The notes under the pieces: model-generated
What the model was told of the DNA's origin: nothing
The model's database searches: none
Seen by the model: the letters and a program-made list of their open reading frames with translations, nothing else
Assembly: GCA_021234155.1 (NCBI GenBank)
Contig: JAJEKV010000082.1
Coordinates: 4,818,685-4,882,684 of the forward strand
DNA from: Isoetes taiwanensis
Lineage: Eukaryota > Streptophyta > Lycopodiopsida > Isoetales > Isoetaceae
Length of the DNA stretch: 64,000 nt
Direction: 5' to 3'
Part shown: piece by piece, positions 1 to 64,000 of the stretch
Position numbering within the stretch: position 1 is the stretch's first letter
Layout of the letters: the number at the start of each line of letters is the position of its first letter
Program-made: the position numbers and the translations under genes

Positions 1-1714
1 TTGTTTACTTCCGTTCAGTCTGTATTGCTCATCTCTCACCCGACCCTTGGTCCCAGTCCATTCCCCTGCCTTTTCAAAGGAAATTGTATAGGGGGTATTT
101 TTATCACAAAGGTGTTGGGTTTATGGCAAGTTCTGGCTTTGTGAGCTACAAAGGTAGGTGGAGTGTAGATAGATGTTGCTGTCCACAGAGACCACCAAGG
201 GCCATGGGACAGCCTGAAGTAACGGGCGTTAGAAGCTAGGAGAATCAATAAAGAGAGGCAAGACCCCATCCAGAATAATGGGCCTTATAGCCCAAGCGAA
301 ACACAGAATCAAAGTGCATGAGCTCATTGTAGATTGGAACTTTATATTGGGAAGTGCTGATGAAAGTCATCTTTGTGCTTAAGGTGGCTTGGTGAGTGCA
401 TCCCCTTCCAGCAGGCGAGTGAATACAAGTATCTGGGCTTCTGCAGAGCAAAGTCCTTATTCCAAAGTTCTGGAAACTCACGAATAATGAAGATGACTCT
501 CACGATTTATGCCTTCCAGACAGGCTCTTGAGTGGCACATCCTCTAGGCAGAGAACATCTCCCAGGCATGTCGTGCCTTGGGGCGTTGTTAGAGCCTGCA
601 TGGCCTTTTCCGGTGCTTCTCCCACACGCGGGTGGATTGTTGTGATATGGGAGGGTCAAACATCTTTCACCATGCCCAGCTGTCCACCTATTCTGAGACT
701 CTCTCCATGGTTGTGGAGCTGCCTCCAGACGCCGACACCTCTCTTGGCGGTGTCGGTTCATCCCTTTACAGGAGGCAGTGGATTCTTGGGATGTTCTCTA
801 TTCAAGCATAGTATGAAGGCGGGGTGCGCCTCTCTGTCTTGGCCTAAATTTCGAGGGCAAAGTTCACACTCTTACATTACAGGATGTGTCTCTATGGGAA
901 AGATTGAGAGAAAATTTACTGGTATAGTGCAAGTTAATTGCGAAAGGTGCTATGGGACATCATGTCAAAAGCAGCACTTTATTCGGTGGATCGTTATATA
1001 CTTCTTTTAGCACCGGCCCTCCGGTGCGCGCCTCACAGTTCTGACACACTTTGTGTGAGTACATGGCGATAACTTTGGGATAGTACCCACCCATCAGAAT
1101 CTGTACTATGGTGGCAGGTTATCCGCCGTCCCCTGGCGGTGTTGTCACCAGAACGCTCAGCTATGATCTTACATATCGCGATTATCACAGACTCACGCCT
1201 TTCAACGTGGGAACTCTTGAAACCTTGTCCACTTCCCGTCGGAGGGATTCGGCCAGTGATAGTCATGCTTCCAAAGGTTTCATTTATGAGCATGGAATTT
1301 GCCAATGCCCAGCCTCTGCTCGCCAATGCGGCAGCCCCGACTAAAATAGAGGAGCATTCCATCTCTGGTTCGTTGGCTCCCTGGAATGTAGAACATCGCG
1401 ACCCTACATAAAGGCATTGTTCATGCGCTTGCGTGGTGTTGTTATGGTGGCCCGGAAAGGTGTGGCGGCTTGGGGGTAGTTTCTCCCTTGAATGAAATGG
1501 CGGGCATGGATTAGGTATCTTCAAGTGATTCTTGTCGTTGAGTCCTCTTTGAGTACGCATTTGTGCTCGGGGCTGGGTATATAGCATCTTTTGTGCTTCC
1601 AGGTTAGATGAGACATGTAAACTTTGTGCTTTTTCTCGATTAATAAACTTTGTGGCTTTTTATCAGTTAATAGACTTTGTGGCTCATCCTTGAACGGTTC
1701 GATGTTGTCATCAA
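1..1714. other. Unassigned degenerate repeat-like DNA
   Basis: No gene is supported here. Open frames on both strands are short and disagree. On the plus strand, near 418-440, a reading containing EYKYLGF resembles the F/Y-x-YLG motif that follows the palm of LINE reverse transcriptases, so a decayed plus-strand LINE tail is possible at about 400-1000. The minus-strand 184-aa frame at 1033-1587 has no domain I recognise. Three imperfect copies of a phrase resembling aactttgtggctttt occur at 1619-1685, just before the PLE-A terminal repeat. I see no RNA gene. Confidence 0.3.
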
Positions 1715-4700
1715 ACCTACTAGCCAATCATATACCTTAATTCGATCCTTAGGTGAACATCGTTCCATTACAATAATTGAGCTCATTAAAGAGCCGATTT
1801 TATTTCCACCTTGATTACACCAAGTCTTTACATTCTCTAAACATTAGAGATCAGGATTATTGAAACCACTATGTTAGCTTTTGTAGCCCTAAGGGCCGTG
1901 GGTAGATCTTGCAAAATTAAATGCCGCATTATAACATAATTTATACAGAAGGATTATCATCTAGGCTCAATTCTTGTTCCCCAACTAAGTGAGAATTTTC
2001 TTCATCGACCATTCCTATTTATGTGAGGAAGCATAATAGAAAGTCAAAAGAAGATATACCCTTTCACATAGACTTAAAACTCGTTTTCTCCTTCTTTCCT
2101 GTCTCTGTTTCCTTCTTAGATACAAAGCGAGAATCTGAAGACTATTTTCTAGCCTATCCCCTGATTTTACTTAGTTGCATCTCTCGACCTTTACTAGAAG
2201 CCACAAGATATCTAATGGCCCCGTATAGAGTTTTACACGGCATATTCCATCATGTTGTTAAACTAAATTACTTTGACCTAACAAATACCTCCATAGCAAT
2301 TATTCGAATAATAGATATGAATATAAAAAACGAGTTTTGAACCCTTATACATCTTTTGACCTGAGTATGCTTTGTATTGACGGACCTGGTAAAATCGAGG
2401 GAATACTCTTGTGTCTCTATACTCATAACTTACAATTTATGTAACTAGAGAGTACTATTGTTTGTTGAGCAAAAGCTGGAACTATAACTTCTTAAAAATA
2501 CCAAAGTCTTTAAAAACTTATTTGTAAGCACCCTAAAGAGGCGTCCACTTGGTACTACCGACACACTATTTAGTGAAGTTTTTTCTTGAGCTTAGCAATG
2601 TGATCTACACACGTCATACGGAGTTCGAAACACTTCGCCGCGGGCAAAAACAAGCGCATTCGGAAGAAAAAACCATGTACCTGCGATGCTCCTGAAACCT
2701 TATGCTTAATATACTCAGTATTGATGCAAGGGGCGAGATACGTTTGGTTTCTTCTCATCGCACCCAGTATACATTTTGCCCTTGATTAGTAAGGCTAACT
2801 TGTTCCAAGAGAGCATATATCAAAGCCTGGAAAAATCAAACAAATATCATATCTGACATTACCTTAGCGGATATGCTTGTCCTTTATAAGACCATTTTAC
2901 TATTTTGTTCAATTCGGATGAAGTATTTTTAAACTAAGACTTCCAAAGTTAGTCTAAAATAACACCTTGATCTTCTTCTTGGAGGAAACTTCGCCCGTAA
3001 GTTGGGTTTCAGGTACAAAGCGATTCAGCTGACTCCTCTATAGGATCTAGCTGCTCTTTTATTGAAACCACCACCTCTTTTAGTTACATGCTTAGTCACT
3101 ATATCCCCTTAAGGAATCAAATCCCCTACCACTACCTCTTCTCTCCATATCTAAAGCTTCAATCTCTCAAAATTTTTACCCATAAAGGGTACCCTATCAG
3201 TTTCCCAAGTGGCTCTTCTTCTTCTTCTTGACACTATTGTCTTCGATAGACTCGAGATGAACTCATCTTCCCTTATGGTATCGTTTTGGAAAAACCTATA
3301 CCTTAAAGACCCCGGTACATATTCTATAATTCATTGCCTCAAAAAAATGCGAGCAACTTCTCCATAAGCTATTCACAGAATGCTCTATTCTTCACCAAAT
3401 TCATCAACATATTAGAAAGTAAAACGCTTCCTTATGGTTCTCGATTTACCACTACTTAGGACCAACTGAAGATGTCAAGTCAGCTACTCTCCATAGAGAC
3501 AAGCTCTCTCCACTAGCCATACCAACCCAACACAGTGTTACATGAACTCTCCTTCTAATGAAATGTGATCAAACGGGAACAAGAGATGATACTAGAAGGT
3601 AAAGGCTAGAGCACATGATCCCAACATGGGAAGAAGCGGATCTAGGCTGTCAGGTCAACTCGGACCCCTATGCACCTTTTGGGCATAACTTTCAAACCAT
3701 AAGGAATCTGTGAACATGAAGCCCGTGAGCTGAGCTTCAAGAGACTTTCAACAAGGTAAGGATCATGATTTACATTTCATAGTTGGGGCAATAAATCTCA
3801 AGTTGTCCTTTTGTTACTTAGGTAATAATGCCTTTTTGCCTTTGCTTCTAAATAAAGGTCAAGGTTTATTTTAGCACTCTCTTTATTAATAGCAAAGGCT
3901 TAGACATCTTGGATGACTTTCTTATGATCATATCAATAGATATTGTTCCATGCAGAGCCCGCCACGAGCACCATTATTAGTTATTAACGCTTCCGACCAT
4001 ATCAGTTTCTCCCTTCACCGAGATTGAAGTGGAGTACCGATCAAGAAATTATATAGCAAATTTGACTGTAAGTCCATGGCTACAACACGCATAATAAAAG
4101 TTGTCAAGTCCAGCCCTTTAGGCTGAAAATTGCCTCGGTTCATTATGAAAGACCTCTAAATGGTGGCGATTTTCAACAAAAACTGGTTTCTGTTCTTTAT
4201 TATCGCGGTTACCATGTAATTTCAAACCTCAGAAATTGCCATATATTCTTGATAGAATAATGAAAAGTAATTAACTAGAAAGTAATACCTCAGGGCTAAC
4301 TGTATGATCGAAATAAAATCGCCCGATAAGCTGCGGTGCCCAAAAATAAACCTTGCTGTTAAACAAAAAGGCTGAGTATTGACCTCATCAAAGGACAGCT
4401 GAACGTGCGGCCAACATCGGCGGTGAAGCCGCGAAATGGATGAGCTGAATAATCCACTTACGGTTCGAAAGAAAGAACAGTCATTATTAACAATAGCTTC
4501 CTTTTCTTTTTCTTCCTATACGGTTCTAGATTTTGCGAGAAGAAAAGTAAGCCATCGCCAAGCCTTTTGGGGGAACAACCCAGCATCGCTCTTTCTGGCT
4601 GGGATGCATTTACTTCCGGCCTGCCATGCCACCCTCCTTTTACTTTCCGTCCACATTAGCTATTAGAGTAACTGGGGTTTATTTTCACAGGTTGAAGTCC

Positions 4701-4890
4701 TTGGAACCTTTGACTAAGTTTCATAACTCCATTTATGGTTAAAAACATATTTGGGGTATCATATGGGGTTTTAACTTCATTGCTTTGTATTCCATTTTAT
4801 CCTCGCATTCTTATAAAAGCGGGGGGAACTGCAAATCCACAATAAACCATTAAAACTTGGGTTTTATGCTATTTATATTATATATATAAA
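1715..4890 (-). repeat. PLE-A terminal repeat, downstream (left) copy
   Basis: This aligns with 14115-16115 through many short matching blocks. Examples are cctactagccaat at the left end, gagatcaggattattgaaa near 1847, cttcttcttggaggaaactt near 2973 and aataaaccattaa near 4843. About 1.1 kb (roughly 3310-4440) has no partner in the right copy and was probably lost there, since this copy (3.2 kb) matches the length of the PLE-B repeat (3.0-3.1 kb). The right end has tatatatataaaaaa, close to the PLE-B repeat terminus. The minus-strand stretch near 4640-4470, with basic residues and then a gtaagt donor-like site at 4464, may be a relic of the first ORF-A exon, but this is weak. Confidence 0.65.
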
Positions 4891-5199
4891 AAATCCTTCC
4901 TCCTCTGGTAGGTTTTGGAATGGACCCACACTTTTGTTTTGATTTTTAGAAAACAAAAGAAAGACCTTTGTAACTATAAAGGAGAGTGGACCCTACTTGC
5001 AATTAAGGATTCAATGCAATCCTCACTCTCATCTCAATTTTACGGTGTTACTTGTAACTTATTATTCTAAGGATAAAGGGGAGGCGATGAATAGTCATAC
5101 CTTTCAAAAGTATTTGCACCGTGTTGTTGTCATATTTCCGCCTCTGGAAAATCACTTGCATTTAATGTTTGATAGCTTCACGGTGATTCCTTTTTGTCA

Positions 5200-6990
5200 A
5201 AACCATTTTTGACAATAATTACGATAACCTCCTTGTATATCTTGAGCTGCCTTAGGGGCTAGAGTTAATGTATATGAATGGCATATTGTGATAAAGGCTG
5301 ACATTTCTAGCACCGCATGTAGGTCTGCTTGACTACATACATGCCGTGCTTCCCTTGGCTACAAAGGCAAGGTTTCCCTTTTATCATGTTGGTAGTCGAA
5401 ATAGACCCGTTAACATTATCAGACACGAATGGTCATGTTTTGAAATTGGCTTTGCTACGGAATATACATTAAAGGAATCTCTGCAATATTATTTGGTTTC
5501 CCTCTTTAATGCCGAAACTTCTAGATTGTATATACATTCCTTGTCACGTTCCATCTTTGTCTAGGAACCTTTTATATGTGGACAGTTAATGGCCAATAAA
5601 TCGTCCATGTATCTATAAACATGTCTGAATCCTTTGATTACGAAATACTGCCTTGTTTGCTTAAGGTTTTTAATAAACTCCATTTCATACCATGCAGGAT
5701 ATATATATTTTTGATTTGGGCTCGGGGAGAAGCCCATTAAGACCCTCCCTTATCATTGCCAAACACCTTTTCCCATACTAAGAAATCAGTTAGTCAGTAA
5801 CCAATTGTTAATTTTGAGAAATCTTTGTAGGCTCATCATACTCCAGCATTTACCTTGAGGTGGTATCTTAAACCATTTGGGTATGAGTTTCCCATTGTTG
5901 ATTTAATCTTAATCACATAGCTCGACACCTCTTGCATTTTCCTTTTCATATACTCCCATGTTATATTGGCTCACTTTCTCATGATAGAACCCAAACAGCT
6001 ATCTCAAGCGGAGGAATGCTTTCATAGCATTTGGTGATACTCATTAAAAACCTCTTCCAAAAGTTCCCTTGGGTAGATTCGAGGCAATATCATAGATAGG
6101 TTAATAATCGGTTACATTCAGTATGTTAGGTACAAAGTGTTAATAACACGGTAGTCCTTGGATACTTGGCCATAATTGTAAAGGCAATTGATTACTACAT
6201 GAAAACAATTCAACAATTCCGGTGTATATAGTACCATGAAGTTGTGGTTATCCACCGGTGTGCTTTCTTGTGTGCCTTGAGCGATTTCTAAGGTATGGTA
6301 GCTTTTGGGATTCCACGGTTGACCAGCCCATGTACAATCCCATGACCTCTCTGAGATGTGTCTATGCTTAGGGTTTCCCTTTTCATTACTATCGTGAGAA
6401 ATTCAATTAGATAATCTCCAACACTTAATACATGTATGTTTGGACATGCAAGGGCCAGTTATTGGAAGCCTTATCTACAGCTAATGTATAGATTTTAATT
6501 GACCATTAGAAGTTTTTATAGCCAATGCAGTCATTTAAGAATAAACTTTACTTGTTTATCCCTTACTATGAGCTTCTAATCTGAGACCTAGCTTGTTTCC
6601 GGCCTCATAATAACTTACTCTTCTCCAGAGCTCCTTAAGTGCAGGGGTAGGTATGTAGATAAAATTGAGCCACAAGCTTTTCTAATTACGCACTCATGTC
6701 CTTCCATACAAGCATTAGGTCACGGTATGGTTCGAGACCTTTCTGAGCATTCTGAGATTTTATTTCGGACAATTTGAATGTTGGTGGTCCTGATATGCCC
6801 TATATCCTTATCTATAAAACTTTTTAGGTTGGGATTGGAGCATGGGCAGTTAGGCTCATCATCTTGTGCAAACACATAATAAGGTTTGTAGCACAATTCC
6901 TTGAGGCTTTCAATATATTTCCAAGCGAACATGGTCTCACTCGTATTGCATCTCGGTGTCCCCAAAATAACTTCATATGTATTTTGCACA
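5200..6990 (-). pseudogene. PLE-A reverse transcriptase remnant
   Basis: This is a broken reverse transcriptase gene. The N-terminal part is open at 6720-6989 and contains MFAWKYIESLK, CPCSNPNL and GHIRTTN, matching MFAWRYIDNLK, CPCKNPSL and GHIRTIN of the intact PLE-B enzyme. Further on, the minus strand near 5680-5740 reads as GxxMGFSPSP followed by an AWYE motif (RT motif B). Near 5595-5640 it reads FRHVYRYMDDLLAIN, the palm motif C. Stops and frame changes separate these blocks. It was presumably an RNA-dependent DNA polymerase used for the element's own copying; it is now non-functional. The family call follows from the PLE-B copy. Confidence 0.75.
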
Positions 6991-7312
6991 ATTTTATTGG
7001 CAAGTCTTATCTATAATTTTGAATAAGAAAAACAATGCGATCTTCTTCACCTTTCCCCACTTTAAGTATGTCTTATGGCAGTCATAAGATTGATCTGTAA
7101 CTTTGTATACATTAAGTCATTAAATATTAGATCTTATATTTTGATGTTATTTTTTAATTCACCCATTTCGTCCTGTACTTTGTGCCTTGTTCTTTAGCTC
7201 CAGTAAAAGTGAGATATATCCCTTTTGGCATGGCATGGACTATTGGCATGCCAGCTCATATTGTCAAATGGATCCCTCTTTCAAAAGGAGGTCCAGACTT
7301 TAAAGATAGGTC

Positions 7313-7425
7313 TCCTATATTCAGGAAGTATAATATGTCACATATATTCAGGAAGTATAATATGTCTCCTATATTCAGGAAGCAAAATATGTCACCTATA
7401 ATAGGTCTCCTATATTCAAGAAGTA
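7313..7425. repeat. Short tandem repeat, about 29-bp unit
   Basis: Three to four imperfect copies of a unit containing tatattcaggaagtataata followed by tgtc. The last copy is diverged (attcaagaagtatattatg). It lies between the RT and ORF-A remnants of PLE-A, where PLE-B has its 318-nt RT intron. The plus-strand open frame over it is just a by-product of the repeat. Confidence 0.8.
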
Positions 7426-7569
7426 TATTATGTTATTTTCTAGAAAATGCAAAGCTGCACAAAATATAGCATAAGACTTTCCCATATAAATATGCTATCA
7501 ATATCATAATAGAAATGGTCTTTTAATTTGCATTTTTAAAAAAGCAGGGCGTACCTATTGGTCCTTTAG

Positions 7570-8779
7570 GCTGCTTTGCACAATTCCATGGATTGTCTTC
7601 ACATCTTGGGATTGTGTGCCATCTTACTTCATGAGTTTGTCTGTTGTTGCCAGGTGTATAGGTTGTTCAATAGTAGGAGTTCTCGTATACTTGTTTTAAC
7701 CTCGAGTAGGAATGATGGTCGGTGGTGTATATCCCTTCCCAGCTCCACTAGCCATAGTTCTAGGTTTAGGTTGCTTGTTCTTCCTGTTTTGATTATTGCT
7801 ATACCCTGTCTCCAATTTGAGCATGAAGGTAACAGGTTTTATGCTTTTCTCACATATTATTGCCATTCGAGAGTGTTGGCCTTCGACTTTGAAATGCGCT
7901 TGGGGATCTGCACTGAGAAAGGTCATGTGGATAAGGATTTCTCTTATCTCAAATGATAGATATACAGTATATTTGTGTCCTTGATGGTGGTCTTCATGAA
8001 CTTTCTCACTTGGAGACCATTTGAACTCGTGGACATGGGAAAGCGGATTCAGTTATTAAACATGTACCAAATGGCATGGTCCAGCCATGTCATGTGTCTT
8101 TATTCCTCGATTCTGGGTTCCACGGCCACATTTTGGTATGAAGCTTCTCACACCTTTTGAGGTAAAATGTGTCCCTTGGGATGGTTGAGTAGGCCATGTG
8201 GCCCTTCTGTCTGATATATATGCAATCGTCCATGTTGCACTTTTTGTCAAAAAACCGATGATCGATTTTCAGTTTGATCCTTTCTTTGTGTATTATTTTC
8301 TCCATCCTTTGGCTACTTAGCTCCCTTTCACATAAATTTGATGTCTCCTAGCATTACCCATGCCTATACGGTACATTGGAGTTACTGAAATAGAAGTTTT
8401 TGATGCATAAATTCTGAACTGAGAACAAGAAATGGCTCTCTACAAGCCTCTCTGGTATAATGGGGAAAATGTGACAATTATGGAGTGTGAAGCAGAACTC
8501 CTTGTCTTCACCACTACCACCAGCAGTATTTTTATCCCCCATGGATTTTTTATCCTGCTCTGATAGTAGGCTATCCCCAAATGGGTCCTCTTTAGTCTCA
8601 TCATTCTTCAGTTTCCTTTATCCATATAGCCTTTTCGATTGGAAGCCTTTGGCTGTTTACTTTTCGGTGGAACCCTATAAGAAGCGTGTCTGGCCTTGTC
8701 TTCTTCCATAGTCGGTTGTATACCTTGAGTGGGTAGTTCTTGTGAATTTCTTCTACTGCTTCTTTGCTTCATCCCAATC
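7570..8779 (-). pseudogene. PLE-A ORF-A remnant, C-terminal part
   Basis: Broken homologue of the PLE-B ORF-A protein. Near 8160-8290 the minus strand gives IYIRQKGHMAYS followed by a basic stretch, matching HVSQKGNMAFS in PLE-B. Near 8430-8490 it gives TLHNCHIFPIIPE, matching TLQNSTRFPIIPE. The part that should carry the Cys cluster and the following hydrophobic helix (PLE-B: LDHAIWFLL) is recognisable around 8050-8110 but frameshifted. Function is unknown in both copies. The exon continues on the far side of the Copia insertion at 13751-13981. If the insertion is removed, the reading frame runs across the site (GMD from one side, WDEAK from the other). Confidence 0.65.
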
Positions 8780-9273
8780 TGTTAGAATGGAGCTTAGGAT
8801 TGAACTAAGTAATGCCAAGACGTACTCCCTTGACCCTCCAGCACCTATATTTGCATACCGCGCAATATGCTTTCGATACATATTTTCTATGACAATGGAG
8901 TCATATATATATTTTCTCATCAACTGGATATATCACCCATCGTCGATACATACCCTTCCTTATAAAGTTTCCTGCCACCTAAATATTTCTTTGTCCCTTA
9001 TCTTCATCGTTGGCAGCCAGATTATTGATCAACAAAACCTAAAGTTGGTAGGGGTGTCGTGGTGTTTCTAGCGAAGAGCCGACTAACACCCGGTAGGGTG
9101 GTATACCTTTGACTTTGACTTTGACTTTGACCTACGCCTTTGCTTCTCCATAGGTCTCTTCCCCATTCAAGCTGCTTAACTTTGAATAACAGCAGCGCCA
9201 TTTATAACTCTAATCTCGCCGCTTTGCTTCTCATGGGTGGGAGTATCACATGACACATAATTTGTCGACGGCA
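8780..9273 (-). repeat. Copia 3' LTR
   Basis: Begins TGTTAGAATGG and ends near GGCA at 9273, just before the pyrimidine run ttccccttc. It shares blocks with 13283-13750, such as ttttctatgacaatgg, the following tcatatatatat, and gagtatcaca near the end. It contains a (TTTGAC)n run at about 9108-9132 that is absent from the other LTR. Confidence 0.75.
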
Positions 9274-9289
9274 TTCCCCTTCATGTGAT

Positions 9290-10600
9290 ATTCCCTGTCA
9301 TCATTGTAACAATTCCTTATTTCCTGGAATACGGATAAGGTAGAGCCTTTGTAAGAATATGCGCTCTTTGATGTTTGTACTAACATAAGTCAAATGCACT
9401 TAGTTTCTTTTGATATATCTCGATAGAATGAACTTCCATTTCAATGTGTTTTTGTGCCGTTACCAAAAGCTGGATTTTTGTCATAGCAATACAATAGTAT
9501 TATCACAATAAATGATTGTTGGTCCTCTTTGACAAATCCAAGTGCAACCATAAGCCTTCTTTCCAAATAGGTTCAGCCAGTGCTTGAGTGAGTTGTACTT
9601 TCGACCGTATAGTAAACATCTTTACTTTGCTTCTTGCACTTCCAAACAAATGGGGCTCCACCTAATAAAACAACATATCTGAAGTTGATTTTTCGTTTGT
9701 CTAAATCTCCTCTGTCGAAGCATCACAATGGCTTGCCAATTGTAAAGTGGTTTCATTATCTATACAAAATGCATTGTACCTTTTAGGTATTTGAGGGATC
9801 CTTTTGCTGCAATCCAGTGTCCTTTTACCAATGACCCTGTCGGTGTACCTCACGAGAATATTAGCGCAAATGCAATGTCCAAATACAGGTACAATTGGCA
9901 CCACGGATGAAATATTAATCAAATACGTAAGGTGTTTTCTCCATTTGTTTGCTTCCGGCCACGTTTTGGATATATCTGCGGAGATTACGTGACCCGAGAA
10001 CCATAGGAGTATATCACCATATTACGTCTTCCTTCCATATGAAATTTCTTCTTGTTTAGATATGCCCTTGTTGACTCAAAGCTAATCTTGTGATTTCTGT
10101 CACAACATCTATGCGAAACCTCTTTAACTCTCGAGATCACTCATTGGAATGCGTTTCCTTAAGATATCTTTACGGCAATTTAGTACTTGAGTTCCTTTGA
10201 TATCATAATATTGTCATCAACATATAAAGCAATAATGCACAGGCATCTCCCATTTTGAACCTATAGATATTACCATCGCCGTTGACTTCTCAAAACCTTG
10301 TTCTACAAGATATCCATCCATACATTTATATACCATTCCCAGGTGTTTAGATCGCCTTGCTCTGTCAGCGGTATACCTCTTCAAATCCGAGGTGCCGGGT
10401 CTTAAATAAATTTCCTCCTCTAGCAGCATTCAGAATCGTACTTACATCCATGCGGGTAGTTTCAAAGGTCCTGGCAGTAGCAATAACATTCTCAAACTAT
10501 TTATCTTTACCAATGGTGAGAGATGTTATAAAATCTTCTCCTTTTTACGTGTAAAAGCCTTGCATTTAGCAAATTCCTTCAAATTTCTTTGTATGCTGTA
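9290..10600 (-). pseudogene. Copia reverse transcriptase and RNase H remnant
   Basis: Read on the minus strand, the region gives in order: a linker like EEEIYLRPG (near 10428), DGYLVEQGFEKS (near 10310), palm motif LYVDD (10213-10227), a thumb region (9700-9930), and an RNase H segment with PTIIYCDN near 9510 and TKH-like sequence near 9440. Spacing and order match plant Copia polyproteins, but the frame changes several times. In a live element these domains copy the genomic RNA into DNA; here they are dead. Confidence 0.8.
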
Positions 10601-11379
10601 GTTTATTCTGTGAATAACCGCCCAACTATATTCTTATCAGAAGGGAATACCCACTACGTATAGTGTTTATTCTTTTGAATGCTCATTCTTCTTCCATAGC
10701 ACATTTCCGGTTCTTTCCATTCACATCTTGTGACGCCTCCCATATAATTTTAATGTGGAATCTTATACATTTCAAGTATCAAAATGTAAATCTGATATTA
10801 ATTCTCTACGAGATCTAAGTCTTTTGCAAGTTGGTTCTACCATGAGACTCTAAATCATGTTGCTTCTTATATTTGAGCAATTACGTCTGGGTTTTCTTTT
10901 GGTCTATCAATTTATCCCGCCACCCTCTTAATTGTTCAATCTCTTGCTCAACCTGATTCATACAGCTCTATAACAGTACTTAGGAATCATTGCATTTCTT
11001 CTCGAGTCCTCAAATCTACTGCTCAGTGTGGTTTTCCTTGTGGTAGTTTGTTTCCCTCGTACTATCTTTCCTTTCACTTTCACATGGATCTTAGGTATTT
11101 ATCTTAGGAATTTTCTAAAATTACGTTTTCATTAGAACCATCTCTGCCACTATAATTTTTTTTCTTCTTGGGGGTCATGTCCTGCGATGCTTTTGAGTTA
11201 AAGATGCTGCAGATGAAAGATCGGTATGCTCTATCATCCAACTTTTCTCGGTTCGCCGGGGAACATGTACAAAGCATAAACGCCATATCATAAGGGTGAC
11301 TTGCAGGACAAAGCATTTGCGGTGCAATACTGATGAAGATATGAAGTTTGCAGATATGGTAATTTGTCTTCTGACTTCA

Positions 11380-11990
11380 TCCCATAAAATAATTTGGTGG
11401 CGAATGCTTCAGCATGGATCTCCGCGACGTAAAACGGTTCTGTTCGCTGCTGGCTCCGTTTGTTGTGGTGAATTGTCACATGTCAATTGCTCTTGATTCC
11501 TGATGCACAAAAGCTTTAAATTCATGAGGTATTTCACCTCCATGCGACCTTATGCTATCTCTTCGGTTTCTATTTCGGTTTAAGTGATGCGAACCATGCT
11601 AAAGCATCACTAAGCGGTCTTTTTGTTTCAAAATATAACCTTGGTTTTTTACTGAAATCATCAATAAAAACTCATGAAATATTTATGCCACTCAAACTAG
11701 TAACATTTATGGGACCATAGTATGTACCAGTAAATGCCTTTGCTCTTTTGTGTGACCTCAATGTAATCTTGGTGCTTTCAAGTTGGCAGCCTCACATAAA
11801 AACTTTTCATTTGTACATGGCGAGATATTAATCCCTTTTCCTCAAACCTTTTAATTATTGCAGCATTTTGCTGACATAATGTTATGCCATACTTTCATCC
11901 GGAATGATACAAGATTAATTTCATGAAGTGCTCCATATTCAATCAAAAGATTACAACTCTTTTTGCAATCGCGTAATTCATTAAAACACT
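11380..11990 (-). pseudogene. Copia integrase remnant
   Basis: The minus strand reads VFIDDFSKK near 11665 (the FIDDFSRK block with the first catalytic Asp of Copia integrases). Near 11450-11540 it reads EVKYLMNLKLLC then LTCDNSPQQ, matching the conserved GEY...F...C...G and SPQQNG blocks around the last acidic residue. Near 11800 there is a C-rich HHCC-like segment. Frames are disrupted. Confidence 0.75.
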
Positions 11991-12099
11991 TTACAATGGA
12001 TGCATTCCAGGCACTTTATATCCCAAATCCACCGGATGGCATGCCGGATTATGAGAGATTTCTAACAAGGCTAGGCACCACAGTATCTCTCAATTTTAC

Positions 12100-13200
12100 A
12101 ATTTTGCCATTTAAGTCCATCTTCTAAAACTCGGTATCTTCCTTTTCTTCAAACCCCATCACCAGAGTTTACTGCGTCCTTCTTTCTTTTCCACTCATAA
12201 GCATATGCAAATCGCATCACGCTTTTACGCTCTTTGATCTATAACAACAAATTGGTTGTGCTTTTCGCCAGGCTTCTGAAACATTACCAGTTAAATTCTT
12301 CTTACCTCCCAGGTGTCATCCTCAAGTTCACCTTCACTACTATCTTGTTTTCTACCATTAATACTTGAGCCTCCTTTGAATTTTCCTTGCACTCTATAAG
12401 TTCAGAGAATCTCCTAGACCTCTTCCTTTTAGTAGCGGGCAATGAGGAAACAAAATGACCTTTGTATTCATAATTTAAACATCTAAATTCCTTCTCACTA
12501 TTGTTTGGACACTCACTCTTTAGGTGACTAAGTGATTACATTACACTCTTTCAAGGTCCTACTTTTCCTCTTGAAACCACCTCTTTTAGTCTTACATACA
12601 AGATCTACGAGGACTGATGAGCTATCACGGTAATAGTAAAATTTGTTCAAATTGTGTGTCATTGATAGCATGCTCCTTGGAAGTGGCTACATTTGATAAA
12701 GGATTTAAGTGGCTATTATGAGAATCTTGCTCTTGCCAAAGCTAGTATTTGTCTTGTTCATTAGTGTTGACTCCTCAGATCTGTAATAATGGAAGTCAAA
12801 TCTCTCCAAGAAGTCGATCAAGTTATCTTTCTCCGGCTGTTCATCTTCCTTAAGCTGTTTTCTAGCACATCTATTTGTGAAAGAACTTTTTGTTCATAGT
12901 GCTTTATCAAATAATCCCCACATTTCCTTAGGCTTCATTGCCTGAAACTGATTTTAGGCAATGCCTTTTTATGATTGTAACGGGTATCCATAATCTTAGC
13001 TTCATCTTAAGCAGGAACTCGAGGAGAGTTGCCTTCCGTTGGAACCTGCAGCTGCAGGGGTTCCCGCGCAGTTGAGCATTACTACCTGTAATGAGGACTT
13101 GAGAATCACGACTAGTTACTTGCTCTTGGACTATAGTAAACAAATACAATTTTCAAACTCAGTCTGACTCTAATACTCTCCCTTCAGTTGAAATCCTCCA
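12100..13200 (-). pseudogene. Copia gag remnant
   Basis: The stretch between integrase and the 5' LTR. The only diagnostic block is near 12430-12480, where the minus strand reads FRCLNYEYKGHF, a degraded CxxCxxxGHxxxxC zinc knuckle. The rest is assigned by position. Confidence 0.55.
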
Positions 13201-13271
13201 TCTCCTTTAAAACTTTAATAGAGTTCAATGGAATTTACCCGGTCGGTTGTCATTATCCGGTAGGTTGGTCA

Positions 13272-13282
13272 GCTCGTGCCGA
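13272..13282 (-). other. Degenerate Copia primer binding site
   Basis: Directly inside the 5' LTR, the plus strand reads gctcgtgccga where an intact tRNA-iMet primer site would read gctctgatacca. Position is right; the sequence is damaged. Confidence 0.4.
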
Positions 13283-13750
13283 TGGTGGGAATCGGGCGGG
13301 ATTCAGTTAAAGTAATGTAGGGCTACGTGTCGCTAAACCCTCCACTTTTATGTTGCGGCCTGCCTTTTTTATTATGCGCAAATTATATTTTCTATGACAA
13401 TGGTCATATATATATTTCTCATCGGCTGGATGTATCCGCTTGATAGTCATTGCGTAGCCAGCTTCGTATGGGGTTTCGGCTGTGGTTGCCCTCGTCCTTA
13501 TCTTCTGGTAGGTTGACGACTGTTGATCAACCCAAAACCCTAAGTGGCGAGGCGGGGGTATGCGTATTGTTTCTAGCGGGCAGCAACGGGTAAGAGTCAG
13601 TATATGCTGGCAGCACGGCTTTGACCTCGCCGCGCTTCTCATGGAGTCTTTGTTCCAGCTGGCAACTTTGAATAGCGACGCCATTTGGCAATACAATCCC
13701 TTTATCATGCGTTGAGTATCACACTGATACATAATTTTGTCATTTCAACA
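13283..13750 (-). repeat. Copia 5' LTR
   Basis: Direct-repeat partner of 8780-9273. It starts TGGTGGGAATC (compare TGTTAGAATGG) and ends TTCAACA. Because the coding order runs right to left, this is the 5' LTR and would hold the promoter. Confidence 0.7.
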
Positions 13751-13981
13751 AATCCATACCAGCCTTATTTAGTTTTGGTATTAATTTAAGCCGATTCTTG
13801 AATCCCTGGTGATTGTGATGCTTAGTGGGGTTTTCTCGGCATTTCCTTTTCTCGACAATGCGCCATGGAATTTTGATCGGCAAAGTGTTGGGCTAGTAAC
13901 TTGAACATAAGGTACTAACGGCATACCTATGGAGTCAAGGTCCTTATTCAAGTTGTTGTGATGCGTGTGTTCTTCATCTTC
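13751..13981 (-). pseudogene. PLE-A ORF-A remnant, start of the internal exon
   Basis: The minus strand opens after a splice-acceptor-like site (tgatatttcag, the exon starting at 13981) and reads EDEEHTHHNNLNKDLDSI, followed by a VTSP block. This parallels DPEDTDINS, IKELVSL and ISSP at the start of the PLE-B internal ORF-A exon. It is cut at 13751 by the Copia insertion and resumes at 8779. No function is known. Confidence 0.5.
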
Positions 13982-14114
13982 CTGAAATATCATTTAGATT
14001 TCTCAATATAGTTGGAGAATAAAAAGTATTGCATCTCTGTTATCCAGCGGATAAAATCTTGATAAGACCAATACAGCGAGTTCACAAAAAGGCAGTCGGC
14101 TAGTCTAGTCATGG

Positions 14115-16115
14115 ACCTACTAGCCAATCCTTTAGCAGATCAATCCTTGATGGTTTTATCGTTCGGTACAATAATTGATATTGGGGCGGTGCATTTTATA
14201 GTGCAAGTCTGACTTAAAATATTTACCTTCCTGCATTAGAGATCAGATTATTGAAACCACTATGTTATCTTTTGTGGCCTAAAGACCATGATTGAATCTT
14301 GCACATCACAATGCACTTATAACCCTTAGTTTGTAAGTTATCCCTAGGCTCCATTAAATTTGCGTAACTAAATTGAATATTTTCTTTGAATCTGACTGTT
14401 CTTTTTATCTTTGAGGGAAAGCGATAGAAAGAGATAAAGAAGGATATATCTTTCATGTATAAAAATTCTTTTTCTCCTTCATTGCTATATCAGTTTCCTT
14501 CTTAGATACAAGAAACAGAATATAAGGCTATTTTCTAGCCATATCTCCATGATTTTTTACTTATATTTGGTTGTCTCTATATCGCCTTTGCACCCCATTA
14601 TGAAGTATCTATTTCAGCATAGGTTTTGCATTCCATCTATGTTAAATAAATTTTCTGACTAACGAAAATTATACAAGCCTTTGTGGACATATCCAAAAGG
14701 GATTAAACTGTCATTTAATTATATGGAAAAAACATAGTCAACAGTAATAGATATATAGATCCAAAAACAAACGAGTTTTTTGCAGCCTCATACATATTTT
14801 TTTGACCTGCAATATGCAATATTACGTGGACCTGAGTAAAATCAACAAAAATACTTTGTGTCTCTATATCAACTTCTGATTTATGCCAACTAGAAATTAG
14901 TTTTTGGGAAAAGCGGAACTATAACAAAAATATATAAGTCTTTAAAAGTGCTTCTTGAAGGCGATCCATATTTGTACACTACTTAGTGTGAGTTTTACCT
15001 TATTCTTGAGCTTATGTCTGCGATGCATCGCCAGTGGAACACTTCATACTTGACCAAAAGAAGCGGCACATTGGGGAAAAGAAAACCATGTACACGCAGT
15101 AACCATACAAGCAGTGCGATATGCGCAGGTATTGATGCGGGGCCGAAGATGCGTTTGGTTTTCTTAACTATCATACTTGCAAATGTATTTTACTTATGAT
15201 TAGTAGTAAATTTGTTAAAGAATGCATATATCCAAAAGCTAGGAGGAAAATCAAAATAAATATATCACATTACCTTAACTGATATGTGTCTAAAGATCAT
15301 ATTTTGCTATTTTTCTTCAATCGGATAGATGTTGCGGCTGAAACTTCAAAGTTAGTCCTAAAATAACACAATAAATCTTCTTCTTGGAGGAAACTTCGTA
15401 AGCCAAGTTGGGTTCGAATTTTAAGCAGTCGGCTGACTCCTGCGTAGGATCAATTTTGCTCTTTTTATTGGCTCCACCTCTTTTTGGTTGCATGTAGTCA
15501 GCATGTCAACCAGGATCCGTCCTATACTACCTCTTCTCTCCATGTCCTAAGCCAATCTCTGGTGCACACCATGAATTTCCTATCAGTTTCCCAATTAGAA
15601 ACAACTTCTTCTTCTTGACACTACTATAATCGATAGGCTCTGAGGGTGAACTCAATGCTTCCCTTTATGGTGTCTTTTAGGAAGAGCTATGTAAAGTGAC
15701 GCGTAATGGAAACTCGCAGTGTTTTGTTGAAAATCGCGGCTGACTTCTCTTCCTTCTTTTTCTTCCTATACACGAGTTCCACCAGATTCAGCGAGAAATA
15801 ACCATCTGCGTGCTGGGGAACGGCTTATGCTCTTCTTTGGCCGGATGCACATTGCGCCAGTGACCTCCTCTACCCTCCTTACTCGCCACTTTAGCTACTC
15901 TGAAATGCTTTTAAGGGTTTTAGCAGAGTTAAGTTTGAGACCGCTGACTAAGTTTTCAACTCCATTTTAATGATTCAGAAAACATATTTGGGAGTATATG
16001 GGGAGTTTCTCTGCTAATATTCCATTTATCTCTTCCCATTACTAAAGCAAGAATTAAATCCATAATAAACCATTAACAGGTTTTATACCATTATATTTTA
16101 TGCATAAAACATAGA
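14115..16115 (-). repeat. PLE-A terminal repeat, upstream (right) copy
   Basis: Partner of 1715-4890 (see that entry for matching blocks), about 1.1 kb shorter. It starts 133 nt upstream, in sense direction, of the ORF-A exon acceptor at 13981/13982. The equivalent distance in PLE-B is 148 nt. No open frame of note survives. Confidence 0.65.
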
Positions 16116-16138
16116 TTCAAGATAAAAAATAATTACAT

Positions 16139-16207
16139 TAGCTCACTTGGTATATTGGTTAAAGTATTCTTGTGGGACATTAGGTTATTTGGTAGAAGTT
16201 CGGTAGA
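16139..16207 (+). repeat. tRNA-like (SINE-type) fragment
   Basis: tagctcacttgg fits the Pol III A-box consensus (TRGYNNARNNGG) at all but one position, and a weak B-box-like agttcggtaga follows about 47 nt later. There is no cloverleaf good enough to call a tRNA gene, so a degraded SINE head is the likelier reading. Confidence 0.3.
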
Positions 16208-16963
16208 TCTTGGAAGCAGCATATAAGGGATTGACATTCCCTCAAGCCTTAGAAATCGTGGCCCTCATATTTCAAATCATTGCAGCCTCAATCATAAATG
16301 ATTATAAAGCGAAGCGAGAGGTGCTCCACGAGGGCCCCAAGATACGATGCGGGTGGTCGATGATCCGGCGTTGGTAGTCGGGGGTACACCTCGTTTAGAA
16401 TATAATAACAAAATATGAGGTTCGGGGGATTTGATATAGATGTAAAAAATAACAATTCTTGAAACCATAGACCATATATCCCTAACACAATTGAATGGGT
16501 TGTTAACAGGGCAATAAGTTAAACATTGGGCATAACACTATTTAAGGTAGATGAGTTCGGCACAGTAAGCAGGCATGTTTTCCCTGAGTAGGTCATAGCA
16601 GCATAACTAACTAAATGATGTAGAATAGAAATTCTTTAGCACCAAGCAATAGCAGACTTTTGTATTTTATTATTGTCTAATCAATGATTAAGATAGTAGA
16701 TAGGAGGTCTACTTCTGCATGGGGATTTTGGCAAAATTCAAGGGTATAAATAGCGCAATTGAAGTAATTATCAAGAAAGGTCAGTGGTTGCACACTTGAG
16801 CGTAAAACACATGAAGCATCAAAATAAGCACCTTCCAAAGATAACATATCAAGCTGGCAATGCCAACTCATCTTATGAAGTGCCAAAGTGGTGCGCAAAG
16901 GCTTGGATCCCTCAAGGTGGCATGCCTTTATTGGCTTCGTCTAGACCATGCCCGTCAGAGCAT

Positions 16964-17118
16964 GGTCTAGTGGCAGGATCTTAAACTATCACACCTGAGG
17001 TTACGGGTTCATACCTAGCCATTATTGGTCTAGTAATGGGGACCTTAAACATTCATTGCCTTGAGGTCACGGGTTCAAGTACAATAGCCCAGGTCCATGG
17101 TAGAACCTTAAACCACCA
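16964..17118 (+). repeat. Tandem tRNA-like units (SINE-type)
   Basis: Two and a half head-to-tail units, each starting ggtctag or ggtccat, followed by a ccttaaac-type core. The first two end in a B-box-like motif: gggttcatacc at 17005-17015 and gggttcaagta at 17071-17081. The third (from 17092) is cut before its B box. A-box-like tggtctagtggc and B-box spacing suggest Pol III-derived SINE monomers rather than working tRNA genes. Confidence 0.5.
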
Positions 17119-19386
17119 CCATATGCTTTTCGATAATCCACATGCAAAACAAACTCTAGCATGTATTTACATAGAGTAGTGGTTTTGGCTATGTCTATCC
17201 AGCATATCGCGCCTAGGTAGTGGTTTGGCTTCCATTGATGTAGAATATACTCATGGTGTGATGGCGGATAGAATGACGTCCTTTAATATAAAAAGGATAC
17301 TAGTACCACCAAGACTAAGGTGTCAATACAAAATTATTAGGCAAGGATAGGGTAGCCATTTAAGGCTGCAACACAAAATTGTTAAGCAAGGACTGGTTTT
17401 TTTCTCTTTCAAGTAACCCATTAAGATCTCAAACAACCAAATGGGAACTATAACTTATATCGTTAAAAGAAGAATTTTAATATGGCATCAAACCAAGCAT
17501 CATATGATGGGTTAATAGGAAAGCAGAAAGCTCATTACTGAGGCTTTAAGAAGCGGTTGAGATTGGTCAGGTGTTTGGAACATGTTGTATGGTGATCTGG
17601 CCTGTATGATAGAATATGCCTTATGGTAGATTCTGAAAGAAAAATCAAATGGGGAGAAAGATGATAAGCGAGAACAGAAAAAGAAGGGACGAAAGATATT
17701 GTCATCCAAGTGAAAAAGAATTAAGACTTTGTTATGTGGAAGAAGATATGTGACCGAAAGTTGTTGAATGCTAGAAGATGCAGTACATTGAGCCATTAAG
17801 TACAAGGTAAGTGGAAGACGAATGAGTTAACAAATGCTTTGCTTAACTGTATGAAGATTACATGTTAAACAGAAATGAAACTCTTTTTGGTTCAAACAAT
17901 CATATGCACAAAATTTGTTGTATAGTACTAAGTTCTTTGGCATATATAATGAGTTTCCTTTTTTTTGAGTTCTGCTACAAGCTAATGAATTACTTTATCT
18001 TATGGTGATGCTAGATTTTCTCTTATTCTTTCCATCTGTGTGCAAGTATGCCATGCTTGCTTAGAAATAAAGATGATTTTTGGTTTGCCAGGGTCATAAT
18101 GGACATCATATTTTCTGGTGAGTATCTGTTTATCATAGGTCGTACTTCATGGAAGGATTATGGGAGGAACAAATAATGATATTGAAATAACATTTATTTT
18201 TTGAATAATGAGTTTTCTATCACCTATATGCGTCCATATTTTTCTACATAGCGGCAGGCACTATTCGCTGTGTTGACGACCTTACTTGACCTTCACCATT
18301 GACCTGAGTATCTCCATCATATTTTCTTGAGTATTTGCAAGCAAATGCTTGAGTATTTAGTGTAAAATATTATAGTGCAATAGCAAATAGTGGTATAGCT
18401 AGAAATAAAAGCGGGGAAAGGCAAGTTGCTTGTTTGTTCAACTATAGGCATGTGAAACCAGTTGCTCCATCATTATGCATTACCATGTCTTGACATGTGT
18501 GGAATGCGGATGGATGTGGAGGAGGGAGAGGAGGAGGAAGATGTGATATGGAGCATGCTAGGGGGAGTGATCCAAAAGCAAGGGATTAAGGCAATGGGGT
18601 ATAAGGATACCAATGGTTACAAGAATTGACAAAAGGGGCAAGATATTATATTCAAATATTACAAGCAAAAGAATAGGGCGAAATATCCTTCATGCAACTA
18701 TATTTACAAAAAAGGGATGATATTTCAAAATAAAAGATAAGGAAAGTCTCATGCAACTATTTTTGCAAAAAGGGGGACGATTTGAGACCAGAATAGCGTG
18801 AAGATTCTTTATTAGGGAAAAAGAGGTTGAACTGCTATTAGAAGGGGGTTGTCGGCACAGATCAAAATCAGAAAAGATCCCTTTCATCCACCGTGTTTAA
18901 CGGCGGGTCATGCTTATTGCTTCTAATGAAGCCGAAGATTGATTCACATGCTGTGATACGGTCCAGATCCAACTTAAATTGTCGGCGTGATTAGGGATCT
19001 GTAAAGACATAATTGCGACCTTCTTTGTGAAGTCCGAGATTGGTTCTATTTCTTACCATTGGCAGTTGTTGAACCTTCATCCAAACTAAAGGCTGTTGTG
19101 ACAGTTGATCTTGTGGCGAGAGAAATAGAATTTCATTCGCCCTAAATCTCTTAGAATTACCTTAATCTTTGGATCCGGTTAGGTGGAAACTAGATGCTCC
19201 GCAACTTGGTGCGGTATTACCTTTGTTCTTGGCCGGTGTAGAGATAGAGTTATTTCTTGCTTTCTGTCTATTTTAGGCTGAACAAAGTGGATAACATCTA
19301 GAATCATAAACTGGCTAAGATGAAATTGTATTAATGCGATACGTGAGGCCAAACCCATAAGGCGTTGAAACTGAGTACATCATAGG

Positions 19387-20990
19387 TTATAGCTGAGGAT
19401 CATCTAATGCATCATTCATAATGCATTTCCCTTTACTCAATCCCCAATCTGCTTCCTCATCCATCTCCTTCATCCATTGTTTCATACCTTCACATGAGTC
19501 TAAAATATCAAATATACAAGCTCTTGTCTGAGTATCTGGGAAATAAAAAAACTCAACAAGGGTGCTAGCTTGCGTACCATGTTTAATAAAGTAAGTCGGC
19601 ATAACTTTGAGCAATAAAGAACATATTACCTCATCTTCAGAATTACCTACCATTGCATATCCTGCGATGCGGCTCATCACGGGATATCCTCCCACTGCCT
19701 ATTTCAGCCAGAGCATGCAAACTTAATCTCATCCTGCAGATGGCATGTCTATATTTACTTGAAATATTTACTGCTTGAGTACTTAGCATAGAGGTTGATG
19801 TAGTTCACGTAAATTTCTTTCTTAGCGCCTTCCTCCAACACACGGTTGGCCATTCCTGCTTGACTCAAGCGGTATATCATGTCTTCTCAGCTATGGGAAC
19901 TTTATGTACATAGTGGAGAGTCTAGCAAAGTGCTTCTACTTCCAAAGGGCGTTCCACCGGGGAGCATATCATCACAGTCATTTTTTTTTGTTCAAAACAA
20001 TGCAAAATCTTTTAACGTATTTTCAATTTTCTTCCATCTATCGTTAAAACCTGGCCCCGGACCTCCTGCTTGCACCATTGATTGCATTAATGCAATGTAT
20101 AAATGCTTCTTTATGTTAAAATTCCATATATCCAATTTCCTATACTTACAGTGCAGCCAGCATATCGACCTGGCCCACCATCACTTTTGCCATTTTACTA
20201 TACTCCAATTCAGCTTTGTCTACAAGAAGGCCAAGATATTTATAAATATCCACAATATCAATGGGCTTTCCTTTGTAGGACACCGTTACATGGTCTACAT
20301 TGGTAGCCCCAAACACTATTATCTTGGTCTTTAGTCATATTAACTCGCATGCTTTTTTGTATCACAGAAGTCATTCAAGACATCCAAATGCCTTTGTAAG
20401 CCTGTCGCACTCCTAGATAGCAGAACAACATCATCTGCATACAACAATTGTAGAATGTATCCATTTAGGGGCGTTCCATCACCACCATTCTGAATTATCC
20501 ATTCTTCCAATTGATCGTGAAGAGACCCCAAAGTGTGGGTGATGGTGGGTAGCATGCATGTTGCTTTCAACGAATATCTCACTTTCATTAATGGGGAAAA
20601 AGAAATTTGGACTAGTACTTTATCATAAAGTTTCATCACTGCTTGTCTATATGCACAAAGGACCAAAACTATCATTCATTACAGTGAATCTATCATATGA
20701 GTTTTGAAAAATCAACAAACAATGCATACAAAAGTTTATCTTACCCGACTCTGAATCCATCATAAAAACCCCATGGTGACTAGATAATGATTTTACTTTT
20801 TGACCTAAAACACGCTTTGCCTATGGCCCTCGTATTATCATTGGTAGTTGACCGGATTAATTTGCATCACACTTGCTTATGGAAGGCTTATACTGTTGAT
20901 TTACCATGTCACGAGGAAACCTTCTATGAAACAGCATTGAACAGTTTCACTAAAACCTCTGACACTCTGTCACCTATCCATTTAAACATT
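19387..20990 (-). pseudogene. LINE reverse transcriptase and C-terminal region, broken
   Basis: The open segment at 20340-20675 holds the palm: LEEWIIQNGGDG, then LQLLYADDVVLLS and GLQRHLDVLNDFC, typical of LINE RT motifs B to D. Downstream (19879-20330 on the minus strand) are a DIYKYLG block and thumb-like sequence. The open segment at 19387-19695 reads as a LINE C-terminal region (YPVMSRIAGYAM). Upstream, 20700-21000 reads DADGLIVEMFKW, an early RT block. Several stops interrupt the sequence. Confidence 0.75.
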
Positions 20991-21012
20991 TCAACTATAA
21001 GCCCGTCGGCAT

Positions 21013-21399
21013 CTACAGCCTTGCGATTAGATAGCTTTCACAACCCCCCATATATGTCCTCCAAAACAAACATAAACTATCATCATATGTGTCATCCATT
21101 TTCGTGTCCACCCGTGGTACATAATACAACTGTTTAATGTGTCGCATCAAAACATCAACTTCTATCAATGTATTTTTTTTTTGAGGTGGTTTTAGCCTAT
21201 TCCAAAACTTTTTTGGGTATGCAAGCAACTCCATTACTATTTGCTCATGTTTCTTATGCAAATAGCTTCTCCTCTTTCCCTTAATCATTTTGATATATTC
21301 TTTCCTTGCTTTAGCCTTTGCATCTCCCCTTGCTAGTTTAAACTTTTTTCTTTGCATCCTACATTCATGGTCAAACCATCCATTACAAGGCATCCCCAA
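21013..21399 (-). pseudogene. LINE linker between endonuclease and RT
   Basis: A 128-aa open segment with WFDHECRMQRKKFKLA, then a basic stretch and FWNRLKPPQKK. This is the lysine-rich linker found between the AP endonuclease and RT of many plant and algal LINEs. It is in a different frame from its neighbours. Confidence 0.65.
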
Positions 21400-21439
21400 T
21401 CTTTGCCTGTTTGAAATGAAGCATGTGATGGCGATTCAG

Positions 21440-22260
21440 AACCATCGAGTGAAGTTATAACAAGATGCATAGCCTATGTGTAAGAGATGGTAGAAGTAAT
21501 TTTTCTGCTTGAGTCCTTGTACCCTTGAGATTTGTCATATCTCATAACAAGTTTAAGGGATGCTGTTAAGCCTCAACATGTCTTGAGCATACCTACGATG
21601 GGAGCGACAAGAAACAAAGGCTCAAGATGCGATTCATGTATCTTTTCAATAGCAAAGCTAACCACTTGTTGGGCAAGGAAGGTTTGCTAAACATGATCTA
21701 CCACTTGTTTCTCTCATGTATATGATACATGTCTAGGAACTTGTTACGTACCATTGTAAATTACCATGTTAAGCCACTTTACCAAAGTGGCCAGTGTATG
21801 GTGCCCTGTGAGGAGAAGACCATAGTATTTTATTAAATTTGAATTTCTACTAACCAGTTTTAACATGGTCGCTATCTAACATTTCCTGACCATTACTGGA
21901 TCACCTTTGGTACCCAATAATGGCGACTTGTCTTTGTGAGGTCCGTCCATTAAAGTCGCCATTAATGGAAACATCGCATGTGATACGAATGAAAGAGCAT
22001 CTTGCTCCAGCTGTGCAAATGGGTTATCTATCAATTCCGGAATTATACATTGGAAACCTCTGGGTAAGAATGTACCGGGAATGTAAATGTTATCGAATTA
22101 CCGAACACGACAATCGAGATAATTCCCAAAGAGATACCTTTACATATAAAGCTATGCTTAGATGCCTGAAACTCATTCCCAACAAAACTTATCTGATACC
22201 TGCTTTGGCCTCCCTGCACAGGAGACCACGAGTGTACTAACTTAAATAATATCAGGCAGA
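21440..22260 (-). pseudogene. LINE AP-like endonuclease remnant
   Basis: The minus strand near 21930-21965 reads INGDFNGRTS, the conserved GDFNxR motif of LINE endonucleases. Just upstream (21990-22030) it reads DNPFAQLEQDAL, a usual neighbour. Frames shift between blocks. In a live element this nicks the target DNA. Confidence 0.65.
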
Positions 22261-22544
22261 CCTAGACCTGATTCTTCATGCTCACCTGTTTCAAGAAAAA
22301 AAATCAATATCTGCATTGGCTAATATACTGCTCATAGTAACTGTTTTTTCCTTTGTCAAAGTGTTGATGTTCTAGCACACTACCCTTATGCGAGATCTTT
22401 ACCAACCGCACTTTCTACTACCACACGCCCCCTCCTCCAAACGACTTTTTGACCATTCTTCTTGGCTTCCGTAGCCGTATATTTCAATAACTCTTTTTTG
22501 TGCTCTTCATATTGACCCTTTATGGTCTCCATTCACTAAATTCC

Positions 22545-23152
22545 TCATGCTGTAATGCTTTTTACAGTACTACCTGCTGATTCCTTCACTGATTCCGTGT
22601 TGCAAACTTGATTTTTTAATATGGTGGGCTTTTTCAGCAGGTTTTCCAACTCTAAAAGCTTCCAGGATGCTACAATTTGGACATTGCTCAGAAAAAAGAA
22701 ATTACTAATTTTAGACATAGTATTCTCCTTCAGCTCTTCTGGTGGGACGCCCACCAGACGGACATTAAGAGCTCGTTCCGCTTATCTTGATCCTCCATGA
22801 AAGCTGCAAGTGCTTTGTTATGCTACTCCCGAGCTTCCATGAAAGAGGCTAGTTGTTGCTGCACCCCGTCCATGTGATCTTCGTCATCTCCATCGGCCTT
22901 ACATTCATCATCATTTTCTTGCGTAAATTCAGCCCATATTTGCCCCTTAAACTCATTAAGCTCTGCCCGCATTTGGTTTTTAAAATCCTCCAATTCCACT
23001 TTCGTTTGGTTCAGGAAAGTTTGTTTAAGATCCTGTATACAAGAATCTATTGCAACTTTCAATGCAGCCTGTATTGCCCGTTGCATGGCTGTGAAGGCAG
23101 GATCAAAATAGCAACATGGCTGGTTCCTCTTAATGGTCTGTAGAGATGCCAC
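22545..23152 (-). pseudogene. LINE ORF1-like remnant with coiled coil
   Basis: The open segment at 22823-23152 (109 aa) is rich in Gln, Glu, Lys and Asp with heptad-like spacing, then acidic (DDECKADGDDED): a coiled-coil region. In another frame at 22545-22780 the minus strand reads LNVRLVGVPPEELKEN, like the RNA-binding block (xNxRIxGxPE) of L1-type ORF1 proteins. Together they look like a frameshifted nucleic-acid-binding ORF1. Confidence 0.55.
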
Positions 23153-23180
23153 AGAAAGTCCCGATCTACAGAGAAGGAGA

Positions 23181-23212
23181 GGGTTTTGGGGGGTGGGGGG
23201 TGGTGGGGAGGG
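23181..23212 (+). other. G-rich tract, potential G-quadruplex
   Basis: Four or more runs of three to six G within about 32 nt (gggttttgggggg, then more G runs). On the sense strand of both the LINE and PRMT7 it is C-rich. It lies between the LINE 5' end and the PRMT7 stop codon. Confidence 0.6.
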
Positions 23213-23447
23213 ATAGATCTCCTATCTCGTATTCAAATTTATCTTAATATTATTGCCAATATTAATGCCTCTTGATTCATGTTGAGTGGATTAGAATGTA
23301 TATGACACAATGTGCTCAAACAAGACCAATTGTATTTTACTCATTGAGAGATCTTGAACAAAACAAGCATCACGCAAAATGGAACCAGCACTACAAATGC
23401 TTCATGAACAAGAGCAACGTTATGCAAAACTTGTATGTCATGCCCTC

Positions 23448-26400
23448 TTAGACGAAAGAAATTTTTATGTCAATATCTCCATTGTGAGAGTTAAATGCTC
23501 CATTTACATGCAAAGTGCTAGCATGGCAATCTGTACATTTAACTTCCACAGGTACTTTAAAAAGCTTTATTCCTTGTTTCCCGCAGTTTTCACTAAAATC
23601 TGCACATAAATGTTTCTTGTTAGATTTAAGAAAACTTTTGTAAGTACAAGAAATTAGGTAGACCTGATGGGCATGTACTAATGATGAAATTTTCTTCTGG
23701 ATTCATCATCCATTCCATCCAAAGAACAAGACCATGACATACACCGGCTGTGCATATTGGCACCTGCAGAAGCACAAAGCCACAATGTTATCTGAATTTA
23801 ATGAGAGATTAGTATTATAAAATGTATTGGTTACAATGGTTACAAACCTTGGCAAATCCAGTAACGTCCTCAAGCTGATGGGAGAAATTAAATACCATAA
23901 GATTGAAGCGTTCACTTAGAATCTGCAGCAGGATTATAAGTGCAGTTATCACGAAAGAGAGGCCTAATAATGATAAACACACTATGAAAATGAACTCAGT
24001 CAGACAATACATAATTCTCAGCATGGAAGATTAACAACAATCAGGATGGACACTAGTTACTGAAGCTATAAAGTGATGATATTTTGCTACGAATTGAATG
24101 ATTAAAAACCAGTGCATCTGACATCTTAGATGACGGTATACACAAGAATAAACAAGAGGCCACCAATTTTTACTTCGCATGAATACAATTTTATACTCTC
24201 GGGCTTGATCCATTTTCTGGTGTCTGCCATTAGCCTAGCAAATTTCTAGTTTTAACTTTTCGTTGATTGCTGCTTATCCAATAAGGAATGAAAAGGCTCG
24301 ACTCTAACAAAACCTACAATATTGGAACACGAGGTCCAAGACTCATTATATTGAGCAGCACCGACATGTAGTTTATTTCATTGTTTCATCTAGAAAACAT
24401 GATACCCTAGTGACATGCATTTGTTAAGTTTTGACACAGATCTCAGCCCTTGATTTTGCAGATTGTGTGGTCTGGATTTGTGCCACGTCAGAGGGGGCAA
24501 TAAAACAAATGTGTCCCCGAGGATCAACCCCGATTAAGTTCCTTAACGTCTCTCTGAGTAGAACACATGCATTTACTGCTGCAGACAAAGTAGGACTAAG
24601 TTACCTCATATTCCCCAGATTGCCAAAGTGAATAAGGCACAATAGGAATCTCTGAAGATTCCAAATGGCCTCCACAAGCTCCGAGTAAGGGGTTTGCTGC
24701 TGAATGATCAAATCCCTCAACCATAGATAGACTATGTCTACTCTTCCAAAGATCCTGAAGTAGAAAATCATGCAGCTTAGAACAAGTTAGAGAATAGCTT
24801 ACATAGATTCCAAGGCGCATAAATATCCACGTACAGGAAGTGAAACAGCCATCCCACAAAGCACCCCTTGACAGGGAACAGTCAAAACATTGTCATCTAA
24901 GAGATGCCTTATTGTTGTCCTCTCGTACCTGACAAACAGAATAAAAATCTTGCATCATTTGTCATTCTGCATGCGCTTCTAAGAAATATTTGGAAACAAG
25001 CTGAAACAAGCATAGCCAGGGGATCATAAAGGAATGGCATAATTTTCTATAACCGATGGTTTGCAACAGACGATTTTCTATAACCCTATAACCGACGAAA
25101 CATATCTAAATCGTGGATATCCATGGTTGCTTTTAATTTATATGGAATCGGCTTACATTTTACTTCACATCATGTGGCTACAGCGCGGACTAAGCTTTAA
25201 GAGGTTCCGCCTCAAATGCACGTCCAAAAAAAAACTTGTAATGAGTATTCTTCCCCAAAAAACATAACACATAGACCAAACATTCAAACTCAAGATTGGT
25301 GGGATGTTACTGTATCAGCATTTGACTCATGATGAACTGTTCAGAGCAAAATATTATGTCTTTCTGGAGCTCTCACTCAGAAAGGAGAACATAAACCCAA
25401 AGAGACTGGCCAACATTAACGGTTTGTATATCTTCCCAGAGCCACTGTTTTGGATCTAATGCCCATATACATTGCAGTAATCCCAGTTAGGGGAACAACA
25501 TCTCATCAGCTTACTTACGGGGCAAATGTTAAATACAGCAGGCTTCACTTCCCACAATTACAATGCTACACCTCGAATAAATTGCCATCAGAGATAATGA
25601 TCTGAGACACCATCATGGGAACTCTTTCTGAATGTAAACACGGCTACCAATTAGCTACTTCATTCCAGGGAATAAAGCATGTAAACCTGAGGTAGCAATC
25701 AGGTTCATAATGGACAACCAGAAGATCCGAATGCAAAGGATACTTGCACTACATTAAGCTAATACGGTGCGAGTGTCTCTTTAGCCATGGTACAACAATC
25801 TCTATTTTGGTTATGTATGCACATTTCTACACATTCAAGCCCACAGCACTTTAGTAATTACGTGATCAAAAGGAATGGAGCTTTTATTGGTTTTGTAATC
25901 AAAGCAATCTATCATACTGGCATTGTTCTTAGGCAAAACATATTAGATTCTGGGATGCTAAGCCTAAAGAATAAGTTATTAACACTCAAAAGGATCAAAA
26001 AATGTAAGTGACAAAATCATAAGTGAGATGATTTCTAATAACCATTTGCTCTTTCTACACATAAAAACTAGTAACATTGTATCAAGTAATAGACAGCGTA
26101 CCAGAAATGTAGTTGATGCCATGGAAGCATGTCTTCATAAGCCATATAATATGGTTCTGCTAAAATCAAGTCAACCTAACAGAGCAGAAATCAACTAAAA
26201 GCCTGTATTTCAGATAATTGCGCAAGTGAAAGATATTCTAAGTTAAAAAAAAAACAACATGTTGAAACACAATCGTAAGAACATCAAATATAACTGCACT
26301 TCCCGACTTAAAAGAGCTGCTCCAGAGATCATTGAATCTAGCACAATACGAACTGCTAACTTTGCATTTTGGAAGGCTGTTACAGGAGCATAAACTCCTG

Positions 26401-29400
26401 CTGCAGCTCAGAAGCTCATGCAAAAAATAGAAAACAGCGAGAACAGTGGTAAACGAATTAAAAAATGGGAGTTAAGAATTGACAAATGGAATAGCTTGGG
26501 TGTCTGGAAATTGGCCATGCTTGAGCTGGCTTCACATGTAATAGGCTAGTTAGTATCAGCCATGTTCATAGTTTGTAAGAGGCAGTTAATGGAGAAAGTA
26601 GAAGAAAAACATAAGAATCAAACCTTTTACTTGGTCCATCACAAATATGGCTTTGCTAAAGCAAGAGAAAGTGGACGATGAATGTCTTTCATTATTGTAG
26701 CTTGTACTTTATAACCTTGTAATATAAAGTGATTTCATGTACTTCAAATTTCTATAATTTGCATGCCTAAGGTAGTTCTATTATTCCCTTGATTACTCTT
26801 GCAGTTAGAATGCTGGTTGTCAAGCAGGCATGTTCTGAACAAAAATAGGAGGTCAACTATAAACTTATGCAAAGGACGCACGTACCCAAGCATACAATGT
26901 AATTTGGTAATTTGTAGCTGCATAGTCATTCTACTACCTTGGAAACTATAAATATTCTTTCCACATCTATACATGCAGCAATATAAGGTGGATAAATCGA
27001 TTTCTTACCTTTTCTCCTTTCAAATCAGCAGCCAACAATCCAGAACTTTGCTTCCCAAGCACAGAAACCTTTGTAATGGGGAAGTTGTTTGCTTCAGCTG
27101 CAGCTTGCAAGAAAGTCAGACCAGTTCCTTTGAGGCTTGGGAACATTGCAAAAACATGTTTTACAGAGGCCGATTTTGCTGCGCACACAGTAAGGATCAG
27201 ACTGTCGTCCAAAACAAGCACTCGGAGAGATCTTCTGTTTTTTAACTGCATGTAAGGTACAGTACTCAAGTTTGGTAGTGCCATAAACAACAATATAGCA
27301 ACAATAATAAGTTACTAGCTAATGGTATCCAACAGTAAAGACACAAAAGAAGACCTAGAACAAAGCACTCACAACATATGCCACTGAAGACATGATGGTT
27401 GATCGCAATGCCTGATTTCCCAGGAAGTAAATTCTCTCTGGTTTCATTAGAACTTCTGCCTGGGATTTTTGTACAACATCACAGGACTTCAACAGTTCTT
27501 TCTGTTCACCTGTTAGCCTGATATCATATTGAATCCTAGTTCCTTTACAACAAACATCCACGTCAACAATGTCACCAGATTGTACACTAAAGCCCTTTGC
27601 TGGAATAAACCAGATGGACTGTCTCCAATGGTCACACCATCCTGGGAAATGAAGCAGAAACAAGTTCCATATCAGAATATGATAGAAGTCAAATGCTCGA
27701 ACATAAAAGAATTTGAAGGCAAACGAACCTCCTATCACGGGGACTACATTCAAATAGTCTGGCGCTGTCGAATAGCGGATCAAACCTTCCTCATCCAACT
27801 GAACTAACCACCTTGCCACAGATTGCCGCTGAATGAGTTTCACAGCTTGATCTGATAGAAATTTTATCTGATTACTATAGAAACTAACCATGTGATAAAC
27901 ACATGTGCTGTCCCATCTTTGACAGCAACAATCTTATGTGCTTCCCGATAACTTTCTTTAGGGTACTTAAAGAAGTCCAAGGTAAGAAGTCTAGAAGGCT
28001 CAGTAAGCTGACTCAAAACAAAGCACCAGAATCATCACATGCATGTGTGTCCACTATTGAGAAGCTTTAGATGGTTACCAATCGCATGTGACTTGATAAG
28101 GCGTCCACATGTAATGCCCACTGATTTAATGAGCAGCAATTCACCCACTGGGTGCCTGAGGGGGCGAGGGATAACCCATCATTCAATTCAGCCTCCACAC
28201 CTTTAAGGTCATGGCATCTCCAAAGAAAGTCACACTCAACAAGCTGAACAATAAGGCCAAAACAAATTAATAACTTTTCCAGTCCGATATCAGATGATTG
28301 GTAAAGGAATGCAATGTGCAACAAATGCCTAGTGATGCATGATTAATATATGCACACCTGTACGTCTAAATAAGGTGATTGCTAAGTGTAATTTTTAAAC
28401 TACAGACTTTATAGGAGGCTATGTCTACAGCGAAGCCAATTCCAAAGCATGTAATAGTGGCCCAACCACAGCAGTGGCAATCCCTGTCTAGACTTCATAA
28501 AACTAATAAATCCCTCTTGATATAAATGATAGACAATAATTCTAGGTTGTGAATTTCCTATGACAACAATTGCCTAGAATAGTGGGTGCTATATAAAGTG
28601 AAGACAGGCCAAATGTTTTAGATAGTCTGCAGCAATGATCCGAACAGCAAAAGAACTACATTACTTTACATTTTAGCAGTTTATGTAAGCTTGGAGAATT
28701 TGGCTCACCCTAAGCATTTTTCCATTTATACCCATCACATATCTGTCATAGATGATGCGATGCGCGTATGTGTCTTAATAGAACCAACCTAGATGTGCTA
28801 TATGCTGTCTTCCTAATTGCATTGTATTCGTGTAAACATATTAGAAGTTCAATATAGTTGAGGTTAATGAATAAGCCATCCTACCTGTCCAAAGATAGTA
28901 GCACTGTAAGGAATAGTACGCGCAGATGCTTTCAGTAAATTTGAGTGCGCATGCTGGAAAGTTGGTATAATGCCTTCACCTATAAGATGTGAATCCAATA
29001 TTTCACTAACCTGAAGCAAACATGTTGCTTAGCAACTATTCTCAACACATTAAAATGTTGTTTGAAGAGCATAGGTTACCAAAATATCCGCCCGGGAAGG
29101 CATATCAAGGCCTACTTCAATGTCGTCGGACCTCTTATTTATGATATTGATTGAAGATGCCAACCCATTTGCCTGTATCACTTTGTGTGCTAACTTTGCC
29201 ATAGGTAGATAGGACTCACAAGCAGAAACTATGCTCGTGTCATCCTCTCCCTTTTCACCTGCCAGCGTCTGCATGTGCTTGCAAACCATCATTGAAAGCA
29301 GTCCAGTACCAGCTCTGCAGAGTTCACTCATATTAGAGACAAATTCAAGAATACTACCAGTTTGAAAAACAGTTGAACCTTTGGCAGAATATCATAAGTT

Positions 29401-29739
29401 CTCTATATCAGTGCATAATATAAGGGCATTGTCTCATAACTATTAAGAGAATTCAGATGGACCTACTCTTCTGCATAAGTATAATCATGGTTTCGTACTT
29501 TGATTAAATATCTCATACCCAATATCGAGAACGTGGCATGGACTCCGGATAGTTTTGCAAATAGCTTGGTGGTAAGCTTTGTTTCTAGCACTGTCGTTGA
29601 GCATATCGAGATAAGACGAATTGATCAATGCAGCCTTTTCTGCGTTTGTTAGATTACAGCTCTGATCGTCAACCTCATCGGATCGAACTACGACCCACTC
29701 CGACAGCCCGGTAAGGGGATTGATTTGCTGCTGGAACAT
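23448..29739 (-). CDS. PRMT7: PRMT7-type protein arginine methyltransferase, 14 exons
   Basis: An S-adenosylmethionine-dependent protein arginine methyltransferase with tandem modules. Exons on the minus strand: 29519-29739, 29080-29314, 28885-29010, 28079-28243, 27889-28007, 27729-27811, 27373-27641, 27009-27245, 26102-26175, 24835-24928, 24605-24754, 23848-23922, 23664-23763, 23448-23599. All 13 introns are GT-AG and every junction keeps frame. The total is 2100 nt, or 699 aa plus stop, close to the plant PRMT7 length (about 720 aa). Motif I (LDIGAGTGLLSMM) spans exons 1-2 near residues 71-83. ACESYLPMAKLA has the ribose-binding Glu at 107. The double-E loop is SEILDSHLIGEG with Glu 155 and Glu 164. 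Exons 7-14 form the second, degenerate module: DWCDHW-like GWCDHW, AEPYYMAYEDMLPWHQL, DLWKSR, VCHGLVLWMEWMM. The start is the first ATG, just before NPLTGLSEWVVV. Intact, unlike everything around it. Family known from Arabidopsis; substrates not shown here. Confidence 0.93.
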
Positions 29740-32700
29740 GATTAACCACAGCGCATTTTATGACATTCTAAATGTGGTCTTGAGCTTCATCGAACAACAT
29801 TTGTTGCCTCAGAGAATCATCTAGCAGTCGTTTGGAACACTTACATGTATTTTTCCCCGGTCTTAGCCTAGTAAATAATTTTGGGAAAAACTAGAGAATG
29901 CCCTTATGTTTTATGTTTTATGTTTTGAGGATTTGATGGAAATTCCTCAGATATTATATTTTTCTTTAGGTAATTTGGGTTTATGGAAGCTACGGTGGCA
30001 GCCTGGCGCCATGTACATGGCAACCATTATTCCACCATAGGCCGGCGAGGCCTGAAAGCTTCATCGGCGGATCTTCCTTCTTGTGGAAGCGGTAGTCGTG
30101 GCGGTCGTGGTCGGATTAGAAGCTGACCTCCATGCCGCTCTCCATCTAGCTCCGGCACCTAAGCTTTAGTTTTTTTGTTCCCACGAATGGATGCCAAATT
30201 TATGGATCTTCCCATGCGTCATCCAAGTTAGTAAAAGTTATAATGCTTTGCAATATCGTCCGTCTATCGGTCTGGAAGCAAAATTACCGAATATATTGCG
30301 GAATGAAAGATTGCAATATTTACATCCCGGTACCGCCGTTCACAAAGGCAACCTCAAGAAATCCATGTAAACTCCGTCCCTTTATCCAGTTCATTCTGTA
30401 TAGTCTTTCCTAATGCGGCCCGGGATGGTGGAGATATATGTTCTTCTTTATTCGGGAAGATCTTGTTTCTTTGATTCTTCAAACAGCGGCCACGTGAAAT
30501 GTAAAGAAATGTAAGCTTGAATCTTGCTTGAATGTAGAAATGTAAGCTTGAATCTTGCTTGAAGAATGTACAGAATGGCTTTGACTCCCTGTTTTTAAAC
30601 GCAAAAGTCCTTACAGAATCAATCTTAGGAAACAAGACCGAAATTTCCATCAAGCGGCTGACATTTTGGTAGCCGCCTGCGGTTCTGCGGTAGGAAACTC
30701 TCAATCTCCGTGGGTTGCCTAGCATATAATTTAAATTCCTTAATCTTCAGTTCTAAAGGAAATTGTATGAAAAGCGAGCTCAAAGTATATAAAACTTCGG
30801 CTCAAAATAATCCTTTAATGATAGATCCATACGTAGATCTTTTAGCGAGGGTTGCCTAACGAAGGTGCACGCTGTAATTCTGGGTATGCCACGTGTGTCA
30901 CATACGTAAGCCAAAAATCATGTTCATGGGATCCTTTATTTTGGCATCCGACAATTTAAATTCAAGAACTCCGAGAAAATCGATTCTGCGGCTCCGGAAA
31001 TTGATCTCTCCACTTGACATCTAGAACTCTTGCGCTCTACGGCATCGTGGAATAGCATCTCTTAGTTTTTGGAACAACCAATCTTGCGGTCATTTTCTTT
31101 CTTAGATTCTAAAGCATGTTTTGGCTCGGTTTCTGCCATGCATTACCTCTTGCTTACGTTTGGTGTTCAGGTCATCCCTTGTTTCTAGGAGTTCGAGGAA
31201 GCTTAGGAGTGAGGCAGGTTCCCTCAGCGATGGTGGTGTGACCATTGCATGCAACAAGAATACAACAGTGTGTGAGCATTTGTATTTATCGGCATTTGAG
31301 CATAGAACCTGATAAAAAAGTTCTACGGATAATAATAAGCGAGTAAGTCCCGGTAAGAGCGTAATCAATAAAGGAGGCAATAGAGTGGGCTGATAAGCGA
31401 CCAAAAGTCAACAACTAGAAAGCAAAAGCAAATTTACGTTGTTACTTGAAGTCTTATTGTTCACAGAGACGAGCAAACATCCAAATCAAATAACAATGGA
31501 ACCTCTAGGTGGAACACCGAGCAAGAGATTAATTACAGGCCAAAGTTGAGGCGTAAAGGTGGGGCTTACTGTGATATCCCGGGTCTTAATTGGTATTCAC
31601 TGTGGGAATGTGTATTGTGAACTTTAGAGACAAGGTATCAGCGGATGGTAGCATTACCAGGCTGGTTTGTACCGGTTGGGTCTAAGATATCTCCACTCCT
31701 CGGTGTGGTCGTTGGAAAGCTATCTGATGAGCAGTTGAATAGCATCGGGTAATTTCTTCGCGCCGATCCGGTTGGGATCACTCCATTGACCTCCATAGTC
31801 TTACTCAGCGGTATGCATTCTTACTAGCAATTTTACCGCCTTTTGGCCTCCTGATTACTACCTCCTAATTCTCGTCTCAATCTGCCCATATACCCTCATG
31901 GATTTGCAATTCCCTCATCTCTCGTATGTACCTCTTAGCCGCCTTTCTACCTCTCCCTCTGCCTCGCCCCAACTCATAAGTCTCTTGCTCCCATCCTCTT
32001 GGGGCCTCTTTTAGTCTCCACGCTCTTTCTACGCTCCTGATGCGCCTAACATTGTTGCTCGAGTCTCACAAGCAGCGCTTGGTGGTTGGATTGGCGAGAC
32101 GCATCGGTGTGCGTTACGCCATTGTTCTTTGCGGCGGTGTCCCTTATGATGTAGAATAACAAAGAGGTGTGGAATATATGAAAGAAGTTGCGAGGATCTT
32201 GAAGGTCGTTCAGCGCCTCCACGATAGCGTGTTCTATGAAGGTGTGTTCTGGGTACCTTCTCGGTGGTGTCTCGGTTGTGGAGATAGATCATAGCGTCCA
32301 CTTCGCGAGTACGCACAATCTAATGTCTATGCGGTGGTATGTCATTGTTGGCCAAGGTGCAATTATTATGCCATTATTACGTTACCCGCGTTTCCTCTTT
32401 TTATGCCTTGGCCCTTAGCCCATGGTATGATCGGTATATTTTTGTTTGGGCAGAAGAGCCTTCCGTTTTCCTCCTCCTCCCACCATGCAAAGCCAAGCCA
32501 AAATTGTGAACCTTATTAGAATTTTATCCTTTGTCAGCCAACATTTAAAGGTTTTCCCTACCACATGGTTTGCTATAATATACACAAGTGATATTATTTA
32601 ATGGCAGTGGTAATACAGGAGGATACTTGCGTGGACTAGAGCCATAGTAGCACAATGCGGACGATGTAAGCGACCTTCTTGGAATTCTCTTATTGAGCAT

Positions 32701-33299
32701 GGTTATCCACGTAGTCCCGAGCAAAGTAGCCGGTCTTGGTGTGGTGTGCTGGAAACAGTGCTCACGTGCTTCATAATGTATCTTAGGAGTCTTTGTACTA
32801 TGTGTTGGGCCGGGGACTGACCCATTTTGTTTAGGCGAGATGTTGACTGGGTTTTGGCAGGTCAGCTTTATGAGAAAAAAGAAAGAGACCATTGGAAGAG
32901 GTGTAAGAAGATTAACTTTGTGATATGGGCATTGGAGAGATAAATTTTAAAATGTAATGGGCTCAATATATAAAGGCCCTTAGAATTTTGTTAGTGGTTG
33001 AGAAAGAGGGGTACATTATCTAAAGCTAGGATGAAGAAATGAAATGAAGGGTAAGATGAAGAGGCAAAAAGGATGGTGAGATGAAGTGGTTGAGAGATGG
33101 ATGGATGAGATTAAAGGGCAAAAATTATAAAAAGAAAAATGAGAACACAGGCTCCTCTCTTTCCCTGGAGAATCTTCACCCAGGAAAGTGTGACCTCTTG
33201 CTTGGTTCAAGATCGAGAGGCCTCATGTTTCGGCATGGAGACTCATTCATTTGTATTTCTTCTCTCCTTTATTATATAACAAAATTTGGGCCCGGATTC
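29740..33299. other. PRMT7 upstream region and intergenic DNA
   Basis: No gene is supported. The first few hundred bases must hold the PRMT7 promoter, but I see no convincing TATA box. A short ttttatg repeat occurs at about 29908-29928. At 30508-30562 a unit of about 31 bp containing gaaatgtaagcttgaatctt is duplicated in tandem. At 31571 tgtgatatcccgggtcttaa resembles the start of plant LTRs, but no partner end is visible. Open frames (30354-30725, 31102-31404, 32029-32316, all minus) match nothing I recognise. Confidence 0.5.
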
Positions 33300-36200
33300 T
33301 CTTTGCTTTCTCTCTCGATTTTCTTCCTCTTCTTGTTGCGGCACTGGTAGTCTTGATTTTTTGCCTCTTGGGGCCGCTTGTTGGGGATTGCATTTCCTTT
33401 AGTCGGTTCATGATCTCAAAAGGTGGGATATTAGTTTGGAAGCAACATGCGCAAGGATGGGATTACCACCGCCTTGAGTCTCTGGAAGTTTTGGATGACA
33501 AAACAATTATTTCTTAGTGATGGTCGCTAATGCTGGTGATAAACTAGTGGAGCATTAAATGCAAATCCTTTGTGGGGCATTATCTCTTGTATCAGTTATA
33601 CACCCTGGATTTCTTCCTAATAAGTCTAGTGCATGTCGCATGCCACTGTGGTTTGCATTGGAGAACACTTCAATTGAGTTGCGAGTTCGAACTGCGATCT
33701 CCATTACTTAATGGATTAGGGTTGCACCTTACTTATTCAATTACCAATGGTCTCATATTTTGCACATTGAAGAAAAATGGTCCATTGCTTTCGCATGAAA
33801 AAACACCGGAGGGAGGAATGGCTTTGCACCACGACCTTCATTGCTTCTCCTAACCTGGTGACCACCACTCCCTCTCGCATTTTCTGGCGTCCAATAGCGC
33901 CATGACCATGTTGGGCTGATCAATTGGATAATAATTCTCATATCACGAGGTGATGGACTTAGAACATCCTCCCACATCCCACGATCAATAGAAGTTAATC
34001 TCACGGAATGCGGGGTTGCCTCACTCCCTACTGGAGCAGGTTGTCCATTATTACATTAGGTGGGACTGGGGAATTCATTTATTTTGCAAAAGAGCATAGA
34101 AATGCAAAAGAGGATGCCTACAAAGGATTCTTTACTGATAATCAATAAGCGATGCAAATGTTCTAACTATGCTTGTGTGAAGACTAAACAAAAGGCTGAG
34201 GTATCCCTCTGACATGGAGAGGACTATTGGGTGTATTTACTTTCGGTTTTATTGATTTGGCGGTGGATCTTAATCAGTGGTTTGATAAGAACTAAGAATG
34301 TGAATTAGTTATGTCTATCGCCTGTCAAACCACGTCGAGAGAAGCGCGTGTAAGGCTCTTCTTGATCAAATGCGAGGTTAGGCACCCTATTGTTTTGGAT
34401 CATGGTGGGTGATTTTAACATGGTTGAGCTGAAGGCAGAGATGTGGCAGAGGATGCGAATAGTCACCGGAGAACTTTGAATGGGAGCAATGGCACCATCT
34501 TTTAAGGTGTGGCTTCATGCAGAAGTTGAGGGTCCCTCGAGTTTTACTTAGTGTAATGGCTGGTTGGGTGGTGAGTGCAGAGCATATGCAAGACATGAAG
34601 TATAGGCTACACTATAATGCTTTGGCGGCAACCTATTACTACTTTCATCGTGAGAACTGTTGAATCTTGCGATTTGACCATAATCCCGGTACTATCTGCT
34701 CTCATCTTGTGGTGCATCTTTGCATCTAAAACACATTTCTTGAAGGATGAGATTTCTTGGCGAGTTGTAGGCGGGCATGGTTCACTTCTTTCTCTGGCTT
34801 AGGGCATGGCGGTGTTGTTGATTATGCCGATTAACGTGAAGTCTTTACCAATCCCGAACCTTATGGCGGCTCTTTATCAACGGCAATGCAGGTCTAATAC
34901 CCCATCGAGTGAGTCATGTGGAAAGTAATTTGTAGCATTGAGATGGAATGCGAACAAGTTACGTTGCTTGCATTAAAAGGCTGGGTTGCAATAGTTCAAG
35001 GAGGGAGCCGGTGCCGAGGTTTTCTTGGTACAAAGCAAAGCTGTTTGCATCTCTTCAATCTTTGCGGTCCGGGATGGGCTTGTTCTTTGGATCAACATAA
35101 CTTAGAGCTTTTGCACAATCACTTTTCGCTTTCTTCGCGCTTTCAGCGTCTTCCCTTTTGAAATTGATTTTCAAAGCGGCTTTGCTTGCTAAGATACATC
35201 CCTATAGTCACTAATGAGCAAAGAGACTACGTTAAATTTTGAGATCGTGAATGATTTAGTAGAAGGCCACATTTTCTCTCAAGAAAGGAGCAAGTGTCCG
35301 GGTCTTGATAATAGTATTAAAATTTTTCTAGAGTATTAGGATTAGCTTGAATGCCAGATGTGTATGATACTTTCCGGGATTTTAAAGGCAGTACACGGAC
35401 ATCTCCCATATCCCTCAACTCTGGTTTGCATCTCCCTTATCTAAATGTAAGGATCCTCTTCCATTTGATTGGTGCCATTACCTTGTTGTCCCTGGGTGTA
35501 CAGATCTTTGCTAAAACTTTCCTTTCAGCGGAAACTTTGTGGCGTGCTGTGAGTCATCTCTTCCACCACAGTCGGAGTTTCTTACCTGTGCGGTGTATCT
35601 TGAATAATGTAAGCGACAACATGAGTCTATATTGGGCTAGAATGCATGGCTATCCCGTTGTATACTTAAGAGGCTTCGATTTTGCAAAAGCATATAGCGG
35701 TGTTGGCCAGGAGTTTCCACAGGCGGTGCGCTGCCTTGGTTTTGGTGCCGATTCTAGCAGACGTTATGAAACTTCGGTATTACGCTTGTGGGATGGCAAA
35801 GTGTCTTGCCTTGGCGGGCCCCTAGACTCTAGTGTAAGTCTTCCATGGTTGCATTTCCATGGGCGAGGTTCTTCCCTCATGGGAAAACAGCTAGGCAGGC
35901 AGTCCAGTTGGTATACACCTCTCATGGAGATGTGTGGGATGTCATTATTAAGGGGTTGGAAGGCATTTGATACGGTGGTCCACGGCTAAGTTATCATGGC
36001 TGGTCGTGTAAGCGTGGCAAGTCGGTTAAAATTAGGTACACATGTCTACATGGCATCCATCTTCTGGCTTGGAGACAAAGATGCACTCATTGTTAAATGC
36101 TTGTCGGGGAACTTTATACGGGGTGGCGAAGGGCTGATATTAAAAATTAGTTAGTGAAGTGCATTATGCCCAAACTTTTGTTGAAGTGGGATGAGTTCTT

Positions 36201-37256
36201 TCCTCTCGAGAATAAGGTGTTGATTTCCTAAGTTCATATGGCGATTCTAAGAATGTGATAATTCTCGGATCTGCGTCTCATTTACCGGTCTTCTGATGTA
36301 CATTTCCTTGCTCTCCATCCATTAAGCCACTCACTCCCATGGGCATTATTCTGTCCTTTCTCCATACAAAGTGCATCTCCCTTTCCCTCGAGGTTGTTAG
36401 GCACTTGAAGGCTATGCGCACTTTGTTTGGTTACATCAATAGCCTACAGATCCTGCAACCGGGTTCGTGGTGGATCCCTTTGGGTGATGGCAAGTGATTA
36501 TCCCCGATTCTCTTCATCCATCCATTGGCCTTAGCGTCGGTGGCGATCAGCAGTTATTACTCACGGTAATACGCATGGTATAATGGGGAACAAGATTGTT
36601 GGCGATGGAATGAGTTCAAATTGAAGTTCCTCCTCCTTGATTGGGACCGTGGCATTTGGGAAAAGTAGGCGCTGCTTCCTCCACACCCATGAGCCATTGG
36701 CTCCCCGACTACAGGTGGTGGTTGCATTCTTGATGTTAAGGAGAATTACACAGTGCCTTTCGTGTATGTGGTCTGCTTCATCGAAGTGTTACCTCAATCG
36801 CCAAAGTGGCTGGCTATCCCTAAACCTCATCAGCGATGCGGCGATAGGTATGGGATAAATTGCTTATCTAGCTATCTATTTTGTGGTGGCGGATCATTTC
36901 CTTAGATCGTCGCGGGTAGCGGTGTTGTTCGCCGATTCGTTGAGAAGTCACGTGATACGCCCTCTTTGCATCACCGAGCAGGAACAATTGAAACTGTATT
37001 TTTCTTGTCACCATGCTTTCGACTTGCTTGGCGGTGGCTTTTGAGCCTTTCCATTTGTGACTTGAATAGTGGTGGGTCCTACTATCGATTATCCTGGATT
37101 CTTAGGACAAGTTGGCAAGGGGCTTTCCGCAGCATGCTTGGATCCATGCGGTGGGTAAGGAGGTGAAGTCTCGTCGCCAGGGGATGCATCGTGCTGAACT
37201 GGTGCTGCGTCAAAATATGTTGAACAAACAGTACCGTATCTCGGACGTATCTGGAG
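33300..37256 (+). mobile_element. Degraded plus-strand LINE
   Basis: An L1-like element read through many frameshifts. Near 34397-34425 the plus strand reads IMVGDFNMVE, the endonuclease GDFN motif. Near 35510-35720 it reads IFAKTF, then FLPVRCILNNVS, then VYLRGFDFAKAY, which are RT motifs (FLPGR...DN and the LDFxKAYD palm motif A). An open tail at about 37130-37288 is rich in Arg and Lys and may be its C-terminus. The 212-codon frame at 35351-35989 is part of this RT. The left boundary is vague. The right end abuts the PLE-B terminal repeat. Confidence 0.6.
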
Positions 37257-38073
37257 CCATGCATGCGGCCTTGGGAAAGGCCAAATTCTGAAACCTAGAT
37301 AAACATGATTGAGGAACAAAGAAAGACAAATCCTAAAGATCTAAGCTCGAGATAAAAAACTAAAGATAATGAAATCAAAAATCAAGCGAGCAGGTTCTCA
37401 TTGAAAAACATAATGAAGAAATAACAAAACAAACCATAAGGAAAAAGTGAACCATAGGGGAGACATAAAAAATATCATAAATTATAAACTATAGGAAGCT
37501 AAAAGTTATTTAACAAACAATGCAAGAGTTCATATGAAATTAAAAGCAAAACTAAGAGTTCATATAAAACAATTAGAAACAGGAAGGCAGACTAAGTAAA
37601 AATATAGAAGAACATAGACAATACTGGAAAAAAGGGGAAAATACAAACAGAAAAGACCATAAAATGAAATAAGCAGGAATAAATAAGACAAAGATAGTTA
37701 ATACTTGAGAAATAACAAAATAAAGACAAGCCAGGTAACTAAAACAACTATAGTAGGAGAATAAAACAAGACAATGAAAGAAAGATAAATGAACATCCAG
37801 GGAGAATAGATACTGGAAAAAAAAGCAAATACATAGGAACGAAAAAAGCGGAACAATTATACTACACACAAGAACTAATTTCATACAAGAAGATAAAATA
37901 CCAGGAAACAAAACTTAGGATATACTATGAAAGCATATATATGATTCTTAACCAAAGTAAAACAACGAACACAATATCCTCAACGTGAGTTTAGAGCGGT
38001 AAAGAGTTTAAACGGCAAAAGCGAATGCGTAGCGTGATGTTCAGGATTGCAAAATAAGATTTAGAAGTTTGGA
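37257..38073 (-). repeat. PLE-B R1, outer (left) part
   Basis: Aligns with 56062-56952 but with many short indels and substitutions, for example agagcggtaaagag against agaacagtaaagag. It ends where the LTR retrotransposon begins. The T-rich sense strand corresponds to the intron of ORF-A, so the open frame at 37573-37911 is not a gene. Confidence 0.8.
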
Positions 38074-39625
38074 TGTGGCGTCCCCTGTTATCGGTTGCGT
38101 ACTCATCGTGCTCCTAGCAGGAGTTCATCCCCATACCGACTCCATCTTAGATCACAGACCCTCCACATAACTAAAAGTAGCGGGTTTCCGATTGGGAGTG
38201 TGAAGGGTCATTTACCCGTCTTCGAGGCCTGCAGGTAGCGAGGAGCGTGAAACATGCAATAATGGGTAATACAATAACATCGCATATCTCGAAGGGGTGG
38301 TCCATCACATCTTTGCATAGACAAAGGTAGGCCTTAATGCATATGGGAAATCTACCCAGGGCTCGGACTCAAAGGGATGGCCCGACTGGAGTCTCAATTC
38401 ATTCTGAGGCAATTCATGGCAATGGATTTGGGCAGCATAGAACATGGCAGGAGTTGTCCCTCCTCCACCCCTCCACATTGCACACTGTTAAGGAGTGAAA
38501 AGAATGTTAGGACTTGGCCTTGCTTCCTTGGTGCATATGAAAGGGCTATTCACAGGTTACATCTCAGTCCGATGGAAGCGGTGGGATCCCTCCCTCGGTC
38601 TGCATGTGACTCCAGGGTGACTGGGGGTGCCTTGTTGACTGAACCCGGAGGTGAGACCCCACCCCCAGGGTGTGAGGCCTTGCCGCTTAGTGGCAGAAGC
38701 CGGTAGACCTAGTCCTGTGATCTCCCATGGTAGCACTAACACACCATAGGGATGGTTCAAGTCGAGAACATGAACCTCTTCTTGATCGGCCTTCACCCTG
38801 GCCAGTGTGGTTCTTGGCCTGAGGCGAATCTATGGTGTGCTAGAGAGGCTAACTATGAAGCATCTACTAACAAGCTTGGGGTCACCCCTTCCCAATACAA
38901 GGAGTTCCAGGAGATACATCATCCATATACATCGCGGAAGAACTAAGAACTAGATCATCTATATCATAGAGTTAGAGTTCTTTAGTTAGAGGAAGATGCA
39001 GTATCTAGAATCTAGAAGGCTGCTATGGGCAATTTGTAGGCTAAACCCTCTTTGGTTCTATGACTAAAGGGTTTTGAGCTATTTGGTGTCAAATACGATC
39101 ATGAGTTCCTCCTCATTTTGAGTTCGACCATTGAAATGCTGAATGAGGAACTAATGGTGCAATTCTCTGGGGCAGTGGGGAGGCGGTTTGACCTTGGGGC
39201 AGCCAAAGCAGAGCTCTAAAACCTAGAAAAATGGGCAAGTTAGGACTCTACTTAAATAGACAGAGGTTGGCTAGGGTTTTAATTATCCCCACTTTAGGCG
39301 TGTAGGATAGTGGAAATGGAGCCTGTCTTTAATGGCTAGGTGGCCAAATGTGTCCCAGCAAATGTGTGCACCCAAATGTGCCATGGAAATATTGCACCTA
39401 AATGGGCCCATGTAGATGTGTGCCTAAATGTGCCCACACATGGAAATGAGTGCCTTAATAAATAATGCATGTGCACGTTAATAGAAATACACATACCTAG
39501 CAAGTTGCCCCGGGGCTGCCTGGCCCTGCGATAAGTGCCGTCGGTCGGTGGTGGTAATGCAGCGTGGCAGGCGATGCGATTATGCGATCACGGGGCCGGT
39601 ATCTTTGTCGCTGGAAATCCCTACA
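38074..39625 (-). repeat. 3' LTR of the 11.5-kb element
   Basis: Starts TGTGGCGTCCCC and ends about ATCCCTACA. It aligns along its length with 47964-49608 but is shorter, with many homopolymers one base shorter and numerous small gaps. Shared blocks include ggagttcatc, ccctccacataac, ttcatggcaatggattt and cacacataccta-type sequence near the right end. Confidence 0.8.
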
Positions 39626-42600
39626 ATGAATCTTTGTCGCGGCATGGGTAGATCTCTTGGAATCTTCACAACACGCAATCAACTTGATGCATCGATATAC
39701 TACTATAATACTTGCATATTTATTACGGTACCTTAAGGTAATATTTTTAAATCATTATTAAGCCATTACATTTATCAAATAACTATTGATTGTTAACCCT
39801 CTTTTAAAACAAGTGCCAATGGTTTCTATTATCACAACATTTAGTTATCACAATTTAACACTTTCATATACAATTATTATTTAAGGTACTCTTCGTTCCT
39901 TGCAACACATTCCAACAAAATTTGTGTTGCAAGTCTTCGCACCTTAAAATCCTGCATTAATTTTACAATATCTATAATTACCTACTTACTATCTTACTTA
40001 TTAGAATAACTCTAAGGTAATGTTTAAGACATTACTGTACTATTTCATTATCCAATTACTTATCACTTCATAACTTCCACGCAAGGTAATTATTAACCTT
40101 ACTTACTACAACATTTAAATTAATCAAAGTTTATCAATTTCATACAAAATTTACACTTCTAAGGTACTCTTCATCCCTTGCAACACATTATACAAAAATT
40201 TGTGTTGCAAGCCTTCGTAGCTCGACCTCCTTGCCCTCCGGAGCGCTCTAGGCCTGCAGGTCGACACTACCTATTATTAATTATTAATAAAATTTTGGTT
40301 ATATGGTGACCACCCCACCTATCTACATGGATGCATGGCTAATCTCCCGGCGTAGGAAGAGGGTGAATCTTCCATTATGGCCGCGGAGACAGCGCCTATA
40401 TGCCTATATGCCGCTCATGCCTACACCTCTAGTTGCCCAGCGTGGAGGATACCCTTCCCGTATATGGGGCGTGAAGGATAGATTCCTCCTATCAAAGCAT
40501 ATATGGGGCTAAAGGTGCCTTTCCTATCAATGCATCTCTCAATGACCTCCTTTCTCTCGAGGTCGTCTACTTCCGTGGGACAGAAGTAGACTTTCTAATC
40601 TACCTTCCACTCGTCCAAGCGGAAACGCAGTCATGCCTACATTGACATTACACCACGCCCTAGAGATCACCGTAGTGGTCCCATCATCGATAAATACGCA
40701 TGCAACCCATACCTGGCATAGGTTGCATGCGTAGATTAATCTTAACTACACATGAAACTAATCTAAACACAAATCGACATGCCTGAGCCGATTTTTGCTG
40801 GCTCCTTTAATGCATGTGGTTAACATAATTACCCTAAGGTAATATTTATGAATTAACATTATCATAGTATCGGATACATTACTTCCGATAGTACAATTAT
40901 ATTTACTCTAAGCTTTGCAATATTTAACGACTTTTAGATCGCGATTATTTAAACAATAACCCTGATTAGACCTATTGTATCATAGACAAGGTTTTAATTA
41001 TCATACACAAGAATTAGATGTGCTTCTTATTCTCTTCCTTGGGTCCTGCATTACCCTTGGAAGTATATCCCTAAGATGCACTTAAGTATATCTTAATTCT
41101 ATTTTCTATTTATATTTATAAGGACCCGAGGTCATATAACTATCCTTGGAAGGAATTGCATCCTTGCGAAGGATTAATTAACATGCTACCTCACATTACT
41201 GTTGTTATTTAACTTATTTCCCTATGATACATATACATACAACAATTTCTATGCAGTTATTAGGATATATCTAACTTATCAATAAGACATATTAAAGCTT
41301 ATAATGCATGCGCACACCTTACCTAAGGCTAGAACGCATCCACCCATTGAGCCGGCGTCGAGTACTTTGGAGATGACTTGGTCGTTGCATTGCTCCCATA
41401 CTTTTGCTCCACTTCATTGGTGTAGTTAGCTACTACGTCAGTCTCGCACGTTGAAGGCCTCCTGAGCACTAAGGTATCTATCTATCTTACGCTCTATTTG
41501 CTTCGGCCATTGCCGGAGTGAACTCTATTCTATGGGTCGGTCAATTCGATGCAAGTACGTTCAATCATAAGATTGAGCCCTCCCACTTTCTTCAAAAAGA
41601 AAATGGTCCTGCACCCCTTCAATGACGTTGTACACAACATCATATCTATTCTCTCCCCTTAAGAGGTTATACGCTTCTTACTTAGCGCATTAATTTACTA
41701 GCCTTAGCTGACATATATAACCATCTAAGATAGATGCACATATTATGTTATCATTTATTTCAATATAGTTATGGGTTACCTACTTAGCTAGAACGATTCT
41801 AAACTACAAGGTTTTGTCATCATGACAATTCCTTTTGTCCCACAAGACTATTTGATTACTATAATTCTTATTTTAGATGTACCTTACATGTATTATTCTT
41901 TTATATTCTAGAGATTCCCCCTTCCTTAGTTATTTAAACTCTTGGAATATTCCTACCAATCGAATTGATGTCATCGTAACAAGTTGGCCGGACTTGTTAG
42001 ATTACTTCTTTTCTTTCGTTTGGATTATTCTTTTGGAGGTACTAGATTTATACATGGTCAACAATTATCTTAGTAATGATTCCTTCTTAGCGAGGAGATC
42101 AATCTCACCAAGTGGTTTCAATACGTTGGATGGCTGTTAACAATCGTGTATAATTTTAGTCACTCCTATGCGTTTCCTTCCCAATCCTTGACGCTTAGCT
42201 CAATATTGGGGCAATCCTTTCAACGAGAATATCTGGAAATGCCTTCTAATCCCAATATGGATGTTACCATCCCTACATTTAACCTACTAGGCCCCATGGC
42301 CTTAGATCCTTGAGCTTGCTAGAAGCTCATCCGCTCGTTGCCTGCTTGGAGTAGCAAGGTACGTTCTTCTGAGTCGCTCGATACTTCAGTCTCCTTGACG
42401 GTGGCTCCTCTTTGATGTAGAGGTTGACTTTGTTCATTAGAAGCCTCTCATTGCTGGTGGCTTGATGGTGTAGTTGATCACTTGAAATCTTCCATGCCGC
42501 TTTTCGAAAGCCTGAAGGTGGCGCCGTTGAAAAAAAGAACTTTCATCTTGAACTTTTTGTCTTGGCAGCTAAAGAACGACTATGTATCTGATATTGTTTC

Positions 42601-45600
42601 TTTGATTCCATCGATGTCTCATACGTCGAGTCCTCTTGTGGTTATCGTGTTGAGGATGTTGATTGCTTCAACCCTGCAAATTGCCTGACATCTCTTCCTT
42701 TGATGTGTTACACTATGGGGGGAAGGAATAACAGGGGAACTATACATGCAAAATATATAGCTTACATAATTACAATTACCACTAGAGCTATTAGGTCCCC
42801 CTTGTGCCTCCCTTCGAGTTGCACACCTACTCCGTGGCGATGTCATCGGTGTTCCTCCGGTGCAATGGTGTTGATGGTACGTTGGCTCGTACTCCGGGGT
42901 AACTCGTTGATATACTTGGGCCCTCCAATGTTTGTCGGCTATGGCACAACACGCTTTGCATCACATTCTAACTAAAGGTGTGCTGGTCGTTGATGTTTCG
43001 ACATTTCGATCTGCTTCCTGATGTTGTTCTCGGGCGGTAATTGTTCCCCCCTTCATGATACTTGAAGCTATTTGAAGGCGTCTCTTGAGGCTGTGCGCGA
43101 TTCCTTTGGCTATACTCCTCTGGAGTTGTTCTCTTCTGCAGTTGTTCTTTGAATCATCCATCATTGGGTTCACTAAGCTGCATGCAAGTCCGCGTGCAAG
43201 TCATCGGCTCGCCTCGCCTAGTTGCTTCTCCATCGAGCTTCCAAACTTCCTTGTTTGATCCCCTCGATCACATGTCTTAGACGTTGTCACGTTCCACAGT
43301 GCTATGCCGTCTTCCTGTCTTGAGGTACCTTCCGGTGGCTTTGATTGTGCTCGTCAGTTTTGATCCTCCTGTTGCTTCTAGAGAGCTCGTGGAAGAAGTC
43401 GGTTGCTAGTACTTCTCCAGCTTTCAGTTCCTGACCTCCCTCTATGCATGTCGATCTCTCTGGCAAGTAAAACATCATGGCTCTCCTCCCTGCTGGCTAT
43501 GTTGTCGGGGTGATGGATCCTTATATCTGCGCAGCTTGACCCTTGAGTTGAAGAAGTACTTGCCTTAGATATACTCTTGTCGTTGAATAGCCTGGCTATT
43601 ATCTTGAACTCTCTTTTTGCCGAGGGTGCTTCAGTTGCTATCCTTGTCGTTAAGGTGTCGAATGCTTCTACTTTGGGCATTTGATGTCCCACATGTCGAA
43701 GATATGATCGACTTCTTCTCTCTAATTACTGGTAGGAGTACCCGATGAAGCCATCACCTAGTTGTTGAAGGCATATCTCCTCGTCGCAGTGCCTTTCGTA
43801 AGTGCATCTCCATCTAATACACGTGTCATAGCGCATCACCCTATATTACCACAAGGTGGAATTATGGTCGTCGAGATGTTGCCTTCTTAGTTGGCTCGTT
43901 GATGTCGGGTCGTTCCTCCCTCTATTGTTGAGGCCACTCGTGTCATAAGTTCGTCAACTGTTGCTGCTGCCACAAGATGTAGTGTTGCGTCCTGACGATG
44001 TCCTGGTGCAGCGCTGATGATCTTGACATGACCGGTGTTGTCTCTTATTCTGACATTGGGTGGACGAGCGGTCTTCTACTTGAGGGCACTTCCCGAAGTG
44101 TTTGGAGTCGAAGGTTTGCTTGGCCTCTGGTCGTTCTCCCTCGTACTTGCTCTTTCATTTTGATCTTGGGCTATAGTTGTGCTTCCTTGCTTCCTCCTTT
44201 GGTAGTCGAAGTGAAGGAGCTTCCTGATCTAAGCGCTAAATCCGTAAAACATGACTCTAAACTCATGTTTCTCCACTATATCTGTGAACACCCGAGATAT
44301 ACAATAGACATATACGTATTTACATTGGGATTTTAATTCATCCACTTTTCCAAAACAACTACGAAAATCTACTTAAATGTTTATACTCCTTTAGGATTTT
44401 CCCTCCTCCTATCGCGTTGATTATTCGGTGTTGCTGCATCTTCTTCATTCTGGTTGACTCCGGGATTCCTTGAGATGCTGCTACTATTGTTGAGCTTCAT
44501 GTCTGATCCAAGCTCGTCACCCCAAGTTGCGAAGAGTGTTCGTCGATGTGATCCCTTGAAAAAGATGCTCCTCGTTAATTTGTATGTCCGTCGTGAGGAA
44601 TGCGGTGACCGCTCAACGTCCCTACATGCGGTGTGTCGTTGCAGGATTGCCGATGTGCGGTGCCGCTGGTCGCTTGAGTAGGATCATCCGACTGTTGCAG
44701 TTGGGCATTCTTGAATGTCTTCGAAGCTCTGAGATCGTGGTTGGTAGGTAGGCAGGCATTGTCATTCCTCCGCAGGTTGAATTTCTGAGTGCGACTCCTG
44801 TTGCTTGGGCTTTGCTTCATTCCGAGGTGGCTCTCCTGTGCCTGGAAGTGTGGTTTGTACCTGCTGGCTAGGTCGTCTCCTCCGTCCTTTGGGTCCTATC
44901 CATTCGAGTCTCGCACTCCTTGGCTGACATAGTAAAGTCGTCCTTCCTTTGGCTTCTAGGTGTTTCTGGGTCCAGAATTCTTGTTCGAGCGGAATATTTT
45001 CCTCCTTGATCTTGCTCCTAATGCTGATGTAGGCCTTCAAGTCGGAGATGTTCCCTAATATGCGTCTCCTCCCCCTCCTGGTCTCCTACTTTTTGGAACC
45101 GATGAAAGTTCTCCTGCTGGTGCAAGGGAGCTGGAAGCTTGTCCTGGTCAGCCTTAGGTGCTTTGTGGTTGCCTAGCTTGGTTGCTCCTTTTGTTGACGT
45201 TGCATGACATTCGCTTGTGCTACTGGGCTGCAAGGTCGTGGTGGTCTTCCCTCCGGTTTGTATACGCTCCTTGTGTCGCCATGACTTCTCCCCTCGACGG
45301 AAGATTATGCCCTCTGGCTCTAGCTCGTGATGCTAACGCAGCATCGATGTCTAACGGCTTCCTGCACCTGTATTTTGCTGCCTTGCGTTCTTCCATTTGA
45401 AACTCATGTACGTCGAGTCGGTGAAGGCGTCGAGATCTAGACGTGGACGTGGACGTGGACGTGGACGTGGTAGCCGGGAGGTTGACATCTAGAAGATTCT
45501 TGATGGCGTTGGTTACCAAATATTCTTCCCATTTGATGAAGATTGATGATAGGCCGGTGGTGTTCTGTTCTACTCGTTTGTCGGTTGAGGTGTTTGTCGT

Positions 45601-46440
45601 TGTGCTTCCCTCTCTTGGGTCTGTCTTTTCGGTCTCCTCTCCTTATCTGTGTGTACATCGGCTGAGTCCTTGATGTCTTCAAGAAGTTGCGCCTCTATCT
45701 CTTCTGTGGCTCTGGCCCTGTAATTCGAAAGCAACGCTCGTATATCCTCGAGTGCTCTCCTACAACATTCTGGGCTCTATAAGCAAGCAAGATGGTTCGA
45801 GCAGCATTACTGGAGACATATCTATAATCTACATGGACATTAGGACGTGTGGTATGGCATGACATGAGGGTTGTTTTGCAAAACCTCCATGATGTTTGAG
45901 GCATATTCTAAGGTCCTAGCAAAGTTGGTTTGGGGGAGCGGTCCAATCTCTACACATGGAGTGACTTGGGCAGCTCTAGGCTCTAGCTCCTTTCTAGGTA
46001 TCTTGGCAATAGGGAGTGTCAATGTGGCGGCTATATAAGTCAAATTCTATTAGAAGGACACAGAATTAGGTCAAGGTTTATGCCTTTGGCTCGAGCAGAG
46101 GTGATGTACAAACAGTTGGACTTGGGTTGCTATGCCGAGGTCTAGATGACTATTACAAAGGGGTGTCCTTGTGCACTTCTATCTAGGAGTAAGGCATCAG
46201 CTTTGAGCCGAGAGCAATACTTGCAAGGTACTAATGGGGTATGCTTCTATTTACAAACAAACCACAGTTTGGAAAAACAATTCAAGGGTTTGAGCAATTT
46301 TGGTCATTTTGAGCTGGGGTTTGACATTTCTAGCCTAAATTGAGGTCATAAATGGATTGTAGACTGTCTAACGGTCCTGTTGCAACAAATTTCAGGCGAT
46401 TTGGAGCTCTGTAGCTCAAGTTATGGAGGTTCAAAGTTTG
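39626..46440. other. Interior of the 11.5-kb LTR element, no recognisable genes
   Basis: AT-rich at 39700-41300, with repeated aaggtaat motifs near 39736, 40015, 40085 and 40836. Two near-copies of a segment containing cttgcaacac and gtgttgcaag can each fold into a 10-bp-stem hairpin: 39899-39933 and 40177-40211. From 41300 to 46100 it is more mixed. Minus-strand open frames of 70-104 codons (42961-43173, 43378-43692, 44762-45682) are Ser, Thr, Arg and Gln rich and might be decayed gag, but no zinc knuckle, DDE or RT motif is visible. Confidence 0.5.
45441..45472. repeat. (GACGTG)n microsatellite
   Basis: Five or so perfect hexamers in the interior of the 11.5-kb LTR element. They give alternating Val-Asp, His-Val or Ser-Thr dipeptides in different frames. 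Confidence 0.9.
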
Positions 46441-46443
46441 GAG

Positions 46444-46510
46444 GTCTCACACATTGCGCCCAGCCTGAAAATGAGATTCTCATTATCTGTCCTGGCGCGA
46501 CGTGTGAGAC
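46444..46510. repeat. Leader hairpin H1 of the LTR element
   Basis: A 67-nt foldback. Left arm GTCTCACACATTGCGCC pairs with right arm GGCGCGACGTGTGAGAC except for one mismatch and one G-T pair. The inner part can extend the stem: cag with ctg, and aatgag with ctcatt. It is a member of a three-copy family (see 46657 and 47466). Confidence 0.85.
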
Positions 46511-46656
46511 ATTGGCTCTAAATGGGTTAAACTTGTCCAATTTGGGTGATATAAGGGTCTAATCCTGCTTGTCCCGTTGAGTTAGGCAGAATGGACCCCT
46601 TATTTGGTCGATTTAGAGCAGTTTTGGGCACTTTTGGGGCATGGTCTCACAGCAAG

Positions 46657-46723
46657 GTCTCACACGTTGCGCCCAGACCGATAATGAACTTTTCATTTTC
46701 TGTCCTGGCGCGACGTGTGAGAC
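46657..46723. repeat. Leader hairpin H2
   Basis: Same length (67 nt) and arms as H1, with only one G-T wobble in the 17-bp arm. The loop side is diverged but keeps aatga/tcatt complementarity. A partial duplicate of the left arm (ggtctcacag) lies just before it. Confidence 0.85.
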
Positions 46724-47256
46724 ATCCTCTCAAATTGGCCTAGGATGTCTGTTTTGACTAAAACAAAAGCTAAAACTTACTAACTCAACTTAATTAAGTA
46801 ACTTTATACACTTATAATTTACTCTAAAACACTTTGTATTAAACAAATTTTATCATTTACGAAATTAATAAGGCTCGCCTTTGATATGACTGGCTAAGTG
46901 CATATCTTTCTTCATTAGAGTTATTCCCTTAGCGTGTCGTAAGCGGTGCCGTTGAGTCTTCAAAATGTTGGACCAGCTTCTCGCTACTTCTTGACCCTTG
47001 GCCTCCCGCTCTCGTTTACGCTCTCTCCTCTTCTTGTTTCCTTGGCCTCCTTGGCCTCTGGGTCAAGCAGCCTTTGTCGGGAAGTCGAGCGGTCTGTTTG
47101 GTGCGCGTCATGTCGATCGGAGGCTTGGTGTCTATCAAGATGCCGTCTCTATCTAGCTTAAGGGTCTTGGTTCTAAGTCTAAGGCTTGGCTATTAATATT
47201 ATCTAACATTATTAAAGCTTAAATCTAATTAAGAATTATAATTCAAATATAAACGA

Positions 47257-47335
47257 TGCTCGCCCTCAGTGGTTGGCACGGGGGGGTTTTGGGGGGTTCA
47301 ACCCGTGGATGGGAGGTTCAATTCCCGCTACTACG
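47257..47335 (+). repeat. tRNA-like segment in the LTR-element leader
   Basis: GGTTCAATTCC at 47315-47325, with flanking ggga/tccc pairing, is a good T-arm/B-box. Upstream cgccctcagtggttggcac resembles an A-box. G runs occupy the anticodon-arm position, so a working tRNA is unlikely; a SINE insertion is possible. Confidence 0.35.
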
Positions 47336-47465
47336 GGAATTCTTTTAAGATGAGGTTCAAATAGATTGGAAAGCTAGACTAATCTAGCTAATTCCTAGGT
47401 TGAAATTCGGATTACCGAGTTACTTTTCTAAAATTTTTTACTTTTTAAACTGTTTTGAGATCAAT

Positions 47466-47585
47466 GTCCCACACGTTGCGCCCAGGCAGAAAATGAGATG
47501 CTCATTATCAGGCAGAAAATGAGACGTTCATTATCTGTCCTGACGCGACGTGTGAGACCATCCTATCTGGCGCGACGTGTGAGAC
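47466..47585. repeat. Leader hairpin H3 with internal duplications
   Basis: Left arm gtcccacacgttgcgcc, then two copies of a loop segment (ggcagaaaatgagatgctc and ggcagaaaatgagacgttc), then two copies of the right arm (47542-47558 and 47569-47585). The arms match H1 and H2. Confidence 0.8.
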
Positions 47586-47692
47586 CATCCTATCTGGCTC
47601 ACTAATTTTTGTCTTTTTATGTTCTCATTCACTTTAATTGTTACTAGCTACTTTAACTGCTACTAGCTTAGCATGTACTACAAAAATGAGAA

Positions 47693-47950
47693 AAAAATTT
47701 CCCCATTCTTCGAGGTTTGAGAATCCTATTAAGTTAATACTACTGGGAGCATGGTCAAAATTTCCCCATTCTTTGAGGTTTGAGAATCCTATTAAGTTAA
47801 TACTACTGGGAGCATGGTCAGTGCTTTGCTCTTGGTCTCCAAGAACATTGCATGGTCAAAATTTCCCCATTCTTCGAGGTTTGAGAATCCTATTAAGTTA
47901 ATACTACTGGGAGCATGGTCAGTGCTTTGCTCTTGGTCTCCAAGAACATT
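47693..47950. repeat. Tandem repeats next to the primer binding site
   Basis: Three copies of a 60-bp unit containing gaggtttgagaatcctatta and ending ggtcaaaattt or ggtcagtgc. A longer unit of about 120 bp, including cttggtctccaagaacattg, is partly duplicated. The last copy runs straight into the primer binding site at 47952. Confidence 0.9.
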
Positions 47951-47951
47951 G

Positions 47952-47963
47952 CTCTGATACCAC
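47952..47963 (-). other. Primer binding site, tRNA-iMet type
   Basis: The minus strand reads TGGTATCAGAGC, complementary to the 3' end of plant initiator tRNA-Met, the usual primer site of plant LTR retrotransposons. It touches the LTR end at 47964. Confidence 0.93.
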
Positions 47964-49608
47964 TGTGACGTCCCCTACTCGTATACGGTGCACTCATCGT
48001 ATACAAACAGGAGTTCATCCCCCATACCAGCTCCATGCCGATACAGGGCCCTCCACATAACACTGCAACCGTAACGGGTTCCAGTGGGAAGAGTGAAGGG
48101 GTCATTTACCCCGTCTCCCTCAGGGCCTACCTAGCTGCGGAAGCGTAAACATACATGTCAGTATACAATAACATCACATATCCACCTCGAAGGGTGGTCC
48201 ATCACATCTGCATAGACAAAGATCAGCACAATACATATGGGAAATCCTACCCAAGGCTCAGACTCAAAGGGATGACTGACGGCTTGGGTCTCCAGAGTTC
48301 ATTGCAGACAGAATTCATGGCAATGGATTTGGCTGGCATAAGAACATGGCTTAGGGTTGTCCACTCCATCCGCCCCTCCTGTGCACACTTTGCAGAGTAG
48401 GCTGAAAAGTGTTGGGACTTCAGAAGGCTTTCATGGGGTGCATAGCCAAAGGGGCTATGCATCTCCCCAAAGTCCGGGGGAGCGGTGGGGATCACTCCCT
48501 CCAGAGATCTACATGCTGACTCAAGGTGACTAGAGGGCCACTGCCCTTATTCGACTGAACCCACTGGAAGGTGAACCCCACCCCACGGGTGTCGAGCCCA
48601 TGCCTTGCCCGCACTCAGTGGCAAGCCATTAGACCTAGTCACAATGATCCCCGGTAGCACTAACACACCATAGGGATCGTTCAAGAGTCAGAACATGAAC
48701 CTCCTTCTTAGCCAGTCTGGCCCCTTCACCCACAACCAGGTGTGGTTCTTGTACACAGGCCGAATCTATAGTGTGCTAGAGAGGCTAACTATGAGCATCT
48801 ACTAACAAGCTTGAGGTCTCTACCCCCCTTCCCAATACAAGGAGTTCACAGAGATACATCATCCATATACATCACAGAAGAACTAAAGAACTAGATCTAA
48901 TCTATATCATAGAGTTAGGTTCTTTAGTTAGAGTCTGGTTTCTAGAGATCTAGAAGGCTGCTATGGGCAATTTAATAGGCTAAACCTACTGGTTATATGA
49001 CTAAAAGAGGGTTTAGACTATTTAATTGGCCAAATACCTGATCCTTGAGTTCCTCCTCCTGACCTGAGTTCGACCATTCTGCTGAAATGCTCGAATCAAG
49101 GGAACTAATGGTGCAATTCTCTCAGACAGAGTCTGGGAGGCGGTTTTGACCCTTGGGGCAGCCAAAACAGAGCTCTAAAACCCTAGAAACGAAAATGGGC
49201 AAGTTAGGGTTCTCCTACTTAAATAGACAAGGGGGTTGGCTAGGGTTTCCAATTATCCCCTTTAGGCATGTGGGATAATTGGAAATGGGCCCACTTGTCT
49301 TTAATGGCTAGGTGGCCAAATGTGCCCCATGGAAATGTGTGCACCCAAATGTGCCCACATGGAAATGTATGCACCTAAATGGGCCCACATGGAAATGTGT
49401 GCACCTAAATGTGCCCACATGGAAATGGGTGCACCTTAATAAATGTGCATGTGCACATTAATAAGAAATGCACATACCTAGCAAGTTGCCCCCTAGGGGC
49501 TACTAGCCTGGCTACACGTCGGCGTGCACGTCAGTCGGGGTGGCGTGTACGCGTGACGAGGCAGTACAGTATACGTCCTGGGACCGTATACTGTGCTGGA
49601 ACGTCACA
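47964..49608 (-). repeat. 5' LTR of the 11.5-kb element
   Basis: 1645 bp with TGTGACGT/ACGTCACA ends. It carries about three copies of a 30-bp tandem unit, gcacctaaatgtgcccacat plus ggaaatgtgt, at 49340-49440; the same repeat is present in shrunken form in the other LTR near 39350-39450. Sequence here is clean compared with the 3' LTR. Confidence 0.92.
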
Positions 49609-51800
49609 GCAGATATCACCACAAGTCATTTAAGAAAACTGAGTCCAATTTGCAGCAAAGCACTCAACCACATAGCATCATATGGAAGGATAAGCTCGGT
49701 TACCTGCACCAAACAATACACAAACAAGCATTAGACATGGTTGTCATGTACTTGGCGACAGGTAAACTATGAACTTATCCGGCTACTCGCCCTTCACCAT
49801 AAACAACAATGTGAACAAGAGAAAACATAATATAAACATGTAGAGTGTTCGAACCCAGGAGATCAGAGCTTCTATACACCATGTTATATAAGAGACCCAT
49901 CACATGCAACACAAAATAGAAGAATAAAGAATACTTTAGCAGGAACAGCAAGGGAAACAGTATGACCACCAATAAATAAAAGAAGACTGCTAAGGGAAAT
50001 GTGCAAAGAGGAAATGAATAACAACACAAGATGTTAGTGACACTAAAAACCCAAACAAAGGGACTTAAGGAGAAGGCACAGCTATTTTGCAGGAGCAAAG
50101 TTATAGGAGGAAAATCCTGGAAACACAGAACATAACACTGAAAACTTAGAGCAAATAGGAACACATAAGGACAGACTAGACCCTAAATACAGGAGGAAAG
50201 GAAGCTGGTATAAGCACAGAGGTAGCAGAAAGCATTGAATTCACATAAGCAGAGTATATGAGATACATTTGGTATGGGAAAGAGAAGATGTACAAAAACA
50301 TGACAATTGTAGAAACAAGATCTAAAAAATTCCTTCACATGTAGAGCAAGGGCTACATCATGAAAACTAATAAGGAAAAGCAGAATGTCAGTTAAACAGG
50401 TCCAAGAGGTTAGATTAGGCTATAATAAACTACTGAAGTTAAATTATATCACTGAATACAAATTAAATTCACTATGAAGATCCTGAAAAGCTGAGGATAT
50501 TATATTATAGGGAACCGAGGATCAAGAAGTCCAAAGTTAGTACACATGCAAGAACAACCTAGAGAAATTATCTAAAACAGAAATCTAAGGATACAAGAAA
50601 ATGGTTGAAGTAAATAGTAAACAACTTAATAGAAAGGACACACAGCAGAAAACGAATATTAAGCGGTATATCACTGAAAATAAACTAAAGGAAATCAAAG
50701 GGTTAATGAAAGAAGACAGAATACAACAGTAAGAGCAAGGATTCAGATAAAGGGCAACCAAGGATTCAGATATCTAATTATATTAAGAAGAAAACAAGAA
50801 AAACCTAGGGAACATAATGGAGATTAATGGAGGTCATGGAGATTACTGGTGAAAGCAGTGATAGGGTAAAGGTGTGAATAACAAATCTACAGTAAAGATC
50901 CAAGAAAATTCGAAACAATGTGGTAAAGAATAGAAACTGGAGGAGAATTTGGGATTAAGGGAATACGAAAGAACAAAACAATATCAATCTAAACCTTATT
51001 TGCAGAAACGTCTAGAGGAACTCCAGCAGGTAGAACGTTGGGGGTAACTTGTGAAGACAGATCAATCGTGGGAACACCAACACCTGGAGCACTGGGAGCA
51101 TTTGGAGCAATAGGATCTGCTGGGGCAGACAACTCAGGGATCTCAGGAGTGCAAGCAACTGAAATGGGAATTTGAGCTGCACCAAGAGTAGAACTAGCTT
51201 CCCCTTCAAGATTAATGGGGTTTTTCGCTGATCCAGGCAACTTGGCAGGCCTGTGATAATCAAATATCTTCCTTCTTTTTTCTGCTTTCAATTCCTCTTC
51301 CTGCATTTTGATCAGAGTTGCCTTATTAAAGCCTTCTTTCCTTCTACCCATCAACTTAACAGAGCATGGCTTGCTCGCCAAAGCCGAGAATGGTGAACCC
51401 ACGATGCAGAATGAAGACACAAATTTAAGGAGAGGATAAACAGAATTTCTTAGCTGGAAAATCAGAAAAATAACACATCCAGATTGTCGCACATGGGTAA
51501 GCAACTGCCGTTCAGTTAGACGTACATCAGCCGCCATCGTGAGCACCGCAGAGCCGTGAGGAAGAAGAAGCCAACCCTAAAATGCGTTTAACTGGAATGT
51601 CGAAGGGGAAAGTGGAATAAAATGGAAAATAGAAGAAATAAATGATATTAGGCATACAAATTGAATTTATTCCCCTAAAATATCACTCAATGGTCCTATA
51701 TAAATGGAGAACCAAGTATAGGTACAGTTAAGTCCTAAGATCATGAGAAATTGGTAATCATGCCTAAATGGACATATGTAGTCAGTTATATATAAAAAAA
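49609..51800 (-). repeat. PLE-B R1, inner part
   Basis: Near-identical to 56953-57627 plus 61577-63100. It starts gcagatatcacc and ends ttatatataaaaaa. It contains the downstream copy of the ORF-A first exon (50995-51546). The region 49700-50980 is T-rich on the sense strand and corresponds to intron. Confidence 0.92.
50995..51546 (-). CDS. ORF-A first exon, copy in the downstream terminal repeat
   Basis: An open frame of 184 codons (185 if read on into GTT before the stop), nearly identical to the copy at 62301-62852. The second ATG (51537) has the better context (acgATGGCG). The protein begins MAADVRLTE, has a basic block MGRRKEGFNKATL and a Pro/Ala-rich tail, and ends SANK at a donor-like AAG|gtttag. 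No domain is recognised. In this copy there is no internal ORF-A exon downstream, so it would make only the short peptide or be unused. Confidence 0.6.
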
Positions 51801-51925
51801 CCTACCACCAACCGCAGTACAGGTGGGGCACCTGATATTCACACATGAACATAAATTATGCTACAACAGGGAGAGTAGGGCCCTGTTGTAACACAGGGGC
51901 CCTACCTGTCCCGTATAGAACTACT
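51801..51925 (-). terminator. 3' UTR of the PLE-B RT with a strong hairpin
   Basis: Between the RT stop and R1. The segment gtagggccctg (51875-51885) pairs with caggggccctac (51894-51905), with a one-base bulge and an 8-nt loop. It may mark the RNA 3' end or a processing structure; that role is inferred only. Confidence 0.45.
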
Positions 51926-54331
51926 CTAGAATAAGATAGTCATGCTTACATGAGTTTTTTTTAGAGATCTTGAGAAGTCGTCGATTTCAAAAGGTAAACT
52001 GGGAAAGCTGTTGGTCCTCAGAGTGTTGAGAACAATTCTAAGCAGATCTTTTTTCATGAAGCCATTGTTGCAGAAAGCCATGATAAGATCATGCATGTCA
52101 GCAACAGCCTTATCCAAGTTTGAATGGGCATATATGTATGGAAAAATCTGTGAGACTATTACTTTGCATGCTTGACCATATGGTATGCACCCACTGGCCC
52201 TGATGAACTTAAAAACTTCAAACTCCAGATTTCTTCTTTTGTCATACCTGGTATACTGAAATGTGCCAGTATTTGAGTCCAACACTTGGACTGTGATATT
52301 GAGGAAGTTAACTTTATATCCCACATTGGAGCCTTTCTTGTATACTGTCTCATTTTTTATTCCCAGATGTGACATATTATAAACAGTACAGTCAGAGATA
52401 GTGGAAAAGAATTCAAGTAAGTCACCACCATTGATTATGCAAAGATCATCAATATATCTGAAAGCACTCTGGAATCTTGGGATGTCCTGTACCCTATTAA
52501 GGTGTGCTAATTTCATAATGAATCTGAGTTCGTACCATGCCAGATACAGATTACACCATGCAGGACTGCACGAGAATCCCATGGGGATGCCTTTCTTTTG
52601 CCTCCAAATTTCTTTGCCCATCTGAAGGTAACAATGGGAAAGCAGCCAATTGTTGAACTTTATGAAGTCAGGTCTAGAAACAATTGACCATTTAGTCTGA
52701 GAATCAATATTAATCTTCATCCACTTGGAAGAGAACACAGAATTAGTCCTTGTGATCACAAGTTGAGATAGAGGGCTTTTCCAGGCCATAAACTGCCATA
52801 TTAGACCACCAATGTCCCTGATAATATCCATCATCCCTTCATCTCCTTCCAGTGGGATGTTTTCAAAGCACTTTGTGATATCAATTGAGAAGACATTAAA
52901 TATCTTCTTTGGTAGGTTAAGAACAAAGTCAAAAGATGAGTTGATTAACCAACAAGGATTGACTTTATCTTTGAGCCAAAGTTTCAACCTGGCTGTATTC
53001 CAATGACACAGTTCGGGCCAGATTTCAATAAAGTTGTTCAATATTGACGTAATAAAATCAGCAACATCCGAAAATAAGGTGGAGTGTGCATTTGTCAACC
53101 ATCTGTAATCACCTTTATGAGCCTTGAATATTCCCATGAGATAGGGAAGTCTATTACTTGAAGGGCAAGGAAGGCCCAGGAAGTTGGTGATATCTTGAAC
53201 ACAGCTGTTTTTAATGTTCTCAGGGGTAGAGGTGATTTTTTCAAAATCTGGGCTATCAAGCCTAAGGAATGCCATCTCTCTTATGTGCGACTGGCAGATG
53301 AACGAAGCATTATTACTTGCCTTGTCAATTTCAGAAATATAGAGGTTCTTTTGAAGCCACAGCAGATTATTTCTAACATTTCCGTCATTCCATAGAAATC
53401 TCTTGGATTTAGAACCTTGCTTATGGATAGAAATCTTTTGTTTAGCCAGAGCCAAAATGTTATCTTTAATAGGCTGCAGATCTGTGTCACTCAAGTGTAC
53501 AAGGCTAAAATGATGTGCAGCAAAGAAGTGATTACAAGTTTGTGCAAAATCTTTCATGAAATCATCTATGGAGAAATCAGCATCAGGAATATGGTTAAGG
53601 CCATTGGAAAAAGCCATCCTTAACTTCGGGCAATGGATAATCTCCAGATTAATAGTTCTGATGTGGCCAACACTGGGATCCACAAATTTTGCAAGGCTAG
53701 GATTCTTGCAAGGACATTTTTTGGGGAACCCGTCTGCAAAAACCTCAAAAGGTTTGTAAACCTTGTCCTTTAGATTATCAATGTACCTCCAAGCAAACAT
53801 AGTGTTGTTCAGAAGGTCATCTGCTATATCAGGTAAGGCTGACATCAATACTTCTTTAAATACATTCCGAACACTAAATTTCTCCAGAGACTTGGAGAAG
53901 AAAGTGCTATGCACTATTTTAGACTGTGAACTCTCTTTGGAGATAATCAAATGCCTCTTTCGATTGCAATCTCGAGTAATGGATCGATAGTTGGCTGGAA
54001 TATCCTATATAAAAAATTGATTAATTTCAGAATCTGGTAGGAAGAGTTCCTATGTGAATTGGAATTCTAACTGAAGAGAAATATATAAACACTTTGCCTG
54101 CAATAGGCCAAGTTTAAGAAGGAATGAGAATTTTTTTGTCATACACATCTACCCAAGGGAAAATTCTTTTCATAAAAAACCCTTGGTAGACGGATAAGGT
54201 CAATTAGGAAGAAGATCACTCATAGGTAAGGTTAATAGAATATAAACAAGAACTAAAGAAAGAAACAAGAAGAAAGCATAATATATTGATTGAACACAAA
54301 AGTAAATTATAATAATTCTGACCTGGAACAT
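51926..54331 (-). CDS. Penelope-like reverse transcriptase, spliced
   Basis: RNA-dependent DNA polymerase of PLE-B. Proposed CDS: 54323-54331 joined to 51926-54004 (minus), 695 aa. The ATG lies in exon TG ATG TTC CAG and an intron of 318 nt (54005-54322, gtcaga...tttatatag) follows; without it the frame would have to start at TTG. Visible parts: CPC with GHIRT near residues 100-120, DKASNN at 230, FKAHK at 296, motif A DITKCF with Asp 378, motif B KKGIPMGFSCSPAW near 472-486, motif C YIDD at 520-523, then VNFLNITV. These match PLE-type RT, not LINE or LTR types. No GIY-YIG domain is seen at either end. All catalytic Asp residues are present, so it may be active. Confidence 0.85.
54005..54322 (-). 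other. Predicted intron in the PLE-B RT gene
   Basis: Donor CAG|gtcagaatt at 54323/54322, acceptor ttttttatatag|GAT at 54005/54004. Splicing joins ATG TTC CAG in frame to GAT ATT CCA. The RT frame has an in-frame TAG just before 54004, so the intron explains both the missing ATG and the stop. Confidence 0.7.
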
Positions 54332-54334
54332 TGT

Positions 54335-55914
54335 TCAAGCTTCAGCAACTGGTGGAATGTTATCTTCAAGTGAAACAGTAATATTCCCACCTTTCGTAAC
54401 AGAATACTCTTCATCAAGGGAAGCATCAACAGTCAGCAATTTATTTTTTCCAACACTTTTCTTGCTATTACCAGCAGCAGTTTTTGGGTCAATGGTGACC
54501 TGAGGTGGTTTCTTGGGAGAAAACAGATTAGCTGAAAATTATTAGAACTGTTGCCCTGTCTAGCAGCTGGGGAGCTCCTGCTTTTTTGTGTCTGACTAAG
54601 CCTGAAGGAAATTGGCCTTAATGTTTTTTCTGCAATATCAGCAAGCTTACTGCCCCCAAAAGCTTTTTTGAGATCACTGTCAGGGTTAGCTGCATAATAA
54701 AGAGTCATATCCACCATAACCCTCCTTACCTCAAGATACGACAGGTATGCAAGCACTGCAGGTTTAAGAACATTATGGAGTAATTTAGTGAGACATACCA
54801 TTTTAGCAGTAGGAGTAGAATCAGGGAATGCCGCCTCCAAGTTGTTCAACAAAAACCATATTGCATGGTCTAGCCAGATGATACTACTGTTACATTCGTC
54901 ATTTCTTTCATTCTTCCTACTGGTTTTGGTACAGCCACATGTGAGAAAAGGACAGTGAGTCCTCCATATTTTTTTCATAAAAAACCCATCTCTCTTATCA
55001 TCTGAGAAGGCCATATTACCTTTCTGGCTGACATGAATACCTGAACTAGGGCCTTTGATGCAAACTTGGTGAAAGAATGAAATAGGAAATGGAAGAGGAA
55101 CTTCCTTTTTTGTGAAGTATTTCTCAAGTTTGGTGGCTTTGATGGTACCAACCCTAATTTCATCATCTACAATACCTGTCAGAGCTTTCCATGTCTCAAC
55201 ATTGATAGGAGCAAGAGCACCAAAATTCTGACTCATCCATATGGCGTGACCCCAAGCAGCAGCATCACATTCCACATTCTGTTCTGGAATAATAGGGAAG
55301 CGTGTGGAATTTTGAAGTGTTAGAGTAGGGACTTCATCAACATCTTCATCTTTTTCTGGATCATCTGATTTATTATCATCACAGCCAAATAGATCTTCAT
55401 CTGTTAAATCATTTTCAGAAAAGAGACAATTCTTGACATCCTCACTCATATAATCAGTAGGATCAGTACTATCTTCCACATCCACTTGAAGGGAGGACTT
55501 CATTTGATGGACATCTTCTAGGTGAGTTAACCCAATAAGAAATTTCTTACCAAGATCATCTTCGAGACACGTTCTAGCATAAAGAAGGTTCTCCATATCA
55601 TTATAGACAGTTGAGATCAGTGTTTTACAAACCTCCAATTTAAAATTTGCTTTCTTCATCTTGACAAATATACCAAACCAGCCATTGAACCCAAGATAAC
55701 TGACTGGTGATTTGTTCTTATCTGGCAGACTGTTCTCCTTTAATACAATGTACTCATGTACTTCCTTACTCCTTATGCAGGCAATCAGAGTCTGAACCGC
55801 AAAGTTCGGGCTTGAGATCTCACATTTATCATAGTTGAGAGATACTAGTTCCTTTATCCAGATCGAGTTGATATCAGTATCTTCAGGGTCAATCTGTTTT
55901 AGAGGTACCTTTTT
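54335..55914 (-). CDS. ORF-A internal exon, unknown protein of PLE-B
   Basis: Not recognised. The frame is open from 55995, but the likely exon start is 55914, after acceptor tattttttcag; phase fits the donor at 62301. The first-exon and internal parts together would give about 700 aa. Features: an acidic stretch with many Asp and Glu about 150-195 residues into this exon (near 55400-55330), then a Cys cluster (CPFLTCGC plus a later Cys) near 54930, then a hydrophobic helix (LDHAIWFLL). Near 54538 the frame breaks by one base in a T run. The alternative frame continues sensibly with a Lys-rich then acidic tail to a TGA at 54335-54337, whereas the uninterrupted frame stops at 54433. So either one T is missing or the copy is mutated. 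PLE-A has a diverged homologue. Confidence 0.65.
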
Positions 55915-56061
55915 CTGAAAAAATAGAAGCAAGGAGTTAGATACACCAAATCCCAAACCAAGGTTTTGGGTTAAACCCAAAAACTGAGATAACATTAAAA
56001 AACCCCCCAGACTGTCAAGACAGCCCTAAGCCTTAGAGACCAATCTTTTGGAACTCAAAGA

Positions 56062-57627
56062 CCATACACATGCAGCCTTGGAAAAGACTAGGTGCAAGCC
56101 TAGACCAAGCCTTGATTTGAGAGGACAAGAAGACAAATCATAAAGATCATAAACAAGATAAAAAACTAAGACAATGATCAAATCAAAACAGAACAGTTCT
56201 CAACTGAAAAACCTATGTGAAGAAATAAGAAAAAACAAGCCATAAGGAAAAAGTAGACCATAGGGGAGACATAAAAATATCATAAATTATAAACTATAGG
56301 AAGATAAAAAGTTATTTAACAACAAACAATGCAGAAGTTCATATGAGAAAGCAATTAAAGAAAGCATAAAACTAAGAGAAGTTCATATAAGAAAGCAATT
56401 AAAGAAAGCATAAAACTAGGAGAAGACGGGCTACAAGTAAAAGATAGAAACATCATACCTATAGAGAACATAGACAATACTGGAAAAAAGGGGAAAACAA
56501 AAATACAAACAAGAAAAGACCATAATAAATGAAATAACCGAATAAATATAAGACCCAAGATAGTTAATACTTGAGAAATAACAAAATAAAGACAAGCCGG
56601 GTAACTAAACAACCCTATGGTAGGAGAATAAAACAAAGACAATGAAAGAAAGATAAATGAACATCCCACAGGGAGAATAGACCTTTTGGAAAAAAGCAAA
56701 TACATAAGGAACGAAAAAAGGCAGACAATTATACTACACAAGGAGCTAATTTCATACAAAGAAGATAAAATACCAGGAAACAAAACTTAGGATATACTAT
56801 AAGAAAACATATATGATTGTAACCAAAGTAAGAGCAACTTCGAACACAATATCCTCAACATGAGTTTAGAACAGTAAAGAGTTTAGAACAGCAAAAACGA
56901 ATCTGCAATAAGCAGCAGATGTTCAAGTTGCAAAATAGCAGAATTTAAGTTTGCAGATATCACCACAAGTCATTTAAGAAAACTGAGTCCAATTTGCAGC
57001 AAAGCACTCAACCACATAGCATCATATGGAAGGATAAGCTCGGTTACCTGCACCAAACAATACACAAACAAGCATTAGACATGGTTGTCATGTACTTGGC
57101 GACAGGTAAACTATGAACTTATCCGGCTACTCGCCCTTCACCATAAACAACAATGTGAACAAGAGAAAACATAATATAAACATGTAGAGTGTTCGAACCC
57201 AGGAGATCAGAGCTTATATACACCATGTTATATAAGAGACCCATCACATGCAACACAAAATAGAAGAATAAAGAATACTTTAGCAGGAACAGCAAGGGAA
57301 ACAGTATGACCACCAATAAATAAAAGAAGACTGCTAAGGGAAATGTGCAAAGAGGAAATGAATAACAACACAAGATGTTAGTGACACTAAAAACCCAAAC
57401 AAAGGGACTTAAGGAGAAGGCACAACTATTTTGCAGGAGCAAAGTTATAGGAGGAAAATCCTGGAAACACAGAACATAACACTGAAAACTTAGAGCAAAT
57501 AGGAACACATAAGGACAGACTAGACCCTAAATACAGGAGGAAAGGAAGCTGGTATAAGCACAGAGGTAGCAGAAAGCATTGAATTCACATAAGCAGAGTA
57601 TATGAGATACATTTGGTATGGGAAAGA
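56062..57627 (-). repeat. PLE-B R2, inner (left) part
   Basis: The segment 56062-56952 pairs with 37257-38073, and 56953-57627 with 49609-50283. Since 56952/56953 is uninterrupted, it is the empty site for the 11.5-kb LTR element. The left edge is 148 nt from the ORF-A exon acceptor. Confidence 0.88.
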
Positions 57628-57783
57628 ATAGAATAGAATAGAATAGTTTTTTTTATCGTCCACTGAGACCAATCGGCCTATGGGACCCAGAAGGAGCGCA
57701 ACAAACTTATTACTGTCCGGGTTAAAAAACCCCCGCCCCGAAGGGTTTTCGAGGGAAAAACCGTGGCGTAATAAGAATCTTTG

Positions 57784-58060
57784 TCAAAGCGTACAAGTAT
57801 ACATCATCATGAAATAAATGTGTATGTACATGTCAAGTCGCGCGCCCGAGGACATAGCTGATCTCGCATGTCCATGACCTCCCGGAAGGTATGATCCTAG
57901 CATCCGCACGGATGCCGTGCTCAATGTCACATGTAGCGGCTGGCCAGGCCTGACCAACTCAGCATAGCGCATCCGGATTTGATCATATGCTGGGCAACTT
58001 TGAAGGGTATGAGATTCATCCTTAATGACTCCCATTTGGCAGCATTGACAAAGCCCGCCT
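57784..58060 (-). pseudogene. LINE C-terminal CCHC region
   Basis: The minus strand reads GGLCQCCQMG, then DESHTLQSCPAYDQIRMRY, the CxxC...H....C zinc-binding motif at the end of many LINE ORF2 proteins. An in-frame TGA lies just upstream. Confidence 0.7.
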
Positions 58061-58879
58061 GGCGTGGCTCACCAATCCATCTGCTGTCTCAATTCGAAGA
58101 TGCCCCCTTGCATGCGAATGGAGGCAATGAGTCTGGCGTCTTTTTCATGGGCAAGTGGGTGCGCGAGGTAGCATTGTGGGGCCTCGTTCCAATGTGGGAT
58201 TTATGTATGTGGTAGTGTCTTTGTCTTGACTGTTCAAAGTATTTTGGCATCCCAAAGCTTGCTGATGAAGCAAGCGTCAAGATATTGCCTCAAGCTATGG
58301 CGATCGCCTCTGTTTGCACATGTATGCACCTGTGCTCATGCACATTCCATCTAGCCATCCATTGAGCTCTCTTTTCCCTCCAAAGAGGCCTTGAGGCGTT
58401 GTGGCCCCATTGCCATGATATAAGCTAGTTTTGGGAGACGAGCATCGTCCATGTTGACCACCTTCCGAAAATAGACAATGTGGCGATCAAGGGGCCCTCG
58501 ACGAAGAGGCAAGAATCCACGCTTCCCTGCAAGAGAATTTGATATGGGACTGTGGACTTCACCCCTAGTGCTCAGACCAAGAAGACTTTCGCACTGCTCC
58601 AAGTCATTCCAAGTAGCGAGGGGATACTCATTGGGCCCCATACTTCCACCCCGTATAAAAAGGACGGGCTCCACTAAGACTTTGAAGCAGGTGTGACAGA
58701 TGGGTCCAATCATACAACTCCGCTCTATGACTATTGTTTTGCATTGCATATAGTGCTTTCCAATAACCGTAACTTCGTGGCCGTATGGATGTGTCCCGGT
58801 GCATAGTAGACCGAAACTCCACTCCCAAATATTTGTATGTGGATGCTACTTCCACATTACGCCCTCGATAACGGAAGGA

Positions 58880-59650
58880 GGGGATCCTACCGTCGCGGAA
58901 GATGATATGAAAACCACCTTAGTCTTGGCCAAGTTGGCCGCGATATCGACGCTTGACAAAATGTGTCCGTGGCATCGAGATGTCGTTGCATGTCCGCTGG
59001 TGTGTAAGCTAGGAGGTCCACATCATCGCGATATATTAACCGCTTTGATGATCCGGTAGAGAAGGTGAGCCCCGTCGCCCCCATTATCAGCAAGCCAGCT
59101 CTCCAATTGATCAATGTAAAGCCCAAACAATGTTGGGGAGAGAGGGCATCCCCTGGCTAACCCCCCGATACTACTATCAAATGGTTGGCTTGTCGGCCGC
59201 GAACCGACGAACATCTTTCATAAAGCCCGTACACCTTTGCATTACGCAAATCTACGGAACCCCGGTACCGCCGCAATCTTGCCCATAGTTTTTTCCCGAG
59301 GCACGTTGTCAAATGCCTTTGCAAAATCCACGAAGCAACAATATAGAGATCGGCGGTTCCTCCGTCTTCAACTGAGCTCGCAATGTGAAGATGTGGTCAA
59401 TGGTTGAGTGTCGGGTGCGAATCCGCCTGGGTGAGGGCCCGTATCTCTCGCCTCCGCCCGACCCGTCACAACCGGGCTGCCGAGAATCCCGGCAAAGCAA
59501 TTTTGCAAACACCGAAGGCCCGACCATGATTGTTCGGTAATTGGTCGCGGGTCAGGTCCCTGCCTTATAGATGGGAACAACTCGCTATTGGTCCCTTCGC
59601 TGAGGGAAGCCTTCTGTAATGCCTTGTTGAACAAGGCTGGTTAGATCTGG
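58880..59650 (-). pseudogene. LINE reverse transcriptase, broken
   Basis: Open pieces: 59023-59214 with GGLARGCPLSPTLFGLYIDQ and NGGDG; 58887-59126 with YRDDVDLLAYTPADMQRHLD (motif C damaged); 59309-59527 upstream. Changes of frame separate them, so no active enzyme is possible. Confidence 0.75.
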
Positions 59651-60319
59651 TATTATGGGCGGCCCCGCCCACTTAAGCAATTACGCTGCATGCCATCGGT
59701 CAGGGGCTTTCCCATTGGCAAGATCTTTGTAAGCCTTGTTCCACGTCGAATCTGTGATTTCCGGACTGGGCCTTCTTGCGGGGGTAATCTTTGCATGTGC
59801 ACCACGAGGGTCGTATATAGCTGTTTGCAAGTATTGCCTCCAGCGCTTTCGGGAGTGATGTTCAATGGGAACATCGCGGCTTTCTAAGAACCCTTCGCCC
59901 GGAAGGTCTGGGGTGACGTTCGAGGAGATAAAACATTTCTCTTTGATGTCTTTGCAATGTACATGGCTTTCTTAGCTTTAAGGAAGAGCGGTCTTGTCGG
60001 ATCGCATGTGGGCGTAAAAGCGGTGCGTGACTTGGCGGAGCCCGTGTTTGTGTTCCTTGCACTCGCATCAAACCATTGATTACGTGGGAAGGTTATGTTC
60101 TGGAGGTCCGCCGCTGGCGCGCTTATCCCAAAGCATCTCTGCCGCTTGAGTCCTAAGCACATCGGTCCGGCCCGGCCTGTCGTTGCTCTAGTGTAGGATA
60201 TTGCAAAATTTCTGCCGGGTCATCTATAAGCATCGGGCATAAGCCCCGCATGTTCATAATCCAATCGCGGTGAGGCATGTGAGGTAGCGTAGGCACGGGG
60301 GTTCGCACAACCTACCAAG

Positions 60320-61100
60320 CCAACTTCAAGTAAAGTGGTAAGTGGTGCGAGTCGATCTCTTCATCCCTATTAGTTGTTCCCACACGGAAGTGCTTGGCGA
60401 CATGCATATCTTTGCTTTCGAGGGCACCAGCATAGTCCACCACACTAGATCCTCCCCCGGTTTTCCACGTCTACAAGTGCTCTTTGCTTGGTGGGCCGAC
60501 CCATCGTGCCGATCCATTGCAGATTACCAGGTCAAAGATACCACAGAGCAAAAGCAATTGTCTACCATAGCGTGTGACCTGATTGTCATCTGATGTCCGT
60601 GGCCAAGCTGCTTCTGCAGGACGCAGCTGCAATATATCATCAGTCAAGGGATCAAATCTCATGGGTTGTTCTACCCCGGTGCGCGCATTGAAGTCTCCAA
60701 GGAGTATGACACCGCCTAAGCGCTTATCTTTCTTTGTATGTCATCATATAGATCGACATAGGGGTCCAGCCTATCCACATCCGAGTGGGTGTGATAGAAG
60801 TTGCTTTCTGCATGTGGAAAGTAGCAGGCTGCCACAAAGAGGGGTCTGCTACTGCAGTTTTGCACACGCACCCACAAGTACCGGTTGTGCTTGTCTGTCT
60901 TGAACAAGGAAACTGACTGTGCCAAGGCCGTTCGATAGTAGCAGGCAACTCCCCCATGCCCCCGCTTTCCTGTGCAATCATTGAAGATTGAGTAGCGCTG
61001 GTATCCTGGCAAATATCAGATCCATATCTGCAGCAACAGAGTTGAGACTATCTCCCTTCTGCCATGGGAAGCCCCGACAATTCCAGGAGACCATGCGGAG
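60320..61100 (-). pseudogene. LINE AP-like endonuclease, damaged
   Basis: Starts near 61098 with VSWNCRGFPW, the first conserved block. Then ADMDLI runs almost directly into PGYQRYSIFND in another frame (61012-60980), so the segment normally carrying the catalytic Glu (QE block) is missing. The block HGGVACYYR and GGVILLGDFNARTGVEQ (near 60710-60660) follow. Confidence 0.75.
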
Positions 61101-61576
61101 GCACAATTCCTATTTGTCGGCAGGGGCGGCAGTTGGGGATTCAGTGGCGGCAGCAGAAGGGGGGATGGCAGAAGTAGAGGCAGCCTGAGATGTGCGAGCA
61201 ACAGAAGGTGAAGCAACTTGAGCGTATGCGGGTCAGAAAGGTGTGGGAAGAAGTGGCATGGTCGTGAGCTGCTGGAGGGTTAGCAGGATTCGCAGCAGCA
61301 TTTGGCGGCTTGAAAATTTGCATCTTACCCCGAATCAGTCCTGCAGCTCCTCCCTGTCTGCGAATGCTTTTAACTTTGGCCAACTCGTGCCTGCGGTCTT
61401 CTTGTTGGGCTGGGGTCGTCTCGGTCAACATACAAAGGCAAAGTTCCTTCACCGCCTACCACCGGGCGAGGATAGCCGCTTTCACTCAGCATCTCGCATC
61501 GCGGAACATGACTACCCGCATGGGTTCAAGGCCAAGCCATGGCGTCTAAGCCCTAATAATAATATGTACTGGCACG

Positions 61577-63096
61577 GAGAAGATGTACAAAAACATGACA
61601 ATTGTAGAAACAAGATCTAAAAAATTCCTTCACATGTAGAGCAAGGGCTACATCATGAAAACTAATAAGCAAAAGCAGAATGTCAGTTAAACAGGTCCAA
61701 GAGGTTAGATTAGGCTATAATAAACTACTGAAGTTAAATTATATCACTGAATACAAATTAAATTCACTATGAAGATCCTGAAAAGCTGAGGATATTATAT
61801 TATAGGGAACCAAGGATCAAGAAGTCCAAAGTTAGTACACATGCAAGAACAACCTAGAGAAATTATCTAAAACAGAAATCTAAGGATACAATGAAGAATA
61901 CAGGAAAATGGTTGAAGTAAATAGTAAACAACTTAATAGAAAGGACACACAGCAGAAAATGAATATTAAGCGGTATATCACTGAAAATAAACTAAAGGAA
62001 ATCAAAGGGTTAATGAAAGAAGACAGAATACAACAGTAAGAGCAAGGATTCAGATAAAGGGCAACCAAGGATTCAGATATCTAATTATATTAAGAAGAAA
62101 ACAAGAAAAACCTAGGGAACATAATGGAGATTAATGGAGGTCATGGAGATTACTGGTGAAAGCAGTGATAGGGTAAAGGTGTGAATAACAAATCTACAGT
62201 AAAGATCCAGAAAATTCGAAACAATGTGGTAAAGAATAGAAACTGGAGGAGAATTTGGGATTAAGGGAATACGAAAGAACAAAACAATATCAATCTAAAC
62301 CTTATTTGCAGAAACGTCTAGAGGAACTCCAGCAGGTAGAACGTTGGGGGTAACTTGTGAAGACAGATCAATCGTGGGGAACACCAACACCGGAGCACTG
62401 GGAGCATTTGGAGCAATAGGATCTGCTGGGGCAGACAACTCAGGGATCTCAGGAGTGCAAGCAACTGAAATGGGAATTTGAGCTGCACCAAGAGTAGAAC
62501 TAGCTTCCCCTTCAAGATTAATGGGGTTTTTCGCTGATCCAGGCAACTTGGCAGGCCTGTGATAATCAAATATCTTCCTTCTTTTTTCTGCTTTCAATTT
62601 CTCTTCCTGCATTTTGATCAGAGTTGCCTTATTAAAGCCTCCTTTCCTTCTACCCATCAACTTAACAGAGCATGGCTTGCTCGCCAAAGCCGAGAATGGT
62701 GAACCCACGATGCAGAATGAAGACACAAATTTAAGGAGAGGATAAACAGAATTTCTTAGCTGGAAAATCAGAAAAATAACACATCCAGATTGTCGCACAT
62801 GGGTAAGCAACTGCCATTCAGTTAGACGTACATCAGCCGCCATCGTGAGCACCGTAGAGCCGTGAGGAAGAAGAAGCCAACCCTAAAATGCGTTTAACTG
62901 GAATGTCGAAGGGGAAAGTGGAATAAAATGGAAAATAGAAGAAATAAATGATATTAGGCATATAAATTGAATTTATTCCCCTAAAATATCACTCAATGGT
63001 CCTATATAAATGGAGAACCAAGTATAGGTACAGTTAAGTCCTAAGATCATGAGAAATTGGTAATCATGCCTAAATGAACATATGTAGTCAGTTATA

Positions 63097-63099
<3 letters not shown>
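61577..63099 (-). repeat. PLE-B R2, outer (right) part
   Basis: Matches 50282-51794 with about 1% differences by eye, including a 12-bp extra piece near 61890-61902 (atgaagaatac). It holds the upstream copy of the ORF-A first exon and, to its right, the presumed promoter and 5' end. Confidence 0.92.
62301..62852 (-). CDS. ORF-A first exon, upstream terminal repeat
   Basis: The exon that would start the ORF-A protein. ATGs lie at 62852 and 62843; the second has the better context (acgATGGCGGC). It gives about 181 residues: MAADVRLTE, a hydrophobic stretch, basic MGRRKGGFNKATL with Lys/Glu-rich helix, then a Pro/Ala/Ile-rich low-complexity tail ending SANK at donor AAG|gtttag (62301/62300). 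Splicing to 55914 would keep frame. Compared with the R1 copy it has a +1 G and a -1 T about 17 bases apart that alter a few residues (near 62377-62394) and then restore frame. No known domain. Function unknown; position and basic charge could suit nucleic acid binding. Confidence 0.6.

Positions 63100-63131
<32 letters not shown>
63100..63131 (+). repeat. A32 tract at the PLE-B right end
   Basis: Thirty-two A residues directly after gttatatat, where the R1 copy has only seven. On the sense strand of PLE-B it is a 5' T tract. Host sequence (COX10-like) begins at the next base. Confidence 0.95.
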
Positions 63132-63133
<2 letters not shown>

Positions 63134-63488
63134 TTCGAAGACCAAATTAAGGTGAGCAAAAGGTTTGAGTCTGCATCTAAGTCTTTTGTGTTGTGGAATA
63201 TGTCCTGAACTATTTTAAATTGATCCTTGTCATTGGACTAAAACTGTGCACTTTAGTTTATTCATTCCAGTAAAGATGGCATATATAGTAGTCTTTCCAA
63301 AGCAGTAATTTTTGGAATGTGTTGAAGTGTACAACCTAATGCATTCTTTGTTAATAATAGCATGTTGGTTGTTGCAACAACATCATCAGGCTATGTCATG
63401 GAAAGTGGCCCACTGATTGATTCGAGTTTTCCGGGTTGGTTGTGCAGGCACTATGATGGCAGCAGGCTCGACAAATACATTTAATCAG
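63132..63488 (+). CDS. COX10: COX10-like heme A synthase farnesyltransferase, two exons, truncated
   Basis: Protoheme IX farnesyltransferase is a mitochondrial inner-membrane UbiA-type enzyme needed for heme A of cytochrome c oxidase. Seen: 63132-63151 reads LSKTKL with donor AG|gtgagc. After an intron (63152-63360, ending aataatag), exon 63361-63488 completes a Ser codon and reads MLVVATTSSGYVMESG, then SFPG. A shift of one base near 63430-63440 is needed to continue as CAGTMMAAGSTNTFNQ up to donor CAG|gttagt. These blocks match the first membrane region of plant COX10 (LSKARLSMLVVAT and CAGTMM...NQ). The 5' part is cut at the A32 tract and the rest lies outside the window. Either a disrupted gene, a pseudogene, or a gene with one base error. 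Confidence 0.7.
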
Positions 63489-63598
63489 GTTAGTTTCTCA
63501 AATACAAGTAGTTGTACAGACGAGTTTTACTTCCATTGTTAAAGCAAGAAAATGAAGAATACTAAATTGTAAGGAAGGAAGGAAGGAAGGAAGGAAGG
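63489..63598 (+). repeat. COX10-like intron start and (GGAA)n microsatellite
   Basis: Intron sequence follows the donor at 63489. The run (ggaa)n at 63571-63598 immediately precedes the LINE 3' end. Confidence 0.8.
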
Positions 63599-64000
63599 TA
63601 CTTTTATCGTCCACGGAGACCAATCGGTCTATGGGACCCAATACAAAAACGCAAACAAGCGGATTCTTGCCGGGTTAAAACCCCCCACCCGAAGGTTTTC
63701 GAGGGAAAAACCGTGGCGACAATCGGCCGGCCCGACAAACCATCCCCTAACATATAAAATCGTAAAACACCCAAATATATCTGATCATGCACCACACCCG
63801 TAGTGCCTAATTAGCGCAGGCAGCCGGCGAGGGCAAAGGTGACCTCGCAGTCCGGTACCTCCCGAATGTACGACCCCGGGCACGCATCGACGGCGGTGTG
63901 TTCATCGCAAATGCAAGGGCAAGTCCGGCCATTACTAAGGGGGCGTATCGGCGCCCGGATCTGACCGAACCGGGCAACTCTGGAAAGTGTGAGACTCATC
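63599..64000 (-). mobile_element. LINE 3' end, continues beyond the window
   Basis: Matches the 3' end of the LINE at 57628-61576. Shared plus-strand blocks are ttttatcgtcca, gagaccaatcgg, ctatgggaccca, ggttttcgagggaaaaaccg and gggcaactctggaaagtgtg (compare gggcaactttgaagggtatg). The minus-strand frame 63811-63999 corresponds to the Cys-rich C-terminus. It lies in the COX10-like intron, opposite in orientation. Confidence 0.85.

What the first reader, a model, noticed from the sequence alone, without database searches (positions are those of the whole stretch)
37257..63131. Retroelement whose ~3-kb terminal repeat carries the first coding exon of its own gene
Seen: direct repeats of 3.0-3.1 kb (once insertions are removed) flank ORF-A and a PLE-type RT. 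Each repeat has an open exon ending at a donor (62301 and 50995). The ORF-A frame begins after a pyrimidine-rich acceptor at 55914, and phases match. Known: PLEs can form pLTR-like partial tandems and retain introns. Inferred: the terminal repeat supplies promoter, start codon and exon 1, spliced into the internal gene. I do not know of this layout as a described PLE type.
Basis: partly seen in the sequence, partly recalled or inferred. Interest (0 to 1): 0.9.

Follow-up and report, generated by a model that had tools for sequence, protein, structure and literature searches.

The report
Retroelement with a gene-starting terminal repeat
A family of jumping elements in a quillwort-like plant genome carries what looks like the protein-coding start of its own gene inside the long repeat at each end, and may insert by pairing short T stretches in its RNA with A/T tracts in the genome.

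Summary
On the minus strand, ~3-kb direct repeats (98.4-99.7% identical in their young parts) flank ORF-A and a reverse transcriptase (RT). An exon-1 coding sequence lies downstream of the RT, in the 3' repeat, at 23 of 24 RT loci read (host: Isoetes taiwanensis, inferred from assembly size). Exon 1 is under purifying selection; 17 of 23 copies in the first sample keep a start and a phase-0 splice donor, but the 5' copy is broken at 5 of 11 paired loci. Ends cluster: 9 of 10 readable 5' ends start in a T run at an internal T6-7 tract; of 12 loci, 5 3' ends lie exactly at an internal G(n)T6-7 tract, 2 within 15 nt, 5 elsewhere. Three related empty sites for one element show its 3' T run was already in the target.

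No endonuclease, hammerhead or telomere repeat was found. It works like an endonuclease-lacking Penelope-like element (PLE); membership rests on recalled RT motifs and layout, not on a tree. Splicing and promoter are inferred, not seen. One published PLE terminal repeat carries 12-22 codons; a putative spliced exon of ~100-120 codons is a new variant. The intron before the RT holds a covarying pseudoknot.

The parts
63100..63131 (-). 5' terminus: T32 run (A32 on the + strand)
   Evidence: the internal counterpart at 51800-51794 is T7
61577..63099 (-). 5' terminal repeat, first part (holds exon 1)
   Evidence: 98.4% identical to 50282-51800
62301..62657 (-). putative exon 1 of the 5' repeat, ATG to AAG|GT donor, 119 codons, phase 0
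   Evidence: selection (computed on the 3' copy)
57628..61576 (.). insert inside the 5' repeat (not part of the element)
   Evidence: absent from the 3' repeat at 50282/50283
56003..57627 (-). 5' terminal repeat, second part (putative intron 1), to the G-run
   Evidence: 56953-57627 is 99.7% identical to 49609-50283; 56069-56953 is 79% identical to 37262-38071
55997..56008 (-). GGGGGGTTTTTT tract: where 5 of 12 3' ends of copies stop exactly, 2 more within 15 nt
54433..55914 (-). exon 2, ORF-A (no known domain found); acceptor TTTTTTCAG|, phase 0
54127..54186 (-). conserved H-type pseudoknot between ORF-A and the RT exon
   Evidence: covariation on 11 loci, A3
51926..54004 (-). RT exon (692 aa), starts right after ..TATATAG| acceptor
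51875..51905 (-). GC-rich hairpin in the 3' UTR just after the RT stop
   Evidence: read by eye; similar sequence recurs after the RT in other loci
51794..51813 (-). GGTTGGTGGTAGG + T7: start of the 3' repeat, four-GG-run motif
   Evidence: once at a repeat start in 11 of 12 loci and nowhere else in 450,000 bases scanned (both strands counted); 11 of 12 further loci with a looser pattern
49609..51800 (-). 3' terminal repeat, proximal part
50995..51351 (-). putative exon 1 of the 3' repeat
38072..49608 (.). LTR-retrotransposon-like insert X in the 3' repeat (about; TGTGACG...CACA ends, LTRs 78% identical)
37262..38071 (-). 3' terminal repeat, distal part (older, 79%)

Best explanation
An endonuclease-lacking, Penelope-like retroelement family in a land plant, by assembly statistics the quillwort Isoetes taiwanensis. 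Layout: T-run | repeat L (exon 1, first part of intron 1) | exon 2 (ORF-A) | intron with a pseudoknot | RT exon | 3' UTR | repeat L (exon 1 again) | T-run. SHOWN: the layout, its recurrence, selection on exon 1, matching splice phases, clustering of ends at internal T tracts, covariation of the pseudoknot, and a pre-existing T tract in the target of one element. INFERRED: transcription starts in L, and exon 1 is spliced to ORF-A and, because every RT exon also starts in phase 0 with no start codon of its own at that place, by alternative splicing to the RT as well. INFERRED: unspliced RNA is the template. A free A-tract 3' end in the target anneals to the U6-7 tract at the end of L and primes the first strand; a T-tract end primes the second strand at the T7 tract at the start of L. 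This would give two identical ends without a dedicated endonuclease.
For: Direct repeats flank ORF-A and RT at 11 of 12 fully read loci; C996 has only the 5' one. Exon 1 downstream of the RT at 11 of 12 plus 12 of 12 further loci. Of 23 exon-1 copies in the first sample, the 17 with an intact start were tested and 17 of 17, from 11 of 12 loci, have an in-frame [CA]AG|GT donor 98-119 codons after the ATG. In the second sample 7 of 12 single copies are intact with such a donor. dN/dS 0.14-0.64 in unsaturated pairs; the first 45 codons have pN 0.03-0.28 against pS 0.25-1.05 in 8 pairs; in 3 of 4 pairs the signal is lost in both wrong frames, in W/C1045 in one of two. ORF-A begins behind an in-frame ..AG in phase 0 at 11 of 12 loci, by reading. 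RT exon follows an in-frame ..TAG at 12 of 12. 5' ends: T17-T32 at the T6-7 tract in 9 of 10. 3' ends. Empty sites: three repeats related to the C1078a site have left flank, 84-94 bp, T14-17 (in two of them then AT), right flank, without the element. Right flanks of 5 of 8 elements are dispersed repeats whose other listed copies nearly all begin at the T run; at C1018a it is an antisense LINE, RVT_1 E 1e-22 and zf-RVT. Pseudoknot: 97.2% of 143 cells paired, 4 pairs changed on both sides, none in any slid control.
Against: No RNA evidence of splicing or of a promoter (TATA-like boxes in 2 of 10 copies). The 5' copy of exon 1 is broken at 5 of 11 paired loci (C1086, C1078a, C1078b, C1018b, C1044) and both copies at C1078b; 5 of 12 copies in the second sample are broken. 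Beyond codon 45 exon 1 is weakly conserved, pN reaching or passing pS in distant pairs. How a full 5' L is regenerated if transcription starts inside L is not explained. 3' ends that do not fit: C1086 and C907b end inside ORF-A with no T run; C996 has no 3' repeat; C1078b and the window do not reach the tract; C1018a and C1045 carry 9-15 nt of filler. C1078a's 5' end lies inside the RT without a T run. In the second sample 7 of 12 show a T run of 11 or more after the repeat, 2 run on into another ORF-A, 3 show none (one has T10), and repeat ends there were not checked against an upstream copy. Only one element gave empty sites; the joined-flank search of six others gave none among 40 scored candidates. 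RT placement among PLEs was not tested against reference sequences.
Confidence: 0.58

Rival explanations
1. The repeats are ordinary PLE partial tandems (pLTRs) that happen to include some 5' coding sequence; the end positions reflect only where reverse transcription usually stops, and there is no special A/T-tract priming.
For: Partial tandems, a pLTR with the first 12-22 codons, simple AT-rich targets and internal RT start are published for PLEs (PMC3846280 sections 6 and 11; PMC11167929 main text). Some copies here run on into ORF-A (C1086; C907b; L037, L039), and 5 of 12 3' ends are not at the tract.
Against: Two boundaries, each at an oligo(T) tract, recur in subfamilies with RTs as little as 52% identical to the window's; pre-existing target T tract at C1078a.
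Confidence: 0.3
2. The terminal T runs are made by the element (RT stuttering on its own T6-7 tracts) and are not target sequence.
For: Both tracts exist internally; run lengths vary from T11 to T35.
Against: Three C1078a-type empty sites hold T14-17 at the 3' junction. 5 of 8 right flanks are repeats whose other copies start with such a run; of 10 such copies read, 8 have T14-T34 directly at the boundary and 2 have T15-17 plus AT.
Confidence: 0.17
3. The RT is made as a fusion with, or a reinitiated second cistron after, ORF-A, not by exon 1 spliced straight to the RT exon.
For: In the window and C1070 an ATG in frame with the RT follows the ORF-A stop next to a possible donor.
Against: Candidate donors after ORF-A differ in phase between subfamilies, and at 5 of 12 loci none passed the cut-off of my simple score, which also misses the CCAG|GTCAG site shared by the close group.
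Confidence: 0.38
4. Not a PLE but another RT class with LTRs.
For: Long LTR-like repeats; no PDB hit at E<=10 with the profile; only weak RVT_1 and group II intron RT hits.
Against: No RNase H, integrase, protease or tyrosine recombinase found by Pfam in RT, ORF-A and the longer repeat ORFs; two-ORF, endonuclease-lacking layout fits EN-deficient PLEs (PMC6431247, passages); recalled PLE-like motif order in the RT.
Confidence: 0.13

Closest known systems
EN-deficient PLEs (Athena/Terminons of rotifers; PLEs of Selaginella)
   Same: RT plus a second ORF, no endonuclease found, 3' end thought to pair with an exposed DNA end (PMC6431247 section 8, passages; PMC3846280 section 3; Selaginella named in PMC12477314, passages)
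   Different: No tandem telomere repeats in 279,358 bases of pieces read; ends at T tracts; 2-3 kb repeats with a coding exon; no hammerhead found in the window element
Penelope/Poseidon PLEs with pLTRs (A. vaga Pen2a; Anolis PAc)
   Same: Terminal repeats in partial tandem that include the start of the coding sequence; internal start of reverse transcription; AT-rich targets
   Different: They have a GIY-YIG endonuclease; Pen2a has 218-bp pLTRs with 12-22 codons; the sections read report no splice junction from the pLTR; [quoted passage not shown]
LTR retrotransposons
   Same: Direct repeats with recurrent ends flanking internal genes
   Different: Only a weak RVT_1 match; no integrase, RNase H or protease found; terminal T runs instead of TG..CA ends

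Membership tests
Penelope-like elements (PLE) | RT of the PLE/TERT clade | not tested
   No reference PLE sequences available; RVT_1 hit in 11 of 11 members aligned; PLE-like motifs recalled only
Penelope-like elements (PLE) | pLTR / partial tandem organisation | tested here: met
   11 of 12 loci; longer tandems at L037, L039
Penelope-like elements (PLE) | introns retained in genomic copies | tested here: inconclusive
   Intron-like gaps with conserved phase, but no RNA proof that they are introns
Canonical EN(+) PLE | GIY-YIG endonuclease | tested here: not met
   No Pfam hit in RT, ORF-A, exon 1 and the longer repeat ORFs
EN-deficient telomeric PLE (Athena/Coprina/Terminon) | no endonuclease, two ORFs | tested here: met
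   (known families only; ORF-A is of unknown function)
EN-deficient telomeric PLE (Athena/Coprina/Terminon) | telomeric repeats at junctions / telomeric location | tested here: not met
   0 tandem telomere-repeat units in 45 pieces, 279,358 bases; 4 of 23 loci within 100 kb of a sequence end
PLE with hammerhead ribozyme | HHR in the terminal repeat | tested here: not met
   Rfam: nothing at gathering score in 34000-64000 or at E<=5 in 49600-57000; window element only
LTR retrotransposon | gypsy/copia-type pol (integrase, RNase H, protease) | tested here: not met

The most novel reading that the evidence does not exclude
A new PLE clade in lycophytes in which the terminal repeat works as a true LTR: it supplies promoter, start codon and a ~100-codon N-terminal exon shared by two proteins through alternative splicing, and its two ends are fixed by annealing of internal oligo(U)/oligo(T) tracts to genomic A/T tracts, including poly(A) tails of LINEs, so that no endonuclease specificity is needed. 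A pseudoknot in the unspliced RNA marks the template.
Probability: 0.4. Interest if true: 0.86.

Novelty: new variant of a known kind. Interest (0 to 1): 0.7.

Why it matters
PLEs are little understood mechanistically: how terminal repeats arise and how copies without an endonuclease enter the genome are open questions. Here the ends of many copies are pinned to the base, target sequence is visible for one element, and a coding exon sits in the repeat. That makes 'does an A-tract end prime at the U tract?' and 'does one exon start two proteins?' directly testable. It would also extend, from telomere repeats to A/T tracts, the idea that EN-less PLEs find DNA ends by base pairing.

Tried and rejected
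Structure prediction from single window sequences failed (mean pLDDT 33 and 37), so no fold search was made. PDB profile searches of RT and ORF-A: 0 hits at E<=10. No significant domain in ORF-A. Exon 1 looked AT-hook-like to me (recalled); Pfam gave no support in 5 of 5 sequences, so it is not claimed. Telomere targeting rejected. Two flank-repeat copies whose last bases looked like element ends (L024, L029) gave no alignment to the element, so they are not counted. 'All right flanks are poly(A) tails' was rejected: at C1078a and probably C1018b the T run is internal to a larger repeat; only at C1018a is the flank shown to be a LINE. Papers on the closest systems were not held: msab225, gkn166, PMC1890498, PMC5850863, PMC4209133, PMC4860704. 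Rows dropped before counts: one search used only the 17 of 23 exon-1 copies with an intact start; one search used one copy per locus, 11 loci; C1078b was left out of both because both copies are broken; C940 was skipped in the second sample as partial.
Full report
CHECK. The window is G000:C1092:4818685-4882684 in a 1,658,258,908-base genome of 1110 sequences. Two MIR166 loci over the cut-off point to a land plant. The published I. taiwanensis assembly has 1658.30 Mb in 204 scaffolds plus 909 contigs (PMC8566536, passages); the match in size and number is strong, but it is an inference.

FAMILY. The RT search listed 65 matches (64 scored of 4773 candidates), ORF-A 87 (87 scored of 3783), the exon-1 part of the repeat 44 places (40 scored of 65). 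Several of these places come in pairs, four of them 7.1-7.5 kb apart around an RT, others 8.5 to 21.5 kb. I read 12 loci in full, the window included: W, C1086, C1045, C1018a, C1078a, C1078b, C1018b, C1044, C996, C907a, C1070, C907b. RT identities to the window are 52-95% in the 10 aligned. 11 of 12 have direct repeats around ORF-A and RT (C1078b read only to the piece edge); C996 has no downstream repeat. A second sample, the next 12 RTs in the list (C940 skipped as partial), read 4 kb downstream of the RT, has an exon-1 homolog in 12 of 12 and the GG-run/T motif in 11 of 12.

EXON 1. The protein begins MGR(R/K/L)K, then mostly GGxNKAT. There are 23 exon-1 copies at the 12 loci; 17 have an intact start and all 17, from 11 loci, have an in-frame [CA]AG|GT donor in phase 0, 98-119 codons after the ATG. 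The other 6 are broken: the 5' copies of C1086, C1078a, C1018b and C1044 and both of C1078b. So the 5' copy is broken at 5 of 11 paired loci. In the second sample 7 of 12 single copies are intact, 5 broken. Nei-Gojobori dN/dS is 0.14-0.64 in unsaturated pairs; many distant pairs are saturated. The first 45 codons are far more conserved than the rest, where pN reaches or passes pS in distant pairs. In 3 of 4 pairs tested the signal vanishes in both wrong frames, in W/C1045 in only one. An upstream ATGGC(G/A)GC(T/A/C)GA motif recurs in the close group and C907a; whether it is a further small exon is open.

SPLICING. At 11 of 12 loci ORF-A starts behind an in-frame ..AG in phase 0, by reading; C1086's ORF-A is frameshifted. 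The RT ORF starts right after a ..TAG at 12 of 12, so its own upstream codon is a stop; the C1018a RT has a frameshift near residue 36. Candidate donors after ORF-A differ in phase, and 5 of 12 loci have none above my simple cut-off, so no consistent fusion of ORF-A to RT is visible. Exon 1, being phase 0, could join either exon. This is inference.

ENDS. The internal repeat start is GG..GG.GG..GG then T6-7; a strict pattern occurs once at a repeat start in 11 of 12 loci and nowhere else in 450,000 bases (both strands counted). At the outer 5' end the flank instead runs into T17-T32 and then the repeat, at 9 of 10 loci where it could be compared; C1078a starts inside the RT; C1078b lay beyond the piece; C996 has a T24 run at the likely place but no second copy to compare. 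At the 3' end the internal sequence is G(n)T6-7 about 80-120 bp before exon 2. Outer copies stop there with T11-T35 at C1018b, C1044, C1070, C907a, C1078a; C1018a and C1045 stop 12-14 nt before it with filler and T21-22; C1086, C907b, W, C996 and C1078b do not. In the second sample T runs of 11 or more follow the repeat in 7 of 12, two run on into ORF-A, three show none (one T10); those ends were not checked against an upstream copy.

TARGET. L040 shares 62-69 bp of the C996 flank at 83%. At C1018a the flank encodes an antisense LINE RT, so its T run is most simply that LINE's poly(A) tail. For C1078a, three related sites without the element have left flank (82-90% identity), 84-94 bp, T14-17 (then AT in two), right flank (98.6-100%): the 3' T run is target sequence, some 85-95 bp of target seem lost on the 5' side, and no duplication is seen. 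The six joined-flank queries found no empty site.

PSEUDOKNOT. Between ORF-A and RT, 11 of 12 loci (not C907b) share a U-rich-loop hairpin whose loop pairs downstream. On alignment A3: 97.2% of 143 cells paired, 4 pairs changed on both sides, one pair showing AU, CG, GC and UA. 0 of 500 shuffles reach the percentage paired, the double-change cells or the covariation score; 12 of 500 reach the number of double-change pairs and 40 of 500 the number of pair types; slid versions show no double change. The stretches were chosen by hand, and C1070 is out of register in part.

KNOWN. pLTR with the first 12-22 aa, putative TATA box, partial tandems and intron retention: PMC3846280, sections 3, 6 and 11 read. 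Internal start of reverse transcription, transcription likely from the pLTR: PMC11167929, main text read. EN-less PLEs with two ORFs and telomere pairing: PMC6431247, passages. PLEs in Selaginella: PMC12477314, passages. PLE-TERT kinship: PMC5718144, passages. The listings of my searches for this layout or for A/T-tract PLEs showed nothing that describes it by title or abstract start, but key papers were not held.

VERDICT. Real, recurrent in the genome, and mechanistically informative; a new variant of the PLE kind rather than a new kind, with class membership still to be confirmed by a tree.

Noticed in passing
54127-54186 (-) and the same stretch in 10 other loci: Covarying H-type pseudoknot with a U-rich loop upstream of the RT exon; function unknown (template mark or splice control?).
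   Followed up: yes
49608-38072 with 37262-38071: The LTRs of the nested insert X are only 78% identical and the repeat beyond it 79%, while the repeat before it is 98-99.7% identical: the young element may have recombined with, or been converted against, an old resident repeat, or the assembly may be misjoined.
   Followed up: partly
L037:3544-4026, L039:2883-4045 (element sense): The downstream repeat continues into another ORF-A, i.e. longer tandem arrays exist.
   Followed up: partly
G000:C907:31546336-31547652 (-): A distant ORF-A relative (33% identity) lies just upstream of element C907a, hinting at a second family.
   Followed up: no
51794-51813 (-): Conserved four-GG-run motif could form a two-tier G-quadruplex next to the T7 tract (motif; structure not tested).
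   Followed up: partly
1842-4894 and 14234-16112: A second diverged direct repeat pair (69-74%) in the left part of the window, not examined.
   Followed up: no
47686-47950: Short tandem repeat (spacings 63 and 101 bp) inside the nested insert X.
   Followed up: no
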